Source: Patiriisocius marinistellae (lineage in GTDB: Bacteria; Bacteroidota; Bacteroidia; Flavobacteriales; Flavobacteriaceae). Taken from it: DNA of 64,000 bases. This document shows, one piece after another, positions 1 to 64,000 of this stretch (positions are counted from its first letter, which is position 1; every line of letters starts with the position of its first letter). The DNA is taken from contig NZ_BKCF01000001.1 of the NCBI RefSeq assembly GCF_009014635.1, positions 1,178,001-1,242,000 of the forward strand. The letters run 5' to 3'. The notes beneath the pieces are model-generated. The model saw nothing but the letters and a program-made list of their open reading frames with translations, did no database searches and had not been told where the DNA came from. Both the position numbers and the translations under genes were made by a program.

Positions 1-504
1 CCAGCGCAAATGATTTACCAACAAGAAGCAGTACTCACAGAGGGAACTCCCTATAAATTTAAAACGATTCCTATAGATCCTAGCGACCCGTTGCGTGGCA
101 AGTATATAGTTTTAAATTATGAAATGAACAAGTTGAAAATAACAGATTCTTCTCTTTTTAACGTAGATGAGTTTTATGTTTATATTGAAAATGACACCAA
201 TGGTTTTGCACAAGCAACACATGCAAGTGCCCAAAAAATGGATAATATGCAAGATTATATAAAAGTTGATTCGGGTTATTTTTATGAAGATACTATTCAT
301 TTCCAGCTTCCATTTAATAGATTTTATATGGAAGAATCAAAAGCATACGAAGCTGAGGTCTATGTAAGAAATGCAACTAGAGACACACTACCCTTAAATT
401 GCTACGGGCTAGTTTATATCAAAGAAGGCCAAGCTATTTTAAAAAATGTTATTGTAGATGAGATTTCTATCAAAGATTATGTTTTAAAAAATCGCACAGA
501 ATAG
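1..504 (+). CDS. GDYXXLXY-type envelope protein, 3' part (5' end outside window)
   Basis: The reading frame is open to the first base (Pro-Ala-Gln, then Met at position 10), so the gene probably starts upstream; Pro-Ala-Gln looks like the end of a signal peptide. Counted from that Met, residues 29-37 read RGKYIVLNY, which fits the GDYXXLXY/D family motif. A second beta-rich stretch ends with KDYVLKNRTE. The family is known mainly as a small secreted or periplasmic protein often encoded next to a DUF2157 membrane protein; its molecular role is not established. The gene is followed by a strong two-hairpin terminator and converges on the next gene. Family assignment is fairly sure; function is unknown. 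Confidence 0.75.
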   Translation, partial: PAQMIYQQEAVLTEGTPYKFKTIPIDPSDPLRGKYIVLNYEMNKLKITDSSLFNVDEFYVYIENDTNGFAQATHASAQKMDNMQDYIKVDSGYFYEDTIHFQLPFNRFYMEESKAYEAEVYVRNATRDTLPLNCYGLVYIKEGQAILKNVIVDEISIKDYVLKNRTE

Positions 505-507
505 AAA

Positions 508-530
508 AACGCCGAGTAGCACTCAGCGTT
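508..530 (-). terminator. Intrinsic terminator for the minus-strand gene
   Basis: AACGC-c-GAG, five-base loop, CTC-a-GCGTT forms an 8-bp stem. On the minus strand it is followed by a T-run (complement of the A-run from 505). It lies just past the stop of the FG-GAP gene that ends at 571. Confidence 0.6.
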
Positions 531-545
531 TATTTTGATGATGGG

Positions 546-572
546 AACGGCCTTTTTTAAAGGTCGTTTTTT
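546..572 (+). terminator. Intrinsic terminator for the plus-strand gene ending at 504
   Basis: AACGGCCTTT pairs with AAAGGTCGTT (one G-T pair) around a short T loop and is followed by six T. The hairpin touches the stop codon of the convergent gene at 571. Confidence 0.75.
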
Positions 573-2208
573 ATTCTTTAACAAACTTCTTACTTAAACG
601 TTGTCCGTTTTCAGTTTCCAAAATAAGGAAATATGTTCCGCTGGCTAGCGATTGAATATTGACGGTATTGTTTTGGATGTTAGCGTTTATTGCTACACCT
701 AATAATGAAGTAATCCGAGCTTTAGGTTTTAAAATTTCCGAAGTATTTATACTTAAAGTTGTTGTCGCTGGAATAGGAAATAATTCGATAGTTGTATTTG
801 TTGAAATTTCAGAAATTCCTAAAATGGGATTACTTCCTTCCTCTACAAATAGTGCTTCGTTTACTGAAACATTTTCAATAAAATCTACCACTCCAGATGG
901 CCATTCTATTAATACTGAGGTTACTTGTGCTGCATCGCCCAAGCCAAAATGTGGATTTAATGTATGCGCTTGTAAAAATCCAATGCCGCTTTGTACATGC
1001 CGCACTTGAGTTCCAAAATCTCCCGTTATTGTGATGATGGCGCCTATGCCGTTAGGGTTGCTTTCAATGCCTTTAAGGTTTAATGTTAGATAATTGTTTG
1101 AGTTGCCATTATTAACAAGTAGTTTGTCTGTTGTGGTTGCTTTTATATCTAAAAAACCATCGTTGTTAATGTCTCCCACGGTACCTCTACCTAATATGTC
1201 GGTTGTATTTTGAGTAAATGTTAAATCACCATTATTCAAGAAAATGCCTTGCCCAAACTCTGCATAAATATCGATAAATCCATCATTATTAAAGTCGAAA
1301 GCTACGATTGTAACACTTTGATCCTGCCCTTCAAATCCAGAGCCCATTGTCATATCTGTAAACGTTCCATCCCCATTGTTAATCATCAATTTTGTGCCTA
1401 TTTCGTTATTGTGTTGATCAGCAACAACCAAGTCCATATCGCCATCATTGTCAAAATCTCCTGTTGCTGTTGACCAAGACTGAACTCCTAAATCTACACC
1501 TGCCGCTGGAGCAACATCTGTAAATGTACCATCGCCGTTATTGCGATGTAGTTGATCAACACGTCGTGGATCTGTTGGGCCAGTTCCACCACCAGCAATA
1601 CATTTTGAAATGTAGACATCCATATCCTTGTCTCCATCATAATCAAACCAAATAGAGCCGTAGTTGCCACCACCTGGTGTGTCACCTATGCCTCCTTGAT
1701 TGTCTGGTAAAAAATTACCTGTACCATCATTAATAAAATAATTATTAGGGCTTTCATCATTACACATAAATCCATCAATAAATCCATCATTATTGATGTC
1801 TATAAAATTTCCGCGTTGACAGAAAATTGAGGTTGTGCTTGTATCATTTTCAGTAAATGCAGTTCCGTCAACATTTGCCTGTAAAAAACTTACGCCAGTT
1901 TCTGCTCCATACATTAAATCATTAATACCATTGTTGTCGTAATCTGCAACAGCAAGGCTCCACTCAGCACCATGAGTTACCGTAGTGGGTATTGTCGTCA
2001 TTTCTAAAGTTCCAGCAGTACTTTGATGATATATAAAAAGATTGTCTGCTTTAGGTATAATTATGTCATCAAGATAATCACCATTTACATCACTAATCCC
2101 GTAAATGAGATTTGTGGGCGTAATAGTTTGCTCAGTAAACGTTACATCCTGTGCATTTACAACTGTATTTAGGCAAATAATAGTTATAAGCGTAATTAGG
2201 TTTTTCAT
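571..2208 (-). CDS. Secreted FG-GAP/VCBS repeat protein with UnbV/ASPIC domain and type IX sorting tail
   Basis: 545 residues. Residues 1-19 are a Sec signal peptide ending in VNA|Q. From about 40 to 370 there are repeated Asp/Asn-rich calcium-binding loops of the FG-GAP/VCBS kind (DINNDGFIDGF, FDYDGDKDMDVYIS, GDFDNDGDMDLVVAD), which suggest a beta-propeller. An ASPIC/UnbV (CRTAC1-like) domain follows, with GIGAIITITG and HFGLGDA. The last ~75 residues form a type IX secretion sorting domain (ELFPIPATTTLSIN ... LASGTYFLIL ... KKFVKE). It is therefore predicted to be exported by the PorU/PorV machinery encoded at 54.9-60 kb and to sit on the surface or be released. Ligand unknown. The start lies 18 bp after lysS on the same strand, so the two may share a transcript. 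Confidence 0.88.
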   Translation of the reverse strand: MKNLITLITIICLNTVVNAQDVTFTEQTITPTNLIYGISDVNGDYLDDIIIPKADNLFIYHQSTAGTLEMTTIPTTVTHGAEWSLAVADYDNNGINDLMYGAETGVSFLQANVDGTAFTENDTSTTSIFCQRGNFIDINNDGFIDGFMCNDESPNNYFINDGTGNFLPDNQGGIGDTPGGGNYGSIWFDYDGDKDMDVYISKCIAGGGTGPTDPRRVDQLHRNNGDGTFTDVAPAAGVDLGVQSWSTATGDFDNDGDMDLVVADQHNNEIGTKLMINNGDGTFTDMTMGSGFEGQDQSVTIVAFDFNNDGFIDIYAEFGQGIFLNNGDLTFTQNTTDILGRGTVGDINNDGFLDIKATTTDKLLVNNGNSNNYLTLNLKGIESNPNGIGAIITITGDFGTQVRHVQSGIGFLQAHTLNPHFGLGDAAQVTSVLIEWPSGVVDFIENVSVNEALFVEEGSNPILGISEISTNTTIELFPIPATTTLSINTSEILKPKARITSLLGVAINANIQNNTVNIQSLASGTYFLILETENGQRLSKKFVKE

Positions 2209-2226
2209 ACTGAAATTTTAAAACAA

Positions 2227-3918
2227 TTAAACAACCTCAACAAATAACCCTTCCTCGGTTTTCTCCACTTTTGCAACACCGTGTTTTGTCAAGCCTTTAA
2301 TGGTTTTATCCCATTTTTTATTACTTAAACCACTTTCGCCTTTAAGGGTATCAAGGGCCATTCTTTCATTAGATTTTAAAATAGCTAATACTGCTTTTTC
2401 TTCATCATTCATCGCTACCGCTTTTTTCTCTGGTCTCATTTGAGGGAAGAATAGTACTTCTTGGATTGATGGATTGTTTGTTAAATACATAATTAATCTG
2501 TCCATTCCTATTCCCATACCACTAGTTGGTGGCATTCCGTATTCAAGTGCACGTAAAAAGTCGTAGTCAATAAATGCGGTTGCTTCATCATCACCACGAT
2601 CTGCAAGTTTTAGTTGTGCTTCAAAACGTTCGCGCTGGTCAATAGGGTCATTTAATTCACTATAGGCATTTGCTATCTCTTTTCCGCAGACCATTAATTC
2701 AAAACGTTCTGTCAATTCAGGATTGTCTCGGTGTTCTTTACATAAGGGGCTCATCTCTTTTGGATAGTCAGTAATAAATGTAGGTTGTATGTAATTACCT
2801 TCACATTTCTCACCAAAAATCTCATCAATCAATTTACCTTTCCCCATTGTTTTGTCAACTGGAATTCCGAGGTCTTTACAAGCTTGTCTAATCTCATCTT
2901 CGCTTTTTCCTGTGATATCAAATCCAGTAAAATGCTTAATGCTTTCTGCCATTGTTACTCTGGCATAAGGAGCTTTAAAGTCAATTTCATGCTCACCAAA
3001 AGTTGTTTTTGTAGTTCCATTAACTTCGGTAGCGCAAAATTCTAACAACTGCTCACAGAAATCCATCATCCAGTTGTAATCTTTGTAAGACACATAAATT
3101 TCCATCGCAGTAAACTCTGGATTATGTGTGCGGTCCATTCCTTCGTTTCTAAAGTTTTTGGAAAACTCATAAACGCCATCAAAACCACCTACAATCAATC
3201 TTTTTAAATACAACTCATTTGCAATACGCATGTATAAAGGGATGTCAAGCGAGTTGTGGTGTGTCATAAATGGACGTGCAGCAGCACCTCCAGCAATAGG
3301 TTGTAAAATGGGTGTTTCAACCTCAAAATACTCACGTTCATTAAAAAAAGTACGCATAGCATTAAAGAGCTTCGTTCTTTTAATAAAAACTTCTTTTACA
3401 TGTGGGTTTACTACTAAATCTGCATAACGTTGACGGTATCTTTGCTCAGGGTCCGTAAATGCATCATGTACTTTTCCTTCAGCATCAACGCGGGGTTGTG
3501 GCAAAGGTTTTAATGCTTTTGACAATAATTTAAAGTCTTTAACCATCACCGTTTTTTCTCCTACTTGAGTAGTGAAAAGCTCCCCTTCAATACCTATAAA
3601 ATCACCTATATCAAGTAATTTTTTATATACCTCGTTGTAGTGTGTTTTATCTTCTCCCGTACAAATTTCATCACGATTAAAATATACCTGTATGCGACCT
3701 TCGCTGTCTTGTAACTCAGCAAAAGAAGCTTTTCCTTGAATACGGCGGGACATTAATCTTCCGGCTATAATTACCTTTTTACCTTCTTTAAAATCCTGTT
3801 TTATCTGTTTACTCGTATGATCTACCGGAAATAAATCGGCTGGATACGGGTTGATACCTAGGCTTCTAAGTTGTGAGAGTTTCTCTCTACGGATAATTTC
3901 TAATTCAGAAAGTTGCAT
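2227..3918 (-). CDS. lysS: Lysyl-tRNA synthetase, class II
   Basis: 563 residues. It charges tRNA-Lys with lysine using ATP in the cytoplasm. The N-terminal OB-fold anticodon-binding domain (about residues 50-160, with [20 protein letters not shown]) is followed by the class II catalytic core. Motif 2 is visible as [15 protein letters not shown] and motif 3 as [11 protein letters not shown] near residue 480. After the usual end (around [11 protein letters not shown]) there is an extra segment of about 60 residues with a winged-helix look ([21 protein letters not shown]); this extension makes the protein longer than the usual ~500 residues of bacterial LysS, and I recall it as common in flavobacteria. 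A -7 type promoter element lies at 3936-3943. Confidence 0.97.
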
Positions 3919-3935
3919 GTGTAAAATTTAAAGCA

Positions 3936-3943
3936 CAAAATTA
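3936..3943 (-). promoter_or_regulatory. Bacteroidetes-type -7 box for lysS
   Basis: Minus strand reads TAATTTTG, matching TAnnTTTG, 17 bp before the lysS ATG. No good TTTG -33 box is present at the usual distance. Confidence 0.4.
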
Positions 3944-3998
3944 GCCTATTTGCTCATTTTACGCGGCTTTTTTCTTCTGAAATTTCTTAGATTATAAA

Positions 3999-4041
3999 AA
4001 CGGATTTGAAAAGGACAGATCATCCCTGTTTCAAATCCGTT
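3999..4041 (-). terminator. Intrinsic terminator for the DUF1573 gene
   Basis: A perfect 13-bp stem (AACGGATTTGAAA with TTTCAAATCCGTT) is followed on the minus strand by TTTTTATAAT. It sits 13 bp past the stop of the gene that ends at 4055. Confidence 0.75.
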
Positions 4042-4054
4042 CTATTCCATAGTC

Positions 4055-4480
4055 TTATTTAGTAGCTACAACTGTGCCTTTGATTTTTAACAACTTGGTT
4101 GTCTCAAAGGCATTAGATGTGACCGTGATGGTTTTATTGAAAGCACCCACTCTGTTCGTATCATATTTTACAGTTATCTTTCCTGAAGCACCAGGAGCAA
4201 TAGGTTTTTTCTCATAGCTAGGAACAGTACAACCACAACTAGATTTTACACTAGAAATAATCAATGGAGCATCCCCAGTGTTTTTAAAGTTAACGGTGCG
4301 TTCACCATTACTATTTTGATCTATGGTACCGTACTCAACAATTTGGACTTCAAAATCAATTATAGCAACAGGAGTTATTGCGTTTTCAAAAGCCATTTGC
4401 GCACTACTAATTTGTGCAGTTGCTACTAATAAGATGCAAAGTAATGCAGCTTTTTTTAATGTGTTTACTGTAGTTTTCAT
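4055..4480 (-). CDS. DUF1573 domain secreted protein
   Basis: 141 residues. A Sec signal peptide (about residues 1-27, ending ISSAQ) precedes one DUF1573 domain. The domain shows its usual signature: FKNTGDAPLIISSVKSSCGCT, then IAPGASGKITVKYDT and KTITVTSNA, an immunoglobulin-like (ASPM/MSP-type) beta sandwich. The adjacent cysteines in SSCGCT are typical of the family. These proteins are common and often highly expressed in Bacteroidota; their role is not known. It is a single-gene unit with its own terminator. Confidence 0.88.
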   Translation of the reverse strand: MKTTVNTLKKAALLCILLVATAQISSAQMAFENAITPVAIIDFEVQIVEYGTIDQNSNGERTVNFKNTGDAPLIISSVKSSCGCTVPSYEKKPIAPGASGKITVKYDTNRVGAFNKTITVTSNAFETTKLLKIKGTVVATK

Positions 4481-4591
4481 AATTAAAATGTTTTGTGATT
4501 AATACACTTCAAACATCTTAATTATTGATAAAGAAACGAAAGTACTTAGGGATGAAAATAGGACTAGACCGGGGTGTAAATTTCAGTAAAC

Positions 4592-5647
4592 CTAGTTATA
4601 TAGAGACTTTACTGCATCACGGTTTTTTACGCCAAGCTTCTTATAAAGATTGTTAATGTGACTTTTTACAGTGCTTATACTCACAAATATTTCAGTAGCA
4701 ATCTCTTTATTTGTTTTGTCTTGTAGAATTAAATCCAATACTTTTTGTTCTTGAGAAGAAAGTGATTGCTTTTGTTCTGAAATGTGCTTGGTTTGTTTTA
4801 ATTGTTTTAAAAAATAAAGATTGAAGAAGAAAGAAATAATAGTAACACCCGAAACCAAATATATCCACCACGGCAACCCTTTGTCTTCAAACGGGGCAAT
4901 TAGCATTTTATCTGCAGCAAGTTCGGCTTTATATTGATTTGTGTAAGTAGAGTTGGGGTAGGTTGTTTCCAGCCTGTTTAATAAACTGTCATAATAATCG
5001 CTTGATTTTAAATCCTCCACATAATAAGAATGTAGATCATTTGAGCGATCACTTAAAAAAGTATAACTATATAATTCAGCGAGTGGTTCATTGAGTTGTT
5101 CGCCGTATAATTGTAAAATATTAAACCATTTTTTTGAGTTTACTTTTCGGTTTGCTTCACTGCGATAGGTTCCAAATGCAAAACGCATGTCGTTTTTGAG
5201 AGAGTCTATTTTGAGAAATGCATTTGCTCTTTCATTTGGCGAAACAATACGACAAAACATTTCGTTTTCAAAGCCAAAAGGCAACTCAAGTTTAGTTGTA
5301 TTGTTTGCCACAAATACAATCTCTTTACTATTAAGGCAATGCCCTGTAAAATGAGAAGTTTGTTGTTCCTCCTCTGTGCAATTATCAATGTGGATGCGAT
5401 AAATTCGGTTTTCTTTGTTAAGGTTATCACCTTGAAAGGTAAACTGACCGCTGCTATCTGCTCTAGTTTTATTAAGGATTTGTTCTGGATGGACACCGTT
5501 AATTTTTCGGTAATCTTCTACTAAAGACAGATATATGTTTCCGTTGGCATACTCTTCGGTTACTTTTCCGCTGAAATGATACTGCGCCGTTATATTCAAT
5601 GAGCACAAAAGTAAAATGAGAAAAGTTATTTTTTGAGGTTGTGACAT
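4592..5647 (-). CDS. Membrane-anchored LuxR-type transcriptional regulator
   Basis: 351 residues. Residues 1-21 are a signal peptide or signal anchor ending ITAQ. The next ~220 residues are an extracytoplasmic region with a beta-rich start (YHFSGKVTEEYANGNIYLSL). One membrane helix (WWIYLVSGVTIISFFFNLYFL) follows at about residue 258, then a short cytoplasmic linker and a GerE/LuxR helix-turn-helix at the C-terminus (LSSQEQKVLDLIL, NKEIATEIFVSISTVKSHI, LYKKLGVKNRDAV). The layout suggests a one-component sensor that binds DNA from the membrane. Regulated genes are not evident. The start codon overlaps one copy of the ATTTCCGAAG motif (5646-5655). Confidence 0.82.
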   Translation of the reverse strand: MSQPQKITFLILLLCSLNITAQYHFSGKVTEEYANGNIYLSLVEDYRKINGVHPEQILNKTRADSSGQFTFQGDNLNKENRIYRIHIDNCTEEEQQTSHFTGHCLNSKEIVFVANNTTKLELPFGFENEMFCRIVSPNERANAFLKIDSLKNDMRFAFGTYRSEANRKVNSKKWFNILQLYGEQLNEPLAELYSYTFLSDRSNDLHSYYVEDLKSSDYYDSLLNRLETTYPNSTYTNQYKAELAADKMLIAPFEDKGLPWWIYLVSGVTIISFFFNLYFLKQLKQTKHISEQKQSLSSQEQKVLDLILQDKTNKEIATEIFVSISTVKSHINNLYKKLGVKNRDAVKSLYN

Positions 5648-5663
5648 TTCCGAAGTTAAGCTA

Positions 5664-5693
5664 CTAAGATACTATTTTATGATATGTAACAAA
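5664..5693 (-). promoter_or_regulatory. Probable promoter of the LuxR-type regulator
   Basis: Minus strand: TTTG (5690-5693), 18 bp spacer, TATCTTAG (5664-5671, 7 of 8 to TAnnTTTG including free positions). The start codon is about 17 bp downstream of the -7 box. Confidence 0.5.
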
Positions 5694-5742
5694 ACGTATT
5701 TACACCGACGTATTAATTGAATTAATCTTAATTTTGTACCCT

Positions 5743-5901
5743 ATGAGTATTTGGAGAGTTTTATTATCCATTTTGTTTCCACCTCTAGCTGTTATTGACA
5801 GAGGTTGTGGCTCTGTGTTAATTGTCTTGATTTTAACTTGTTTAGGTTGGATTCCGGGCGTTATAGCAGCATTAATTATATTAAATAACCCGGAAAAGTA
5901 A
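5743..5901 (+). CDS. YqaE/Pmp3 family small membrane protein
   Basis: A 52-residue protein. It reads MSIWRVLLSILFPPLAV, then IDRGCGSVLIVLILTCLGWI, then PGVIAALIILNNPEK. Two hydrophobic helices with PPLAV in the first and a LGWIPGVIAA turn and second helix are the hallmarks of the YqaE/Pmp3 (UPF0057) proteolipids, which affect membrane potential or stress tolerance in other organisms. A TAATTTTG -7-like box ends 6 bp before the ATG. The stop is 2 bp before the next ATG, so it is likely co-transcribed with the lipoprotein gene downstream. Family call is firm; role here is inference. Confidence 0.85.
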   Translation: MSIWRVLLSILFPPLAVIDRGCGSVLIVLILTCLGWIPGVIAALIILNNPEK

Positions 5902-5903
5902 TT

Positions 5904-6728
5904 ATGAGAAATTTATTTTTAATTGCAATTGTAGCTGTATTGACATTTACAAGTTGCAACGTGACCGAGAGTATTACTTTTAATGAGGATATGGGTGGTA
6001 CTTATAAAAGCTCGTTTGATTTAACTACGATGATGCAGATGGCTAAACAAATGGGGCCATCAACGTCTAAAAAAGAAAAGGTAAAGATGGATACCTTGAT
6101 TAGTGTTAATGAATTGATGGTGGTATATAAAGATAGTATTGCAAAGCTTTCGCCAGAAAAGCAAGAACAGCTAAAAGCAATGAAGGATATGAATATGCAT
6201 ATGGTGATGGATGAAGAAGAAGGTGTTTTTTTAATGGAAATGAATAAACCATTTAAGACGTTTGATGATATTGCATTTGTTTCATACCAGATGGACGAAA
6301 TGTTCAATATTGCAAAATCTCAAAGTGGTCAAAATGAAAGTGGCGCAGCTAATAGTGGTGCAAATGATATGCTTGGGCAGGAAAAAGTAACGTATACCTT
6401 TGTTGATAATACCTTTAGGCGCGTTGACCCAAAAAAATTGGTTGAGGAAGGTGAGACGTTTGATATGGACATTGAAGAAGAGGAGCAGACTGATGAAGAA
6501 AAAGCGGCTTCAGATATGATGGATGGTATGTTAGGTCAATTTGAAGATATGCTCAAGGAATCTACCATGATTTTAGAATATACATTTCCTAAAAAGATAA
6601 AATCTGTTTCGCACGAAGGCGCTGTTATATCTGAAGATGGAAAGACAGTTACGTTTACTGTGGATTGGAAAAAATTGACAGATGATAAAGAACTTTTAAG
6701 AAATTTTGAGGTTAAACTTGAAGAGTAA
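5904..6728 (+). CDS. Predicted lipoprotein, Met-rich and acidic
   Basis: 274 residues. It has a type II signal peptide with lipobox FTSC and lipidated Cys18. The mature part is rich in Met, Lys and acidic residues, with a strongly acidic stretch around residues 190-200 (DMDIEEEEQTDEEK). The C-terminus (SVSHEGAVISEDGKTVTFTV) looks beta-structured. No recognised domain or catalytic motif is visible. It lies between the YqaE-like gene and lipB with gaps of 2 and 12 bp, so the three genes probably form one transcript; the link to lipoate synthesis may be only positional. Unknown function, envelope location likely. Confidence 0.75.
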   Translation: MRNLFLIAIVAVLTFTSCNVTESITFNEDMGGTYKSSFDLTTMMQMAKQMGPSTSKKEKVKMDTLISVNELMVVYKDSIAKLSPEKQEQLKAMKDMNMHMVMDEEEGVFLMEMNKPFKTFDDIAFVSYQMDEMFNIAKSQSGQNESGAANSGANDMLGQEKVTYTFVDNTFRRVDPKKLVEEGETFDMDIEEEEQTDEEKAASDMMDGMLGQFEDMLKESTMILEYTFPKKIKSVSHEGAVISEDGKTVTFTVDWKKLTDDKELLRNFEVKLEE

Positions 6729-6740
6729 AAGAAAGAACAT

Positions 6741-7436
6741 TTGAATAAAAAAATTGATATACAGGATTTAGGTCTTAAGGATTATAAAGAAACTTGGGAA
6801 TACCAAGAAGAACTTTTTAAAGAGATTATTGATTTAAAAATAAGGAACCGGCGAGAGGAGTTACATCTTAAAACGCCTAATCATTTTTTATTTGTGGAAC
6901 ATCCACATGTATATACATTAGGGAAAAGCGGTGATCTTGAAAATTTATTAATTTCAAAAGATAAACTTGCAGAGATTGGGGCTACGTATTATAAAATAAA
7001 TCGTGGTGGCGATATTACCTATCACGGTCCAGGGCAAATTGTGGGATACCCAATTATAGACTTAGAAAACTTTTTTACAGACATCCATAAATACTTAAGA
7101 TTGTTAGAGGAAATGGTCATCTTAACCCTCGCTGAGTATGATGTAAAATCTGAAAGATCAAAAGGTGAGACTGGTGTTTGGCTTGATGTAGGAACTCCTT
7201 TTGCGCGTAAAATTTGTGCTATGGGCGTTCGCGCTAGTAGATGGGTAACCATGCATGGGTTTGCTTTAAATGTAAACGCAGACTTAGGCTATTTTGACAA
7301 TATGATTCCCTGTGGAATTAAGGGTAAGGCTGTTACTTCATTAAACGTAGAATTAGGCAAAGCCGAAATTAACATGGATGAAGTTAAAGGTAAATTAATA
7401 AAACATTTTATAGCGCTTTTTGAAGCTGAAATCTAA
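6741..7436 (+). CDS. lipB: Octanoyl-[ACP]:protein N-octanoyltransferase
   Basis: 231 residues. It moves octanoyl from acyl carrier protein to lipoyl domains, the first step of lipoate assembly, and so serves enzymes such as PdhC at 51.5-53.2 kb. The family signatures are present: [16 protein letters not shown] near residue 97, the catalytic Lys in [10 protein letters not shown] and the catalytic Cys in [14 protein letters not shown], with HGFALNV between them. The start is TTG at 6741; no in-frame ATG lies near, and the N-terminus [15 protein letters not shown] fits homologues, so TTG is accepted. It ends before a bidirectional terminator. Confidence 0.95.
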
Positions 7437-7441
7437 TAGCT

Positions 7442-7476
7442 AAAACCCCAAGAGTGTGATATGCCTTGAGGGTTTT
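7442..7476. terminator. Bidirectional terminator between lipB and a convergent gene
   Basis: AAAACCC-CAAG pairs with CTTG-a-GGGTTTT (11 bp with one bulge). T-rich stretches follow on both strands (TTTTTATATT on plus, complement of TAAAA on minus). Confidence 0.65.
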
Positions 7477-7501
7477 TATATTAAATATGGAGTTTGTTTT
7501 A

Positions 7502-8188
7502 TTATTTGGTAAAACTTGTAAGTAGGCTACTGCTTGTAACTTTTCCGCGTTTATTATAATCTTCTTGTTTTACCATTCCTACCCCTTTTGCAATCCATTG
7601 TTTAGCACTTCCTTTTTTACTCATACCCATTTTCAATTCACTAGTATATTCTAATACATAACAATCAAATGTTCCAGCTGGAGTAGTGATAGATTCTTGC
7701 GCTACTACTTTACGGTTTGTCATTTTCACATCCATATTCATTGTAATGCCGCTCATGTTTATTCTAGCATTCATTGTTGCTTCTGGTAATGTTTGCCCTA
7801 CGGTTAAATTATTTGGTAAAATAATATTAGTTCCAGAAACGTCTGTTTCCATATCTTTAAACTGCATTGCCAGTTGTGGACTAAACATAGAATTGAAATC
7901 TATTTCAATACCATCATTACTACAAGTCACATTGTAAGTAGTTTGAGAAATCTCATTACCATCTGCGCCTTTGATAGTAGATTGCATAGCCGCAACACTT
8001 TTTAAATTATTATTTGAAACGCTTGAAACTACGTATGTTACTTTTGCAGCTACTTTATTCTTTTTATCGTAAGTTGTAATTTCGGTTTTAGTGCCTTCTT
8101 TAAAAGGATAGAAAGTACTGCAATCATTTTGACCAATTATAGTGGTTGTTATAATTATAGCAAAAATACAAGTGATGATAGTTTTCAT
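7502..8188 (-). CDS. TapB/DUF3108-like secreted protein
   Basis: 228 residues. Signal peptide 1-19 (ending IIGQ). The mature protein starts CSTFYPFKEGTKTEITTYDK and has the beta-strand spacing seen in TapB/DUF3108-like proteins, with TPAGTFDCYVLEYTSELKM and KQWIAKGVGMVKQEDY near the end. Such proteins are predicted to be periplasmic or surface beta sandwiches of unknown function. Its ATG overlaps the TGA of the preceding lipoprotein gene (ATGA), which is strong evidence for translational coupling with that gene. Family call is by eye and moderately sure. Confidence 0.7.
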   Translation of the reverse strand: MKTIITCIFAIIITTTIIGQNDCSTFYPFKEGTKTEITTYDKKNKVAAKVTYVVSSVSNNNLKSVAAMQSTIKGADGNEISQTTYNVTCSNDGIEIDFNSMFSPQLAMQFKDMETDVSGTNIILPNNLTVGQTLPEATMNARINMSGITMNMDVKMTNRKVVAQESITTPAGTFDCYVLEYTSELKMGMSKKGSAKQWIAKGVGMVKQEDYNKRGKVTSSSLLTSFTK

Positions 8189-8820
8189 AATGTTTTATTG
8201 GTGTTCAGTAAATAATTTGCAATAGAATAAGAGCGCTCTAGCGCTTCTTTTTTAAGACTCTTTTTTATTTCAATATCACTGTCATTAGGAACAGCTTCTA
8301 TAAAATAAAAGATAATAATAGCATTTTCTGCCATTTCATTATATATACGGACCATTCTATTTTGATGCATAGATAAATAAGTGTCTCCTGTTTCACTTAT
8401 TCTATATTGACTTAATAAAGAATCTTTCCCAAAGTTTTCTTCATTCTCAATTGCTGTTTTTATTTCTTTTGAAATAGCATTCTTGCCCATGGGAGCCACT
8501 AAAAAAGAGAAACGAGTTCTTTTACCATCTGCCTCATTTAAATAAAAATTACAGTTGTTATTACCTTGTGTTATTAAGCTTTTGTCAAGTTGTAAGGCTT
8601 TTGCTATAATTTCAATCGAGACAAAATCACAACCCTTTCCTTCTCTATTGAAAAGTTTTTCATAGCTTGCTGTTTGTTTTAATAAACCACTATTGGCGTT
8701 TTTAATGCTAGTAGCTTTCTCAACAGTTTGAGGTGTTTCAACATCTTTTTTCTTCTCATCATTACAACTACTCATAAGTATGAGTGTGGTACATATCATC
8801 GTGATTGCGGTTAGTCTCAT
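8185..8820 (-). CDS. Predicted lipoprotein of unknown function
   Basis: 211 residues. A type II signal peptide with lipobox MSSC and lipidated Cys19 is followed by a Lys/Glu-rich linker. The mature part has a cysteine in GKGCDFVSIEIIAKAL and another in NNCNFYL, which could form a disulfide. No domain is recognised. It is the first gene of a two-gene unit with the TapB-like gene and overlaps its start codon. Nothing in the sequence gives a substrate or partner. Confidence 0.7.
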   Translation of the reverse strand: MRLTAITMICTTLILMSSCNDEKKKDVETPQTVEKATSIKNANSGLLKQTASYEKLFNREGKGCDFVSIEIIAKALQLDKSLITQGNNNCNFYLNEADGKRTRFSFLVAPMGKNAISKEIKTAIENEENFGKDSLLSQYRISETGDTYLSMHQNRMVRIYNEMAENAIIIFYFIEAVPNDSDIEIKKSLKKEALERSYSIANYLLNTNKTL

Positions 8821-9129
8821 AATTTTAATTGTAAAAATTATTACTTTTTTAAACTATTATTTGCTTTTAAGGCTATTTTATAAATGTACACAATGATAAG
8901 CAAATCAAATAGTTAAGATGTGTGTTTTTTAGGTGAATTTTAAATTGCAAACACAATTTAAAAACAGTTTTTATATTCTAATTTATTATAACATTTAGAG
9001 AAGCGTAGTTGTTTAATACAATCTAATATTAGGCAAAGCCGAAATAAGCTTTTAAAAATTTATAGAGGAAACTATAAAAACTGAGGTAGCAATTTTAGTC
9101 AAAAATTTTATTTTGATTAAAAATTATAC
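8821..9129. other. 309-bp intergenic region upstream of the lipoprotein gene
   Basis: No ORF is visible. It holds a weak promoter for the minus-strand lipoprotein gene (8881-8909) and a copy of the sequence ATTAGGCAAAGCCGAAAT (9028-9045), identical over 18 bp to a stretch inside lipB (7352-7369). The rest is very AT-rich. The 3' end of the large lipoprotein gene borders it at 9130. Confidence 0.5.
8881..8909 (-). promoter_or_regulatory. Possible promoter of the two-gene lipoprotein/TapB-like unit
   Basis: Minus strand: TTTG (8906-8909), 17 bp, TACATTTA (8881-8888), one base off TAnnTTTG. Confidence 0.35.
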
Positions 9130-11559
9130 CTAGTTAATAGTATATAAAAGAAATTCTTTTTCATCCGCAGTTACTAATACTTGAAGAGATTTTGATTTGG
9201 AAACATCAGTGATGATCGCTGCAGAAGTTCCATAAACTGGGAAGCCGTTTATAAGTGTACCATTATTATCATAAACATAGACTTTATTTTCTTGTGATTC
9301 TGTTACGGTAATATAGCCTGTTTTGTTAAAGAAAAACAAATTAGGTTTTGTGTAAATGCCAAAGGGTAATTCAATCAATCTACCATTAACCCTAAGCAAA
9401 TTATCATTTAAAGACACCTTCAATTTAGTATCAATATTGTAAAAATAATCTGTGGTAACATTCAATTTTTTTGTAGTCACATTTCCGCTTTGCGATATTG
9501 TTTTTTGTTCATTTTCTGAAGTTATAAACACAAATGAATTGCCATCTTTTTGAACATCAGATTTATTAAGTTTAAATTTTTCTGAAACTTTAATTCGCTC
9601 TTTTCCTGTACGACTTAAAATATTTAACTTCCCGCTTTCCTCTTGAAATAACAAATAATCTTTATTACCTAACCGTATGTGTTGTGGAGTAGCAATTATC
9701 TTAGATTTAGCTTTTTTTAATGTAAAACCTTTTACGGCTTTACCTTTACTATCAAGCATTATCACTTCATTGCTTTGTATAATTACAAATCTATATTTAC
9801 GATTATTATCATAGTCAAAAACTGCAAGAGGTTGTGTAATTTCATCTTTATACGAAATAGGAAATGGGGAAACATCCTTGCCGTTCTCATCCACAACAAA
9901 CATTTTATTCTTAGTTACAAACGCAAGTTGTTTTCTGCCATTACGTTTAATATCTATTTCTTTAATATCGCCTAAAATGGGCTCGTCAATTTTTTTTGAC
10001 CACAACAATGTGCCATCGCTAGAGTGAGCATTCAAATTATTTGTAACATCTTGAAACGCAATGCTTTTTTTGCGATTTCCTCGTGTTGAGAAATATACGG
10101 GATTTCCTAGAATAGTTTCATTTATAGCAATCGATGAAGGTGCCGAGACACCAGCTATAGCAGTCGAATTGCCACTATTTTCGCTAGTTACAAAGTTGAG
10201 GTGTGCAAAGTTATTTTCAAAAGTATATTGAGCGATTGCAAGATCGTAGCCGCTTATTTTTTTGAAGTTTATATTTTTTTCAGTCTCTCCAATAAGGCTA
10301 TTCAACATTTGAGGCACAGCTTTATCACTACCTATTTCGCAATATGTTATAGTTCGGGTAAGGTTTGTATTGATGTCTTTATAAGCATTTGATTTTGATA
10401 AAACAGCACCGCTCATAATGGCACTACTTATGTTTTCTGCGGAAATTTCTGAAGAACAAAAAATGAAGTAACCATTAAACTCGAACATAAAATTAGCACC
10501 ATCAAGCGCTATGATTTGTCCAAATTTATTTTTAAAATAATCTGGTGAGTTAAACTTATAAATAGTGGTATTTCTAAATTCTTTTACTTCCGAAATTTCA
10601 GCTTCAAGGTTTTCAAAAGCTATTTGACTGTCAATACTTTTTGCAATTAAAAAGGACTCACCTTCTCGAGAAACTTTCGCAATTTCATTGAAAGATTCGG
10701 CTATTCTTAAAACAACTTTTGTAGAATCATTTTTAAATTTCCGAAGATTTTTAAATAATAATTCTGCATCATTATAGGTGAAAACGGTTGCAGTATTTAC
10801 GTCACTTGGTATAATTGACGGCACGGTCAGCTCTTGTGGTGTTTGTCCTTTAAAGTATGAAAGAAGCGGTTTAAGAGTGTCTCGCTCCATTAAAATGCCT
10901 GCTGCTTGAGTAACAGGGTCATCTTTAATAATATGAACAGAAGTCCATACGTTTTTAGTCTTGTTATTTTTTAATACTGTTAGTCCGTTTTTAGGTGGCA
11001 ACTGTATTAGTTTTTGAAATGTACTGTCGTTAAAAGTTATGTTTCCTATTATATTTTTAATAGGAGATAAGTGAGATCCTATTACAAATGTGCTATCTAT
11101 AGAGGTGTAAAAATGTACTTGTTTTCCTATAGTAACTTTAGTTACTTTCTTTTTATTAAAGGTGAGTGTTTCTACCTTTTTGTCTTTAATACTATCAAGT
11201 ACTATTGGTTTCTTAGGCTGCTTGGTTATATATGTATAGTGTGAAGCAAGGCTGTCACTATTTGAAAAAGCGAGTATACTTTCCCCCGTGATTTCAAGTT
11301 GTTTGATAATAGGATTTGTAATAAAAGAATTATTGAACATAATTCTTTCTGTTTTTGAAAAAAGCGTATTGTTTTGAAAATCCTTAAGTATCGTTTTGAA
11401 AGACTGGGAGCTACTATCTTCTTGGTTTATTCTATATACTAGTGTTGTGTTTTCTGGAAGAAATTGATAGAGTGGCGCGTCACTTCTTGATGTGTTTTCA
11501 CATGCAAAAAGCGTACTCAGGATTATTAATATTACAATACTATATATTCCAATTTTCAT
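9130..11559 (-). CDS. Large lipoprotein with C-terminal propeller-like region
   Basis: 809 residues from the ATG at 11559. A longer frame starts at 11631, but the residues from Met25 of that frame (MKIGIYSIVILIIL ... LFAC) form a normal lipoprotein signal, and a TAGCTTTG -7 box lies 12 bp upstream of this ATG, inside the longer frame. The N-terminal ~500 residues resemble DUF3352-like envelope proteins (LYQFLPENTTLVYRIN). The C-terminal ~300 residues carry propeller-like repeats (DGTLLWSKKIDEPILGDIKE, DENGKDVSPFP, DSKGKAVKGFTL, NGTLINGFPVYG). No catalytic motif is seen. The stop of the upstream rnhB lies about 80 bp before this start. Function unknown; an outer-membrane or periplasmic scaffold is an inference. 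Confidence 0.75.
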   Translation of the reverse strand: MKIGIYSIVILIILSTLFACENTSRSDAPLYQFLPENTTLVYRINQEDSSSQSFKTILKDFQNNTLFSKTERIMFNNSFITNPIIKQLEITGESILAFSNSDSLASHYTYITKQPKKPIVLDSIKDKKVETLTFNKKKVTKVTIGKQVHFYTSIDSTFVIGSHLSPIKNIIGNITFNDSTFQKLIQLPPKNGLTVLKNNKTKNVWTSVHIIKDDPVTQAAGILMERDTLKPLLSYFKGQTPQELTVPSIIPSDVNTATVFTYNDAELLFKNLRKFKNDSTKVVLRIAESFNEIAKVSREGESFLIAKSIDSQIAFENLEAEISEVKEFRNTTIYKFNSPDYFKNKFGQIIALDGANFMFEFNGYFIFCSSEISAENISSAIMSGAVLSKSNAYKDINTNLTRTITYCEIGSDKAVPQMLNSLIGETEKNINFKKISGYDLAIAQYTFENNFAHLNFVTSENSGNSTAIAGVSAPSSIAINETILGNPVYFSTRGNRKKSIAFQDVTNNLNAHSSDGTLLWSKKIDEPILGDIKEIDIKRNGRKQLAFVTKNKMFVVDENGKDVSPFPISYKDEITQPLAVFDYDNNRKYRFVIIQSNEVIMLDSKGKAVKGFTLKKAKSKIIATPQHIRLGNKDYLLFQEESGKLNILSRTGKERIKVSEKFKLNKSDVQKDGNSFVFITSENEQKTISQSGNVTTKKLNVTTDYFYNIDTKLKVSLNDNLLRVNGRLIELPFGIYTKPNLFFFNKTGYITVTESQENKVYVYDNNGTLINGFPVYGTSAAIITDVSKSKSLQVLVTADEKEFLLYTIN

Positions 11560-11571
11560 ATGATAAAAGTA

Positions 11572-11579
11572 CAAAGCTA
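11572..11579 (-). promoter_or_regulatory. -7 box for the large lipoprotein gene
   Basis: Minus strand TAGCTTTG, exact to TAnnTTTG, 12 bp before the chosen ATG at 11559. It argues against the longer start at 11631. Confidence 0.5.
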
Positions 11580-11641
11580 TTTTGTCTCTTAAATAAGATT
11601 TAACACACTTTATTAAAGGGTTTTTCAACAACGTATGTTAT

Positions 11642-12241
11642 TTATAAGTCAAATGTGTATTGTTCGGGTAATAGTCTAAAACTTCGACGGTGGTATTTTG
11701 TGGGGCCTTGTTTTCTTATAGCATCACGATGTAATTTTGTGGGATATCCTTTATTTTTTGCCCATCCGTAAGCAGGAAATTCTTCATGTAGTTGCCTCAT
11801 ATATTCATCTCTATAGGTTTTTGCGAGTATTGACGCAGCGGCAATGTGTAGATATTTGCTGTCTCCTTTTATAACAGCTTTAAAAGGAATAGTTTGGTAT
11901 GGTTTAAATCTATTGCCATCTACGGCAATAAATTGTGGCATAGGTTTTAGTTTGTCAATACTGCGATGCATACCTAAAATAGATGCGTTTAAAATATTGA
12001 TTTTGTCAATTTCTTCCATCATTACATGCGTTACGCTATAGGTAATTGCTTCTCGTTCAATGATGCTCTTCAATTCTACCCTTTTTTTTTCTGTAAGTTG
12101 TTTTGAATCTGTTAACCATGGATGCTTAAAATCATCTGGAAGTATCACAGCGGCTGCGGTAACAGGGCCAGCAAGACAACCTCTTCCAGCCTCATCTGTG
12201 CCACATTCAATAAGATGTTGATTTATTTTAAGGTCGAGCAT
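11642..12241 (-). CDS. rnhB: Ribonuclease HII
   Basis: 199 residues from the ATG at 12241 (an upstream in-frame start at 12274 would add a hydrophobic stretch not expected in this cytoplasmic enzyme). It cleaves the RNA strand of RNA-DNA hybrids and removes single ribonucleotides from DNA. Family motifs: [15 protein letters not shown] with the first catalytic Asp and Glu, [20 protein letters not shown], and [21 protein letters not shown] with a further catalytic Asp; [21 protein letters not shown] lies at the C-terminus. A TATTTTTG -7 box is just upstream. Confidence 0.95.
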
Positions 12242-12554
12242 TTTTAATAAATATAGGAGCAAAAATAGAAACAATTAATTCAAGTTGCCCATTAAAGTGG
12301 CGATAACAGCAATATAGTCCATATATGAAAATTTAAAAGTTTGATACTATGGCAGATGAATATTAAGTATTTATAATCAGTATGTTGTCTGACTTTGTTG
12401 TTAATAATAAATAAAGGTTTTCATTTTTGCAAAAGTTAAAACACTGCCAAAATAGTACTAAAACGATCCTAACTTAAAACCAAATAGAAGAATCACTCGT
12501 TAATCTTGCAAAACAAACCTTAATAAACTTAGTATTAAATTAAAATTCAAAATT
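12242..12554. other. Divergent intergenic region rnhB / fasciclin gene
   Basis: 313 bp with no ORF. It holds the rnhB -7 box (12260-12267). For the fasciclin gene only a partial match (CATTTTTG at 12422-12429) was found, so its promoter is not assigned. Nothing else stands out. Confidence 0.4.
12260..12267 (-). promoter_or_regulatory. -7 box for rnhB
   Basis: Minus strand TATTTTTG, exact to TAnnTTTG, 18 bp before the ATG at 12241; it also supports that start over 12274. Confidence 0.45.
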
Positions 12555-13160
12555 ATGAAAAGATCAAACATGTTATCAGCAATCGCATTGTCAATTACAC
12601 TATTGGCAGGTAGCGCATCATTTGCTCAAGAGAAAATGATGAAAGATAAGGATATGAAAAAAGAAATGAAGGAGAAGTCAGTAATGGTTGGTGGAGCAGC
12701 AATGTATCCAAATAAGAACATTGTTGAGAATGCAGTGAACTCAAAAGATCATACTACACTAGTTGCTGCAGTAAAAGCAGCAGAATTGGTTGATGTACTA
12801 CAAAGCGAAGGACCATTTACTGTATTTGCCCCTACCAATGCAGCATTTGATAAATTACCTAAAGGAACTGTAGATACTTTATTAAAGCCAGAAAATAAAG
12901 AAATGTTACAAGGGGTATTAACGTACCATGTAGTAGCAGGTGATTTTAAAGCGGCAGATATTCTTCAAGCTATAAAAGACGGAGATGGTACTGCAATGTT
13001 CGAAACAGTAAGTGGAGGTACTATAACTGCTTCGCTTAAGGGTAAAAATGTAATCTTAAAAGATGAAAAAGGCGGTACTTCAATGGTTACAATTACAGAT
13101 GTAAATCAATCAAATGGTGTAATCCATGTTGTTGATACAGTTGTATTACCTTCAAAATAA
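12555..13160 (+). CDS. Secreted fasciclin (FAS1) domain protein
   Basis: 201 residues. Signal peptide about 1-24 (ending ASFAQ), a Lys/Met-rich linker (MMKDKDMKKEMKEK), then one FAS1 domain from about residue 55 to the end. The two conserved FAS1 boxes are clear: FTVFAPTNAAFDKLPKGTVD (H1) and NGVIHVVDTVVLP (H2), with LTYHVVAGDF between them. FAS1 domains mediate adhesion in many organisms; in bacteria the partner is seldom known. It is a monocistronic unit closed by a perfect terminator hairpin. Confidence 0.93.
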   Translation: MKRSNMLSAIALSITLLAGSASFAQEKMMKDKDMKKEMKEKSVMVGGAAMYPNKNIVENAVNSKDHTTLVAAVKAAELVDVLQSEGPFTVFAPTNAAFDKLPKGTVDTLLKPENKEMLQGVLTYHVVAGDFKAADILQAIKDGDGTAMFETVSGGTITASLKGKNVILKDEKGGTSMVTITDVNQSNGVIHVVDTVVLPSK

Positions 13161-13189
13161 AGAAGGATTAAGTTTTAGTTAGTAATTAA

Positions 13190-13227
13190 AATAGTACTAG
13201 TTGTTATGACTAGTACTATTTTTTTTT
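13190..13227 (+). terminator. Terminator of the fasciclin gene
   Basis: A perfect 12-bp stem (AATAGTACTAGT with ACTAGTACTATT, loop of seven) runs into a tract of nine T. Confidence 0.9.
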
Positions 13228-13427
13228 AAGTAAAAACCAAAACTTAAAATTCCTCGTATATAAAATAGATATAATAAAGAGAGATTAATAATGTGAGGTT
13301 ATTTTGTTCTCTAATAAGTATTGAGCGCAATAACAGCAAGTTAATGCGTTTTTTTTATGTAAAGTTTTTAAAAATAAATAACCTTTACATCAAAAGTCAA
13401 AAGCACATTTCAGAAATAAAAAAAATA

Positions 13428-13435
13428 TACCTTTG
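13428..13435 (+). promoter_or_regulatory. -7 box for the putative porin gene
   Basis: TACCTTTG, exact to TAnnTTTG, 21 bp before the ATG at 13457. It overlaps a TTG that could otherwise be taken as the start. Confidence 0.5.
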
Positions 13436-13456
13436 CGATATACGTTAATAGGTACA

Positions 13457-15358
13457 ATGAAGCACTATTTATTTTTCTTTTTTCTTTTCAGTTTTATAGT
13501 CTTAAGCTCTGCTCAAGTTGATGTTGAGCGTATTAAGGCACCGCCTAAAAATGAAAAACCACCTATTGATATGTATGAGATAATTTCGCATGAGCGAGAT
13601 ACTACATATCTAGATACCACATTAAGTATTCAAAAGGATTACAAATTTAATTATTTGCGTAGAGATGATTTTGAATTATTACCATTCTCAAATGTGGGCC
13701 AAACATATAATTCGCTTGCGGTTGATTTCAGCAGTAAACATTTGAAGCCTAAATTTGTTGCGCAATCACATCATTTCAATTATTACGATATTGAGGATAT
13801 CAACTATTTTCACGTGCCAACTCCATTAACAGAATTATACTTTAAAACCGCCTTTGAACAAGGTCAACAATTAGATGCCTTTTTTACAGTAAACACTTCA
13901 GAGCAATTTAATTTTTCGCTTGCTTATAAAGGGGTTCGGTCCCTTGGTGAGTATCAGCATATATTAACAAGTACTGGTAATTTTACATTTACTAGTAACT
14001 ATCATACAAAAAATAAAAAATATAATATACGCGCTCATGTTGCTGCCCAAGATGTATTGAATCAAGAAAATGGTGGACTTAATGATAATTCACTTGCGCT
14101 ATTTATAGCAGATGATGATGAGTTTTCAGACCGTGGTAGACTTGATGTAAACTTTGAAGACGCGGAGAACAAACTTGAAGGACTTCGTTTTTATTTAGAA
14201 CATGAATATGAGCTGCTTGCACAGAGAGACAGTGTTAATTACAACGTGCTCAAAATAGGGAATACGGTAACGTATGAGGATAAATTTTTTGAGTACAGAC
14301 AAGTTGCGCCTTACACACCTTACGGTAATTCTTATGAAAATTCGGGGTTATTAACAAAGACAAAACTAGAGGATTTTAATACTAGCGTATATGCAAATTT
14401 ATCGAGTAGTCTCTTCGGAAATATTAGCGCCTTTACTAAATATACTGACTATAACTATGGGTATAATACGGTTATCCAACTTACGGATGAATTTATCCCA
14501 AACCGCCTTAAAGGTAACATAGTAGAAGTAGGGGGAGCTTACCAAAAAGAATATCGCGGATTTGAACTTAAAGGAAAAGCAGCAATAAACATCAATGGTG
14601 ATTTTGATGGTAATTATATTGAAGGCTCCGCAGGCTATGCGCTTGATAAAGACAATAAGGCAACAGCCTCAATTAGTATTCACAGTGTAGCGCCTAATTT
14701 TAATCTTCTTTTGTATCAAAATGACTATGTCAATTACAACTGGAAAACTGAATTTAATAACGTAAAAACCCAAGAATTAAAATTTCAGCTCCAATCAAAA
14801 AAATTGGCTGATGTTTCAATAAGTTACACCGGGATTGATGATTATACATATTTCGGAATACAGCCTAACGATTCTACGCCCACACCACAACAGTTTAGCG
14901 ACCGTGTAGATTACTTAAAAATAAAGCTTGAAAAGCAATTTGAGTGGAAGCAATTTGCGTTAATGAATACAGTAATGTATCAAAATACAGTAAGCGGGGA
15001 TGAAGTTTTTAACGTACCTCAAATAATAACTCGACAGTCATTGTACTACAAGGATGAGTGGTTTAAAAAGGCTTTGTATTTAGAAACTGGAATAGGATTT
15101 AAGTATTTTACTAAATACAATATGAATGCTTATGACCCAATACTTGCTGAATTCTACGTGCAAAATGAACAAGAAATAGGTGGATTTCCACTAATAGATT
15201 TATTCTTCAACGGAAAAATTAAACAAACCCGTATTTTCTTTAAATGGGAAAACTTCAACCACATGTTTAAAAAGGAAAACGATTTTTTCTCAGCTCCAGG
15301 ATATCCTTATCGTGATGCTGTAATACGTTTTGGGTTAGTGTGGGATTTCTTCCTTTAA
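13457..15358 (+). CDS. Putative outer-membrane porin (Porin_10-like)
   Basis: 633 residues from the ATG at 13457; the in-frame TTG at 13433 lies inside the -7 box and is rejected. Signal peptide 1-20 (KHYLFFFFLFSFIVLSSAQ). The mature chain starts with a Pro/Lys/Arg-rich stretch and continues as alternating amphipathic strands rich in Tyr, Phe and Asn, ending FGLVWDFFL, a terminal-aromatic beta-barrel signature. The pattern VGQTYNSLAVDFSSKHLKP followed by YFHVPTPLTELYFKTAFEQG matches my recollection of the Bacteroidetes putative porin family (Pfam Porin_10). Transported solute unknown. It stands alone, convergent with the six-gene operon downstream. Confidence 0.82.
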   Translation: MKHYLFFFFLFSFIVLSSAQVDVERIKAPPKNEKPPIDMYEIISHERDTTYLDTTLSIQKDYKFNYLRRDDFELLPFSNVGQTYNSLAVDFSSKHLKPKFVAQSHHFNYYDIEDINYFHVPTPLTELYFKTAFEQGQQLDAFFTVNTSEQFNFSLAYKGVRSLGEYQHILTSTGNFTFTSNYHTKNKKYNIRAHVAAQDVLNQENGGLNDNSLALFIADDDEFSDRGRLDVNFEDAENKLEGLRFYLEHEYELLAQRDSVNYNVLKIGNTVTYEDKFFEYRQVAPYTPYGNSYENSGLLTKTKLEDFNTSVYANLSSSLFGNISAFTKYTDYNYGYNTVIQLTDEFIPNRLKGNIVEVGGAYQKEYRGFELKGKAAININGDFDGNYIEGSAGYALDKDNKATASISIHSVAPNFNLLLYQNDYVNYNWKTEFNNVKTQELKFQLQSKKLADVSISYTGIDDYTYFGIQPNDSTPTPQQFSDRVDYLKIKLEKQFEWKQFALMNTVMYQNTVSGDEVFNVPQIITRQSLYYKDEWFKKALYLETGIGFKYFTKYNMNAYDPILAEFYVQNEQEIGGFPLIDLFFNGKIKQTRIFFKWENFNHMFKKENDFFSAPGYPYRDAVIRFGLVWDFFL

Positions 15359-15448
15359 AAAAATAACCATTTTTGGGTTAATCTTAGTTGAAAACTCTCT
15401 TTTAAAAGAATTATTTAGATTAGTATCTATTATAAAATTAAGTGCAAT

Positions 15449-17134
15449 CTAATTCAAACTATCCAAAATTCTTTGCGCAGCAGCTCTCAGAGAGTCATTG
15501 ACTTCGTTTTTTCTTAAAACTGAATCCGCTTCAAACAAAGGATTTTCTTGATTTAAATCTATATCCTTTTTACTAGAATTTAAAACTTCATCACTTAAAT
15601 TTTCACTTGTTTGCCATGTTTCGCCCATTTGTTTTAAAATGGTTTCTTCCCAAGTGGAGGGATGTTTTGCATCTACCCAAATTACATCACGATATTCTGT
15701 GTCAATTAAAGCCAAATCTGGCGTTGCAGCACCGTCAAATTTTTTGCTGTTGTCACGTTTTGCTGCAACTGTGCTAATGACAAACATGCGTTTGCGTCCA
15801 GCTATTTTTTTGATAAATGGCCTAAACTCAACAGGTTTGTTTACAGACCAATCGTATTCTTTTCTAGATTCAATTACCTTAAGGGGCATGGCACTAACTC
15901 CCGCAAGACCTTCTTTTTTTGCGCCATGATTATAATAGTATAATTTGTCTGTTCCATCTGCTGGAACAAGAACACTAAACGCTAAACTTGTACGTTCTTC
16001 GCCAATAGGTTCTAGTCCAAACCAATGATGCAAACCATTATAAGCATCGTAAGGCATATCTGCAAAATCAAAATCTGTTACAAAGGGTTGTTGGTTTTCA
16101 TCGTCTTTTAAATCTGGAATTTTAACCGCGGTTTCCATATTCCAAGGTAGTGGGTCTGTAAACCCACCAAGAAACTGTAATGATTGTGCTTGTAATCTTG
16201 ATACGTTTTCAGCAAGGGTGTTTTGTTTTGTGAGGAAAGGGTATTGTTGCGTTTGGTCTGGAGCAACATAGGTTCCTTTTCCTATTGTTATACGCTCTAA
16301 ATAATCTGTTGTGTCGTGTTCGCCTGGTTCAATAATCATAACGCCGCCATACGAAGGGTAAGGGAAAAAGAAACCTTTCCACTTAATTAAACTCACTACT
16401 TGCACCCATTTTCCTGTATCATCTTTCATGTAGAAAACCTCACTAGGCTCTAACGTAAATAATTGAAAGAAATTAAATCTTTGCACTACTGCATTATACG
16501 TATTGCGTGAAAAAGCTAATGACTCTCCAATAGCAAATGTTACGGGAATTCTATTTTCTCCAGCAAATCTTGGGAATGGGGAGGTGCTCGCTACGGTAAA
16601 AATTTCCTCTGTATTATCGCTCATGCGTTGCCATGAATATTCCTTTGCAGGTTGTACAGCCATTGTCCACTGGTTTACACTATCAACACGCACTAGTTGT
16701 GGCGGAGAGACTTCTTGCGTTTCACCAATAGACTCATACGCCATCGTCACAATATTGTTGTATGGCTGTATACGTTCATTACGAGTAAGTGGTAATTCGT
16801 CAATTTCTACGAGGTTAAGATTGTTAAATACATTATAAGTTTGCATGTAATTATACATTCCAGTATTCCAGCCCAAGAACCAACCCGTAACAAAAAAGGC
16901 TACGATACCTATTAAAATAAGTATTCGTTTTCCTGCACCTACGGCAGCTCTAAATTTAGAAAGTGTAAACCATAGGAATAAAACACTCAAGAGGATGATG
17001 AAGATATATTTCCGAAGAAATAACAACGCTGGTTGATAGTCATCTCTTAGAAAAAACAATAGTAACAACAAAATTACCCCACCAATGATAATGATGCGCT
17101 TTTGTTTTCCTCCTTTTTGCCAATATGTTTTCAT
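15449..17134 (-). CDS. Unknown membrane protein, last gene of the AAA+ operon
   Basis: 561 residues. A basic start (KGGKQKR) is followed by three membrane helices at about residues 12-29, 41-58 and 69-88. The remaining ~470 residues, probably outside the cytoplasm, are mixed alpha/beta with Trp and Pro (WVQVVSLIKWKGFFFPYPS, PLPWNMETAVKIPDL). The C-terminus is acidic and helical (LRKNEVNDSLRAAAQRILDSLN). No known domain or catalytic motif is recognised. It starts 20 bp after the 174-residue membrane protein and is last in a six-gene minus-strand run, so it is likely the membrane end of that system. It carries one ATTTCCGAAG copy (17008-17017). Confidence 0.75.
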   Translation of the reverse strand: MKTYWQKGGKQKRIIIIGGVILLLLLFFLRDDYQPALLFLRKYIFIILLSVLFLWFTLSKFRAAVGAGKRILILIGIVAFFVTGWFLGWNTGMYNYMQTYNVFNNLNLVEIDELPLTRNERIQPYNNIVTMAYESIGETQEVSPPQLVRVDSVNQWTMAVQPAKEYSWQRMSDNTEEIFTVASTSPFPRFAGENRIPVTFAIGESLAFSRNTYNAVVQRFNFFQLFTLEPSEVFYMKDDTGKWVQVVSLIKWKGFFFPYPSYGGVMIIEPGEHDTTDYLERITIGKGTYVAPDQTQQYPFLTKQNTLAENVSRLQAQSLQFLGGFTDPLPWNMETAVKIPDLKDDENQQPFVTDFDFADMPYDAYNGLHHWFGLEPIGEERTSLAFSVLVPADGTDKLYYYNHGAKKEGLAGVSAMPLKVIESRKEYDWSVNKPVEFRPFIKKIAGRKRMFVISTVAAKRDNSKKFDGAATPDLALIDTEYRDVIWVDAKHPSTWEETILKQMGETWQTSENLSDEVLNSSKKDIDLNQENPLFEADSVLRKNEVNDSLRAAAQRILDSLN

Positions 17135-17154
17135 ATCACTTTGTTAATTGTTAA

Positions 17155-17679
17155 TCACTTGATCATCCCTTTATCCTTAAACCTGTCTCTTGCACTTTTC
17201 TTAGGTGCGTCTTTAATCTTAGTTTCAGTTTTTGATTGTGGTTTGGGTGTTTCTGTTTCAAAATTATCCTTAACATCGTCAACAAATTCTTCCACACGGT
17301 CTTTTCCTTTTTCAAATGCTTGTTGTAATGCTTCTTTTTTCGTTCTTTCTGAAGCAAACAAAAAGATAGAAGCAATGTAGCTGCCAATTATAGTCCCTAC
17401 GATTGCGGATACAAAATATTGTACATAGAATGCATTTATAGGTGTGGTAAAACTTACAATAACTGCAGCAATTACAAATAATAATGTGATATACACTAGT
17501 CGCAATAGAAATGGCTGTAAATGAAAAAAACCTTTCCGGTTTTCTGGCTTCATTTGGAGCTCTTCATTGTGTGTAAGGTGATTGATAAAACGATAAATGC
17601 GGTTGCTCTTTGATTCAGTCCAGTAAATGATAATCCCAAAGAGGATTGCCAGTACAAATACTATGATTTCTAGTGTCAT
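17155..17679 (-). CDS. Unknown small membrane protein of the AAA+ operon
   Basis: 174 residues with three predicted membrane helices (about 1-20, 58-80 and 85-110) and a charged cytoplasmic-type tail (ALQQAFEKGKDRVEEFVDDV, then many Lys/Pro/Thr). The tail is likely partly coiled-coil and partly disordered. It begins 3 bp after the stop of the preceding gene, so translation is probably coupled. No family recognised. The charged tail could be a docking site for the soluble proteins of the same operon; that is only inference. Confidence 0.75.
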   Translation of the reverse strand: MTLEIIVFVLAILFGIIIYWTESKSNRIYRFINHLTHNEELQMKPENRKGFFHLQPFLLRLVYITLLFVIAAVIVSFTTPINAFYVQYFVSAIVGTIIGSYIASIFLFASERTKKEALQQAFEKGKDRVEEFVDDVKDNFETETPKPQSKTETKIKDAPKKSARDRFKDKGMIK

Positions 17680-17682
17680 AAC

Positions 17683-18924
17683 TTAGTTTTTTATCGCGTT
17701 ATTAATAATTTTAATTGCCCAATCTTGGTGAGAAGCATTCCATTTTAAATAAGCTTTGTAAAATTGTGCTTTATCATACCAATACAGGTGTAAAATATCT
17801 AGCGGTGCAATTTTAGAAAGCAGCTTCCAGATCAATTCTTGATGCTCTAATTCTAATGATGAGTGAGGTTTGTGTAGTGCTTTAAAGTATGCGTTACTCA
17901 CTATGTCTTCGCGCTTTGTTTGGTTGCTTAATGCTAATTTATCAAGATATAATTCAACACCCATTATTTCTTTTCGTGTGTCAATGTCAAGTTCGTTGAG
18001 GTATTTTTTGAATAAAAATTGATTTTCTAAAATTTCATCTATACCATGCTCGGGAGTTTTTAATTTTCCAGCAAATACGTTTTTTTTAATTCGTTGATAA
18101 CGTTCATCATTTATAGCTGCCTTTAAATCAATCTCAGCGATGAGGTGGTCTTTTAATAAATCCACTAGCTCATCATGGTCTTTGTGAAAAAGCATTACAT
18201 CATGATCTGTATCTTTAATTGCTTTTTTAAACATCTCAATATCTTCAAAAACCATTACATCTTTTATAAAATCGCGGAGTAAAAAAACGCCGCCAAAAGC
18301 TCTTGTGTAAAAAGATGAAACATTAAGCGATAGCGGTTCGAAATCTAATTTTCGAATACGTAAATCGCCATAATTTTTTGCCGAATTTAATAACTGGTGG
18401 TGTATTTCTCTATCTATAAAGTTATTTCCATCATTGAATTTTTTAACTAATTGTTGTTGCTCTTTTTGATGTTTAGTCAAATCATTTAACAAACTAAAAC
18501 TTACCGAAATATGCTTGTATTTAAGCAAATCAAACGGGCTATAAAATGCGTCAATATGCTGGTCAAGATGTACAACAATTGCGCTATCCTTTGTTATATC
18601 TCTAATCTGTTTATTATAAGCTGTGAAAATGGCATGCATTAAATCACGGTCAAAACTATGTGATGGCATAAAAACAGGCTTCCCTTTTTGCTCTGGTGAA
18701 ATAATTATAGCATTAGGGTTTGCATCACCAACGTTGAGATAAAAATTCTCGTTTTTTTCTTCGGAAATTTCTGGACTCCAACCCATCGCATCAATTGAAA
18801 AATATAATAAGCTAGTTGGACTTACACCAAGCATGGCAAGACAATCGTTATAGCGCTGTGCTAACGATCCCGAAACGGGAACTAACCCACTACCAAATAA
18901 TCCTGCCTCTTTTAGTTTTTTCAT
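17683..18924 (-). CDS. Unknown cytoplasmic protein (possibly DUF6638) of the AAA+ operon
   Basis: 413 residues without signal peptide or membrane helix. The start reads MKKLKEAGLFGSGLVPVSG, then RYNDCLAMLGVSP and GWSPEISEEK, a pattern I associate with the family DUF6638; this name is from memory and should be checked. FYLNVGDANPNAIIISPEQK suggests a Rossmann-like or beta-rich core. No catalytic motif is evident. It follows the AAA+ gene by 96 bp; a short hairpin (18931-18948) lies just before its ATG. It carries one ATTTCCGAAG copy (reverse, 18761-18770). Likely a partner of the ATPase by operon position. Confidence 0.75.
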   Translation of the reverse strand: MKKLKEAGLFGSGLVPVSGSLAQRYNDCLAMLGVSPTSLLYFSIDAMGWSPEISEEKNENFYLNVGDANPNAIIISPEQKGKPVFMPSHSFDRDLMHAIFTAYNKQIRDITKDSAIVVHLDQHIDAFYSPFDLLKYKHISVSFSLLNDLTKHQKEQQQLVKKFNDGNNFIDREIHHQLLNSAKNYGDLRIRKLDFEPLSLNVSSFYTRAFGGVFLLRDFIKDVMVFEDIEMFKKAIKDTDHDVMLFHKDHDELVDLLKDHLIAEIDLKAAINDERYQRIKKNVFAGKLKTPEHGIDEILENQFLFKKYLNELDIDTRKEIMGVELYLDKLALSNQTKREDIVSNAYFKALHKPHSSLELEHQELIWKLLSKIAPLDILHLYWYDKAQFYKAYLKWNASHQDWAIKIINNAIKN

Positions 18925-18930
18925 CTTCAG

Positions 18931-18948
18931 TGCCCGCGAATACGGGTA
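18931..18948. repeat. Short GC-rich hairpin before the 413-codon gene
   Basis: TGCCCG and CGGGTA can pair around CGAATA (one G-T pair). It is unusually GC-rich for this window and lies 7 bp before an ATG; it may be a single REP-like unit or a leader hairpin. Confidence 0.3.
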
Positions 18949-19020
18949 TCTTATTTAAAATTCTTTTTTTGTTAAAATTCAACAATCAAAAACCTTCAAT
19001 CGTTAATCCCAATCTCATTT

Positions 19021-20976
19021 TTAAGCATCAAATTCTTTCCTCGCCGCAAGCTGTACTTCCATATCATGCAAACGTTGTTCTACTTTTCTTTTAAAGTCAG
19101 TATCCGCAATTGTGGCTACGTTGTCTAGGTAGCGCACAACCTCTTGCCTCCTTATATCACTAAAGTTAAGCCCTTTCATATTCGCTTTCATTAACTCTTG
19201 TAACATACCATATTTAGTGTCATAATCCTTTTTAAAATATCTCGTTGGGTCATTAAACCAATCTTGAGGTAAATCAAAATCTGTTAAGCGCAATGAGATA
19301 GCACTTTGAATATTTCTAATATCTCTCGACGAGAAAAATGGAAATGACTCTTGTGCATTTTTATACAACTCGGCATAAAATAAATGCTGGTCTGCCCCAT
19401 ATAGTTTTTCGGTTTTTTGATAAATCTCTAGTATTTTTTCTTCGGTAGGTTTGTCGCTTACATTTAAAATTTCGCCTAAATTTTTAGCAAGTCCTTGTGC
19501 TGATAAAAATTTATAATCTTCAGGGTTTTTCATTTTCACAAAATCTGGCATTGTTTTTTCAAACTTGCGCCACCAAATATAATCTTGGTCAATAAAATCT
19601 GGAATTGATCTTGCACCATCAATTTTAAATCTTCCCTGTACGCGATTAATTACTGCTTTGTCAAGCATTTCGGGTAGATTTGTAAACAGGCCGATGCTAG
19701 AATTTCCATAGTTAATTGCGTATGCGCCCTCCGTATATCTTAGAAAAACACCAATTACTTCTTTAACACCTGCCGAAACTCCTCGCGCGGTTCGCTCTTG
19801 TAGGTTATTCTCCGCATCATCAATGGGAGCAAAAATTAATTTTGTAGGATCGCTTAATGGTTTCATCCATTGCACCATTTTCTCCGCACTTCCACCTTGG
19901 AATGTTGATATTAACGTATCTGGCATGGGATGAAATAAAAACGGAATTTCCAGTTCGTCGCAATGTTTTTTAAGTCTAGTTGCAATGGCGGCAATCAACA
20001 TACTTTTTCCCGTTCCTGGAATTCCATATCCCATAAAAACAGGCATAAATCCACCCAATTCCTGAAACGGATTTTTCTTTGCAGTAAAGTCGTAACTTAA
20101 CATGCGCTCTGTTAATCTGCGTGCAAAGTGTTTTGCATCGCGATTTCCCACAATTTCTTCAAATTCAATTTTGTTGAATTCTACACTTTTTGCAGTGCCT
20201 TCGTTTGCATTTTCCCATCCCGAAACCGCATACTCACTTTTCTCTAATTTATAGGTGCGGTCTGTAATCGTCTCAGTATAATCTAATGAGCTGATACGCA
20301 TTTGAATTTCTGAAATTACAGCTTCAAAATATACTACTGTAAAACGTATTACGTCTTCATCATTGGCAATCATCTCAGGGTGAGCTAAGTATTTATCATA
20401 ATAAAATAATAAGCAAGAAATACCTTTGAGGGGTGATGATAAAGATAGTTCTGGAATACCTGCAAATTTGTTTTTCATGACAGATAAATCATCTGCAATA
20501 GCGGGTTTTAAATCAAATAATATTCTAGTTGCAATACCGTGAAGCATAAAAGCTGTGGCAGTTTGCATTTTACTCTCGTATTCTCTTCGTTGCGAAACGT
20601 CGAGGTTGGATTTACGCTCATTTAATCCAGATAATCCTGAAGCATCGTAATAACTATCCTTTACCCAAATACCCATTGTTAACCCTTCTTGCAATGCAAA
20701 AAGAGATTGATTTAATCGTAACGGAATTGCAACAGAGTCTGGTAACAAACGTTTTTTTAATGCTAAAATAGTTTTTGAAACCGACGTTACGTTACTACTT
20801 GCAGTGCCGTTTGCTTTTGATAAATAGAGCAAGATTGAACTGTCTTTTTGATCTTTGTCTCTTCGCAGCGCCTTCCCGCCCTGTTCCCATTGTACACCTT
20901 TGAGATACGAAGTAGCTTCGTCTCGTAATGCGTTGAGCTCAGTTATTTTAATGGGAAATGTGCTGTTGTGTTCCAT
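19021..20976 (-). CDS. AAA+ ATPase of an uncharacterised six-gene operon
   Basis: 651 residues, no signal peptide. The first ~270 residues are helical and unassigned. The AAA+ module follows: Walker A GIPGTGKS (residues 318-325, Lys324), a Walker B-like stretch LIFAPIDDAE (380-389) with Asp-Asp in place of the usual Asp-Glu, sensor 1 Asn in IGLFTNLPE (about 433), and an Arg-finger region VINRVQGRFKI (445-450). The C-terminal ~200 residues are helical with FFSSRDIRNIQSAISLRL, like an AAA+ lid, and a coiled end. Classic AAA+ remodelling ATPases of the CDC48/FtsH/spastin type use this order. Substrate unknown; the neighbouring coiled-coil and membrane proteins are the obvious candidates. Confidence 0.85.
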   Translation of the reverse strand: MEHNSTFPIKITELNALRDEATSYLKGVQWEQGGKALRRDKDQKDSSILLYLSKANGTASSNVTSVSKTILALKKRLLPDSVAIPLRLNQSLFALQEGLTMGIWVKDSYYDASGLSGLNERKSNLDVSQRREYESKMQTATAFMLHGIATRILFDLKPAIADDLSVMKNKFAGIPELSLSSPLKGISCLLFYYDKYLAHPEMIANDEDVIRFTVVYFEAVISEIQMRISSLDYTETITDRTYKLEKSEYAVSGWENANEGTAKSVEFNKIEFEEIVGNRDAKHFARRLTERMLSYDFTAKKNPFQELGGFMPVFMGYGIPGTGKSMLIAAIATRLKKHCDELEIPFLFHPMPDTLISTFQGGSAEKMVQWMKPLSDPTKLIFAPIDDAENNLQERTARGVSAGVKEVIGVFLRYTEGAYAINYGNSSIGLFTNLPEMLDKAVINRVQGRFKIDGARSIPDFIDQDYIWWRKFEKTMPDFVKMKNPEDYKFLSAQGLAKNLGEILNVSDKPTEEKILEIYQKTEKLYGADQHLFYAELYKNAQESFPFFSSRDIRNIQSAISLRLTDFDLPQDWFNDPTRYFKKDYDTKYGMLQELMKANMKGLNFSDIRRQEVVRYLDNVATIADTDFKRKVEQRLHDMEVQLAARKEFDA

Positions 20977-21120
20977 ATTTTTTTTAATTCTGAAATATTA
21001 TTTTCAATTAAAATTTTAAATTCAATGGGTTTTGCAACCATGTTGACTATCCTCAAATTTACGTATCGCAATTTTTTTAAAATGTTCAACCTAACAATGA
21101 ATGTTTGTTTAAATTATTTT

Positions 21121-21140
21121 CACCCTTGAAATTTCCGAAG
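21121..21140 (+). repeat. 20-bp repeat copy containing the ATTTCCGAAG motif
   Basis: CACCCTTGAAATTTCCGAAG is identical over 20 bp to 45289-45308 inside manC. Here it lies between the AAA+ gene and the 350-codon gene, 15 bp past the stop of the latter. Confidence 0.8.
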
Positions 21141-21154
21141 AGAAAATGATTTTT

Positions 21155-22207
21155 TTACAATTTTAGCGCAGGTATTTCAATGGGTGATTGCGATAATGTG
21201 TTTAGAAATTGTGGGATATTGTCGTACAATACCTGCAATACTCTATGTGATGTAAATACATAGCTTTCGGGTTTTTTTGTTTCCCAAATTTGTAAATACT
21301 GTTTATTGAAAAATCCACCTTCGCTAAAGGTGTCTGTACTGTTTATTTCCTCTAATTGCAAGGAAATGGCATACGCCGAAATGTCAAGCGTTTTGTCAAT
21401 AATACCTTTTAATATTACATGTGTTACTTCGAGTTCATCTTTGGCAAATACATTATGTAAAGGGCCAAGGTCAATTTTACGAAGTTTTTTAGGGAATAGT
21501 TTTGTTAGCTTTTTGTCTATGGCATATGCCATCATATCAAGCGACATGTTGCGATCTGCAACGCTTTCAATAACTTCATAAATTTGCTGGGTGTATTCCT
21601 CAAGTGTTGTTTTAAACAAATCAAAATACATAAAGCAAACAAATGGCCGATTGTGTACGACATCGTAAAATGACCAACTCACCATATACTCACCATTTGT
21701 TACATCTTTATTGCGAGTTATTTTTCCTTGAATAAATTTTTTGAAAATATATTTTTGCTCCACTGAGGTATAATACACAATGGAAGCTGCTTGATGCAGT
21801 TTAAAATCACTAACTTCTTCTTTATCTTTTAGTAATGTTTCTAGAAATTGTGATTTTAAATCCTCAATTTTTGGCAATTTACTTACGTGCTCATGTTTTA
21901 ATGCTAAATCATTATATAGGTATCTAAATTCTAAAAAGTTAGGGAAGCCGCTTTCGGTTAAATCGATGCGCATTTTTTCTTCGTCGTCAAAAAGGTATTT
22001 TATTCTAAATGCCTCTAAAGAATAGGAGAGAAGTTCTGCATATTGAGAGATAAATAAAATTTCCATTTCCTCACAAATTTGCTTTTTTGACAAGCTCTCC
22101 ACGAGCGAATCAAAAGCGTGCGCTACAATCTTATAATAGACTTTGTACTGTTCCTTAGTTTCAAGAACGGCACTGTCTAGTGGGGTTTGTATCTGGTTAA
22201 TGGACAT
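21155..22207 (-). CDS. Unknown protein of the AAA+ operon
   Basis: 350 residues, soluble by eye, mostly helical. Features: KQICEEMEILFISQYAELLS, FLEFRYLYNDLALKHEH, a central stretch with aromatic residues (VSWSFYDVVHNRPFVCFMYF), and an acidic C-terminal half ending QSPIEIPALKL. No motif for catalysis, nucleotide binding or DNA binding was found. It lies second in the six-gene run, 88 bp after the coiled-coil gene and 178 bp before the ATPase gene. No family recognised. Confidence 0.7.
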   Translation of the reverse strand: MSINQIQTPLDSAVLETKEQYKVYYKIVAHAFDSLVESLSKKQICEEMEILFISQYAELLSYSLEAFRIKYLFDDEEKMRIDLTESGFPNFLEFRYLYNDLALKHEHVSKLPKIEDLKSQFLETLLKDKEEVSDFKLHQAASIVYYTSVEQKYIFKKFIQGKITRNKDVTNGEYMVSWSFYDVVHNRPFVCFMYFDLFKTTLEEYTQQIYEVIESVADRNMSLDMMAYAIDKKLTKLFPKKLRKIDLGPLHNVFAKDELEVTHVILKGIIDKTLDISAYAISLQLEEINSTDTFSEGGFFNKQYLQIWETKKPESYVFTSHRVLQVLYDNIPQFLNTLSQSPIEIPALKL

Positions 22208-22295
22208 AAATAGATTTATAGTTAATAGTTTATGGTTAAGAGTTATATGTAGTTTGATTTAAACATATAACCTTTAACATATAGCAAACTACTTT

Positions 22296-23642
22296 CTAAC
22301 TCAGTAAGTCATCTTCAACATCAGCAGCTGGCTTGGGAGGTGTTTTTTCTTCCTTATTTGATGCTGGATTATTTCCATCTGTTGCATAGTATTCTTCAAA
22401 AATTTCTTTCATATCGATACCATAACGGTCTGCAAAATTTTTCTGAATGGATGCGTCTTTTTGTCTAATTTCTTGTAATGACTCTGCGTAGCTTCCATAA
22501 ACACCCTGCATTACCTTTTCATGAACTGGAATATTATCCATCATATCTTGTCGTGCTTTTGCACTAGCGGTGTGCATTGCAGCTAATGTTTGCCCTATAT
22601 GTTCATCTGTTTTCACACCTAAATGTTCTAAGATTGCAGCAAATTCTTGATCTGTTCTTGCTTTTAAGGCAACGATATATCCATCATAGTACTTAAGTCT
22701 TTCATCTGTGTCACTTTTCAGCTTTGCTCTATGCGTTTGTAGGTTGCTGCGTAGCGAAGTCAATACTTTAATTGTAAGATTATGTTTGTGAACAAAACTG
22801 TCTTTTGAAGCGGCTAATGTTGTGTAGGCATTTTTTAAACCTTCTAATTCCTCTACTTTTTGCTCTATGGTAGTTACTTTGCCAATAGCCTCAGAATAGG
22901 CAGCACTTTGTTTGTCTGCTACTTCTTCTAGTGCTTGTCTTGCTTGTTTTAGTAATGCATATTGTTCTTCAAGTTTGTCTTCAGTCTCTTTCTTTTTTTC
23001 AAGAGCCCTTGTGTGGTTTTTGCTTGCTTCTACAATAGCAGTTTGGAGCTTTTCTTCTACTTCTTTAATTTCTACTTCTCGATTTTTTAAACGTGTAACT
23101 GCCGCTTGAGATTTATAAGAGAGTTCATTTAATAGTGTTTGGACATCTGCACTTTCAATACGCTCTTGGAACATCGCTTTTGCTTTCATGTCTGCTCCGT
23201 CACGTACTACTTGTGCTGCTTTAAGTTCTTCTTCTCTTTTCTTAACTTTTGCTTTACGTCCCCAAAGGTTATTCCACCAGCTATCCTTAACTGCTTCTGC
23301 CTCTTCTAATTCTCTTTTTGCTTTTTCAAGTTCCTTTTGGGCATTATCAATTACCTTTTGCTCATCTGCATTAAGTGTGGAAAATTTTTCAAAAATAATC
23401 CCAACTTCATCTTGATAGTCTGTTAAATCCTTAATAGCATCTAATAGGGAAGACCTATCTTTTTCTGCCATGTCTACAACATCATCTAGGGTTGCGTTTA
23501 GTATTTTTTGACGTGCTTCTGGATCATCTTCTTGGGCAAGTTTAGACTTCATTTGGTCTACGGCTTTCCCCCAGTTTACATCTACTTTTTCTTGTTTTTT
23601 TGAAGAAGAATCAGTTTCTAATAAGTCAAAATCATCAGACAT
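22296..23642 (-). CDS. Long coiled-coil protein, first gene of the AAA+ operon
   Basis: 448 residues, no signal peptide. An acidic start (SDDFDLLETDSSSKK) precedes a coiled coil from about residue 80 to 310 rich in Glu, Lys, Ala and Leu (AQKELEKAKRELEEAEAVKD, EKLQTAIVEASKNHTRALEK). It is broken by one Trp-rich turn (SWWNNLWGRKAKVKKREEE). A more globular part follows (AALEHLGVKTDEH-like region near 345-360, then QDMMDNIPVHEKVMQGVYGS), and the tail is Pro/Glu/Asp-rich and ends DVEDDLLS. The overall look recalls TelA-type or other filament-like bacterial coiled-coil proteins, but I cannot confirm a family. As the first gene of the operon it may be the scaffold or the substrate of the AAA+ ATPase. 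Confidence 0.75.
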   Translation of the reverse strand: MSDDFDLLETDSSSKKQEKVDVNWGKAVDQMKSKLAQEDDPEARQKILNATLDDVVDMAEKDRSSLLDAIKDLTDYQDEVGIIFEKFSTLNADEQKVIDNAQKELEKAKRELEEAEAVKDSWWNNLWGRKAKVKKREEELKAAQVVRDGADMKAKAMFQERIESADVQTLLNELSYKSQAAVTRLKNREVEIKEVEEKLQTAIVEASKNHTRALEKKKETEDKLEEQYALLKQARQALEEVADKQSAAYSEAIGKVTTIEQKVEELEGLKNAYTTLAASKDSFVHKHNLTIKVLTSLRSNLQTHRAKLKSDTDERLKYYDGYIVALKARTDQEFAAILEHLGVKTDEHIGQTLAAMHTASAKARQDMMDNIPVHEKVMQGVYGSYAESLQEIRQKDASIQKNFADRYGIDMKEIFEEYYATDGNNPASNKEEKTPPKPAADVEDDLLS

Positions 23643-24119
23643 AGGTATGGCTATTTTAAGAGTTTATAATTAAATAAAAAAATGGAGTATCAATTTCGTG
23701 AAAATTTTTGAGGTGCGAAACTGAATTTTGAAAAGCTTTCAATTAATAAGTCTGTGATGGTTTGATTTTGTTACACTTGTCTATTTTCTTTTTTTGAATA
23801 AATTAACAAAATAGGGGTGAATTAATAAGCTTGTTTTAGAAATTGTTAAAATTTTAACAATAGCGTATGTCGTATTGTTAAAATTTGTATCTTGTTGTTA
23901 ATAAAATTGACTAGAAAACCCCAAATTTAATAAGACGTTCTCCTTTTGTCACTTATGTTTTCTTATTGTTCGTTTTAGAATTTTATATTTATTTTTTAGA
24001 AATCTGCTTTTATTAGCGGAAAGCGGTTTAATGAATATGGTTTATCCTTTTTCATGGTAATTTATTACAGTTTAATTGTTAATCAACTTTTATAATACGC
24101 TAATATTTAAATGTTTTAA
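23643..24119. other. 477-bp divergent region between the AAA+ operon and the PAS kinase
   Basis: No ORF is visible. It must hold promoters for both directions, but no full consensus promoter was identified. It contains a perfect 20-bp palindrome (23842-23861) and a 13-bp repeat of its left part at 23874-23886. The remainder is AT-rich without other clear structure. Confidence 0.5.
23842..23861. promoter_or_regulatory. Perfect 20-bp palindrome, operator-like
   Basis: ATTGTTAAAATTTTAACAAT is its own reverse complement. ATTGTTAAAATTT recurs at 23874-23886, 32 bp away (about three helix turns). There is no loop or T-run, so a protein binding site is likelier than a terminator. Confidence 0.5.
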
Positions 24120-27100
24120 ATGAAAAATTTAGCTAAATCTATACAGAAAAGGTATTTGCCTTTTATTATAGCACTATTGTGTACAGTGATTGCTATGTTT
24201 TTTATAGTTAAAAGAAATGTTGATTTACAGGAAAACTGTATTTCAGTAATAAATAAAGCAAACAAACAACTTGTTCTTAGTCATGATATAACTAAAACAA
24301 TGTTTTTGCTTGATGCAGATTTGTCAACTCCTCTAAAAATTAAAAATTTAAATGCATTAAAAAATGTTACTAAAGAGCTTGAGAAAACACATAACTATCT
24401 AATTAACAATGCTAAATCTTCTAACGATAAGATTTATAGTCTTTTAAAAGAGAGTGAATTACACTTGAAAAAAGTAACCTCTTTTTCTAGAAATATTTTA
24501 GTCAATCCTGAGCCGTTAAGTGTAAAAGAAAATATGAGTGATGTTGTAGAGACGGAAACTCTTTACACGTCAATCATGGATGCAGTTGTTGTTGAGTATT
24601 TAAACGAATCTAACAGTATACTTAAAAATTTAATCTATACCATTACTTTTCTTGTCCTATTCGTCCTGTTAATTGCAACAGGGGGTTACTATTTTGTTAT
24701 TGGTCCAAGCTTTAAATTATTGTTTGAGAAAAATGAAGAATTATCTTTTTCATCAAACAAATTAAAAACAAGTCTAGATGAGTTAAGTAAGGTGAAAATT
24801 AACTTAGAAAAGAAAGAAGCTCATAATAAAATTTTTATTGAACAGGCCCCTACCTCTATTGCAATGCTTGACCAAAATATGTGTTACATAGCGGTCTCTA
24901 AAAAATGGATTTCAGATTTTAAAATGGGTGATGAAGATGTTATTGGGCGTTGTCATTATGAATTATTTCCAGAAATAGGTGAAGAATGGAAAACTATACA
25001 TAAAAAATGTCTTAATGGAGCCATAGACGTTTGTGACGAGGCTCCATTTATTCGTAAAGATGGCTCTGTTCAATGGATTTTTTGGGATGTAAGGCCTTGG
25101 TACGTTTCTGAGGAAATTATTGGCGGTTTAATTATGCATACTGGTGATATTACCCAAATCAAAGAAAATGAGGAAGAGAGACTTCATATTGAAAAAATAC
25201 TAGAAAAAACAAATGCTATTGCCCGTATTGGAACTTGGGATATAGATTTTAGCAAAGGAACAATTTTTTGGAGTAAAGTTGTGCGTGAAATACATGAAGC
25301 CCCAGAAAACTTTGTGCCAGATTTAAAAACTGCTATTAATTTTTTTAAAGAGGGGGATAGTAGGGATGCTATTGAAAAAGCTGTTAACGAAGCATTAGAA
25401 AATGGAACCCCATATGATTTAGAGGTCGAGCTAGTAACATTGAAAGGAAATATTCTTTGGACTCGTGCTACGGGGCAAACCGAAATTGTAGATGGGAAAT
25501 GTGTTCGAATTTTTGGAGTATTTCAAGATATCGATAAAATTAAGAAGTCTAATTTAGCATTAGATATAGCTCATAAACAATTAAAGGCAATATTAAATTC
25601 TGGGCCAATAGGAATTATATCAACAAGTAAAGATGGCTTGATTAATCATATTAACTATGGAGCAGAGCAAATGTTAGGGTATTCTGCTTCTGAATTAGTA
25701 GGATTATACGGTGTAGAAAAGTTGCATCCAAAAGAAGAAATAAAAAGATTTTTTGTAGACCTAGCAGAGAAGTTTGGTTTAGAAACTGAAGAGTTTGATT
25801 TTTATTCTGAAATCGCTAAAAATGAATTTTCTGATACTCGTGAATGGACTTTTATAAGAAAAGATGGTAGTACTTTTCCTGTTCAATTAACCATTACAGC
25901 AATCAAAGATGAAAACGGAAAACAGATAGGCCTTCTGGGTGTTTCGCTTGATATTTCAGAAAGAAAAAAAGCAAAGGAAGATTTATTGAGGAAAAATCAT
26001 TTATTAAATTTTGCTGAAGAAATAACAATGATGGGTCATTGGCAATGGGACACTGTTTTAGATAAAGTAATTTGGTCTGATAACCTTTATAAAATGTTTG
26101 AGTTAGATAAAGGAACTGTTGATTTAAAATTTAATAGTTATTTTAATTTTGTCCATCCAGATGATAAAGAATTAGTAACAGAATACTTTCAGAAATCAAC
26201 AAATGATAAGAGGTTTTATAGTTTCACACACCGCATAATTACTACCACAGGCAAAGTTAAAACTGTTCGACTTTTAGGTAAAGTTTTTACTGATAATAAT
26301 GATGATGTTGTTGAAATGATAGGTACTGGGCAGGATATTACTCACCTAAAAATGGCTGAAAATAAATTTAAAGGTTTGCTTGAATCTGCTCCTGATGCCA
26401 TGGTTATTATTAACGAAAAGGGAATAATGCAGCTTATAAATAAAGAGGCTGAAAGTTTATTTGGATATTCTTCCATAGAGCTATTAGAGTCTTCTGCTGA
26501 AATTTTATTCCCTAAAAGATTAACACCATATTTTAATAGATATCTTAATGTGTATTATGGGAATTCAAAAATCAAAGCAGTAGGAATTGAGAAAGAGTCA
26601 TATGGAATAAATAAAAATGGAGATGAATTTCCAGTCAACATTACATTAAATTCTATTGAAACTGAAGATGGTTTGTTAGTTAGTGCTGCAATTAGAGATA
26701 TTACGTTACAAAAAAGAGCAAAGAATGAATTACTGAAAAAAAACCAACTTTTAAATTTTGCTGAACGCATAACCAAGATGGGTAATTGGCAATGGGATTT
26801 AAAATCTGATACATTAATATGGTCATCTAATCTTTATAGAATATTTGATATTGAAGAAAGCACAGCGTTGACTTTCAACACTTATTTTAATTTTGTTCAT
26901 GAAGAAGATATAGATGAAGTGACTGCAAATATTAAGCAATCTCTTAAGGGAGAGCTTTTTAAGGAGATAGTGCATCGAATTGTGCTAAAAGATGGAACAG
27001 AAAAAGTAATTCGACTTTTAGCTGTGGCTAATTCAACAATTGAAGATGAAATAACTGAAATGATTGGGTCCTGCCAAGACATAACTGAAGTTAAAGCTGC

Positions 27101-29399
27101 TGAGAACGAGTTGTTTGATGCATATGCACAGTTAGAAGCTATATTTAATTCTGGATCAATGGCAATTGTTTCAATTGATAATGACGGTATAATTAATCAT
27201 TTTAATCATGGTGCAGAGGTTTTATTAGGCTACTCATCTTCAGAAATGGTGGGGTTGCAATTTCCTGAAGTGTATCATTTAGAAGATGAACTATTAGCTT
27301 TTAAAGAAGATATAGCTAAAAGATATGGAAAGGATACATCTAACTTTAGTCCTTATTTAGAATTAGCTAAGAATAATGTTTCTGATACAAGAGAATGGAC
27401 CTTTCGAAGAAAAGATGGATCTACTTTTCCAGTTGAGTTAACATTAACAGCAATTAATAATAAAGATGGGGATAAAATAGGCTTTTTAGCTGTGGCAAGT
27501 GATATTTCGAATAGAAAGAAAGCACAAGATGAGTTATTGAGGAAAAATGAAATTTTGAATTTTGCAGAGGAAATAACGTTAATGGGTAATTTTCAAACTC
27601 ATTTAATTAATAAAACCACTCAATGGTCTTCAAACCTTTATAATATTTTTGAAATTGAAAAAAATACAAACATAACTTTTAATAAATTCATTAAATACAT
27701 ACACCCGGAAGATAGAGAGCGAGTTATTGAACATATGAATAATACCGTTAATAATAAGAGATTTGATGGTATAGTACATAGGATTCAGTTAGCTAATGGG
27801 ACTATTAAAACAGTTCAGCTTTTAGGACAAGTTGTTATTGATAATAATGGAGTAGTTACAGAGGTAATAGGTACCTATCAAGATGTAACAGCTCAAAAAA
27901 TGGCTGAAAACAAATTTAGAGGGTTATTAGAATCTGCGCCAGATGCTATGGTTATTGTTAATGAAGCAGGAAAAATTCAGCTTATAAATAAGCAAGCTGA
28001 AAAATTATTTGGTTATTCATCTTTAGAATTGTTAGAAAAATCTGCTGGTAAGCTAATCCCAAAACGTTTTTATGAAGATTATAAAGCTTATTTAGATAAC
28101 TATTATGGCAGTCCAGTATATAGTGCTGTGGGTGTTGAAAGAGAGTTGTTTGGGGTTGATAAAGACGGTAGAGAAATTCCTATTCAAATAAGTTTAAGTC
28201 CTTTACATACAGAAGAGGGATTGTTAGTTTCAGCGGCTATAAGAGATATTACTATACAAAAGATAGCTGAATATGAGTTGTTGGGTAAAAATCAATTATT
28301 AAGTTTTGCTGAGCAAATTACAATGATGGGTAATTGGCAATGGGATTTAACTACTAATAGAGTTAAATGGTCAACAAGTCTATATAAAATATTTGACGTA
28401 GACGAAAGTGAAGATTTGACAATTGATACTTATTTAGGATTTATTCATCCAGAAGATAAATGTTTAGTAGATGAAAAAATACAAGAATCTTTAAATGGTA
28501 AATTATTTAATAAAGTTATACATCGTATTGTTTTAAAAAATGGAATTATAAAAACAGTACAGCTCTTAGCTGTAATTACAACCACTAATGGTGGTGATGT
28601 TACTGAAATGATTGGAACTTGTCAAGATATTACACAGCAACAAATGGATGAGCTTAAAATTATTCAGGCTAACGAAAAATTAGAGATCTTAACACAGCGA
28701 CTAACAGGACAAAATAAGCAACTGGCGGAGTTTGCACATATTTCTTCACATAATCTTCGTTCACCAGTAAGTAATTTAAATGCATTGTTACATTTGTATC
28801 ACACATCTAATAATGATGGAGATAAGAAAGAGGTTTTTGAAAAGTTTGAAATAGTTATAGAGCATCTTACATCAACATTGAATACATTAATTGAGGCTTT
28901 AAAAACTAAAAAGCAGGATGAAAAAAAACTTGAAAAATTAAACTTTGAAGACGTCCTTAATAAAACAAAAGAAATCATCTCAGAAAAAATAATTAACGCA
29001 AAAGCAATAATTACTAGCGATTTTAGTGAAATTTCTCAAATTGATTATCATAAAACATATTTAGAAAGTATTTTTCTTAACTTACTAACAAATGCAATTA
29101 AATATAGATCTTCTGAAAGGCTTCCAGAAATTCATATTAAAACAGAGTCTTTAGAAGGTAAAATTATATTAACGTTTAGAGATAATGGATTAGGGATAGA
29201 TTTAAAAAAGCATGGATTAAAATTATTTGGACTAAACAAAACATTTCATAGACACCCGGAAGCTAAAGGCGTGGGGTTGTATCTAACAAAAATACAAGTA
29301 AACTCTATGGGAGATAAAATATTTGCTAAAAGTAAAGTGGGGAAAGGATCAATATTTACAGTAATTTTTAATTTGAATACTTATGGAAAATCTTTATAA
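24120..29399 (+). CDS. Giant membrane sensor histidine kinase with ten PAS domains
   Basis: 1,759 residues. Membrane helices at about 13-32 and 171-195 enclose a helical sensor of ~140 residues. Ten PAS/PAC units follow to about residue 1,520. From residue ~486 they form two copies of a four-PAS block: type C (LKAILNSG / LEAIFNSG), type D (LLNFAEEITMMGHWQW), type E (LLESAPDAMVI) and D again, with a period of about 517 residues (1.55 kb). The kinase core has the phospho-acceptor His1544 in ISSHNLRSPVSNLN, N-box LLTNAIKYRS (~1,655) and G-box motifs DNGLGIDLKK and KGVGLYL. PEST- or receiver-type domains are absent; the overlapping downstream response regulator is the likely phosphate acceptor. 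PAS ligands unknown. Confidence 0.92.
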   Translation: MKNLAKSIQKRYLPFIIALLCTVIAMFFIVKRNVDLQENCISVINKANKQLVLSHDITKTMFLLDADLSTPLKIKNLNALKNVTKELEKTHNYLINNAKSSNDKIYSLLKESELHLKKVTSFSRNILVNPEPLSVKENMSDVVETETLYTSIMDAVVVEYLNESNSILKNLIYTITFLVLFVLLIATGGYYFVIGPSFKLLFEKNEELSFSSNKLKTSLDELSKVKINLEKKEAHNKIFIEQAPTSIAMLDQNMCYIAVSKKWISDFKMGDEDVIGRCHYELFPEIGEEWKTIHKKCLNGAIDVCDEAPFIRKDGSVQWIFWDVRPWYVSEEIIGGLIMHTGDITQIKENEEERLHIEKILEKTNAIARIGTWDIDFSKGTIFWSKVVREIHEAPENFVPDLKTAINFFKEGDSRDAIEKAVNEALENGTPYDLEVELVTLKGNILWTRATGQTEIVDGKCVRIFGVFQDIDKIKKSNLALDIAHKQLKAILNSGPIGIISTSKDGLINHINYGAEQMLGYSASELVGLYGVEKLHPKEEIKRFFVDLAEKFGLETEEFDFYSEIAKNEFSDTREWTFIRKDGSTFPVQLTITAIKDENGKQIGLLGVSLDISERKKAKEDLLRKNHLLNFAEEITMMGHWQWDTVLDKVIWSDNLYKMFELDKGTVDLKFNSYFNFVHPDDKELVTEYFQKSTNDKRFYSFTHRIITTTGKVKTVRLLGKVFTDNNDDVVEMIGTGQDITHLKMAENKFKGLLESAPDAMVIINEKGIMQLINKEAESLFGYSSIELLESSAEILFPKRLTPYFNRYLNVYYGNSKIKAVGIEKESYGINKNGDEFPVNITLNSIETEDGLLVSAAIRDITLQKRAKNELLKKNQLLNFAERITKMGNWQWDLKSDTLIWSSNLYRIFDIEESTALTFNTYFNFVHEEDIDEVTANIKQSLKGELFKEIVHRIVLKDGTEKVIRLLAVANSTIEDEITEMIGSCQDITEVKAAENELFDAYAQLEAIFNSGSMAIVSIDNDGIINHFNHGAEVLLGYSSSEMVGLQFPEVYHLEDELLAFKEDIAKRYGKDTSNFSPYLELAKNNVSDTREWTFRRKDGSTFPVELTLTAINNKDGDKIGFLAVASDISNRKKAQDELLRKNEILNFAEEITLMGNFQTHLINKTTQWSSNLYNIFEIEKNTNITFNKFIKYIHPEDRERVIEHMNNTVNNKRFDGIVHRIQLANGTIKTVQLLGQVVIDNNGVVTEVIGTYQDVTAQKMAENKFRGLLESAPDAMVIVNEAGKIQLINKQAEKLFGYSSLELLEKSAGKLIPKRFYEDYKAYLDNYYGSPVYSAVGVERELFGVDKDGREIPIQISLSPLHTEEGLLVSAAIRDITIQKIAEYELLGKNQLLSFAEQITMMGNWQWDLTTNRVKWSTSLYKIFDVDESEDLTIDTYLGFIHPEDKCLVDEKIQESLNGKLFNKVIHRIVLKNGIIKTVQLLAVITTTNGGDVTEMIGTCQDITQQQMDELKIIQANEKLEILTQRLTGQNKQLAEFAHISSHNLRSPVSNLNALLHLYHTSNNDGDKKEVFEKFEIVIEHLTSTLNTLIEALKTKKQDEKKLEKLNFEDVLNKTKEIISEKIINAKAIITSDFSEISQIDYHKTYLESIFLNLLTNAIKYRSSERLPEIHIKTESLEGKIILTFRDNGLGIDLKKHGLKLFGLNKTFHRHPEAKGVGLYLTKIQVNSMGDKIFAKSKVGKGSIFTVIFNLNTYGKSL

Positions 29400-29790
29400 T
29401 TTTTGTGTTATTGATGATGATAGAGTGTATCAATTTACGATAACAAAAGCCATAGAAGTTAATAATTTGGCCAAAGAAGTCTTGATTTTTTCTGATGGTG
29501 AGGAAGCACTAGATTTTTTTATTAGAAATCTTGATAATGATGCTAATCTTCCTGATATTGTATTATTAGATATTAATATGCCTATTATGGATGGTTTTCA
29601 ATTTATGGAGGAGTATATTAAAATCAAACCTAGAGTGGGTAAGAAAATATATATTTATATGGTTTCTTCTTCGGTGGACTCAGACGATATTAAAAAAGCT
29701 AAGAATATTTCAGAAATTTCTGATTATATTATAAAACCTGTTAAACCAGGTGAGTTAGTTTCAATTGTAAATTCATTAAAAACAACATAA
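29383..29790 (+). CDS. Single-domain response regulator (CheY-like)
   Basis: 135 residues, receiver domain only. Acidic pocket at the N-terminus (CVIDDDRVYQF), phospho-acceptor Asp in VLLDINMPIMDGFQFM (near residue 61), a Ser in YMVSSSVDSDD at the switch position, and the conserved Lys in YIIKPVKPGEL. There is no output domain, so it must act by protein contact or in a phosphorelay. Its ATG lies inside the end of the kinase gene (17-bp overlap in another frame), which strongly implies translational coupling and that the two proteins are partners. Confidence 0.93.
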   Translation: MENLYNFCVIDDDRVYQFTITKAIEVNNLAKEVLIFSDGEEALDFFIRNLDNDANLPDIVLLDINMPIMDGFQFMEEYIKIKPRVGKKIYIYMVSSSVDSDDIKKAKNISEISDYIIKPVKPGELVSIVNSLKTT

Positions 29791-29929
29791 TCGATTAATT
29801 ATTTTTAAAGCTAGATAAGTATCTTAATCCCTTTTTTTCAAAATATTGTCCATTTAATTAAAACAATCTCTCAAATCTCCCACCCTTAACATTTTCGCCG
29901 CTAGGCAATATGTATAATTGTTCACAAAA

Positions 29930-29961
29930 AAAATCGCCTTAAAATAATTTAAAGCGATTTT
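29930..29961 (-). terminator. Terminator of the DUF6567-like gene, repeat copy 1
   Basis: AAAATCGC-c-TTAAA pairs with TTTAA-a-GCGATTTT; on the minus strand a T-run follows. The hairpin and its flanks (29920-29990) resemble 30481-30550 at about 85 percent by eye. It may also stop transcription from the response regulator gene. Confidence 0.7.
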
Positions 29962-30019
29962 AATTATTGTTGAGAGTGGTTAAATTAATTTCTTAATTGT
30001 GACCTTAAACTTTTAGGAG

Positions 30020-30376
30020 TTATTTGAATTCAATAATTTCTGCAGAGATTGTAGCTGTTATTCTCTTTTCTGTTTGTATAATGTCATAAGTTACATTTAC
30101 AAGTGTTCTACTGCCTATTAAATCAATGCCTGCAGCTTTTGCATTATCTAGTAGATTTGATTTTGCTCTAGAGATGATACCTTCTTTGTCTCGTATATTA
30201 TAGGTCTTTATCTTGTCAGTTGCTACTCCAGTAAAACTACCTAAAACATTAAAATTTGAACCTGATAAAATAGTTTGAGTTTGGTTAAGTTGATTATAGC
30301 CACCACTATGGAGACTTACTGTTTTGCAAGAGGTAAATAATGTAACGACTGTTAAGATTAAAATAATTTTCTTCAT
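30020..30376 (-). CDS. Small lipoprotein, DUF6567-like
   Basis: 118 residues. Lipobox LFTSC with lipidated Cys17, then HSGGYNQLNQTQTILSGSNF and NVLGSFTGVATDKIKTYNIR, then a helix (ISRAKSNLLDNAKAAGIDLI) and strands ending ISAEIIEFK. The order of a loop NF...G.A, a helix and the terminal EFK matches my memory of DUF6567 family proteins of Bacteroidota; function unknown. It is a separate unit with its own -7 box (30405-30412) and terminator. Confidence 0.7.
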   Translation of the reverse strand: MKKIILILTVVTLFTSCKTVSLHSGGYNQLNQTQTILSGSNFNVLGSFTGVATDKIKTYNIRDKEGIISRAKSNLLDNAKAAGIDLIGSRTLVNVTYDIIQTEKRITATISAEIIEFK

Positions 30377-30404
30377 TTTTTAATTTGGTTTTAATAATTT
30401 ATTT

Positions 30405-30412
30405 CAAAGTTA
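30405..30412 (-). promoter_or_regulatory. -7 box for the DUF6567-like gene
   Basis: Minus strand TAACTTTG, exact to TAnnTTTG, 28 bp before the ATG. Confidence 0.45.
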
Positions 30413-30485
30413 TAAATTCTTAGAAGAGCAATATTACTGTTTTCCTCAATTGCATTACCGCAGTAAGAAAAACTAATATAGTTCA

Positions 30486-30520
30486 AAAAAAAACCGCCTT
30501 AAAAAAATTTAAAGCGATTT
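30486..30520 (-). terminator. Terminator of the acyl-CoA dehydrogenase gene, repeat copy 2
   Basis: AAACCGC-c-TTAAA pairs with TTTAA-a-GCGATTT (one mismatch) and is followed by a T-run on the minus strand. It is the second copy of the repeated terminator element. Confidence 0.65.
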
Positions 30521-30545
30521 AATATATCATTGAGAGTGGCTAAAA

Positions 30546-31688
30546 TTAATCCCTCAACAATCCTCTTGATATTACAATTTTTTGAATTTCAGAAGTTCCT
30601 TCGTAAATTTGTGTAATCTTTGCATCTCGCATCATGCGCTCTACGTGATATTCTTTTACAAATCCATTTCCACCGTGTACTTGTACAGCTTCTACAGTTA
30701 CGTCCATGGCAACTTTACTAGCTTTTAATTTTGCCATAGCACTACTCATGTCGTAGTTGTTACCATTGTCTTTATCCCAAGCACTTTTGTATACTAAGTA
30801 ACGTGCCGCTTCAATTTCAAGGTGCATGTCTGCTAGTTTAAAAGCAATAGCTTGGTGGTTGCAAATTTCAGTGCCAAATGCTTTTCTTATTTTTGAATAA
30901 TCACGTGCCATTTCATAAGCCCCACCTGCTATACCTAGCGCTTGTGCAGCAATACCTATACGGCCACCAGATAAAGTTTTCATTGCAAATTTAAAACCAA
31001 ATCCATCTTCACCTATTCTATTTTCTTTAGGGACTTTTACATCATTAAAGTTTAAAGTGTGTGTGTCACTCCCTCTAATACCTAATTTATCTTCTTTAGG
31101 GCCAACCTCAAAACCTTCCCACGTTTTTTCTACTATAAATGCGTTAATCCCTCGGTGTCCTTTTTCTTTATCTGTTTGTGCAATTACAAGGTAAAAATCA
31201 GCAGATCCTCCGTTTGTAATCCAGTTTTTTGTTCCGTTTAACACATAGTGGTCGCCCATGTCAATCGCAGTTGTTTTTTGCGATGTTGCGTCACTACCTG
31301 CTTCAGGCTCACTTAAACAAAAAGCACCTATTGACTCACCAGTAGCAAGTTTTGTAAGATATTTTTGTTTTTGTTCCTCAGTACCATAAGCTTCAATTCC
31401 ATAACATACTAGCGAGTTATTTACACTCACAATAACAGAGCATGATGCATCTACTTTACTTAACTCTTCAACAACAATAGCATAAGACAATGCGTCCATA
31501 CCTCCACCACCGTACTTAGGGTCAACCATCATCCCAAGAAAACCAAGCTCTCCCATCTTTTTCACTTGCTCAGTAGGAAACTCTTGCTTATTATCACGTT
31601 CAATAACGCCAGGCAATAATTCTTGCTTAGCAAAATCACGCGCTGCATCACGTATCATTAAGTGTTCTTCGGAAAGTTTAAAATCCAT
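30546..31688 (-). CDS. Acyl-CoA dehydrogenase
   Basis: 380 residues from the ATG at 31688; the frame is open to 31781, but the N-terminus MDFKLSEEHLMIRDAARDFA is the usual family start, and a textbook promoter lies between the two positions. FAD-dependent enzyme that introduces the alpha-beta double bond of acyl-CoA in beta-oxidation or branched-chain amino acid breakdown. Signatures: GAFCLSEPEAGSDATS and NGTKNWITNGG (FAD/substrate binding), GIRGSDTHTLNF, QALGIAGGAYEMARDY, and near the C-terminus QVHGGNGFVKEYHVERMMRD followed by QIYEGTSEIQK with the catalytic Glu. Chain-length preference cannot be read from sequence. Confidence 0.95.
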   Translation of the reverse strand: MDFKLSEEHLMIRDAARDFAKQELLPGVIERDNKQEFPTEQVKKMGELGFLGMMVDPKYGGGGMDALSYAIVVEELSKVDASCSVIVSVNNSLVCYGIEAYGTEEQKQKYLTKLATGESIGAFCLSEPEAGSDATSQKTTAIDMGDHYVLNGTKNWITNGGSADFYLVIAQTDKEKGHRGINAFIVEKTWEGFEVGPKEDKLGIRGSDTHTLNFNDVKVPKENRIGEDGFGFKFAMKTLSGGRIGIAAQALGIAGGAYEMARDYSKIRKAFGTEICNHQAIAFKLADMHLEIEAARYLVYKSAWDKDNGNNYDMSSAMAKLKASKVAMDVTVEAVQVHGGNGFVKEYHVERMMRDAKITQIYEGTSEIQKIVISRGLLRD

Positions 31689-31724
31689 AGTGTTTATTTT
31701 AAAAATGATTTTTTTTAAGGACTG

Positions 31725-31755
31725 CAAAAGTAGGTATAAATCAGCGATTTTCAAA
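31725..31755 (-). promoter_or_regulatory. Textbook Bacteroidetes promoter of the acyl-CoA dehydrogenase gene
   Basis: Minus strand: TTTG (31752-31755), exactly 19 bp, TACTTTTG (31725-31732). Both boxes and the spacer match the consensus; the ATG is 36 bp after the -7 box. Confidence 0.8.
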
Positions 31756-31833
31756 TAGAGCAATTCCAAAAATAAACTCAACCAAAAAATGTTTAATTTC
31801 TATTTTAATTTCTCTTTATTATAAATGTAAATG

Positions 31834-31841
31834 TACCTTTG
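31834..31841 (+). promoter_or_regulatory. -7 box for anmK
   Basis: TACCTTTG, exact to TAnnTTTG, ends 3 bp before the ATG at 31845, which implies a very short leader or a slightly later start codon. Confidence 0.4.
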
Positions 31842-31844
31842 AGT

Positions 31845-32927
31845 ATGATGTTTTCTCAAAAATTAATAAAACAGAATTACCACGTTATAGGTGTAATGAG
31901 TGGAACCTCACTAGATGGAATTGACCTTGCCGAAGTTACATTTAGCATTTCAAAAAAAGGGGAGTGGTCTTATAAATTTGGCAAAGCCGAAACGGTACCA
32001 TACCATGAAAGTTTAAAACAAGAATTGCAGGATGCTATTTTGTTTTCAGAAAAAGCGTTGAATAAGCTAAATATAAGATACACCCGTCATATTTCCGAAG
32101 TTATCTCTGCATTTGTTGATAAGTTTAAAATTGAAAGTATTGATGCGGTTTGTAGTCATGGACACACCATTTTACATCAGCCGGATAGTGGTGTAACTCT
32201 TCAAATAGGTAATCTTCCAGAAATAGCTGCCTTGATTGGGCAAAGAGTAGTTTGTGACTTTAGGGTTAAAGATGTACAATTAGGTGGTCAAGGAGCGCCA
32301 CTTGTTCCCATTGGGGATAAACTAATATTTAAGGATTTTGATTATTGTTTAAACCTTGGCGGCTTTGCAAATGTGTCACTTGATAATAATGGAAAGCGTG
32401 TTGCTTATGATATTTGCCCTGTCAATATTGTCCTTAATAGTTATGCAAATTTATTAGGATTTCCATACGATGATAATGGAAACATCGCTAGAGGTGGAAC
32501 GGTCATAATAGAAATTTTAGAATCTTTAAACCAACTACCGTTTTACAAAAAATCACCACCTAAATCCTTGGGTCTAGAATGGGTTAAAGAAAACATATTC
32601 CCAGTCCTAGAAGCCTCAAATACAACAAAAAAAAATAAAATAGCAACCTTTACAGCACACATTGCTAACCAGATTGCACATCAATTTAAAACAAATAGTA
32701 AAGTACTTGTAACTGGAGGTGGGGCTTATAATACATTCTTATTAGAAGAAATTAAACGTATTAATCCTGTTGAGTTAGTAGTTCCAGAGTCTCAATTATT
32801 AGAGTTTAAAGAAGCGTTGATTTTTGGTTTGCTCGGTGTTCTGCGGTTGCGTGGGGAAATAAATTGCCTGCAAAGCGTTACGGGTGCAAGTGTTGATTGT
32901 TCTGGAGGAAATATATTTGAAATATAA
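31845..32927 (+). CDS. anmK: Anhydro-N-acetylmuramic acid kinase
   Basis: 360 residues. It phosphorylates and opens anhydro-MurNAc to MurNAc-6-phosphate during cell-wall recycling. Motifs: VIGVMSGTSLDGIDLAEV at the N-terminus (phosphate loop), SHGHTILHQP, CDFRVKDVQLGGQGAPLVP, NLGGFANVS, and LVTGGGAYNTFL near residue 285. The upstream TTG at 31839 overlaps the -7 box and is not used; the start is ATG 31845 or the next ATG at 31848. It is divergent from the acyl-CoA dehydrogenase gene. Confidence 0.95.
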   Translation: MMFSQKLIKQNYHVIGVMSGTSLDGIDLAEVTFSISKKGEWSYKFGKAETVPYHESLKQELQDAILFSEKALNKLNIRYTRHISEVISAFVDKFKIESIDAVCSHGHTILHQPDSGVTLQIGNLPEIAALIGQRVVCDFRVKDVQLGGQGAPLVPIGDKLIFKDFDYCLNLGGFANVSLDNNGKRVAYDICPVNIVLNSYANLLGFPYDDNGNIARGGTVIIEILESLNQLPFYKKSPPKSLGLEWVKENIFPVLEASNTTKKNKIATFTAHIANQIAHQFKTNSKVLVTGGGAYNTFLLEEIKRINPVELVVPESQLLEFKEALIFGLLGVLRLRGEINCLQSVTGASVDCSGGNIFEI

Positions 32928-32967
32928 CATTGTGTTAAAGCATATTATATGTTTAATGATAACAACT

Positions 32968-32975
32968 TATATTTG
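32968..32975 (+). promoter_or_regulatory. -7 box for the DUF2452 gene
   Basis: TATATTTG, exact to TAnnTTTG, 15 bp before the ATG at 32991. Confidence 0.45.
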
Positions 32976-32990
32976 AACAAAAAATAGGGA

Positions 32991-33422
32991 ATGACTAAAG
33001 AAACAGAAAAAAAACCTGACCAAGTTGTATATGATGAAGAGACACAAAAATATGCCGCATCACTAATACCTTATGCTACAAACTTAGGTGCTCCAGCAAT
33101 CATTCCAGACGATGTTACATCATGGAAAAATAGTAATATTAATAAAGTAAATCATCAATTTAAATCACAATTTGATGAGCTAAAAGCTCAGTATGATTTA
33201 ATGATGAAGCAATTTGAATATAATAATATTATCTACTCTGCAAAGTTTAGCTTTGAGCCTATTCTTGGAAAAACGTATCATTTATATCGTAAAGCTAACG
33301 GCGATGTATGGTTGTCGCTTATATCACCTAAAGAATGTAATTGGGATTTTGTAGGGACTTTTAGACTCAATAGCAATAAAATGTGGGAGCGATTAGAGGA
33401 GAATACTGTAAGTGAGGATTAA
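32991..33422 (+). CDS. DUF2452 domain protein
   Basis: 143 residues, cytoplasmic by eye. After a charged start it reads YAASLIPYATNLGAPAIIPD, then a helix (QFDELKAQYDLMMKQFEYNN) and strands FEPILGKTYHLYRKANGDVW and WDFVGTFRLNSNKMW. This combination fits DUF2452, a small conserved family of unknown function. It has its own -7 box and is followed by a convergent gene. Confidence 0.8.
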   Translation: MTKETEKKPDQVVYDEETQKYAASLIPYATNLGAPAIIPDDVTSWKNSNINKVNHQFKSQFDELKAQYDLMMKQFEYNNIIYSAKFSFEPILGKTYHLYRKANGDVWLSLISPKECNWDFVGTFRLNSNKMWERLEENTVSED

Positions 33423-33461
33423 TTTTAATTAAAGAATGGTAGTTAATGTATTTTAAAATCC

Positions 33462-33926
33462 TCATTGAGGCGGTAATTCTCGTTCAAAAATTTTAGAGAT
33501 TTCAATAGAGAGTTGCTCAAATTTAATTTGTTGCTTTTCGTTACATAGTTTTTTTATGTCTTTAAAATGATCAAAGTGAAGCATCTCTATTTCTTTTTGA
33601 ATTTCACCTATTACTGAGGTTAATGAGTCTGCTTTATTAATCATTAAATTGCCCGATAACAATTTGTATAATTGTTGTTTTGTACGTGCGATTTCTGCGT
33701 CTTTTTCCTTTATAACTATATTGTGCGTATCTATCAATTTTACATATTGCTTAATTTGATTTTCATCAAATTTTAATCGTTCGATAACGACCATTTTAGG
33801 ATTTTGAATTGTTTCTATTTCTTGATTTTGTTTAGTATTAGGTTTTGTTACTAAAATACCAACAAGTATAAGATTAAAAAGAACAAGCCCTATAATGGAA
33901 ATAAAGTAAACTGTTGCTTTAGTCAT
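33462..33926 (-). CDS. CpxP/Spy-like periplasmic helical protein
   Basis: 154 residues. One membrane anchor or signal helix (about 6-26), then three to four amphipathic helices (FDENQIKQYVKLIDTHNIVI, KDAEIARTKQQLYKLLSG, IQKEIEMLHFDHFKDIKKLC), ending FERELPPQ. The helix pattern with a LLSG turn and a terminal PP resembles the periplasmic heavy-metal sensor/CpxP group of Bacteroidota. In that group the gene usually follows a sigma factor and an anti-sigma gene; here the first is missing. It overlaps the upstream gene by 8 bp. Confidence 0.7.
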   Translation of the reverse strand: MTKATVYFISIIGLVLFNLILVGILVTKPNTKQNQEIETIQNPKMVVIERLKFDENQIKQYVKLIDTHNIVIKEKDAEIARTKQQLYKLLSGNLMINKADSLTSVIGEIQKEIEMLHFDHFKDIKKLCNEKQQIKFEQLSIEISKIFERELPPQ

Positions 33927-34167
33927 TGTACAAAATATTGTTATTGACAGGAATAACGTCTGTTATTTCACTATTGGTCTTAAGAGCATCACTAATAACA
34001 ATTATTTCTGTAGCAATAATCATTACAACTATTGCACCTGCCACACGTAGCCAATCCATAGAAATAACATTAGGTGAGTTTATTGTAACATTAAGAATAT
34101 TATTATAAATACTATCTGATTGCGGTTTATCTTGGATAGTTTCAAGCAAATCTATTGAATCTTTCAT
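33919..34167 (-). CDS. Small membrane protein, anti-sigma-like position
   Basis: 82 residues: a cytoplasmic-type N-terminus (KDSIDLLETIQDKPQSDSIY), one membrane helix (WLRVAGAIVVMIIATEIIVI, about 40-59) and a short outer tail. Size, topology and its 8-bp overlap with a CpxP-like gene resemble the anti-sigma partner of such loci, but no HCC or other zinc motif is present, and there is no sigma-factor gene beside it. Function uncertain. Confidence 0.6.
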   Translation of the reverse strand: MKDSIDLLETIQDKPQSDSIYNNILNVTINSPNVISMDWLRVAGAIVVMIIATEIIVISDALKTNSEITDVIPVNNNILYND

Positions 34168-34534
34168 ACTCTTATTAGGTAAAGTTTTTTTATAACTTTT
34201 GCCTTGCTTTTTTCAGTTAGTTTTAGTTTTCTATTGTGCATTAAAAACTTTTTGTTCTAAAGTGTTTATAAAGGTTTAAAATAAAATTAAGACAATCATC
34301 AAGTTGGTTAATCATGTGATTTTTTTGTGTCAAAAAGATAAATTATTGCTTCAATAAGATTATAAGCCCTTCAGAATGACTAAAGGTAGTAATTTTCTAA
34401 ATAATATCTCTATTTAGGTTTGTTAACAATATTGTTTTATTTAGGGTAAAATCGTTAGAAGTATAAACAAAATGTCTGTAGCTATTAATTTGAAAAAAGT
34501 AATTTGTTAAATTTTAGATGTATGGCTTTCTGTT

Positions 34535-34692
34535 CTTCGGAAATTTTAAAAGTGTTAGAAACTATGGTAGAATTTTTATTTAAAAGAAACCAAAACACAT
34601 TTGCAATTATTTATATTTGTTACTGAAATATACCAACCTAAAAAAATGTTTAAAATGAATCAATTGTAGCTACGCTAGTCAAATTTCCGAAG
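34535..34692. repeat. Pair of inverted ATTTCCGAAG motifs in an intergenic region
   Basis: CTTCGGAAATTT at 34535-34546 and AAATTTCCGAAG at 34681-34692 are exact 12-bp inverted copies flanking the likely promoter of the dehydrogenase gene. Confidence 0.7.
34612..34619 (+). promoter_or_regulatory. -7 box for the amino-acid dehydrogenase gene
   Basis: TATATTTG, exact to TAnnTTTG; the leader to the ATG at 34756 would be about 135 bp. Confidence 0.35.
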
Positions 34693-34755
34693 TAAAAAGA
34701 AATATAGTACAATGCATTAATTTTAAACTAATCTCTATTTTTATAGAGAATATAT

Positions 34756-35982
34756 ATGAAAGAACTACTTAAAAAATACGAAAATAAAGAGCCTGAAATT
34801 GTATTCCATTGGAACGATGCTGAAACTGAAGCTGAAGGATGGACAGTAATTAACTCATTAAGAGGAGGTGCTGCAGGTGGAGGAACGAGAATGCGAGTGG
34901 GATTAAATGAAAATGAAGTTTTATCCCTTGCTAAAACAATGGAGGTGAAATTTACTGTTTCTGGTCCTGCAATAGGTGGCGCTAAATCTGGAATTAATTT
35001 TGACCCAAGCGATCCTCGTAAAAAAGGGGTATTAGAGCGCTGGTACAAAGCTGTTTCGCCATTATTAAAATCTTATTATGGAACTGGAGGAGATTTAAAT
35101 GTTGATGAAATCCACGAAGTAATCCCAATTACTGAGCAAAGTGGCGTTTGGCATCCACAAGAGGGGGTTTTTAATGGCCACTTTACACCAACCGAAGCTG
35201 ATAAAATTAACCGTATAGGACAATTGCGTCAAGGAGTAATAAAAGTTTTAGAAAACACTACGTATTCCCCTGATGTATCAAGAAAATACACCGTGGCAGA
35301 TATGATAACGGGTTACGGGGTTGCTGAAGCAGTACGTCATTATTATGATATCTATGGCGGAGACGTTAAAGGAAAACGTGCCATTGTACAAGGATTTGGA
35401 AATGTAGGAGCTGCCGCAGCTTATTATTTAGCACAAATGGGAGCAAAAGTTGTTGGAATTATCGATCGAGTGGGTGGAATAATCAATAAAGATGGATTCA
35501 GTTTTGAGGAGATTCAACAGTTATTTTTAAAGAAAGATGGGAATACACTTGTTGCTGATAATATGTTGTCTTTTGAAGAAATAAACGAACAAATCTGGAC
35601 ATTAGAATGTGAGGTGTTTGCACCATGTGCTGCATCACGTTTAATTACAAAGGGACAAATTTCTCAAATGATGGAAACTGGTCTAGAAGTTATAAGCTGT
35701 GGTGCCAATGTGCCATTTGCCGATAAAGAAATTTTCTTTGGAAGTATTATGGAATATACTGATGAACGTGTTTCTTTAATTCCAGATTTTATAAGTAATT
35801 GTGGAATGGCTCGCGTATTTGCCTATTTTATGGAACGTAAAGTACAAATGACAGACGAAGCTATTTTTAATGATACATCGATGACCATTAAAAATGCGAT
35901 TCGTAATACCTATGATAATAATAGTACAAAAACAAACATTAGTAAAACAGCGTTCGAAATTGCTTTAAAGCAACTAGTATAA
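34756..35982 (+). CDS. Glu/Leu/Phe/Val dehydrogenase family enzyme
   Basis: 408 residues. NAD(P)-dependent oxidative deamination of an amino acid. The N-terminal domain has GGAAGGGTRMR and SGPAIGGAKSGINFDP with the catalytic-region Lys, and YYGTGGDLNVDE. The Rossmann domain has the dinucleotide loop VQGFGNVGAAAAYYLAQMGA with Asp in GIIDRVGG, and ECEVFAPCAASRLIT later on. The protein is closer in layout to leucine/valine-type enzymes than to 450-residue GdhA, but the substrate cannot be assigned. The next gene, nhaD, begins 29 bp downstream on the same strand. Confidence 0.9.
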   Translation: MKELLKKYENKEPEIVFHWNDAETEAEGWTVINSLRGGAAGGGTRMRVGLNENEVLSLAKTMEVKFTVSGPAIGGAKSGINFDPSDPRKKGVLERWYKAVSPLLKSYYGTGGDLNVDEIHEVIPITEQSGVWHPQEGVFNGHFTPTEADKINRIGQLRQGVIKVLENTTYSPDVSRKYTVADMITGYGVAEAVRHYYDIYGGDVKGKRAIVQGFGNVGAAAAYYLAQMGAKVVGIIDRVGGIINKDGFSFEEIQQLFLKKDGNTLVADNMLSFEEINEQIWTLECEVFAPCAASRLITKGQISQMMETGLEVISCGANVPFADKEIFFGSIMEYTDERVSLIPDFISNCGMARVFAYFMERKVQMTDEAIFNDTSMTIKNAIRNTYDNNSTKTNISKTAFEIALKQLV

Positions 35983-36011
35983 GCAAAAAACAATAAAACA
36001 AACCTCATTCT

Positions 36012-37394
36012 ATGGAAGCAATTATAATTTTAATATTTGTCGTTGGTTATTTATCAATAACACTTGAACATCCGCTTAAACTTGATAAAACAGTGCCCGC
36101 ATTAATTATGGCGGCATTGATTTGGGCAGTACTTGCAATTGGTTTTCATGCAGGTTGGTTTGATGTTATTGACACCTATGACAATTCATTTAATTTTTTA
36201 AGCGGAGGAGTAGAGGCAGAGCATGGTTTTGAAAATACATTATTACATCATTTAGGGAAGACTGCCGAAATTTTAATCTTTTTAATAGGTGCGATGACCA
36301 TTGTAGAAATCATTGATCTACACCGTGGGTTTGAGATTTTAAAAGGTGCAGTACGTACAAAGAGTAAACGTAAATTACTTTGGATAATTGGAATACTTGC
36401 TTTTATTCTTTCTGCTATTATTGATAATTTAACTGCTACAATTGTACTAATTACATTACTTAGAAAATTGATTGTAAACAAAGAAGAACGATTGTGGTAC
36501 GCAGCGCTTGTTGTAGTAGCAGCAAATGCTGGAGGAGCATGGTCACCCATAGGAGACGTAACAACAACAATGCTTTGGATTGCAAAAAATGTAACAGCAA
36601 TGGGGTTAATTGAATATGTTGTGATTCCTTCAATTGTTTGTTTTGTAATTCCATTTTTCATTGCTCAGTATCTGCCAGCCTTTAAAGGTGAAATAGATGT
36701 TGATACATCTGGAGATGAGGTTGCAGAAAGACTTTTAAGTAGTAAAACAATGTTGTTTTTAGGACTAGGAATGATTGTTTCAGTACCTATTTTTAAAACT
36801 ATAACACACTTGCCTCCTTATATTGGGATGATGCTTGCACTTGGTGTAGTGTGGCTCGTTTCAGAATATATTCACCCAGAAGAAGATTTTACTAAAGAAC
36901 GACGTCAACAATATTCTGCTCATAAAGCACTATCAAGAATTGAGATTTCGTCAATATTATTCTTCTTAGGTATTTTAATGGCAGTAGCAGGATTAGAAAG
37001 TCTTGTATATGGTGTGGCCGAAAATGGAGATCCGGTAGGGACATTACGCTATCTAGCCGAAGTTTTACAAAGTGCCATTCCTAATCAAGATGTCGTTGTA
37101 ATATTATTAGGGGTATTCTCTGCAATAATTGACAATGTACCATTAGTAGCAGCTTCTATGGGGATGTATGATTCTCCAACCGATTCTGTTCTATGGCACT
37201 TCATCGCATATTGTGCAGGAACAGGTGGAAGTATGTTAATCATTGGTAGTGCAGCAGGTGTTGCTGCAATGGGAATGGAGCGTATTGACTTTATATGGTA
37301 TTTGAAGAAAATTACATGGCTTGCATTTATAGGCTTTATAGCTGGAGCTGGTGTGTTTTTACTTATAGAGCGAGTTATATTCAATCACGTATAA
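36012..37394 (+). CDS. nhaD: Na+/H+ antiporter NhaD
   Basis: 460 residues, integral membrane with about 11-12 helices. It exports Na+ (or Li+) in exchange for protons, as expected in a marine bacterium. Family features: LSAIIDNLTATIVLITLL with the ion-binding Asp, NAGGAWSPIGDVTTTMLWI, a second half-repeat SAIIDNVPLVAASMGM, and TGGSMLIIGSAAGVAAMG. The inverted half-repeats with IDN motifs are typical of the NhaD/ion-transporter superfamily. It begins 29 bp after the dehydrogenase gene and 47 bp before exbB, so it may be co-transcribed with both. Confidence 0.94.
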   Translation: MEAIIILIFVVGYLSITLEHPLKLDKTVPALIMAALIWAVLAIGFHAGWFDVIDTYDNSFNFLSGGVEAEHGFENTLLHHLGKTAEILIFLIGAMTIVEIIDLHRGFEILKGAVRTKSKRKLLWIIGILAFILSAIIDNLTATIVLITLLRKLIVNKEERLWYAALVVVAANAGGAWSPIGDVTTTMLWIAKNVTAMGLIEYVVIPSIVCFVIPFFIAQYLPAFKGEIDVDTSGDEVAERLLSSKTMLFLGLGMIVSVPIFKTITHLPPYIGMMLALGVVWLVSEYIHPEEDFTKERRQQYSAHKALSRIEISSILFFLGILMAVAGLESLVYGVAENGDPVGTLRYLAEVLQSAIPNQDVVVILLGVFSAIIDNVPLVAASMGMYDSPTDSVLWHFIAYCAGTGGSMLIIGSAAGVAAMGMERIDFIWYLKKITWLAFIGFIAGAGVFLLIERVIFNHV

Positions 37395-37441
37395 CAATTT
37401 TTAGCCCTCAATCACCGTTAACAAATTAAACCTATTTATAT

Positions 37442-38140
37442 ATGCTCAACTTCTTTATTCAGGAAGGTGCGGAAGATGCCGCACAATTAGAACCAGAAGT
37501 AACTGAAAAAACACTCTCTATCATGGAGCTCATCGTCAACGGTGGGACTGGAGGAATGATAATAATTGGTACACTTGCCGTTCTGCTTTTCGTAGCGTTG
37601 TATGTGTATTTTGAGCGCTTGTTTGCGATTAAAGCAGCATCAAAATATGATGCAAACTTTATGAACCAGATTAAGGATAATGTATCTAGCGGAAATTTAC
37701 AAGGTGCAAAAGTATTATGTGCAGGACAGAATACGCCTGTATCGAGATTAACAGAAAAGGGTATTTCAAGAATAGGAAGTCCATTAGAAGATATTAATAC
37801 AGCAATTGAAAATGCAGGACGTCTTGAAGTTTACAAACTAGAAAAAAATGTGAGTGTTCTCGCAACAATTGCAGGTGCTGCACCTATGATTGGATTTTTA
37901 GGTACTGTGATAGGAATGGTATTAGCATTTCATCAATTAGCAACAAGTAGTGGTCAAGCTGAAATGGGACTTCTAGCCGAAGGTATTTATACCGCAATGA
38001 CAACAACCGTTGCGGGATTAATAGTAGGTATTATAGCATATATGGGCTATAATCACCTTGTGGTTAAAACAGATAAAGTAGTGCATCAAATGGAAGCTAC
38101 AGCAGTAGATTTCTTAGATCTTTTAAACGAACCCGCATAA
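37442..38140 (+). CDS. exbB: ExbB/TolQ/MotA proton channel
   Basis: 232 residues. Three membrane helices: about 38-57 (IIIGTLAVLLFVALYVYF), about 138-160 (IAGAAPMIGFLGTVIGMVLAF) and about 180-200 (AMTTTVAGLIVGIIAYMGYN). The GAAPMIGFLGTVIGM and TAMTTTVAGLIVG stretches are the channel-lining signatures of the family. With ExbD it uses the proton gradient to energise TonB. Its stop is one base before the ExbD ATG. Confidence 0.93.
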   Translation: MLNFFIQEGAEDAAQLEPEVTEKTLSIMELIVNGGTGGMIIIGTLAVLLFVALYVYFERLFAIKAASKYDANFMNQIKDNVSSGNLQGAKVLCAGQNTPVSRLTEKGISRIGSPLEDINTAIENAGRLEVYKLEKNVSVLATIAGAAPMIGFLGTVIGMVLAFHQLATSSGQAEMGLLAEGIYTAMTTTVAGLIVGIIAYMGYNHLVVKTDKVVHQMEATAVDFLDLLNEPA

Positions 38141-38141
38141 T

Positions 38142-38534
38142 ATGAATCTACGCGGAAGAAATAAAGTAAGTCCAGAGTTTTCGATGAGTTCAATGACAGA
38201 TATTGTATTTCTGTTATTAGTTTTTTTCTTACTGACTTCTCCAGCGATTACACCAGATGCTTTAGATTTAATTTTGCCTAAAGCAAAAGGGAAAAGCACA
38301 AATGCTCAAAAAGCAAGTGTGAGTATCACTAAAGATGGTGCTTATTATGTAAATAAAGAACGCGTTAGCGAATATGAAATTGAAAAAGTATTAATCGCAG
38401 CCTTTGCAGGTGAAAAAGAACCTACATTGATACTAAGAGCTGAAGAAGGAGTGCCTATTGAAGACGCTGTTTTTGTGATGGATATTGCAAATAAAAACAA
38501 ATTTAAAGTTGTGCTAGCCGTAAGACCTAATTAG
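38142..38534 (+). CDS. exbD: ExbD/TolR biopolymer transport protein
   Basis: 130 residues. A single membrane helix near residues 17-38 contains the proton-carrying Asp in MTDIVFLLLVFFLLTSP; a periplasmic domain follows (AYYVNKERVSEYEIEKVLIA, AEEGVPIEDAVFVMDIANKN). It works with ExbB as the stator of the TonB motor. The gene follows exbB by one base, so coupling is expected. Confidence 0.94.
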   Translation: MNLRGRNKVSPEFSMSSMTDIVFLLLVFFLLTSPAITPDALDLILPKAKGKSTNAQKASVSITKDGAYYVNKERVSEYEIEKVLIAAFAGEKEPTLILRAEEGVPIEDAVFVMDIANKNKFKVVLAVRPN

Positions 38535-38612
38535 TATTAAAAAATAGGTGCCTAAAGTATTCTGGACTAATTAATTCGCGCTTTTATTTTTCCTAAACCC
38601 TAAACCTTTAAA

Positions 38613-39446
38613 ATGTCTCTTTTAGATACTCAACATAAAAAGAAAAGCATGACTATCACAGTGATATTATATTCACTGTTAATTTTGCTATTATTCTTTT
38701 TTGGGATGACATACTTAGATCCACCGCCAGAGGAAGGTATTGCAGTAAACTTTGGAACTACAGATACGGGAAGTGGAAACATTCAGCCAACTGAGGCGAT
38801 AAAAAGCGCCCCAAAAGTGACAACACCTCCACCAGTCTCAGAGCCTGAGCCAGAGGTAAAAGAAGAAGTAGTGACGCAAGATACTGAGGATGCACCTGTC
38901 ATTAAAAAAGAGAAAAAGAAAGAGATTAAAAAAGAAATTCCAGTAAAAGAGCAACCCAAAAAAGAAACACCAAAGCCACCCGTTCCAGATCCTGAGCCTA
39001 CCCCAGATAAGAGCACAACAGATGCCCTTTCTAGTATTCTCAATGGACCTAAAAGTGATGGAACAGCAAAAGGAGGAGAAGGAAATGATAATAAACCAGG
39101 TGATAAAGGAAACCCTAACGGTGACCCAAACGCAAAAAGTTATTACGGAACAGGAAAAGGATTAGATGGTGATGGCAATTATCAACTAGGAGGAAGAAAA
39201 GCATTAAACAAAGAAAAATTTGTTCAAGATTGTAACGAAGCAGGTACTGTTGTGGTTAGCATTGAAGTGGACCGTAATGGAAAAGTAATTAGTGCTACAG
39301 CAGGAGTTAGGGGAACTACTAATAACTCCAGTTGTTTACTAGAACCTGCAAAAAGAGCTGCTCTTGCAACAAAATTTAATAGTGATGATAAAGCACCTGC
39401 AAAACAGATAGGTAAAATTGTGTATCGCTTTAGTCTTTCTGAATAA
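38613..39446 (+). CDS. tonB: TonB-type energy transducer
   Basis: 277 residues. One N-terminal membrane helix (VILYSLLILLLFFFGMTYL), then a Pro/Glu/Lys-rich periplasmic spacer (about 60-140: PPPVSEPEPEVKEE, PKPPVPDPEPTPD), a Gly/Asn-rich stretch and a C-terminal domain (about 195-277, VVVSIEVDRNGKVISATAGV ... KIVYRFSLSE) like TonB family tails. It passes energy from ExbB/ExbD to outer-membrane receptors. Two Cys (DCNEAG and SSCLLEP) may form a disulfide. It starts 78 bp after exbD. Confidence 0.88.
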   Translation: MSLLDTQHKKKSMTITVILYSLLILLLFFFGMTYLDPPPEEGIAVNFGTTDTGSGNIQPTEAIKSAPKVTTPPPVSEPEPEVKEEVVTQDTEDAPVIKKEKKKEIKKEIPVKEQPKKETPKPPVPDPEPTPDKSTTDALSSILNGPKSDGTAKGGEGNDNKPGDKGNPNGDPNAKSYYGTGKGLDGDGNYQLGGRKALNKEKFVQDCNEAGTVVVSIEVDRNGKVISATAGVRGTTNNSSCLLEPAKRAALATKFNSDDKAPAKQIGKIVYRFSLSE

Positions 39447-39480
39447 AGTTTTTCGTATTTCTGAAATTTTAAATAATTGA

Positions 39481-39509
39481 AAGTGATTGTTTCAAAACAA
39501 AAATCACTT
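39481..39509 (+). terminator. Hairpin after tonB, weak terminator
   Basis: AAGTGATT pairs with AATCACTT; only a weak T-rich stretch follows, so termination efficiency is doubtful. Confidence 0.4.
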
Positions 39510-39547
39510 ATACTATTTCAGTATCTTTATTTTTCCAAATTTTTGAT

Positions 39548-42070
39548 ATGAAATACATTCACACACTAGCATTACTCTTTTTTGTTTTTCAAAGTTGTAA
39601 AGATTCTTTGCCAACTAATAGAAATGTTTCTTCAGCAAAAATTTCCGCAGAAAAAACTACTAAAACTCCTCATGATTTCATGTTTATGCAGCGCGCATAT
39701 CCTAGCGGGGAATTAAAACCCAATGCAATTAAGGATGCGGCCGCTTGGAAAAGAAACGAACTTTCAAAAAGAAATTCGCTAAGCGAGGTGTGGGAATTTG
39801 TTGGTCCTGTTAATACTGGAGGACGTATTACAGATATTGAAATTCCGGTTAACGATAGTAATACATATTATGTGGGTGCTGCTTCTGGAGGTATTTTTAA
39901 AACTATAAATGCTGGAGTAACTTTCAACCCTATTTTTGATGATCAAGATATGTTGTCAATTGGTGATATTGAAATTTCAAAAACAAATCCTAATACATTA
40001 TGGGTAGGAACTGGTGAGGTAAATGCAGGTGGTGGCTCACTCACATACGATGGTGACGGAATTTATAAAAGTGAAAATGGAGGGCTTTCTTGGGAATCAA
40101 AAGGGTTGCCTAATGTAGGGAGCATTGGTAAAATATTGATTCATCCTTCAAATGAAGATATAATTTTTGTTGGTGCAATGGGGCCTCTTTTTAAAAACGA
40201 TGAGAATAGAGGAGTTTATAAAACTATAGATGGTGGTGTAACTTGGGAAAAAGTATTTCAATATAGCAACAGAGCGGGAGTCATTGATATGGCAATCCAC
40301 CCTACAGATGGAAATATTGTATACGCTGCATTCTGGCAGCGTGAAAGAACTACAGAAAATAGAATTTATGGAGGAGCAGATTCTGGTCTTTGGCGTTCTC
40401 AAGATGGAGGAACTACATGGAGTCTAATGACAAATGGACTTCCTACAATTGCTACTCAAAAAGGAAGGATAAGCATTGATATTTCACAATCAAACCCTAA
40501 TGTCTTGTATGCACGTTATGCAAATGCAGCAGGAGGTATCCAAGGAGTTTATAGAACTCAAGATGGAGGTGATAGCTGGCAGACAATGAACTCAAGCGCA
40601 TTGACAGATGTAGGGTTTCATTGGTGGTTTAGAGGCATATTTGTAGATCCTGAAAATGAAAATATAATTTATAATGTTGATTTCGAAGTACAAAAATCTA
40701 TAGATGGAGGGCAAACATGGAGTGATGTTTTTTCTATTGCACACGTGGATCAGCATGCAATGGCATTTACCACGCAAGGTGCAAGTACAATTTTATTAGG
40801 GAATGATGGTGGATTATACACAAGTGCAAACGAAGGAGCAAGTAGTTCAAAAATTGAGACGTTGCCTATAACCCAGTTTTATAGAGTGCATGTGGATGCG
40901 CAAAATGACGATAAAATTTATGTTGGTTCTCAAGATAATAGTACTGTTAGAACAACTACAAGTGGTACTAATGATTGGTCAACTATTTTTGGTGGTGATG
41001 GATTTCAACCACTAGTAGATCCAACAAATACAAATGTAATTTATGCTCTTTCCCAAAATGGTAACTTAGGGAAATCTATAAACAATGGAGCTAGTTTTAA
41101 TGGTGCTTTAAATGGTATACCAAACATAGATAGAAATAATTGGGACACACCAATAACTTTTGACCCTGCAGATTCTCAAACGCTTTATTATGGGACAAAT
41201 AAATTATATAAAACTACAAATGCAGCAGGAAGTTGGACTGCAATTAGCCCAGATTTAACTAATGGCCCTTCTTCTGGAAATCTTACTTTCGGAACTATAA
41301 TAAGCATAAGCATTTCACCTTTAAATAGTGAAGTGATCTATGTAGGAACAGATGATGGAAATGTATGGGTAACACAAGATGCCGGTTCAAATTGGCTAAA
41401 TATTTCAAGCACATTACCTAATCGATGGGTAACTAAAGTGCTTGCAGATAGAGAAAATGCAAACGGGGTATATGTCACATTTTCTGGGTATCGTTTTGGT
41501 GAAAATGAAGGTCATGTTTATCAAAGTTCAGATTTTGGTGCTAATTGGAATAATATTTCCACAGGAATTCCAGATATTCCTATAAACGACATTATTAAGG
41601 ATATTAATGATATTTTATATGTTGGGACAGATATTGGCGTAATAGCATCAGGTGATAACGGTCAAACTTGGGTGCCTCTTGCAGCAAATTTACCTTCAGT
41701 TCCTGTGACTGATATGCACATTCATGAAGTAAGTCAATATTTATATATAGGGACTTATGGGCGTTCGATTTACAAGATAAATTTGTCAAACGATATTTTA
41801 GCTTTCAGTGAAAATGAGGCAGAAAATACACTAATTGTATCTCCTAATCCTGCCAACGATTATATTACTCTCACGTTAGGCAAAAGTATTGGATCGAAAA
41901 ATGAAATTCAATTACACGATGCGTTGGGTAGATTAGTAGCTTCCGAAATTTTAAATTTTGGAAATAGTAATCAAGCCACATTAAATCTATCTCAATACCC
42001 TACTGGGGTATATTTTTTAAGTGTTGCTACGGAAGGTAAGACTATTACAAAAAAGCTAATTAAAAACTAA
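39548..42070 (+). CDS. Secreted BNR/VPS10-type propeller protein with type IX sorting tail
   Basis: 840 residues. The start ends in FVFQSC|KDS, a likely lipobox with Cys17. From about 70 to 750 there are many sialidase/VPS10-like repeats with Asp-box signatures (SENGGLSWESKGLP, TIDGGVTWEKVF, SQDGGTTWSLM, TQDGGDSWQTMNS, SIDGGQTWSDVF, TQDAGSNWLNIS), as in plant photosystem-assembly-like and xyloglucanase propellers. No catalytic site could be assigned. Residues ~765-840 are a type IX sorting domain (LIVSPNPANDYITLTLGKS ... YPTGVYFLSV ... KKLIKN). A lipobox together with a sorting tail is unusual. A TATCTTTA box lies at 39522-39529. Confidence 0.87.
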   Translation: MKYIHTLALLFFVFQSCKDSLPTNRNVSSAKISAEKTTKTPHDFMFMQRAYPSGELKPNAIKDAAAWKRNELSKRNSLSEVWEFVGPVNTGGRITDIEIPVNDSNTYYVGAASGGIFKTINAGVTFNPIFDDQDMLSIGDIEISKTNPNTLWVGTGEVNAGGGSLTYDGDGIYKSENGGLSWESKGLPNVGSIGKILIHPSNEDIIFVGAMGPLFKNDENRGVYKTIDGGVTWEKVFQYSNRAGVIDMAIHPTDGNIVYAAFWQRERTTENRIYGGADSGLWRSQDGGTTWSLMTNGLPTIATQKGRISIDISQSNPNVLYARYANAAGGIQGVYRTQDGGDSWQTMNSSALTDVGFHWWFRGIFVDPENENIIYNVDFEVQKSIDGGQTWSDVFSIAHVDQHAMAFTTQGASTILLGNDGGLYTSANEGASSSKIETLPITQFYRVHVDAQNDDKIYVGSQDNSTVRTTTSGTNDWSTIFGGDGFQPLVDPTNTNVIYALSQNGNLGKSINNGASFNGALNGIPNIDRNNWDTPITFDPADSQTLYYGTNKLYKTTNAAGSWTAISPDLTNGPSSGNLTFGTIISISISPLNSEVIYVGTDDGNVWVTQDAGSNWLNISSTLPNRWVTKVLADRENANGVYVTFSGYRFGENEGHVYQSSDFGANWNNISTGIPDIPINDIIKDINDILYVGTDIGVIASGDNGQTWVPLAANLPSVPVTDMHIHEVSQYLYIGTYGRSIYKINLSNDILAFSENEAENTLIVSPNPANDYITLTLGKSIGSKNEIQLHDALGRLVASEILNFGNSNQATLNLSQYPTGVYFLSVATEGKTITKKLIKN

Positions 42071-42119
42071 AATTATCGTTTATAAAGAAGCTATCAATTG
42101 GTTATTCCAACAGCTCCCC

Positions 42120-43292
42120 ATGTATCAGCGAGTAGGTAAAAGTGCATATAAGGCAGATTTGTCTAACACCCTATTACTCGCAAACTATTTAGGTAATCCC
42201 GAAAATAAGTTTAAATCAATCCACGTTGCTGGGACCAATGGAAAAGGAAGCACAAGCCATATGTTGGCTTCTATTTTACAAGAAGCAGGTTATAAAGTAG
42301 GTTTGTATACTTCGCCACATTTAAAGGATTTTAGAGAGCGTATTAAGATAAATGGGCAGCCTATTGCAAAGCGAAATGTATCTTCGTTTGTAGAAAAGCA
42401 TAAATCTTTTTTTAAAGAAAATCAACTTAGTTTTTTTGAAATGACAGTTGGATTAGCCTTTGATTACTTCTCTAAGGAAGAAGTAGATATTGCAGTGATA
42501 GAAGTAGGGCTAGGAGGAAGACTTGATAGTACAAATATTATAATTCCTGAAATATCAATTATTACAAATATAGGGCTTGATCATACCCAGTTTTTAGGAA
42601 CTACACTTCCAGAAATTGCAAAAGAAAAAGCAGGGGTAATTAAAGAAAATGTTCCTATAGTCATTGGTGAATATAATACAAATACCATTGCTGTCTTTGA
42701 GCAAATTGCAAAAGAAAAAAATGCAGATTTGTATAAAGCTTTTGAGACAAAAGGAGCGTTGATGTCTTCAGATTTAAAAGGGGACTACCAAAAAAATAAT
42801 ATTCGTACAGTGCAAATGGCTGTTAAAATATTAAAAGATAAAAACTTCCACATAGGAATACAGCACCTAGCTAAAGGACTTCAAAATGTTGTAAAAAATA
42901 CTGGACTTTTAGGAAGGTGGCAAATTTTACAAAAGGAACCATTAATAGTTTGTGATACGGCTCATAATAAAGATGGATTGCAATTTACAATGCGTCAATT
43001 AGAAAAGCTTAACTATCGCGTGATTCACATTGTTTTAGGTTTTGTAAGTGATAAAGATTTAGACGAGGTGCTATCCTTATTCCCTAAACACGCCCGTTAC
43101 TATTTTTGTCAGCCGGCTGTTGAAAGGGCAATGGACGTAACTATATTAAAAAATAAGGCTACTAAGCATGACCTTAAAGGTTCAGTTTACCCTTCGGTTA
43201 ACGATGCTCTCAATGCTGCGAAGAAAGAACAGGTTAACCATGATGTTGTCTATGTAGGTGGAAGCACTTTTGTGGTTGCTGAAGTCGTTTAA
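42120..43292 (+). CDS. folC: Folylpolyglutamate/dihydrofolate synthase (start unclear)
   Basis: 390 residues from ATG 42120. It adds glutamate to folates and joins dihydropteroate with glutamate. Motifs: HVAGTNGKGSTSHMLASIL (ATP loop), YTSPHLKDFRERI, FEMTVGLAFDYF, IEVGLGGRLDSTNI, LDHTQFLGTT, and CDTAHNKDGLQ. Upstream of this ATG the same frame still codes for VYKEAINWLFQQLP, which looks like the usual N-terminus of the family, but between the in-frame stop at 42057-42059 and 42120 there is no ATG, GTG or TTG. Start at ATT 42072 or ATC 42075, or an N-terminally shortened enzyme, are the options. The stop overlaps the convergent DUF389 gene by 4 bp. Confidence 0.9.
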   Translation: MYQRVGKSAYKADLSNTLLLANYLGNPENKFKSIHVAGTNGKGSTSHMLASILQEAGYKVGLYTSPHLKDFRERIKINGQPIAKRNVSSFVEKHKSFFKENQLSFFEMTVGLAFDYFSKEEVDIAVIEVGLGGRLDSTNIIIPEISIITNIGLDHTQFLGTTLPEIAKEKAGVIKENVPIVIGEYNTNTIAVFEQIAKEKNADLYKAFETKGALMSSDLKGDYQKNNIRTVQMAVKILKDKNFHIGIQHLAKGLQNVVKNTGLLGRWQILQKEPLIVCDTAHNKDGLQFTMRQLEKLNYRVIHIVLGFVSDKDLDEVLSLFPKHARYYFCQPAVERAMDVTILKNKATKHDLKGSVYPSVNDALNAAKKEQVNHDVVYVGGSTFVVAEVV

Positions 43293-44722
43293 TTTTCAAC
43301 AACAACTAATGTGTCAAGGGCTAGCTTAAGTTTTAGTAGTTCTCCTATTTTTTTATGATTTTCTAGTCGTTGTTTTCCTCGAACAGAATTGTCCCAAGAA
43401 AGATTAAATACACTTAAAGTATCGGTTTTGTCAAAAGTTGTATTCACTCGCTTTGAATACCCAAAACTTTGCAACCCACTATATGTTATTTTTAGCTCTT
43501 TGCTTATTTGGTTAAAAGGAATACCTTTTTCTTTCACACTAAGTCTAGCAACTTCATTTTCTAAAAATGTAATACGGTCATCTTTATCACGAATTCTCTG
43601 TTCATTATTTACATATAATTCACTAAGGATGTCTGCTTTTAGGTTGCCGCTTATTTTTTCGGCAAGCTCACCGCTATTATCAGCACCTTGATATATTAAC
43701 AAATTTGATTCTCCTATTTTTTCTGAACCTTTTAATTTAGTTCTCCAGTCATCAATCGTTGCTTGAGGAACTGGGCGTCCAATTAAATAAATTTGAATGT
43801 CTTTGGATTTATAATTTTGGTCAAATTTGACCACTTCCGCACCTTCATACTGGATTATATCTTTGACAAATTCTTTAGTTTTATTGGTAAAAATTTGTTC
43901 TTGTAATAAATTATAAAATAAAATAACACTAGGGATTACTACAACAAGAGCAACTAAAGATGCTACTTGTGCTATACGTTTTCTACGTTGTGAATTTGCA
44001 TAGCGCACCAATGGAAAGCGTAATATTTTTGCAACTATAAAGGTTGCTAAAGCGATAAATACTGCATTGATGCAAAATAGATACATAGCACCTCCAGCAT
44101 AAGCCATATTACCAATCGCAAGACCGTAGCCCACTGTGCATAAAGGTGGCATTAAGGCTGTAGCAATAGCAACACCAAAAATAACACTAGCAATGGTGCC
44201 ACTTTTTGTTTTAGCTACTATGAGTCCCAACCCGCCAAAAATAGCTACTAAGACATCAAGGATTGTAGGGTATGTTCTTGCAACTAATTCGGGAGTTTCC
44301 TCAGTAAGTGGAGAAACCCAAAAATAAAATGTAGCAGTCATTACACTTAAAATAACCATTACGCCCAAGTTGATAAAAGAGCGTCTCATTGTTTCAATAT
44401 CATTAATCGCAACAGAGAGTCCTATCCCCACAATTGGTCCCATTAAAGGAGAGATTAACATGGCGCCAATTACAACAGCCGTACTACTTACGTTTAAGCC
44501 AATGGAGGCTATAAAAATACTAAATATTAAAATCCACGAGGTGTGCCCTTTAAATGAAATATCTTTTTTTACGGCTTCAATTGTAGCATCTCTGTCTGTG
44601 TCATTATGGATATCAAACAGGTCTGTAAAAAACTTTTTAACCCCTTCCCAGGCCGTCAGTTTTGTATGCTCAAATTCTTCTGGAGAAGAATTTGGGGTGA
44701 TTTCAATATCCTCTTTGCTCAT
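43289..44722 (-). CDS. DUF389 membrane protein
   Basis: 477 residues. After ~60 cytoplasmic residues there are about six membrane helices; the core motif SSTAVVIGAMLISPLMGPIV and VAIATALMPPLCTVGYGLAI is the DUF389 (TIGR00341-like) signature. A long soluble C-terminal part (about 245-477) carries a helical segment (ADILSELYVNNEQRIRDKDD) and a C-terminal beta region. Function unknown; transporter or channel roles are speculation. It is the last gene of the run XRE-sprT-manC-DUF389, 2 bp after manC. Confidence 0.9.
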   Translation of the reverse strand: MSKEDIEITPNSSPEEFEHTKLTAWEGVKKFFTDLFDIHNDTDRDATIEAVKKDISFKGHTSWILIFSIFIASIGLNVSSTAVVIGAMLISPLMGPIVGIGLSVAINDIETMRRSFINLGVMVILSVMTATFYFWVSPLTEETPELVARTYPTILDVLVAIFGGLGLIVAKTKSGTIASVIFGVAIATALMPPLCTVGYGLAIGNMAYAGGAMYLFCINAVFIALATFIVAKILRFPLVRYANSQRRKRIAQVASLVALVVVIPSVILFYNLLQEQIFTNKTKEFVKDIIQYEGAEVVKFDQNYKSKDIQIYLIGRPVPQATIDDWRTKLKGSEKIGESNLLIYQGADNSGELAEKISGNLKADILSELYVNNEQRIRDKDDRITFLENEVARLSVKEKGIPFNQISKELKITYSGLQSFGYSKRVNTTFDKTDTLSVFNLSWDNSVRGKQRLENHKKIGELLKLKLALDTLVVVEN

Positions 44723-44724
44723 AC

Positions 44725-45816
44725 TTATGTATATTTTTTACCGTGAGTGTTTTCAACTTCCACTAGTAGTTTTTTAATGTCTTGCTCTTTTTTCTTCGGA
44801 AATATTAATAACGTTTCAGCTTTATCTACAATTATATAATCATCAATGCCATCAACAACAATTAACTTTTCGGTTTCCGAATAAATCATATTCCCTTTTG
44901 CATCCGTCAACATGGGGATACCTCTCACAACAGCATTATCACCTTCATTTGTAGTCATCTTGTCGTGCAATGCGCCCCAAGTGCCTAAATCATTCCAATC
45001 AAATGTAGCTTTTTTTGTGAATACATTATTTGCTTTTTCCATAATTGCATAATCGATGGAAATATTTTCGGAAAGCTCATAATTTGTAGCAATAAAATCC
45101 TTTTCTTCTGTGGTGTTATACACAGGAATTCCTTCAGAAAACAAGGCGTGCATGACAGGTTCGTTTTTCTCAAATGCTTCAGAAATTGTTGCAACACTCC
45201 AAATAAAAATGCCTGCATTCCAAAGAAAATTTCCCTCGTTTAAAAATTTTTTCGCCGTCTCATAATCTGGTTTTTCTCTAAATTGTGCCACCCTTGAAAT
45301 TTCCGAAGTACTATTTTTATCAGCTTCAATATAGCCATAACCTGTATTTGGAAACGTTGGGTTGATGCCTAAAGTCATTAATATATTATCATGTTGCGCT
45401 GCGTCAAAACATTTTTGCACGTCATTTGCAAATGCGTCCTCGTCCTCAATCCAGTGGTCACTAGGTGCAACTAGCATTACCGCGTTAGGATTTTCCTTTT
45501 TAATTTTTAAAGCAGATAACAAAATACAAGGAGCTGTGTTGCGCATAGCAGGCTCAAGAACAACTTGTTTTTCTGAAATTTCTGGGAGTTGAGATAGCGT
45601 TAATTCAAGATAGCGTTCGTTAGTCAAAATCAAAATATTCTCTGACGGAATCAACTTATTGAGTCTAGAAAAGGTTTGTTGTAGCAAGGACTTTCCTGTG
45701 CCTAACATGTCATGAAACTGTTTAGGGAATGATGATGTGCTCACTGGCCAAAACCTAGAGCCAATACCACCTGCCATGATCACTGCGTAGTAATCTTTCG
45801 TAGTGCTTTCTTTCAT
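44725..45816 (-). CDS. manC: Mannose-1-phosphate guanylyltransferase
   Basis: 363 residues. It makes GDP-mannose from mannose-1-phosphate and GTP for surface polysaccharide. Nucleotidyltransferase motifs: VIMAGGIGSRFWPVSTSSFP (GTP binding), LVAPSDHW, FREKPDYETA, FLWNAGIFIWSV and FDWNDLGTW. It is the guanylyltransferase domain alone, without the isomerase domain of bifunctional enzymes. It lies between sprT (32 bp upstream) and the DUF389 gene (2 bp downstream). Two ATTTCCGAAG copies lie inside it (44794-44803 reverse, 45299-45308). Confidence 0.94.
   Translation of the reverse strand: MKESTTKDYYAVIMAGGIGSRFWPVSTSSFPKQFHDMLGTGKSLLQQTFSRLNKLIPSENILILTNERYLELTLSQLPEISEKQVVLEPAMRNTAPCILLSALKIKKENPNAVMLVAPSDHWIEDEDAFANDVQKCFDAAQHDNILMTLGINPTFPNTGYGYIEADKNSTSEISRVAQFREKPDYETAKKFLNEGNFLWNAGIFIWSVATISEAFEKNEPVMHALFSEGIPVYNTTEEKDFIATNYELSENISIDYAIMEKANNVFTKKATFDWNDLGTWGALHDKMTTNEGDNAVVRGIPMLTDAKGNMIYSETEKLIVVDGIDDYIIVDKAETLLIFPKKKEQDIKKLLVEVENTHGKKYT
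45289..45308 (+). repeat. 20-bp repeat copy inside manC
   Basis: Identical over 20 bp to 21121-21140, although this copy is coding (minus strand, reading through TSEISR) and the other is not. Confidence 0.8.
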
Positions 45817-45848
45817 ATTTTAATACTTCTAAAATTTAATTGCTGTAT

Positions 45849-46454
45849 TTACGCTTCGGTTTTTAAAAACTCTACTTCTGCATTTGGGTTAAATAAATAA
45901 ACTCTTCCAGTTGCTACTTCGAGGCATTCATAACGCTTAACTCGTTTATTTCCTCTTTTAAAAATTTTACCGTTATATAGTCTAAAAAGGCCATTAGCGG
46001 GTATCTCAAAGATATAATTTTTATCGTTTTCTGGGTCAAATTGTTTGAGCGCTAAAGATAAGCGTGCATCTGTATCACTGCTAGCTCTAGGGTTTTTAAA
46101 GTGCATTGCTAACAATGGTAATAATTGTGAAGGAAAAATCTCTGGTCGAATAAAGGGTAACATTAACTGCTGAAATGTAAACTTCCATTCCTTTCCGTGG
46201 GGCTTGATAGCTCTGCCGTATTTTTGAAAAGCGACCAAGTGGGCGATTTCATGAATTAAGGTAATGAAAAAACGATATTTATTAAGACTAGCGTTTACTG
46301 TAATTTGATGTTGCCCATTTGCCATTTTTCGATAGTCACCATGACGCGTGACGCGTTCATTAACAATTTTTAAATGAACGTTGTTTGCTTTGATAAGTGC
46401 AAAAGAAGCTTCAACAGCAGCTTGTGGAATGTATTTTGAAAGGACCTTTGTCAC
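45849..46454 (-). CDS. SprT-like metalloprotease domain protein
   Basis: 201 residues starting with GTG at 46454. Zinc-binding helix HEIAHLVAFQKYG (HExxH type) followed by KPHGKEWKFTFQQLM with the third ligand region. The C-terminal part (NYIFEIPANGLFRLYNGKIF, KRGNKRVKRYECLEVATGRV) is a zinc-ribbon-like or beta extension, without the four Cys of SprT itself. Members of this group are predicted DNA-protein crosslink or stress proteases. It begins 15 bp after the -1 frame tail of the XRE gene. Confidence 0.85.
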   Translation of the reverse strand: MTKVLSKYIPQAAVEASFALIKANNVHLKIVNERVTRHGDYRKMANGQHQITVNASLNKYRFFITLIHEIAHLVAFQKYGRAIKPHGKEWKFTFQQLMLPFIRPEIFPSQLLPLLAMHFKNPRASSDTDARLSLALKQFDPENDKNYIFEIPANGLFRLYNGKIFKRGNKRVKRYECLEVATGRVYLFNPNAEVEFLKTEA

Positions 46455-46469
46455 GGAGCTAAGATACGC

Positions 46470-46616
46470 TCAATCTTTAAAATTTCCTACTTTATTAGTT
46501 AAGGCAATTATGAGGTCATCTTTTTCTTTTAATCTAAGCTCATATTGTTCAATCAGTTTAGCAATCACTTTTGAGTCGCTTAATTGATCATCTCTATTAC
46601 TCCCATGGTATTTTTT
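46470..46616 (-). other. C-terminal helix of the XRE gene in the -1 frame
   Basis: After the slippery sequence A_AAA_AAT (A6 run, 46611-46616 on plus as T6) the -1 frame is open for 48 codons to a TGA at 46470-46472. It reads YHGSNRDDQLSDSKVIAK, then LIEQYELRLKEKDDLI and IALTNKVGNFKD. An IEQYELRLKEKD-type coiled helix is the usual C-terminus of such flavobacterial XRE proteins, so this stretch looks like real coding sequence. Confidence 0.65.
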
Positions 46617-46822
46617 AATAAAGCAATATCAAATAGATTTTCAGGATTACATTGGAAAATTTGACAAATTTTATTTAAATGGATGGACCAAGAATTTGTT
46701 TTTCCATTTTCTATTCTGGCATACGCAGCTTGCGAAATATTTAATAAATCGGCTGTCTCCTCTTGTGATAGCCCTTTTTGCTTGCGCAAAGCACGCAAGT
46801 TTTCCCCCACAATTAAATGCAT
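46580..46822 (-). CDS. XRE-family helix-turn-helix regulator, frame interrupted
   Basis: 80 residues in the uninterrupted frame. The DNA-binding domain spans residues 5-62: VGENLRALRKQKGLSQEETA, then LLNISQAAYARIENGKTNSW and KICQIFQCNPENLF, the standard Cro/CI fold. The last residues (KNTMGVIEMIN) do not look conserved; the natural C-terminal helix lies in the -1 frame after the A_AAA_AAT heptamer, giving a product of about 118 residues if the ribosome slips or if one base is restored. It is divergent from the Cys-rich peptide gene and first of the run with sprT. Its promoter carries an (ATT)8 tract. Confidence 0.8.
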   Translation of the reverse strand: MHLIVGENLRALRKQKGLSQEETADLLNISQAAYARIENGKTNSWSIHLNKICQIFQCNPENLFDIALLKNTMGVIEMIN

Positions 46823-46862
46823 AATATAGTATAATTTGTAGCTGGGGAGATAGCTCTTTTAT

Positions 46863-46870
46863 CAAAGTTA
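46863..46870 (-). promoter_or_regulatory. -7 box for the XRE gene, bordered by a triplet repeat
   Basis: Minus strand TAACTTTG, exact to TAnnTTTG. The region where the spacer and -33 box should lie is filled by the (ATT)8 tract. Confidence 0.45.
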
Positions 46871-46873
46871 CAT

Positions 46874-46897
46874 ATTATTATTATTATTATTATTATT
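46874..46897. repeat. (ATT)8 microsatellite in the XRE promoter
   Basis: Eight perfect ATT units in the divergent intergenic region, 4 bp upstream of the -7 box of the XRE gene. A change in repeat number would move any upstream promoter element by 3-bp steps. Confidence 0.9.
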
Positions 46898-46933
46898 GAG
46901 GTTAGTTAGTCTAAAATAGACTAACTTTAGTCT

Positions 46934-46965
46934 TGGTTAGAATAAGATAGTGCAAGTATCTTTAA
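46934..46965 (+). promoter_or_regulatory. Possible promoter of the Cys-rich peptide gene
   Basis: TTG (46934-46936), 21 bp, TATCTTTA (46958-46965, one base off TAnnTTTG); the ATG is 36 bp downstream. Confidence 0.45.
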
Positions 46966-47001
46966 TAGTTTTATTTCATAATAATTTAAAACCAAAATAT
47001 T

Positions 47002-47295
47002 ATGAAACAATTACTATTGATTATGTTTCTGTTTTGCGGATTAGTCTCCTTTAATTCTAATGAGAGTAATACAATTATAGAAACTGAAGAGTTAATCCAT
47101 GAACTTTGGGAAGTTGAAAGTGTATCATTTGTAAATGCTGAAGGTGTAGTATGTTGTACTGCGACTGCTACCTATAATGGAGTAGGGCAGGCGTCTTTTC
47201 AGTGTTGTGGAATGGCGGCTTGTGATTGTGCGCAAATGTTAGCGTGCAACTATATTATTAGTCAAGGTGGCTCATGTCCACAACATCAACAATAA
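47002..47295 (+). CDS. Secreted Cys-rich peptide of unknown function
   Basis: 97 residues. Signal peptide about 1-19 (MKQLLLIMFLFCGLVSFNS). The mature ~75 residues start acidic (ESNTIIETEELIHELWEVES) and continue with a Cys-rich region: VVCCTATATYNGVGQASFQC, then CGMAACDCAQMLACNY and GGSCPQHQQ. Eight cysteines fall in about 45 residues as CC, CC, CxC, C, C; four disulfides or a metal site are possible. No family recognised. It is followed by an attenuator-like hairpin, a GLPGLI gene and a TonB-receptor-like gene on the same strand. Confidence 0.75.
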   Translation: MKQLLLIMFLFCGLVSFNSNESNTIIETEELIHELWEVESVSFVNAEGVVCCTATATYNGVGQASFQCCGMAACDCAQMLACNYIISQGGSCPQHQQ

Positions 47296-47300
47296 TTTAA

Positions 47301-47326
47301 TTCCTCTCATTGCAAGGTGAGAGGAA
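47301..47326 (+). terminator. Attenuator-like hairpin between peptide and GLPGLI genes
   Basis: TTCCTCTCA pairs perfectly with TGAGAGGAA (9 bp, loop of 8), followed by a weak T-rich run. It could give more peptide transcript than downstream transcript. Confidence 0.55.
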
Positions 47327-47341
47327 CTTTACTCTTTAAAT

Positions 47342-48088
47342 ATGAGTTTAATAAAAACTATTTTTTTGCTATTAGTGTGCAGTATTTATGCTCAAAATAA
47401 TAATGAGCAATCGACTGTGCAAGTATCTTATTTACAAACGTTACAGCTTTATGGGCCAGGTTCAAAATATCAAACAAATGCACTTTTAACAATGAACTCT
47501 TTTAAATCAATTTATGAAATAGACCATACTAAAAGCTTGACAGAGGATAATGTAAATAACAAGAATGAAGATATAGTTATAGGATTATCATCAAAGGAAA
47601 ATGAGTTCGTATATAAAGATTTTTATAAAAATGAATCTTATTATGTGGAAACGGTAGAGTTTAAATTTATACACATAATTGATAGTCTTAATACGATGCG
47701 ATGGGAACTCAAAGAAGAGTTTGAGGAAATTTTTGGATTTAAATGTCAAAAAGCAATAACAAGTTACGGTGGTAGAAATTACATTGCTTTTTTTACTACT
47801 GAAATGGCTTTTGCAAATGGTCCGTGGAGATTTGATGGTCTTCCAGGTCTTATTCTTAATGTGACATCAGATGATTCTGTTTTTTCAATTTTAGCGACTT
47901 CTATTAAACTAGTTAATAAAAATGTTGAATTTGTAAATCCGTATGAAAATGAAATATCACTCGATTGGAATTCATTTTTATCATTCTATAGGCAAAGATA
48001 TGATGCCGTGATGAGAAATAGTATGGAATCTTGGGGTCCGTCTATGACCTTGCCAAAAAAAAATATAGTTGAGTATATTAAAAATTAA
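47342..48088 (+). CDS. GLPGLI family protein
   Basis: 248 residues. Signal peptide about 1-17 (ending IYAQ). The name-giving motif is present as FDGLPGLILNV near residue 171, preceded by a Cys-containing stretch (EIFGFKCQKAITSYGGRNYI) and AFFTTEMAFANGPWRF. The family (TIGR01200) is widespread in Bacteroidota, is periplasmic or outer-membrane associated and often sits beside TonB-dependent-receptor-like genes; its role is unknown. The receptor-like gene follows directly. Confidence 0.92.
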   Translation: MSLIKTIFLLLVCSIYAQNNNEQSTVQVSYLQTLQLYGPGSKYQTNALLTMNSFKSIYEIDHTKSLTEDNVNNKNEDIVIGLSSKENEFVYKDFYKNESYYVETVEFKFIHIIDSLNTMRWELKEEFEEIFGFKCQKAITSYGGRNYIAFFTTEMAFANGPWRFDGLPGLILNVTSDDSVFSILATSIKLVNKNVEFVNPYENEISLDWNSFLSFYRQRYDAVMRNSMESWGPSMTLPKKNIVEYIKN

Positions 48089-48194
48089 TTATTTGTTCTA
48101 TTGAAATATTTTCCGCAAATATTTCTTTTTAACTGTTTCGATTAATGTTAACGCACAAGCAGTAAAAGGGAAAGTAACTACAAATGACTCGTCC

Positions 48195-50738
48195 TTGCCT
48201 ATTGTGAATGCTACGATAATACTTAAAAGTGATATTGATTCTTCAACAATACTAGCCTACGATACTACAAACCTTCAAGGTTATTATGAAATAATTATTC
48301 CTAATAAGTTGTCTTCTTTTATTATTGAAATAACTTCATTGGGCTTCAAATCCGCCATACTAACTTTTAATGATTTTGACTTTAAAAGACTGTATGTCAA
48401 TGATGTTAGTTTGGATGCATCAGAAACTAAACTAGAAGAAATCTTCATTAAAGCAGAGAAAGCGGCCGTGCTTGTGAAAAATGACACAACTGTTTATAAT
48501 CCAGAAAAATTCAAAGATGGTTCTGAGCGTACCGTGGAAGATCTCATTGGAAAGTTGCCAGGTCTCGCGGTTAAAGAAAATGGGAAAATAACCTTTAAAG
48601 GTAAAGAGGTTGAAAGTGTATTACTGGACGGGGATAATTTATTTGATTCTAATTATACAATAGGAACGAAAAATATTGATGTTGATATGGTTGATACCCT
48701 TGAAGCAATAGAGAATTACATAGAGAATCCTTTACTTCATGGTATCGCAACTACAGATGCAATTGCTATAAACCTTGTGTTGAGAAAAGGAAAGACAGAT
48801 TTTTCTTCTACCTCAAATGTAGGCCTTGGTATTGAAAATAGAGCAGATTTGAATAGTAATATTTTAGGAATATCAAAACGTTTAAAGTCCTTTGCCACTT
48901 TCAGTTTTAATAATATAGGAGTCGAAAACAGTCCTTATAATTATTTTTCATCAAATAATTTTTCATTGGAAGATAGTAATGAAACTGATTTTAAAATGGA
49001 TAGACTTATTGACACAGGTTCTTTGAATCCAGACCTAGAAGATGAGAGGACTCGAATTAATAATAATGCATTTGCTAGTCTAAATTCGATATTTAATATT
49101 TCAGATAGAATAGGAACTAAAGTTAATTTTGATTATAAAAATGATATTCTTTCCAGAAATATATTGAATGAAACAAATTTTGAAAGTACAGAAAATTCGT
49201 CTGGTTTTATCGAAAATCAATCTTTTGAGAAGAAGCCTGAATTATATAATGTAAAAGTAGGAATAACCTATAAGTTATCTGATACTGAACTTTTAGAGGT
49301 TGACACAAAATTTAAGAATGAAGATATTGATTCAGATATTGATTTTTTCATTAATGATGTTAAACAGAATAGTGAAGTGAGAACAAGATTTCAACAATTC
49401 AAAACTGCTTCTAAATATACTAAAAAGGTGAGTAGGTCTAGCGCTGTTACTTCTTCGTTTAAATATAATAATGCTTCTTTAAATGAATCGTTATTTCTTT
49501 CACCAGATTTTAGATTTGATAATAACATTAGCAGTAATCAGCTTGTTAATTCCACGATTGACCATTTTAAATTTGATACTAATTATCTAAAAAGTAATGA
49601 TAGCTATAATTTCAAACTAGGCGTAGGGTACGATTCAAGAAAAAGTGATTTTGAATCATTATTAACAGAGGGTTCAGGAGTTAATATTTCAAATAATGAT
49701 TTTGTTTTTAGAATTCAAAATCCTTGGGTAGAAGGAAATATGAATTTCAAATGGTACAAATTTAATTTTAATAGTACGTTGAGAGTTGGTTATTTATCTC
49801 AATTTTTAGAAACAAGAGCTATTTCAAACGAAAAAATAAAAAAAAATAAATTTCAATTTTTTCCTCGTTTTAAAATTGGGTATAATATTAATAAAAAATC
49901 AAGTATTGATTTTAATGCAAACTACATTGAAAAGAGTACTAATGAGCTTTATCTTTTTGAAAATCCAATTTTCACATCAAATAGATTTGCAATTAAAAAC
50001 AAACCCTCTCTTGAAAATATTAAATCTCTAACAACTGATATTATGTTCCATTATAATAATTTTGTAGATTTATTTCAGTTTAATTTAGGTGCATCATATG
50101 TAACAAATTATAACAACTTTTTTTCGTTAATAGACATTGATAATCAATTTATCGTAAATACGAGAGAGGTAAGAGGTATTAGTTTTGACACCTTTTTAAT
50201 AGTGACTGGACTTGACAAATATGCTTCATTTATGAAGTCTAACGTAAGATTAAATGTTTCATACGGGATTAATTTTTTTGAGAATATAGTTGATAACTCA
50301 GATATTCGAGAAAATGAAAGTTATATTGGTCGAGCAGACTTAAATATTAAGACTGGCTTTCTTGGTATTATTAATTTTCAGAACAATGTTAAGTACAGTA
50401 ATGTTTTATTTTTTTTAAACAATAATGATAGGTTTGAATTTAGTTCTTTTCAAAATAAAACTTCTTTTTTCTTACGTCCATACAAAAGATTATTTTTTGA
50501 GACAAGTGTAAACTATTTTAAGCCAGATATAGATAGAAAAGAAGATTTCGTTTTTATTGACTCAGAACTTCGTTTAACTACAAAGAGTGGTGACGTGGAT
50601 TATTCTTTAATTTCAAAAAACATAACACCCAACAAAAGTATTTTTTCTCGTACTAGCGTGACAGATTTTTCTACGACTTTCTATTCCTACGAGATACAAG
50701 AACCTTATATATTATTTTCCGTTAGATTTAAAATTTAA
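48195..50738 (+). CDS. TonB-dependent-receptor-like outer-membrane protein, N-terminus split
   Basis: At least 847 residues. A carboxypeptidase-regulatory-like beta sandwich (LPIVNATIILKSDID ... NLQGYYEIIIPN) is followed by a plug-like region (RTVEDLIGKLPGLAVKENGK, ESVLLDGDNLFDSNYTIGTK) and a long barrel ending YEIQEPYILFSVRFKI. Coding clearly continues upstream of the TTG at 48195: the frame reads VNAQAVKGKVTTNDSS, the end of a signal peptide, up to a stop at 48102-48104 without a standard start. The front half of a signal peptide (MKYFPQIFLF) lies in another frame from TTG 48101, 12 bp after the GLPGLI stop; the frames meet at a T5 tract (48126-48130). Confidence 0.85.
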   Translation: MPIVNATIILKSDIDSSTILAYDTTNLQGYYEIIIPNKLSSFIIEITSLGFKSAILTFNDFDFKRLYVNDVSLDASETKLEEIFIKAEKAAVLVKNDTTVYNPEKFKDGSERTVEDLIGKLPGLAVKENGKITFKGKEVESVLLDGDNLFDSNYTIGTKNIDVDMVDTLEAIENYIENPLLHGIATTDAIAINLVLRKGKTDFSSTSNVGLGIENRADLNSNILGISKRLKSFATFSFNNIGVENSPYNYFSSNNFSLEDSNETDFKMDRLIDTGSLNPDLEDERTRINNNAFASLNSIFNISDRIGTKVNFDYKNDILSRNILNETNFESTENSSGFIENQSFEKKPELYNVKVGITYKLSDTELLEVDTKFKNEDIDSDIDFFINDVKQNSEVRTRFQQFKTASKYTKKVSRSSAVTSSFKYNNASLNESLFLSPDFRFDNNISSNQLVNSTIDHFKFDTNYLKSNDSYNFKLGVGYDSRKSDFESLLTEGSGVNISNNDFVFRIQNPWVEGNMNFKWYKFNFNSTLRVGYLSQFLETRAISNEKIKKNKFQFFPRFKIGYNINKKSSIDFNANYIEKSTNELYLFENPIFTSNRFAIKNKPSLENIKSLTTDIMFHYNNFVDLFQFNLGASYVTNYNNFFSLIDIDNQFIVNTREVRGISFDTFLIVTGLDKYASFMKSNVRLNVSYGINFFENIVDNSDIRENESYIGRADLNIKTGFLGIINFQNNVKYSNVLFFLNNNDRFEFSSFQNKTSFFLRPYKRLFFETSVNYFKPDIDRKEDFVFIDSELRLTTKSGDVDYSLISKNITPNKSIFSRTSVTDFSTTFYSYEIQEPYILFSVRFKI

Positions 50739-51418
50739 GGCGTACTACTAGAAACCTCTAACACTTTACCATTGTAAAACTTATTTCCCTTAATACTAAA
50801 GTCAATAATATACTTTGCCATTTCCTTTGCGCTAAGTGGCGCTTTATAGCCAGGAAAAGCTTCTTCGAGCATTTCGGTTTGTACTGATCCAAGAGCTAAT
50901 ACATTAAATTGAGGCCCTGTTTCTTTGTATTCTTCTGCAAGTACTTCTGTTAAAGTGATAATCGCTCCTTTGCTGCTGCTATATGCTGCAAGCCCAGGGA
51001 ATTTTGCACTCCCTCTCACACCTCCCATACTGCTAATGTTAACTACATGACCATCTTTTTTCATAAAAGGGAGTATTGCTTGCGTTAACGAAACAGCACC
51101 AAATACATTAACATCATAGCTAGTTTTAAAGTCTTCATATTTCAGTTTGTTGAAAGGCTTACTCACTAAATAACCAGAATTATTGATTAAAATATCAACA
51201 TGTCCCCAATGCTCTTTTACAAAAGCCGAAACTTTTTTAATATCCTTAGATTCTGTAATGTCGCAAGAAAAGCACGTGCAGTTAGAAATATCTAATCCTG
51301 AAATGGGTGCAGCATCTCTTGAAAGTGCTAAAACCTTATGACCACTGTCCTCTAACAACGCAACCATTTGATATCCTATACCACGACTTGTACCTGTAAT
51401 TATAATGTTTTTTGCCAT
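50735..51418 (-). CDS. SDR family oxidoreductase
   Basis: 227 residues, cytoplasmic. Short-chain dehydrogenase with the cofactor loop TGTSRGIGYQM at residue 8, NNSGYLV (NNAG-type), VNISSMGGVRGSAKFP, and the catalytic Tyr-Lys pair in YSSSKGAIITL; Ser of ISSM is the third catalytic residue. The Ala in the usual NNAG is replaced by Ser. Substrate not predictable. Its stop overlaps that of the convergent receptor gene by 4 bp. Confidence 0.93.
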   Translation of the reverse strand: MAKNIIITGTSRGIGYQMVALLEDSGHKVLALSRDAAPISGLDISNCTCFSCDITESKDIKKVSAFVKEHWGHVDILINNSGYLVSKPFNKLKYEDFKTSYDVNVFGAVSLTQAILPFMKKDGHVVNISSMGGVRGSAKFPGLAAYSSSKGAIITLTEVLAEEYKETGPQFNVLALGSVQTEMLEEAFPGYKAPLSAKEMAKYIIDFSIKGNKFYNGKVLEVSSSTP

Positions 51419-51472
51419 GAGATAAATATAAGAAATTCAATAATTAATAAACAGTTATCAATTAGCAATCAT

Positions 51473-51509
51473 AAAAAAAACCTACTAAATCTTCAAAATC
51501 TAATAGGTT
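51473..51509 (-). terminator. Terminator of the pdhA-pdhC unit
   Basis: AACCTA (51479-51484) pairs with TAGGTT (51504-51509) and on the minus strand is followed by eight T. It lies about 26 bp past the pdhC stop. Confidence 0.5.
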
Positions 51510-51534
51510 AATTATTTTAGAGTTTAATTATAAA

Positions 51535-53235
51535 CTACACGAACATTGTAACTGGATTTTCAATATAGTTGCGTAGTGTTTGTAAAAACTTTGCTCCTGT
51601 TGCTCCGTCCACTGTTCTATGATCACAGGCTAGTGTTACAGTCATTACATTACCAACAGCAATAGCTCCATTTTTAACAACTGGTTTTTGAATAATTGCA
51701 CCCACACTTAAAATAGCTGAGTTAGGAGCATTGATAATGGAAGTAAATTCTTTAATACCAAACATTCCTAAATTTGAAACAGTAAATGTACTACCGTCCA
51801 TTTCTTGAGGAGTAATTTTCTTGCTTCTCGCTTTTCCAGCCAGCTCTTTAACATTTGCTCCAATTTGTGAGAATGTCATTTGATCAGCAAATTTTAAAAC
51901 AGGAACTAATAGACCTTCATCAACAGCAACAGCAACTCCTATATGAATATGCTTTGCAATTCGAGTATTGTCTCCAGTCCATTGACTATTTACTTGTGGA
52001 TGTTTGCGAAGTGCCATTGCACAAGCTTTAACCACCATGTCATTGAAACTTATTTTTACATCAGGGTCACTATTAATTGCTGTTCTTGAAGCAATAGCAT
52101 TATCCATATCTAACTCAATTGTTAGGTAATAATGTGGTGCCGTAAATTTTGATTCGCCTAAACGTCTCGCTATGGTTTTACGCATTTGAGAGTTTTTAAT
52201 CTCCTCAAAACTTTCAGTACCAACAGGTGTGTAAGAGGCTGCACCTCCAGCACTAGGCTGGTAGTTTTCAATATCAGTCTTTACAATACGCCCATTTTCT
52301 CCACTCCCATTTACTTGAGCCAAATTAATACCTTTATCTTCGGCCATTTTTTTAGCTAATGGTGAAGCAAAAATGCGTTTGTTAGAAGATGAACTTGAAC
52401 TCGAGGATGGTTTTGAAGTTTTTGACGCTTCTTTATTCTCATCTTTCTTATCGTCCTTTTTCTCTTGTTTCTTATCGGTTGACTTTTCCTCTTTCTTTGG
52501 AGTTTCTTTTTTAGGGGTAGATTTTGTTTCTGTAATTCCAGAAACATCAGTCCCTTTTGGGCCTACAATAGCTAATAATGCATCTACTTTTGCTGTTTCG
52601 CCTTCTTGAATCCCTATTTTTAAAAGCGTTCCAGAGTGGAATGATTCAAATTCCATTGTTGCTTTATCGGTTTCAATTTCAGCAAGGATATCTCCTTCTT
52701 CAATAGCGTCACCTTCCTGCTTGAGCCAAGATGCAACAGTACCTTCTTCCATTGTGTCACTTAATCGTGGCATTGTGATTACGGTTACACCTTCGGGTAA
52801 GTTTGAGCTGTTATCGTTTGAAGATTCTTCTTTCTCTTCGGAAACGTCACTTTCTTTTGAAGTGTCTTCTTCAGATTCATCTTCTTCAGATTTATCACTT
52901 TCTTCTTTTTCGGCATTATCATCAGTTTCATCCTTGGAATCATCTTTAGATGTTGCCTCATTTCCGCCGCCATTTAAATGCTCAGAAATGTCTTCTCCTT
53001 CTTCACCAATAATAGCTAAAAGTGTATCTACTTTTGCCGTTTCACCTTCCTCAATACCAATGTGGAGTAGTGTTCCTTCATGAAAGGACTCAAATTCCAT
53101 CGTGGCTTTATCTGTCTCAATTTCGGCAAGGATATCGCCTTCTTCAACAGCGTCACCTACTTTTTTAAGCCAACTGGCAACGGTGCCTTCTTCCATAGTG
53201 TCGCTTAATCGCGGCATGTTAATCACTGTAGCCAT
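51535..53235 (-). CDS. pdhC: Pyruvate dehydrogenase E2, dihydrolipoamide acetyltransferase
   Basis: 566 residues. Two tandem lipoyl domains (residues 1-78 and about 134-212) each carry the lipoylated Lys in EIETDKATMEFES and repeat MPRLSDTMEEGTVASWLK. They are joined by a very acidic Ser/Glu/Asp linker and followed by a Lys/Ser-rich linker. The subunit-binding domain (FASPLAKKMAEDKGINLAQV) begins near 288. The acetyltransferase domain (about 340-566) ends with the catalytic motif ACDHRTVDGATGAKFLQTL (His and Asp). It passes acetyl groups to CoA and forms the core of the complex. It directly follows pdhA (3-bp gap). Confidence 0.96.
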   Translation of the reverse strand: MATVINMPRLSDTMEEGTVASWLKKVGDAVEEGDILAEIETDKATMEFESFHEGTLLHIGIEEGETAKVDTLLAIIGEEGEDISEHLNGGGNEATSKDDSKDETDDNAEKEESDKSEEDESEEDTSKESDVSEEKEESSNDNSSNLPEGVTVITMPRLSDTMEEGTVASWLKQEGDAIEEGDILAEIETDKATMEFESFHSGTLLKIGIQEGETAKVDALLAIVGPKGTDVSGITETKSTPKKETPKKEEKSTDKKQEKKDDKKDENKEASKTSKPSSSSSSSSNKRIFASPLAKKMAEDKGINLAQVNGSGENGRIVKTDIENYQPSAGGAASYTPVGTESFEEIKNSQMRKTIARRLGESKFTAPHYYLTIELDMDNAIASRTAINSDPDVKISFNDMVVKACAMALRKHPQVNSQWTGDNTRIAKHIHIGVAVAVDEGLLVPVLKFADQMTFSQIGANVKELAGKARSKKITPQEMDGSTFTVSNLGMFGIKEFTSIINAPNSAILSVGAIIQKPVVKNGAIAVGNVMTVTLACDHRTVDGATGAKFLQTLRNYIENPVTMFV

Positions 53236-53238
53236 AGC

Positions 53239-54237
53239 TTATAATTTATGTGGTAAAAATGGATAGTTCTCTTGATCGTAAACAACATCGTACATCACGT
53301 TTTTGTCTGGATAAGGTGACTCGTCTGCAAATTTTTCACATTCTTTTACCTTGTCTTTAACGCGTTTGTCAATTGCTTTTATTTCTTCTTCGGTAGCCCA
53401 TTTTTTCTCGTATATATTGTGCAATACGTAGCTAATTGGGTCCTCTTCTTGTTTTTTAGCAACTTCGTCTTTTGTACGATAATGTTGTGCATCACTCATT
53501 GAATGCCCTCTATAACGGTAGGTTCTAATCTCTAAAAACGTAGGTCCGTCACCTCGTCTTGCGCGCTCCATTGCTTCGTCCATTTCTTTTGCAACAACCT
53601 CTGGCTTCATACCATCCACAGGTTTACAAGGCATTTCATAACCTAAACCTAGTTTCCAAATATCTGTATGGTTTGATGTTCTTGCTACAGATGTTCCCAT
53701 TGCGTATCCATTGTTTTCACAACAGAAAACTACTGGGAGTTTCCAGAGCATAGCCATGTTAAATGTTTCGTGTAATGATCCTTGACGTACTGCACCATCA
53801 CCCATATAACAAAGTGTAACAGCATTGTCTCCTTTGTATTTGTCACCAAATGCAAGTCCAGCGCCTAGAGGAATTTGTCCTCCTACGATACCGTGACCTC
53901 CATAAAATCGATGTTCTTTAGAGAAAATATGCATTGAGCCACCAAGTCCTTGTGAAGTTCCAGTTGCTTTTCCATATAATTCTGCCATTACCTTTTTTGG
54001 GTCAACACCCATACCTATAGGTTGCACATGGTTACGGTATGCTGTAATCATTTTATCTTTAGTCAAATCCATTGCATGTAATGCTCCTGCAAGTACTGCT
54101 TCTTGACCATTATATAGGTGTAGAAAACCTCTAACTTTTTGATTAATATATACTTGCGCTAATTTGTCTTCAAATTTGCGCCAGAATAACATATTCTCAT
54201 ACCAATCAAGGTAGGTTTTTTTGGTGATTTTTTTCAT
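53239..54237 (-). CDS. pdhA: Pyruvate dehydrogenase E1 alpha subunit
   Basis: 332 residues. The thiamine-diphosphate-dependent E1 alpha subunit with the TPP motif GDGAVRQGSLHETFNMAMLW to ENN (residues 147-178), SMHIFSKEHRFYGGHGIVGG, and the phosphorylation-loop region YRYRGHSMSDAQHYRTKDE. It decarboxylates pyruvate together with E1 beta. The E1 beta gene is not next to it in this window, so pdhB must be elsewhere. It is the first gene of the pdhA-pdhC pair. Confidence 0.96.
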   Translation of the reverse strand: MKKITKKTYLDWYENMLFWRKFEDKLAQVYINQKVRGFLHLYNGQEAVLAGALHAMDLTKDKMITAYRNHVQPIGMGVDPKKVMAELYGKATGTSQGLGGSMHIFSKEHRFYGGHGIVGGQIPLGAGLAFGDKYKGDNAVTLCYMGDGAVRQGSLHETFNMAMLWKLPVVFCCENNGYAMGTSVARTSNHTDIWKLGLGYEMPCKPVDGMKPEVVAKEMDEAMERARRGDGPTFLEIRTYRYRGHSMSDAQHYRTKDEVAKKQEEDPISYVLHNIYEKKWATEEEIKAIDKRVKDKVKECEKFADESPYPDKNVMYDVVYDQENYPFLPHKL

Positions 54238-54411
54238 CGAGTGCTGTGATTAGTTCTCATAGCAAATGGTGCCATGGGTATAACAAAAATAACATATTTG
54301 TGTAGACTATAAAACCTCTATTTTATTAAATAAAATTGAAAAGGTTTTCTTGTCTTAATGCAGTGTTTGTTTATAGTCAGAAATTTGCCCTTTAGTGTTA
54401 AGGTTTAAGTC

Positions 54412-54897
54412 TTATTTCAAAAAAGAGCTGTCAAACACTAATGGTAATAAGTCTTTAATAGAATTTGCTTTTACCACTTTTCCCTTTTCGCCCATGAAAT
54501 AGACTGTCATAGGTGATTTTTGATTTACTTCATATTCGGCAAGAGATTGTCGGCAGGCTCCGCAAGGTGGAGTAGGGGTTTCAACTATATGCTTTAAAGA
54601 CTTAACAGTAAGCGCTACGTTGTTTACTGCAACTCCTGGGTAGGTTGCTCCTGCATAAAATACTGCAACACGTTCTGCACAAAGACCAGAAGGGTATGCT
54701 GCATTTTCTTGATTGTTGCCTAGAACAACTTCGCCATTGGCTAATTGTAAGGCTGCACCAACCATAAAAGACGAATAAGGCGCATAAGCTCTGTCTCGAG
54801 CTTCTTGCGCCTTATTCATTAATTGTTGAATGTCTTTTGGTAATTCTGTAATAGAATCATATACCTCTAGAACTGTTTCAATGATGTGTTTTTTCAA
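54412..54897 (-). CDS. cdd: Cytidine deaminase
   Basis: 161 residues from the TTG at 54897, 4 bp after the porV stop; a longer frame to 54963 overlaps porV and adds residues without family likeness. The enzyme deaminates cytidine/deoxycytidine to uridine. Motifs: YAPYSSFMVGAAL, then the zinc site CAERVAVFYAG (Cys and catalytic Glu) and PPCGACRQSLAEY with two further Cys. It probably shares a transcript with porV upstream. Confidence 0.93.
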   Translation of the reverse strand: MKKHIIETVLEVYDSITELPKDIQQLMNKAQEARDRAYAPYSSFMVGAALQLANGEVVLGNNQENAAYPSGLCAERVAVFYAGATYPGVAVNNVALTVKSLKHIVETPTPPCGACRQSLAEYEVNQKSPMTVYFMGEKGKVVKANSIKDLLPLVFDSSFLK

Positions 54898-54901
54898 TGG
54901 T

Positions 54902-56062
54902 CTAGTATTCGTCGTATTCGTCACCAAAATTAAATGTAAGTCCAAAACGAAGCGTTCCTTCAAGTGGGCTTACAACTTGTGATGTTGAGAATAGGTATGA
55001 TAAATCAATACCGATTGATGTGTATTTAAAACCTGCACCTAATGAAGCAAATTTTCTAGAACCTTTTTCATCACTTTCATTAAAGTAACCAGCTCTAAAT
55101 GCAAATACATCTTGGTACGAATACTCAGCTCCTAAAGCCCAAGTAAATTCTTTTAATTCTTCGCTAAAACCATCTGGTGCATCACCAAAAGAAGAGAAAA
55201 TACCACTTACAAAACTCTCGTTAGCAAAATCATCTTGGCTGTTAATTGTTCCGTCATTATTAGAGTCACTTGGAGTAGGAACTAATAATTTGTTTACTTC
55301 AAGACCGGCAGATACTTTATTGTACTCGTCTAGGATAAAATCAAATCCACCACCAAGCGCCATGTTTGTTGGTAGGTTGTTTTCTTGCCCTGTTTCGTCA
55401 TACTTTAATTTAGGACCAATGTTTGAAAAGTTAAATCCTAATCTCCAGCGTCCATCAAAACTATCGTAGGCAATTTCTTCACTTTGGTAGTATCCCGAAA
55501 TATCTACTCCAAATGTACTTGCAGCACTTGCATCTTCGTTTGCTGTTTGTAATTTCAAATCACTTCGAATGTATCTTCCAGCTACTGCCATAGAAAAACG
55601 CTCGCTTAATCTTAATGAATATGAAACATCAAATAGAAGTTCGTTTGGTTTTACTAAAAGTGGTTCTTGATCTGCTGTTTGGCGTAGCTCAATTTCACCA
55701 TTACTAAAATATCTAAAAGATGCTCCAACGGCACTTCTTTCATTTAATCTGTTATAATATGTAATATTTCCGAGGAAAATATCATTTACAAGGTTACTTA
55801 AGTAGGGTGTGTATGTTACACCAACACCTTGTTTTGATAGTGCAAATGCATATTTGGCAGGATTCCATTGCTGTGAAAAAGCATCTGAGGAAGTCCAAAC
55901 GCCCATATCAGCCATACCAGCAGATCTAGCATCAGCGGCAATTAGCATAAACGGTACGCCAGTTGTGATTACACGCTGGTCAATATTTGAGTTTGGGTCA
56001 TCTTGTGCAAACCCATTGATTGTGATTAAGGTAATAAGTAAGGGTAATAATATCTTCTTCAT
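54902..56062 (-). CDS. porV: Type IX secretion system outer-membrane protein PorV
   Basis: 386 residues from the ATG at 56062; an in-frame TTG at 56083 would put eight residues before a normal signal peptide (MKKILLPLLITLITINGFAQ) and is not preferred. The mature protein starts DDPNSNIDQRVITTGVPFML, then ARSAGMADMGVWTSSD, the conserved PorV/LptO front, and continues as a FadL-like barrel ending LRFGLTFNFGDEYDEY. PorV brings type IX cargo to the PorU sortase at the outer membrane. A Ca-binding-like stretch (SDSNNDGTINSQDD) lies mid-barrel. It follows porU by about 40 bp. Confidence 0.95.
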   Translation of the reverse strand: MKKILLPLLITLITINGFAQDDPNSNIDQRVITTGVPFMLIAADARSAGMADMGVWTSSDAFSQQWNPAKYAFALSKQGVGVTYTPYLSNLVNDIFLGNITYYNRLNERSAVGASFRYFSNGEIELRQTADQEPLLVKPNELLFDVSYSLRLSERFSMAVAGRYIRSDLKLQTANEDASAASTFGVDISGYYQSEEIAYDSFDGRWRLGFNFSNIGPKLKYDETGQENNLPTNMALGGGFDFILDEYNKVSAGLEVNKLLVPTPSDSNNDGTINSQDDFANESFVSGIFSSFGDAPDGFSEELKEFTWALGAEYSYQDVFAFRAGYFNESDEKGSRKFASLGAGFKYTSIGIDLSYLFSTSQVVSPLEGTLRFGLTFNFGDEYDEY

Positions 56063-56098
56063 GAGGTATAAAAATTTTGACAAATATAAATTTTAATT

Positions 56099-59000
56099 TT
56101 ATAGGATAACTAGTTTTTCAATTTTTTCAGTCTGCTGGTTAGTTAACGGAGATTTTACAGTAATCTTATAAACATACACACCTTTTCCTATTCGATCACC
56201 AAAATCATCTCTTCCATCCCAGATAATTTCTCTAATGAGGTTGCCACCATTTGTAGGGTAACTTCCTGAAATTGTTTTTACAACCTTCCCAGTAACAGTG
56301 AAGATTTGTACTTGAACATCTAAAAATGGTTCTTCAGCTTTATTGTGGTTAAACCAAAACTCAGTATAGTTAACAAAAGGATTAGGGTAGTTAAGTACAC
56401 GGTCTAATGCTAATTCTCCGTCGCCAGTGACTATAAATTGTATTTCTGCTGTGGAGGAATTGTTGTAGGTGTCCCATGCTTTTAAAGTAAGTGTATGTAG
56501 TCCTTCTTCTAAATCTCTTAATTTATATGTTGTTGTTCCATTTGTGTAATCATCAACATTAGCTTGATAATAATCATTTAGTTTAAATGGGTTTTCTTCA
56601 TCTCCGTCAAGAATTGCAATAATATCATGCCCAATACCGCTAGCTGTATTAATACCATTTCCGTCTTGAAGATTTGCGATAAGGTTAGGGGAATCATTTG
56701 TAATTCCTCCAGAGACAAAACTCTCATCGTTCATAAATAATTGAATAATAGGTCCTGTGGTGTCTGTTCCTGCATTGGGGTTGAGTCCTCCCACTTGCAC
56801 ATCTAGATTAAATCCTGTATTATCTAAAAGTATATTTTCTTTTTGAGCATAAAAGCTTACTTTTCCATTGCCCACTGGAATTTGAACATCTTGGGGTACA
56901 ATGAAATCTACCTCAAATTCACCATTAGTTACAGTCGCCTGTCCATTAAAAAGAATCTCTCCAAGTGTTGTAAAGTTTAAGATGGCTAGGCCTCCATTAT
57001 TAGGGAATTGCGACCCGTCATTCCCTAGTGTTTGTCGTTCTTGTCTTTTGTCAAATAATTTTACTTCCACAACACCATTGTAAGTTGGATCTAATGCTCC
57101 AGATGCGGTTGTAACTTGTCCTCCTAGTTTTGCGTAGCTTAAACCTTGTAATACAATACCGCTTTGTGAAATGGGTGCGTCGTTAATTGTAGTAAGGCGA
57201 ATGTCTTTCTTCGGAAATGCTAATGGCATTGCAGGATCTCCCACATAAAAAACTACGCGTCTGTTTGAATTTCCAGCAAGTTCATTTTTTGAAATTCGAA
57301 GTCCTTCGGCTGGTAGGTCAGGGATGTCTTGTCCAAACCCAAAAATTTCATCAGCAAGTAATTCATTTAACATTGAGCCTGTTCCTACACCAATGGAGCG
57401 CGTTGTTGTTATTAATGAAATAGCACCTCCATCTTTATTCCAGTATGTTAACTCACCCGCTGTGGTTCTTGTAGGTAGATCAAATTTTGTAAACTCACAG
57501 GTTACCGTTACAATTAATGGATATCTATTCTCATTTCTTAACGTGAGGGCTGTCTCTTTTGTAAATATAAATTCTTTTGCAAGACCATCTTCTCCACCAT
57601 GACCAAAATAATTTACAATTAAAGCACCTACTTCAATATCGTTTTTTACTATGCCATTAACTTGAGGATACCTATTACCTCCAGCTGAGGTTTGTTGTTC
57701 AAATGCATCTATATGTATTTTTTTAACATTAACAAATGGTTTTGCAGCCGATATGTCGTCAGCTAATCCATCTAAAGTAAGTTGAAGTGAATTAAATTCG
57801 GAATATGTATCTGCGTCATCAGAAATCATTAAAATATTATTTCTCCAATTACCGTAAGATGCTTTTGCCTCGTACGCAATAATTTTATCTACTAGGGTGT
57901 TTGCCAGTCCTACGTTATCAGCAACCATTCTCCCTAAAGCAATATCTAATGTCTCAGTGTCCTCCATTTGTCCTTCCTCTTGCTCCATCATGCCATAGAA
58001 GTCATCACTCATATAGGAGGTGAATGTACTTGTGCTCTGTTGCGTATGAAAGGTAGGTACTGTGTTGTTGTTTCCAGGTAATCTGTTTTTATAATCTACA
58101 GAGGTGTCACCAAAAAAATTAATATATTTTACCCGTTTATCTGGAGCGGAAGCGTTTTCATATACATAACGTACAAAATTACGAATAGCTCCTATATCCT
58201 GTTTTCCACTAGAAAACTCTTGGTAAATTTTATCTGTTGTTACAACTTTTACACTAGTGCCTCTAATGTTTCGGTGGTGGTCTGCTAATCTTAAAGCAGG
58301 TTGTATCAAAAAGGGTGCGGTAATAATCAAATAGTCAATATCTTTAAAATTTCCGGAGGCATCATTAAAGATTGTTCCTTTGAGGTTTTGGTTAGGTACA
58401 TTGCTACTGCCTATTTCAACAGGTTGTAAGTAGTTTGATGGATTTATGGCAACATATTCTCTAATTTCACCTAAGGTAGCTTTAAAGCTGAAATTTCCGG
58501 CATTTGATTCATTTTGTGTTGATGTAATATTTTGTGGATTTGTAACATCCCAAACTTGAGAAAATTGAGAGGCATTACCTATTGAATATTCACCAACACC
58601 AGATTGTGTTGCTACATTGTTATTTCTGAATTGAAGTTGTCCATCTGTTCCTACGAGTTGGCGTAAGGCGTTAATACGAATAAAATCTAAATATCCCTTA
58701 CTTGAAGGGTTGTTGCCGTTGTTGTAAAGCATGTTGATAGTAACAATGTCTCCACTTGCTGGAATTTGAACAGGAGCAATATTTGTAGCTGGTTGAACGC
58801 TTAGTAAAGTGGGTTCGTTTATAACATTAAATGTAACAGGGTTTAAAGCAGCACCATTTACAGAAATTGCCATTGAAGTAGGGTTCTCAGAGGCAGATGC
58901 AATTCTATACTCCATTTCCATAGTACTACCAGGAACTATATTTGGAAAAGTGAGTTCAAATGTTTGGTCATTTTCAATGTCAAAACGATTTCCAAACCAG

Positions 59001-59998
59001 CTACGTCCTACTTTTGCGGGACTTTCCTCATCATTTTCAATAAACTTATAGTCATTGAACGTGGTTATTTGTGGGCCACTAGATGTTGGTTCATTCATAG
59101 GTTGTACCCTTAAGCCATTATTTCCTCCCGAAGTTATATAGTAGTAAGAGTCATCACTATATGGGTTGATATTAGAGTCATTTTCCTCTACCCAGCCTAA
59201 TGTGCTTGTTGCATAAAATAAAATACGGTCTCCATTATCAAAAGATCCATCTCCCTCTCCGATTACTTGAATGCTTGTCTCTGGTAAATCAAACAAGTCG
59301 TTGTTTAATGAATTGAGTAAGGGTAAAGATTGACCGCCATGCCCATAAATTTTAATGGTTCTTGGGTCTACACCATCGGTATTAAGCCCTATATCATTCA
59401 AAAAGTTTTTGTCAATACTATGAACGCCAGTTTCATTAACTTTAAATTTATACCAATTTCCAGTAGCTAGAACTGAGTTAGTTATTGGAATCCTAAAGCT
59501 ATTTTGTCTATTTGAATCATAGTTGTATTGTATTTGAAAAGATTTTACCTTTTGAATACGACCATTAATTTTTACAATTGGTGATAATGTTAATATTGTA
59601 TAAATTTTATCACGAGCTTTTGAGCTTGTAATATTTGCATTGATGTTGCTCGGGACATTATAGGTGTTAATAGATTCAAGTTCTTTTTGAGAAATTGAAG
59701 TATAAGAAATGTTTGTAATATTTAATGAAGTAGGGGCGGCATAATTAGAGTCTATCCAAGTATCTGTATATTGATTGTTGTCCTTGTCTATTTGTAATTT
59801 AAGTTGGTCTTTTGCGTACTCAGTTACAGATTTCCCAGTGTTTTTTGTAGCTGCTTTTTCAGTGCTTGTTTTTTTTGCTGCAATATTTTTAGAAAGTGTT
59901 GCGCTCTCTTCCCATTGAATGGTAATTGTTTTAGTTTGTTGCGCAACACTTGTGATGGCGCTTGATATAATAATCAATAGTATAAATATCTTTTTCAT
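56099..59998 (-). CDS. porU: Type IX secretion system sortase PorU
   Basis: 1,299 residues. Signal peptide about 1-19 (ending SVAQ). The C25 (gingipain-like) peptidase domain is in the middle: YMSDDFYGMMEQEEGQMEDT, DIALGRMVADNVGLANTLVD, the His motif NYFGHGGEDGLAKEF and the Cys motif VTVTCEFTKFDLPTRTTAGE. It removes the C-terminal sorting domain of cargo and attaches cargo to the surface anchor. The protein itself ends with a sorting-type C-terminus (YPNPFVNYTEFWFNHN ... GKGVYVYKITV ... EKLVIL), as known for PorU. A TATATTTG -7 box lies at 60016-60023. It is divergent from gldJ. Confidence 0.96.
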   Translation of the reverse strand: MKKIFILLIIISSAITSVAQQTKTITIQWEESATLSKNIAAKKTSTEKAATKNTGKSVTEYAKDQLKLQIDKDNNQYTDTWIDSNYAAPTSLNITNISYTSISQKELESINTYNVPSNINANITSSKARDKIYTILTLSPIVKINGRIQKVKSFQIQYNYDSNRQNSFRIPITNSVLATGNWYKFKVNETGVHSIDKNFLNDIGLNTDGVDPRTIKIYGHGGQSLPLLNSLNNDLFDLPETSIQVIGEGDGSFDNGDRILFYATSTLGWVEENDSNINPYSDDSYYYITSGGNNGLRVQPMNEPTSSGPQITTFNDYKFIENDEESPAKVGRSWFGNRFDIENDQTFELTFPNIVPGSTMEMEYRIASASENPTSMAISVNGAALNPVTFNVINEPTLLSVQPATNIAPVQIPASGDIVTINMLYNNGNNPSSKGYLDFIRINALRQLVGTDGQLQFRNNNVATQSGVGEYSIGNASQFSQVWDVTNPQNITSTQNESNAGNFSFKATLGEIREYVAINPSNYLQPVEIGSSNVPNQNLKGTIFNDASGNFKDIDYLIITAPFLIQPALRLADHHRNIRGTSVKVVTTDKIYQEFSSGKQDIGAIRNFVRYVYENASAPDKRVKYINFFGDTSVDYKNRLPGNNNTVPTFHTQQSTSTFTSYMSDDFYGMMEQEEGQMEDTETLDIALGRMVADNVGLANTLVDKIIAYEAKASYGNWRNNILMISDDADTYSEFNSLQLTLDGLADDISAAKPFVNVKKIHIDAFEQQTSAGGNRYPQVNGIVKNDIEVGALIVNYFGHGGEDGLAKEFIFTKETALTLRNENRYPLIVTVTCEFTKFDLPTRTTAGELTYWNKDGGAISLITTTRSIGVGTGSMLNELLADEIFGFGQDIPDLPAEGLRISKNELAGNSNRRVVFYVGDPAMPLAFPKKDIRLTTINDAPISQSGIVLQGLSYAKLGGQVTTASGALDPTYNGVVEVKLFDKRQERQTLGNDGSQFPNNGGLAILNFTTLGEILFNGQATVTNGEFEVDFIVPQDVQIPVGNGKVSFYAQKENILLDNTGFNLDVQVGGLNPNAGTDTTGPIIQLFMNDESFVSGGITNDSPNLIANLQDGNGINTASGIGHDIIAILDGDEENPFKLNDYYQANVDDYTNGTTTYKLRDLEEGLHTLTLKAWDTYNNSSTAEIQFIVTGDGELALDRVLNYPNPFVNYTEFWFNHNKAEEPFLDVQVQIFTVTGKVVKTISGSYPTNGGNLIREIIWDGRDDFGDRIGKGVYVYKITVKSPLTNQQTEKIEKLVIL

Positions 59999-60015
59999 GC
60001 CTTATTTTAACGTTC

Positions 60016-60023
60016 CAAATATA
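60016..60023 (-). promoter_or_regulatory. -7 box for the porU-porV-cdd unit
   Basis: Minus strand TATATTTG, exact to TAnnTTTG, 17 bp before the porU ATG; a TTTA lies about 20 bp further upstream. Confidence 0.5.
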
Positions 60024-60214
60024 CACTTAGTATAGGGTACATTTAAAGTTTTTCCTAATATGTAGTTTTAATATAATAATAGTTTAAAGAAACCGTTTCA
60101 AAGAAGTTAGTTGTATTTACGAGTGAAAACTAACACGTATTAATTTATAAAATAATATTGCATTTTATACGTTAATCATTATATTGCGAACCCAATTCTT
60201 TCATAATTAGAAGT

Positions 60215-61894
60215 ATGATCTTAACGAAAAACCTAGCCCTTAGGCTACTTATTTTATTGCTTACTACAACAGTATTAGTGAGTTGTAATAAATCTAGAGA
60301 CTATAAAGATAGCTCTCGTGCTACTGGATGGAAATTGAATTCCAAAGAAGGTGGTCCTCAAAAAAACAGTAAATACCAAGAGCAAGAAACTGGCCCAGGT
60401 CTTATTTTTGTTGAAGGTGGAACTTTTACAATGGGTAGAGTACAGGATGATCCTATGCATGATTGGAATAATTCTCCTAATCAGCAACACGTTCAATCTT
60501 TTTACATGGACGAAACTGAAGTTACAAATTTCATGTATTTACAATATGTAGATTGGACTAAGCAAGTTTTTCCGCCAAGTCAAGAAGAGTACAGAACTAT
60601 CTATGATGGTGTTTTACCTGATACGCTTGTTTGGAGAAATAGATTGGGGTATAATGAAGTAATGACAAATAATTATTTGCGTCACCCAGCATATGCAGAA
60701 TATCCTGTTGTAGGTGTTAGTTGGGTTCAAGCCGTTGAATTTAGCAATTGGAGAACAGATCGTGTAAATGAGCTTATTCTTGAAGAAGAAGGAATTACAA
60801 CTCGTAACGCTCGTTATGAAGCAAAAGCAGGTGAAACTTTTAGTACCGAAACATATTTAAATGCTCCTACACAAACGTATGGTGGTAATGATTCCATAAC
60901 AAGAGGTGGAAGAAAGTCAGAATCAATCGCTAAGAGAAGTAAGGATAGTACAAATTTATATATCCAAAGAAAAGATGGTTTATTAATGCCGGATTATCGC
61001 CTACCTACAGAAGCTGAATGGGAATATGCTGCTCTTGGACTTGTAAGTTTAAGAAATTACAATGTTTATAGAGGAAGAAAAAAATATCCTTGGGATGGAC
61101 AATACACACGTTCGGGCAAGAGAAAGTCAAGAGGTGATCAACTAGCTAATTTCAAGCAAGGGGATGGTGATTATGGTGGAATTGCAGGGTGGAGTGATGA
61201 TGGAGCAGATATTACTGCGGAGATTAAATCGTATGAACCAAATGATTTTGGATTATATGACATGGCAGGAAATGTGGCTGAATGGGTTGCTGATGTTTAC
61301 AGACCAATAGTAGATGATGAATTTAATGATTTTAACTATTATCGTGGTAATGTATATACTAAAAATGCTATTGATAAAGATGGTAAAGTAAAGGTTGTAA
61401 CTGCAGATTCTATTGTTTATGACACATTGAGTAATGGAAAAATTGTAGCTAGAGACTTACCTGGAGAAATACTACAAGTTCCTGTTGATGAAAATGAAAC
61501 ATATTTGAGAACGCAATTTTCTCAAAGTGATAACCGTGATTACAGAGATGGTGATAAAAGATCAACTCGTTATTACCAATCATTTGGTGAAGATGACGGA
61601 GAACAATTGTCTGAAGGTAAGCGAATGTATAATTCACCTATTCAAAAGGTAAGTGCAGATTCAGCTTCAACTAAGTTAGATAGGAATTACGATAAATCAA
61701 GATCTAGAACTACGCTTGTTAATAACGAGGTTCGTGTGTACAAAGGTGGTTCATGGAGAGATAGAGACTACTGGTTAGATCCTGCACAACGTCGTTATTT
61801 CCCACAAGATATGGCTACAGATTATATTGGGTTTAGATGCGCAATGTCTCGTGTGGGCTCAAAATCAAAACAAGGAAAAAGAGCGCGTAACTAA
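60215..61894 (+). CDS. gldJ: Gliding motility lipoprotein GldJ
   Basis: 559 residues. Type II signal peptide with lipobox VLVSC (Cys24). A formylglycine-generating-enzyme/sulfatase-modifying (FGE) type domain runs to the end: FVEGGTFTMGRVQDD, FYMDETEVTNFMYLQYVDW, YPVVGVSWVQAVEFSNWRTD, LPTEAEWEYAALG, DMAGNVAEWVADVY, and RVYKGGSWRDRDYWLDPAQR, ending FRCAMSRVGS. In GldJ the fold is structural, as catalytic Cys are not conserved. GldJ is part of the gliding/type IX secretion apparatus and stabilises other Gld proteins. It is followed by a strong terminator and murF. Confidence 0.95.
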   Translation: MILTKNLALRLLILLLTTTVLVSCNKSRDYKDSSRATGWKLNSKEGGPQKNSKYQEQETGPGLIFVEGGTFTMGRVQDDPMHDWNNSPNQQHVQSFYMDETEVTNFMYLQYVDWTKQVFPPSQEEYRTIYDGVLPDTLVWRNRLGYNEVMTNNYLRHPAYAEYPVVGVSWVQAVEFSNWRTDRVNELILEEEGITTRNARYEAKAGETFSTETYLNAPTQTYGGNDSITRGGRKSESIAKRSKDSTNLYIQRKDGLLMPDYRLPTEAEWEYAALGLVSLRNYNVYRGRKKYPWDGQYTRSGKRKSRGDQLANFKQGDGDYGGIAGWSDDGADITAEIKSYEPNDFGLYDMAGNVAEWVADVYRPIVDDEFNDFNYYRGNVYTKNAIDKDGKVKVVTADSIVYDTLSNGKIVARDLPGEILQVPVDENETYLRTQFSQSDNRDYRDGDKRSTRYYQSFGEDDGEQLSEGKRMYNSPIQKVSADSASTKLDRNYDKSRSRTTLVNNEVRVYKGGSWRDRDYWLDPAQRRYFPQDMATDYIGFRCAMSRVGSKSKQGKRARN

Positions 61895-61910
61895 TACCGA
61901 GTTCTAAAAC

Positions 61911-61950
61911 AAAAACCCTCTTTTGCAATATTGCAAAAGAGGGTTTTTTT
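61911..61950. terminator. Terminator after gldJ
   Basis: AAAAACCCTCTTTTGCAA and its perfect complement form a stem of up to 16-18 bp with a tiny loop, followed by T7. It is one of the strongest in the window and overlaps a false upstream start of murF. Confidence 0.92.
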
Positions 61951-61951
61951 A

Positions 61952-61959
61952 TATCTTTA
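61952..61959 (+). promoter_or_regulatory. -7-like box for murF
   Basis: TATCTTTA, one base off TAnnTTTG, between the gldJ terminator and the murF ATG at 61965. Confidence 0.35.
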
Positions 61960-61964
61960 ATTCT

Positions 61965-63272
61965 ATGAAAATCGAAACATTACATAACCTATTTTTAAAA
62001 AGTACAGGGGTGTGTACAGATACCAGAAAGATTACTAAAGGATGTCTTTTTATTGCACTTAAAGGAGCTAATTTTAATGGAAATGTATTTGCTCAAGAAG
62101 CACTCAATCAAGGTGCTTATAAGGTTTTGATTGATGATGAAAAAGAGCATAAAAATACTGGAGAAACTATTTTATGTAAAAATACACTCACAGAACTACA
62201 AAGACTTGCGAGCTATCATCGTACTTATTTAGATTTACCTATTATAGCTCTAACTGGAAGTAATGGAAAAACCACTACAAAAGAGTTAATTAATAGTGTG
62301 CTAAAGCAGAAATATAAAACAACTGCTACTGTGGGTAATTTAAATAACCATATAGGAGTCCCATTGACATTGCTTTCTATGACAAAGGAAACCGAAATGG
62401 GAATCGTTGAAATGGGAGCAAATCATTTAAGAGAAATAGCGAATTTATGTGAAATAGCAAAACCCAATTATGGATATATCACAAATTTCGGAAAAGCACA
62501 TTTAGAGGGATTTGGAAGTATTGAGGGGGTCGTCAAAGGAAAAAGTGAAATGTATGCATATTTAATTGAAAACAAGCAACATGTTTTTTTAAATGCTGAT
62601 GATCCATTACAGAACAAAATTTTGAGTACATATATTAAAAAGTATGGTTTTAGTCAAGTTGATAAAAATTATTATAAAATTAAATTTATCAAAGCAGACC
62701 CATTTGTTAAATTAAAAATAGAGGACACCGATGTAGAGACCCAATTGATAGGGGCATATAATTTTTCAAATATTAGTGCAGCAGCTATTATAGGTAAATA
62801 CTTTAATGTTTCATTATGGGATATCAAATATGCGATAGAAAACTACAAGCCAACTAATAATAGATCTCAAATTATTATTAAAAATAATAATGAAATTACA
62901 TTAGATGCTTATAACGCAAACCCATCAAGTATGGAGGCAGCTTTAAAAACATTTTCTTCAAACAAATTAACATCAAATAATACTTCGGAAAAGAGAAAGG
63001 TGGCAATTCTTGGAGATATGTTTGAGCTTGGTTCTGAAGCAAAAAAAGAGCATCAACATATTGCAGATTTAGCAGCAGAATTGGCAATTGACAAAATTAT
63101 TTTAGTTGGAGAAAATTTCAGTACAATTAAGAATGAGTCAAAAAAAATAATAATTTTTAGCTCATTTCAGAAGCTATTAGAGGCCTTTAGTTCTTTAGGT
63201 GTTAAAGAAGCCTCTGTGTTGATTAAAGGCTCAAGAGGAATGGCTCTTGAGCGTGTTTTAGATTTATTATAG
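61965..63272 (+). CDS. murF: UDP-MurNAc-tripeptide:D-Ala-D-Ala ligase
   Basis: 435 residues from ATG 61965; the frame is open to 61923, but that part is the gldJ terminator hairpin. It adds D-Ala-D-Ala to the peptidoglycan precursor using ATP. Motifs: N-terminal STGVCTDTRKITKGCLFIAL, the ATP loop ALTGSNGKTTTKELINSVL, VEMGANHLREIANLCEIAKP, NFGKAHLEGFG, and DAYNANPSSMEAALK. The murF position just after gldJ is common in flavobacteria. Confidence 0.95.
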   Translation: MKIETLHNLFLKSTGVCTDTRKITKGCLFIALKGANFNGNVFAQEALNQGAYKVLIDDEKEHKNTGETILCKNTLTELQRLASYHRTYLDLPIIALTGSNGKTTTKELINSVLKQKYKTTATVGNLNNHIGVPLTLLSMTKETEMGIVEMGANHLREIANLCEIAKPNYGYITNFGKAHLEGFGSIEGVVKGKSEMYAYLIENKQHVFLNADDPLQNKILSTYIKKYGFSQVDKNYYKIKFIKADPFVKLKIEDTDVETQLIGAYNFSNISAAAIIGKYFNVSLWDIKYAIENYKPTNNRSQIIIKNNNEITLDAYNANPSSMEAALKTFSSNKLTSNNTSEKRKVAILGDMFELGSEAKKEHQHIADLAAELAIDKIILVGENFSTIKNESKKIIIFSSFQKLLEAFSSLGVKEASVLIKGSRGMALERVLDLL

Positions 63273-63416
63273 TAACTCTATTTAATCTATTTCCCTTAGT
63301 CTTAGAATTTATTTTTAAAGAGTTAATCGTTGGCTAACTCCAAATGTTAAGTAAACAATTTCTTGATTTATTTACTTTAGCGAATTCATATTAGAATAAA
63401 ATTATTGTATAAAAAA

Positions 63417-63440
63417 AACCTCACAAATGATTGTGAGGTT
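63417..63440 (-). terminator. Terminator of tRNA-Val
   Basis: AACCTCACAA pairs perfectly with TTGTGAGGTT around a 4-base loop; the minus strand continues with nine T. Confidence 0.88.
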
Positions 63441-63444
63441 TTAG

Positions 63445-63522
63445 TGGTGGGCGCAGAGGGATTCGAACCCCCGACCCCTTGGGTGTAAACCAAGTGCTCT
63501 GAACCAACTGAGCTATGCGCCC
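63445..63522 (-). tRNA. tRNA-Val (anticodon TAC)
   Basis: Minus strand: acceptor GGGCGCA (63516-63522) pairs with TGCGCCC (63449-63455); D arm AGCTCAGTTGGTTCAGAGCA; anticodon stem CTTGG/CCAAG around TTTACAC gives anticodon TAC; T arm GGGGG-TTCGAAT-CCC type. The discriminator A is at 63448 and CCA is encoded at 63445-63447. Confidence 0.96.
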
Positions 63523-63669
63523 TAACTTTGTTAGCGGTTGCAAATATAAGCTTGTTTTTAAATGTGACAAACAAATATTTTAAAAAAATTCAATAATTTT
63601 TAATCTTGTTTTTAAATTTATTGATTTTTAGAATGTTAGAGTTTATTTCTAAAATTTATTTTGTAAATA

Positions 63670-64000
63670 TCAATTAGTTTTGTTCTGTACATCTCTTATT
63701 TTCTTAAACAAATCTGAAGAATAAACAAAATCTGTTACATCTTTATTATCTGTTTTAAAAATGTCTTCCTGAGTTCCTTTCCAAACGAGCACCCCGTTTT
63801 TAAGAAAATTAATTCGTTCACCTATTTCCATTACTGAGTTCATATCATGAGTTACTACAATTGTTGTAATGTCATTCTCGTGTGTAATTCTTTGAATAAG
63901 ATTGTCAATTACTGTAGCTGTTTTTGGGTCAAGTCCAGAATTGGGTTCATCACAAAAAAGGTATTTTGGTTTATTGACAATAGCTCGTGCAATGGAAACT
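63670..64000 (-). CDS. ABC transporter ATP-binding protein, C-terminal part (5' end outside window)
   Basis: About 110 codons are visible on the minus strand with a stop at 63670-63672. The part reads SIARAIVNKPKYLFCDEPNS, then GLDPKTATVIDNLIQRI and TTIVVTHDMNSVMEIGERIN, then FLKNGVLVWKGTQEDIF. These are the end of the signature motif region, Walker B with D-loop (DEPNSGLDP) and the H-loop His (VVTHDM). The C-terminus DFVYSSDLFKKIRDVQNKTN is like MlaF-type phospholipid ABC ATPases, an assignment that is less certain. Confidence 0.88.
   Translation of the reverse strand, partial: VSIARAIVNKPKYLFCDEPNSGLDPKTATVIDNLIQRITHENDITTIVVTHDMNSVMEIGERINFLKNGVLVWKGTQEDIFKTDNKDVTDFVYSSDLFKKIRDVQNKTN

Follow-up and report, generated by a model that had tools for sequence, protein, structure and literature searches.

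A dispersed ten-base word as a candidate DNA uptake signal in Patiriisocius marinistellae and related Flavobacteriaceae

The ten-letter word ATTTCCGAAG, which is non-palindromic (it differs from its own reverse complement), is scattered through the genome of Patiriisocius marinistellae and has nearly all of the genomic hallmarks of the known uptake signals (USS/DUS). We consider it fairly probable that the word and its flanks are a genomic uptake signal, a candidate partner of a DNA-uptake system that would be a pilus-free machine like that of Riemerella. The evidence comprises abundance, non-polarity, even spacing, a preference for non-coding DNA, divergent pairs and flank preferences. Variants of the word are tolerated, its sites turn over, related genera share it, and the constraint acts at the DNA level.

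The window, the whole stretch of 64,000 nt that was analysed, contains all 13 exact copies reported in the initial annotation, 8 on the plus and 5 on the minus strand. Two positions needed correction: the minus copy placed at 18761 starts at 18759, and a near-match placed at 55770 starts at 55766. The annotation's estimate of ~0.14 copies expected by chance agrees with the order-3 Markov value of 0.139, and dinucleotide-shuffled windows held a mean of 0.10 copies (maximum 2 in 100 shuffles). Matches with at most one mismatch numbered 29, against 4.6 expected, and the word ranks first among over-represented 10-mers of the window under the order-3 model. The sites are as follows.

734..743, plus strand: exact copy, inside gene 571-2208(-)
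5646..5655, plus strand: exact copy, overlapping the start of gene 4592-5647(-)
10437..10454, no strand: imperfect palindrome of overlapping one-mismatch copies on both strands, from the mismatch search
10737..10746, plus strand: exact copy, inside gene 9130-11559(-)
14413..14422, minus strand: exact copy, inside gene 13457-15358(+)
17008..17017, plus strand: exact copy, inside gene 15449-17134(-)
18759..18768, minus strand: exact copy, inside gene 17683-18924(-)
21131..21140, plus strand: exact copy, intergenic
32091..32100, plus strand: exact copy, inside gene 31845-32927(+)
34535..34544, minus strand: exact copy between genes, the left member of a divergent pair whose starts lie 148 bp apart
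34683..34692, plus strand: exact copy between genes, the right member of the pair begun at 34535
44794..44803, minus strand: exact copy, inside gene 44725-45816(-)
45299..45308, plus strand: exact copy, inside gene 44725-45816(-)
57209..57218, minus strand: exact copy, inside gene 56099-59998(-)

The whole genome (G000; other G numbers denote related genomes) has 833 copies, compared with 16 of a reversed-word control, a density of one exact copy per 4.0 kb and one matrix site per 2.3 kb. Background models were run on an 864-kb sample (26% of the genome). Its 224 copies are far above the 1.5, 1.7 and 7.2 expected from Markov models of order 2, 3 and 4. Models of order 5 and 6, into which most of the word itself is absorbed, expect 29 and 134. 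Summed over all 30 one-mismatch words, the sample holds 215 copies (~102 expected under the order-4 model), and the 224 perfect copies, although more than chance predicts relative to these, are not the "many more" that typify USS/DUS. That the constraint lies on DNA rather than on protein, as had been proposed from the varied reading frames, is borne out by codon choice. ISE tripeptides are encoded with ATTTCCGAA in 43 of 196 cases where codon usage predicts 3.9, and the word likewise encodes FPK 14 times (0.6 expected) and FGN 36 times (3.6 expected). These tripeptide counts rule out an origin of the word in protein sequence or codon usage, and the enrichment is not explained by codon or dipeptide usage. 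An RNA tetraloop reading of CTTCGG was set aside, since genes carry copies on either strand.

Copies split 405/428 between the strands, and orientation has no link to GC skew, our proxy for replication direction. The lack of strand bias first seen in the window extends to the genome, and the absent polarity speaks against a polar site of the KOPS or Chi type. The description of the copies as mostly inside genes is correct as a count (10 of 13 in the window overlap predicted genes), but relative to its amount non-coding DNA is preferred: in the 864-kb sample CDS holds 137 of 224 copies, against 91% for random positions, and non-coding DNA, ~9% of sequence, holds 39%. Coding copies fall in four main registers. 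Clusters of matrix sites are spread more evenly than random, with a variance-to-mean ratio per 5 kb of 0.69 (Poisson 95% range 0.80–1.21), or 0.62 once the two poorest of 41 stretches are removed; exact copies alone appear only slightly even (0.90 per 10 kb). These two are L031:1-16026, a copper-efflux island in which 1 matrix site stands against ~7 expected, and L036, in which 0 stand against ~8.7 expected. Pairs of matrix sites within 200 bp are divergent in 41 cases, convergent in 12 and tandem in 18, and 2000 strand shuffles gave a mean of 18 and a maximum of 32 divergent pairs. Spacing within pairs extends to 200 bp, and some inverted pairs are very close. Flank preferences are weaker than the core: T at −3, A at −1, A at +12/+13, and AT tracts around −11 to −17 and −28 to −36, at roughly helical spacing. 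Almost no positions are conserved beyond about −36 and +30.

At least 100 copies of the word are carried by 25 of 394 genomes, with levels graded among related genera of the family and copy number inside one genus spanning 833 to 6. The flank also shifts within the genus, base 0 being mostly T in G006 and G007; in pooled relatives the upstream flank signal is weak. Orthologous sites show high turnover. The comparison, enlarged from 11 to 23 sites, found 4/23 identical in G006/G007 and 12/23 with three or more differences, and site identity of 17% against 6–8% is a modest excess. The ten bases face ungapped sequence in 22/23 alignments, while the reverse comparison, starting from G006, shows gaps opposite 3/8 sites. 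Over 80 kb of G008 and 100 kb of G010, both motif-poor, no other word stood out as a clear counterpart. Dokdonia/Nonlabens-type genomes carry a different word, the perfect palindrome CGCTTTCGCGAAAGCG, which is possibly a sister signal. This palindrome is present in phages at host-like density, an observation that uptake does not readily explain.

Passages of Redfield et al. (2006) give the USS/DUS profile as no orientation bias, regular spacing, close opposite pairs, non-coding preference, strong consensus and AT-rich flanks. The USS of Haemophilus and other Pasteurellaceae resemble the word in several respects: they have a strong core of 9–10 bp, lie evenly spaced on both strands and in opposite pairs, favour non-coding DNA, vary between subclades, and are flanked on one side by AT-rich tracts about a helical turn apart (the 3' side with the word read as CTTCGGAAAT). 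Unlike them, the word here is of different sequence, has A-rich DNA on its opposite flank too, and comes from a genome in which we found no pilus ATPase (4/28 candidates scored); its uptake role is a candidate one. The published density of USS/DUS is about 1 per kb, higher than that of the word. Neisseriaceae DUS are also alike, being of 10–12 bp with a strong consensus and lineage dialects; as described in PMC3630211, they are bound by ComP, and in Simonsiella 1294 DUS form overlapping dyads. Such dyads are comparable to the divergent pairs here and to the Dokdonia/Nonlabens palindrome. ComP is a pilin, and binding by it distinguishes DUS from the word, a candidate signal.

Among the roles proposed in the initial annotation, an uptake signal fits most tests, the Chi and nucleoid roles are weakened, and a methylation target fits poorly. 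A Chi-like site, at which a helicase-nuclease of AddAB/RecBCD type would halt degradation and load RecA, is an unlikely alternative; divergent pairs or the Dokdonia/Nonlabens palindrome would then serve enzymes arriving from either side. Chi sites are likewise short and over-represented. A PDDEXK_1 protein, with a frame of ~900 aa in most, occurs in 16/16 genomes tested and is taken as AddB-like from length and domain only, and a second, weaker PDDEXK match is present in 14/16 (absent from G000 and G020). The even spacing of matrix sites and the palindrome in phages would also suit such a site. Described Chi sites, however, are strand-biased, 5–8 bases long and read as single strand, whereas the word is without polarity to GC skew and is 10 bases long, with AT tracts that reach to about −36. 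Motif-poor congeners have the nuclease just as often, and 95 viral stretches with the extended word (849 kb) hold 0 second exact copies, compared with 4 of the reversed control.

A site bound by a protein that organises the nucleoid or chromosome, and that requires its sites to be paired and regularly spaced, would account for the even spacing and divergent pairs, and the AT-rich flanks suggest a bending protein. We regard this as rather improbable in view of the high turnover of sites between G000 and G006/G007 and of the range of copy number within one genus.

It is very improbable that the word is a highly iterated sequence kept through DNA methylation together with mismatch repair, the explanation put forward for HIP1 of cyanobacteria. 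HIP1 is likewise genome-wide and lineage-specific, and the perfect palindrome of Dokdonia/Nonlabens resembles it; PMC4390886 describes HIP1 and alternate HIPs as restricted to particular lineages and linked with methyltransferases. Methylation fits poorly, however, because ATTTCCGAAG is a 10-base non-palindromic word with flank preferences. Least credible is a terminator element or a mobile repeat dispersed in the manner of REP or MITE sequences, which the inverted pairs, some very close, would suggest, but which sits badly with the loss of conservation past about −36 and +30 (no shared element body was seen), with 137/224 copies lying in genes in four main registers, with the mostly ungapped orthologous alignments (3/8 gapped from G006) and with pair spacing of up to 200 bp.

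For the candidate uptake signal, the machine suggested by the gene content is one without a pilus. Four first-look candidates were scored per genome in the search for the type IV pilus ATPase that known USS/DUS users have, and those scored in G000 (4/28) gave no T2SSE match at E≤0.001, which leaves pilus-based uptake unsupported here. A full-length pilus ATPase was found in 5/25 motif-rich genomes, a sixth (G233) having a short match at cut-off only, and 88/394 genomes overall were over the cut-off; its presence does not track the word. Riemerella anatipestifer transforms without pilus homologues, requiring a DUF5689 protein, an outer-membrane protein, an HHH protein, ComEC, DprA, ComF and others (PMC8459023). 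G000 encodes ComEC, HHH_3 and DprA, plus a barrel-like/DUF5689 gene pair. DUF5689 was over the cut-off in 26/27 tested genomes with 100+ copies, the one genome below it being a bin of 59% completeness whose match was weak, and also in 32/42 motif-poor genomes tested; motif-poor congeners have ComEC, HHH_3 and DprA as well. Almost all genomes have the competence genes that we tested, and their presence does not follow that of the word. Trees of the barrel-like protein (40 sequences), DUF5689 (40) and a neighbouring nuclease (39) required 7, 9 and 8 changes of motif class, against shuffled means of 16.0, 15.9 and 15.4. All three cluster by motif class alike, so nothing receptor-specific emerges and a receptor-dialect correlation was rejected. 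A PDB search with the DUF5689 alignment matched in the C-terminal part only, to one chain (8jiy_A, a DUF4955 protein), and as the sole match this leaves a DNA-binding fold of DUF5689 unsupported.

In the mechanism that we propose for the uptake signal, a surface receptor, perhaps the DUF5689 protein or its barrel-like neighbour, would bind double-stranded DNA bearing the site, which would thus be recognised during uptake, and the AT tracts might aid bending of the duplex for entry. The importer would be a pilus-independent machine of outer-membrane, DUF5689 and HHH proteins with ComEC, ComF and DprA. Site-bearing DNA would be imported and recombined preferentially, and repeated transformation between relatives would accumulate and maintain copies wherever the sequence tolerates them. 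In the transformation of R. columbina, own DNA competes more than foreign DNA, and for the failure with F. johnsoniae the authors consider a missing signal on PCR fragments among the reasons (PMC7965970).

Among the matches listed, no open-licence PMC text names an uptake signal shown in Flavobacteriaceae, and of the listed PMC texts that contain the 10-mer none has a title on such signals. The literature drawn on here deals with uptake signals of Pasteurellaceae and Neisseriaceae, users of type IV pili. We suggest, tentatively and at a little below an even chance, that sequence-specific uptake may have evolved independently in Flavobacteriaceae, with ATTTCCGAAG (this genus and its kin) and CGCTTTCGCGAAAGCG (Dokdonia/Nonlabens) read by an outer-membrane barrel and a fast-evolving DUF5689 surface lipoprotein, not by a pilin. 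If true, a signal in Bacteroidota that works without a pilus would mean that transformation gated by sequence arose with machines of more than one kind; it would open the receptor of the pilus-free machine to direct tests, and would suggest a route to transforming marine Flavobacteriaceae.

All 13 exact copies of the word (ATTTCCGAAG, or CTTCGGAAAT on the opposite strand) listed for the window in the initial annotation are present, and it is the window's top over-represented 10-mer. Its coordinates carried only small slips, with one copy at 18759 rather than 18761 and one near-match at 55766 rather than 55770. The hand estimate of about 0.14 expected copies agrees with an order-3 Markov model (0.139); shuffles gave 0.10. 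Genome-wide (3,338,299 bases, 30 contigs) the word occurs 833 times (405/428 by strand), against 16 for the reversed word. Judged by the protein encoded at 34756–35982, the closest relatives with a name are a Flavobacteriaceae bin UBA1903 (94%), uncultured Ulvibacter (92%), and Ulvibacter litoralis and Aequorivita (91%), which places the window in Ulvibacter or a near relative. Detailed counts were made in the window plus 40 further stretches, a sample of 864 kb. Here there were 224 exact copies, where Markov models of orders 2–4 predict 1.5–7.2. One-mismatch versions totaled 215 in the sample, with ∼102 expected; the commonest tolerated substitution was C6 to A (62 vs. 6.3 expected), and others were A8 to C (21 vs. 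2.3) and A8 to T (13 vs. 2.4). Scanned with a weight matrix that covers the core plus its near flanks and was trained on the same sites that it then scored, the sample gave 375 sites above 14 bits, or one per 2.3 kb, against 9 in equal-length Markov-2 sequence.

The word has four main registers within genes, and the proposal that DNA rather than protein is constrained was borne out. For a given peptide, the exact DNA spelling was much commoner than codon usage predicts in four of six registers (ISE, 43 vs. 3.9; FPK, 14 vs. 0.6; FGN, 36 vs. 3.6; LRK, 4 vs. 0.2) and slightly commoner in the other two (SE, 73 vs. 46.4; FR, 8 vs. 5.2). The word is a real, strong, genome-wide signal at the level of DNA.

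Conservation extends to the near flanks, with T at -3 (0.72), A at -1 (0.79) and A at +13 (0.64); these are common to the variant ATTTCAGAAG. Beyond them lie AT-rich tracts at about -11..-17 and -28..-36. With scrambled words in 630 contexts as the reference, A+T excess reached z of 8.2 at -36..-28, 5.4 at -17..-11, 6.6 at -4..0 and 8.9 at +11..+19, and was less raised or absent between tracts (3.4 at -27..-18; -1.0 at -10..-5). Wider surroundings were likewise AT-raised (z 2.3–4.5), because many copies are intergenic: only 137 of the 224 are genic, against 91% of random positions. Genic copies taken alone showed the pattern more clearly: the four tracts had z of 4.7, 3.1, 4.0 and 5.2, and the stretches separating them 0.9 and -2.7. 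Pooled relatives (congeners G006 and G007, and G381 of another genus) had a strong tract downstream only; upstream T tracts were seen in G006 taken alone.

The reported lack of strand bias was upheld, orientation being unrelated to local GC skew (forward/reverse 49/56 at positive skew, 56/63 at negative). For the nine-base core in G381, a single contig, the corresponding figures were 11/17 and 28/35. Clusters of matrix sites were spaced more evenly than Poisson (variance/mean 0.69; Poisson 95% range 0.80–1.21), and exact copies alone gave 0.90 per 10 kb. The two site-poorest of the 41 stretches were L031, whose first 16,026 bases are a copper-efflux island (1 matrix site), and L036 (0 sites); without them the ratio was 0.62. 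L036 encodes an efflux pump, a phospholipase, a beta-lactamase-fold protein and genes of no known function, and is not evidently mobile. Pairs less than 200 bp apart comprised 41 divergent (CTTCGGAAAT...ATTTCCGAAG), 12 convergent and 18 tandem; the maximum number of divergent pairs in 2000 strand shuffles was 32.

We aligned 23 copies to orthologous sites in G006 (13) and G007 (10). Four showed no difference, five one, two two, and 12 three or more; control 10-mers were identical in 6–8%. Individual sites are thus gained and lost. Where a single base had changed, four of the five resulting variants are ones over-represented in this genome (GTTTCCGAAG, ATTTCCGCAG, and ATTTCAGAAG twice); the remaining one, ATTTCCGAAA, is not. 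Across the genus, copies range from 833 down to 6, the six lowest counts coming from small bins of 77–90% completeness. Among 394 Flavobacteriaceae genomes, 25, spread over several genera, had at least 100 copies, with strands roughly balanced (worst imbalance 64/41); in many others the word was rarer than its reversed control.

Other words were seen locally. ATTTCAGAAA was in excess at loci of congener G007 (L200–L206) and of G008 (L212–L215), even where the main word is rare (8 vs. 0.4 in 80 kb of G008). In Ulvibacter litoralis (L043), a 21-kb stretch has 8 copies of TTCCGAAGA vs. 0.7 expected, with exact ATTTCCGAAG absent, a possible local dialect. Two Lacinutrix loci (L071, L080) each hold 10 copies of GCAAAAGCA vs. 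∼0.5, perhaps another lineage word.

A different word, the palindrome CGCTTTCGCGAAAGCG, dominates seven Nonlabens/Dokdonia loci (L069, L056, L057, L058, L067, L090, L104). Its 13-base core TTTCGCGAAAGCG numbers 571–1664 per genome (both strands) in five of the 394 (G020, G232, G357, G186, G200) and at most 35 in the rest, where it is clustered. In P. marinistellae, 9 of 11 matches (five places) fall in ∼12 kb of contig C1, within the copper-efflux island (L031:1-16026; C1:1070001–1086026), poor in the host's own word. Two palindrome places lie exactly 933 bp apart in this genome and four others (G094, G099, G111, G208), and this shared spacing suggests one widely exchanged element. The palindrome also occurs at host-like density in viral contigs (loci L253, L236, L246 and L221, on three contigs). 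Of the three that were checked, one has a tape-measure gene and the other two carry terminase, portal or capsid genes. Its presence in phages speaks against the palindrome serving uptake alone, though prophages do reside in the chromosome. The palindrome's right half resembles our word, which is no more than a hint of kinship between the two. The one paper matched by the palindrome's 11-mer core was unrelated by title.

A HIP1 reading of the word fails on palindromy, the word being non-palindromic. A Chi reading fails on polarity, the word being non-polar with respect to GC skew, and also on length and flanks. The uptake sequences of Haemophilus (USS) and Neisseria (DUS) come closer. In the available text of Redfield et al. 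(2006) they are described as having ∼1 copy per kb, unbiased orientation, spacing of above-random regularity, some close opposite pairs, a bias toward non-coding DNA, occurrence in relatives, and perfect copies far above one-mismatch ones; USS has AT-rich flanks spaced about one helical turn. The word shares these features except for density, which is lower, and for the perfect copies, whose excess over mismatched ones is slight. Dialects are also described for DUS, as are overlapping dyads possibly pointing to a dimeric reader (Frye et al. 2013, available text).

Haemophilus and Neisseria use type IV pili for uptake (PMC7965970, available text). The pilus ATPase does not track the word. It was full-length in 5 of the 25 motif-rich genomes, with a short cut-off-level match in a sixth, and T2SSE exceeded the cut-off in 88 of 394 genomes (four first-look candidates scored per genome). 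In P. marinistellae (99.95% complete), none of the four candidates scored, of 28, matched T2SSE at E ≤ 0.001. Riemerella anatipestifer, which its authors place in Flavobacteriaceae, can be transformed although it lacks pilus homologues; its transposon screen found ComEC, DprA, ComF, RecA, DUF5689, outer-membrane, HHH and DUF1343 proteins essential (PMC8459023, available text). In R. columbina, competing self DNA lowers transformation at doses where foreign DNA is ineffective, and k-mer ranking, in the text available, gave A/T-rich words only (PMC7965970).

P. marinistellae carries ComEC, DprA and an HHH_3 protein. It also has two paired genes, one for a CarbopepD_reg barrel-like protein of 952 aa and the other for a DUF5689 protein of 472 aa, adjoined by a divergent endonuclease/exonuclease/phosphatase gene. 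Of the genomes tested, DUF5689 exceeded the cut-off in 26 of the 27 that have 100+ copies of the word, all six with 68–92, all five with the palindrome, and 32 of the 42 that are motif-poor. Nine of the ten lacking a match are small and belong to other genera, and the tenth is an 83% complete congener; these absences are confounded by genome reduction. Proteins of ∼725 aa with two DUF5689 matches each, vs. ∼470 aa in most others, were noted in congeners G005 and G006 and in G267 and G381 of another genus (L371, L373, L374, L375). Gene trees, which carry no support values, put the DUF5689 proteins of P. marinistellae and G007 closest to other-genus proteins, while the nuclease neighbours of these two are closest to each other. 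The P. marinistellae barrel-like protein likewise lies closest to another genus; G005 and G006 pair inside the genus for both DUF5689 and nuclease. These trees hint at a surface determinant that is exchanged or fast-changing.

We do not claim USS/DUS membership, because the usual uptake machine was not found among the candidates scored in P. marinistellae. On most genomic tests, though not on the pilus, the word looks like these sequences and is a candidate uptake signal. The Riemerella-type machine may be a condition for it, though not a sufficient one, since DUF5689 is near-universal in motif-rich genomes and also frequent in motif-poor ones.
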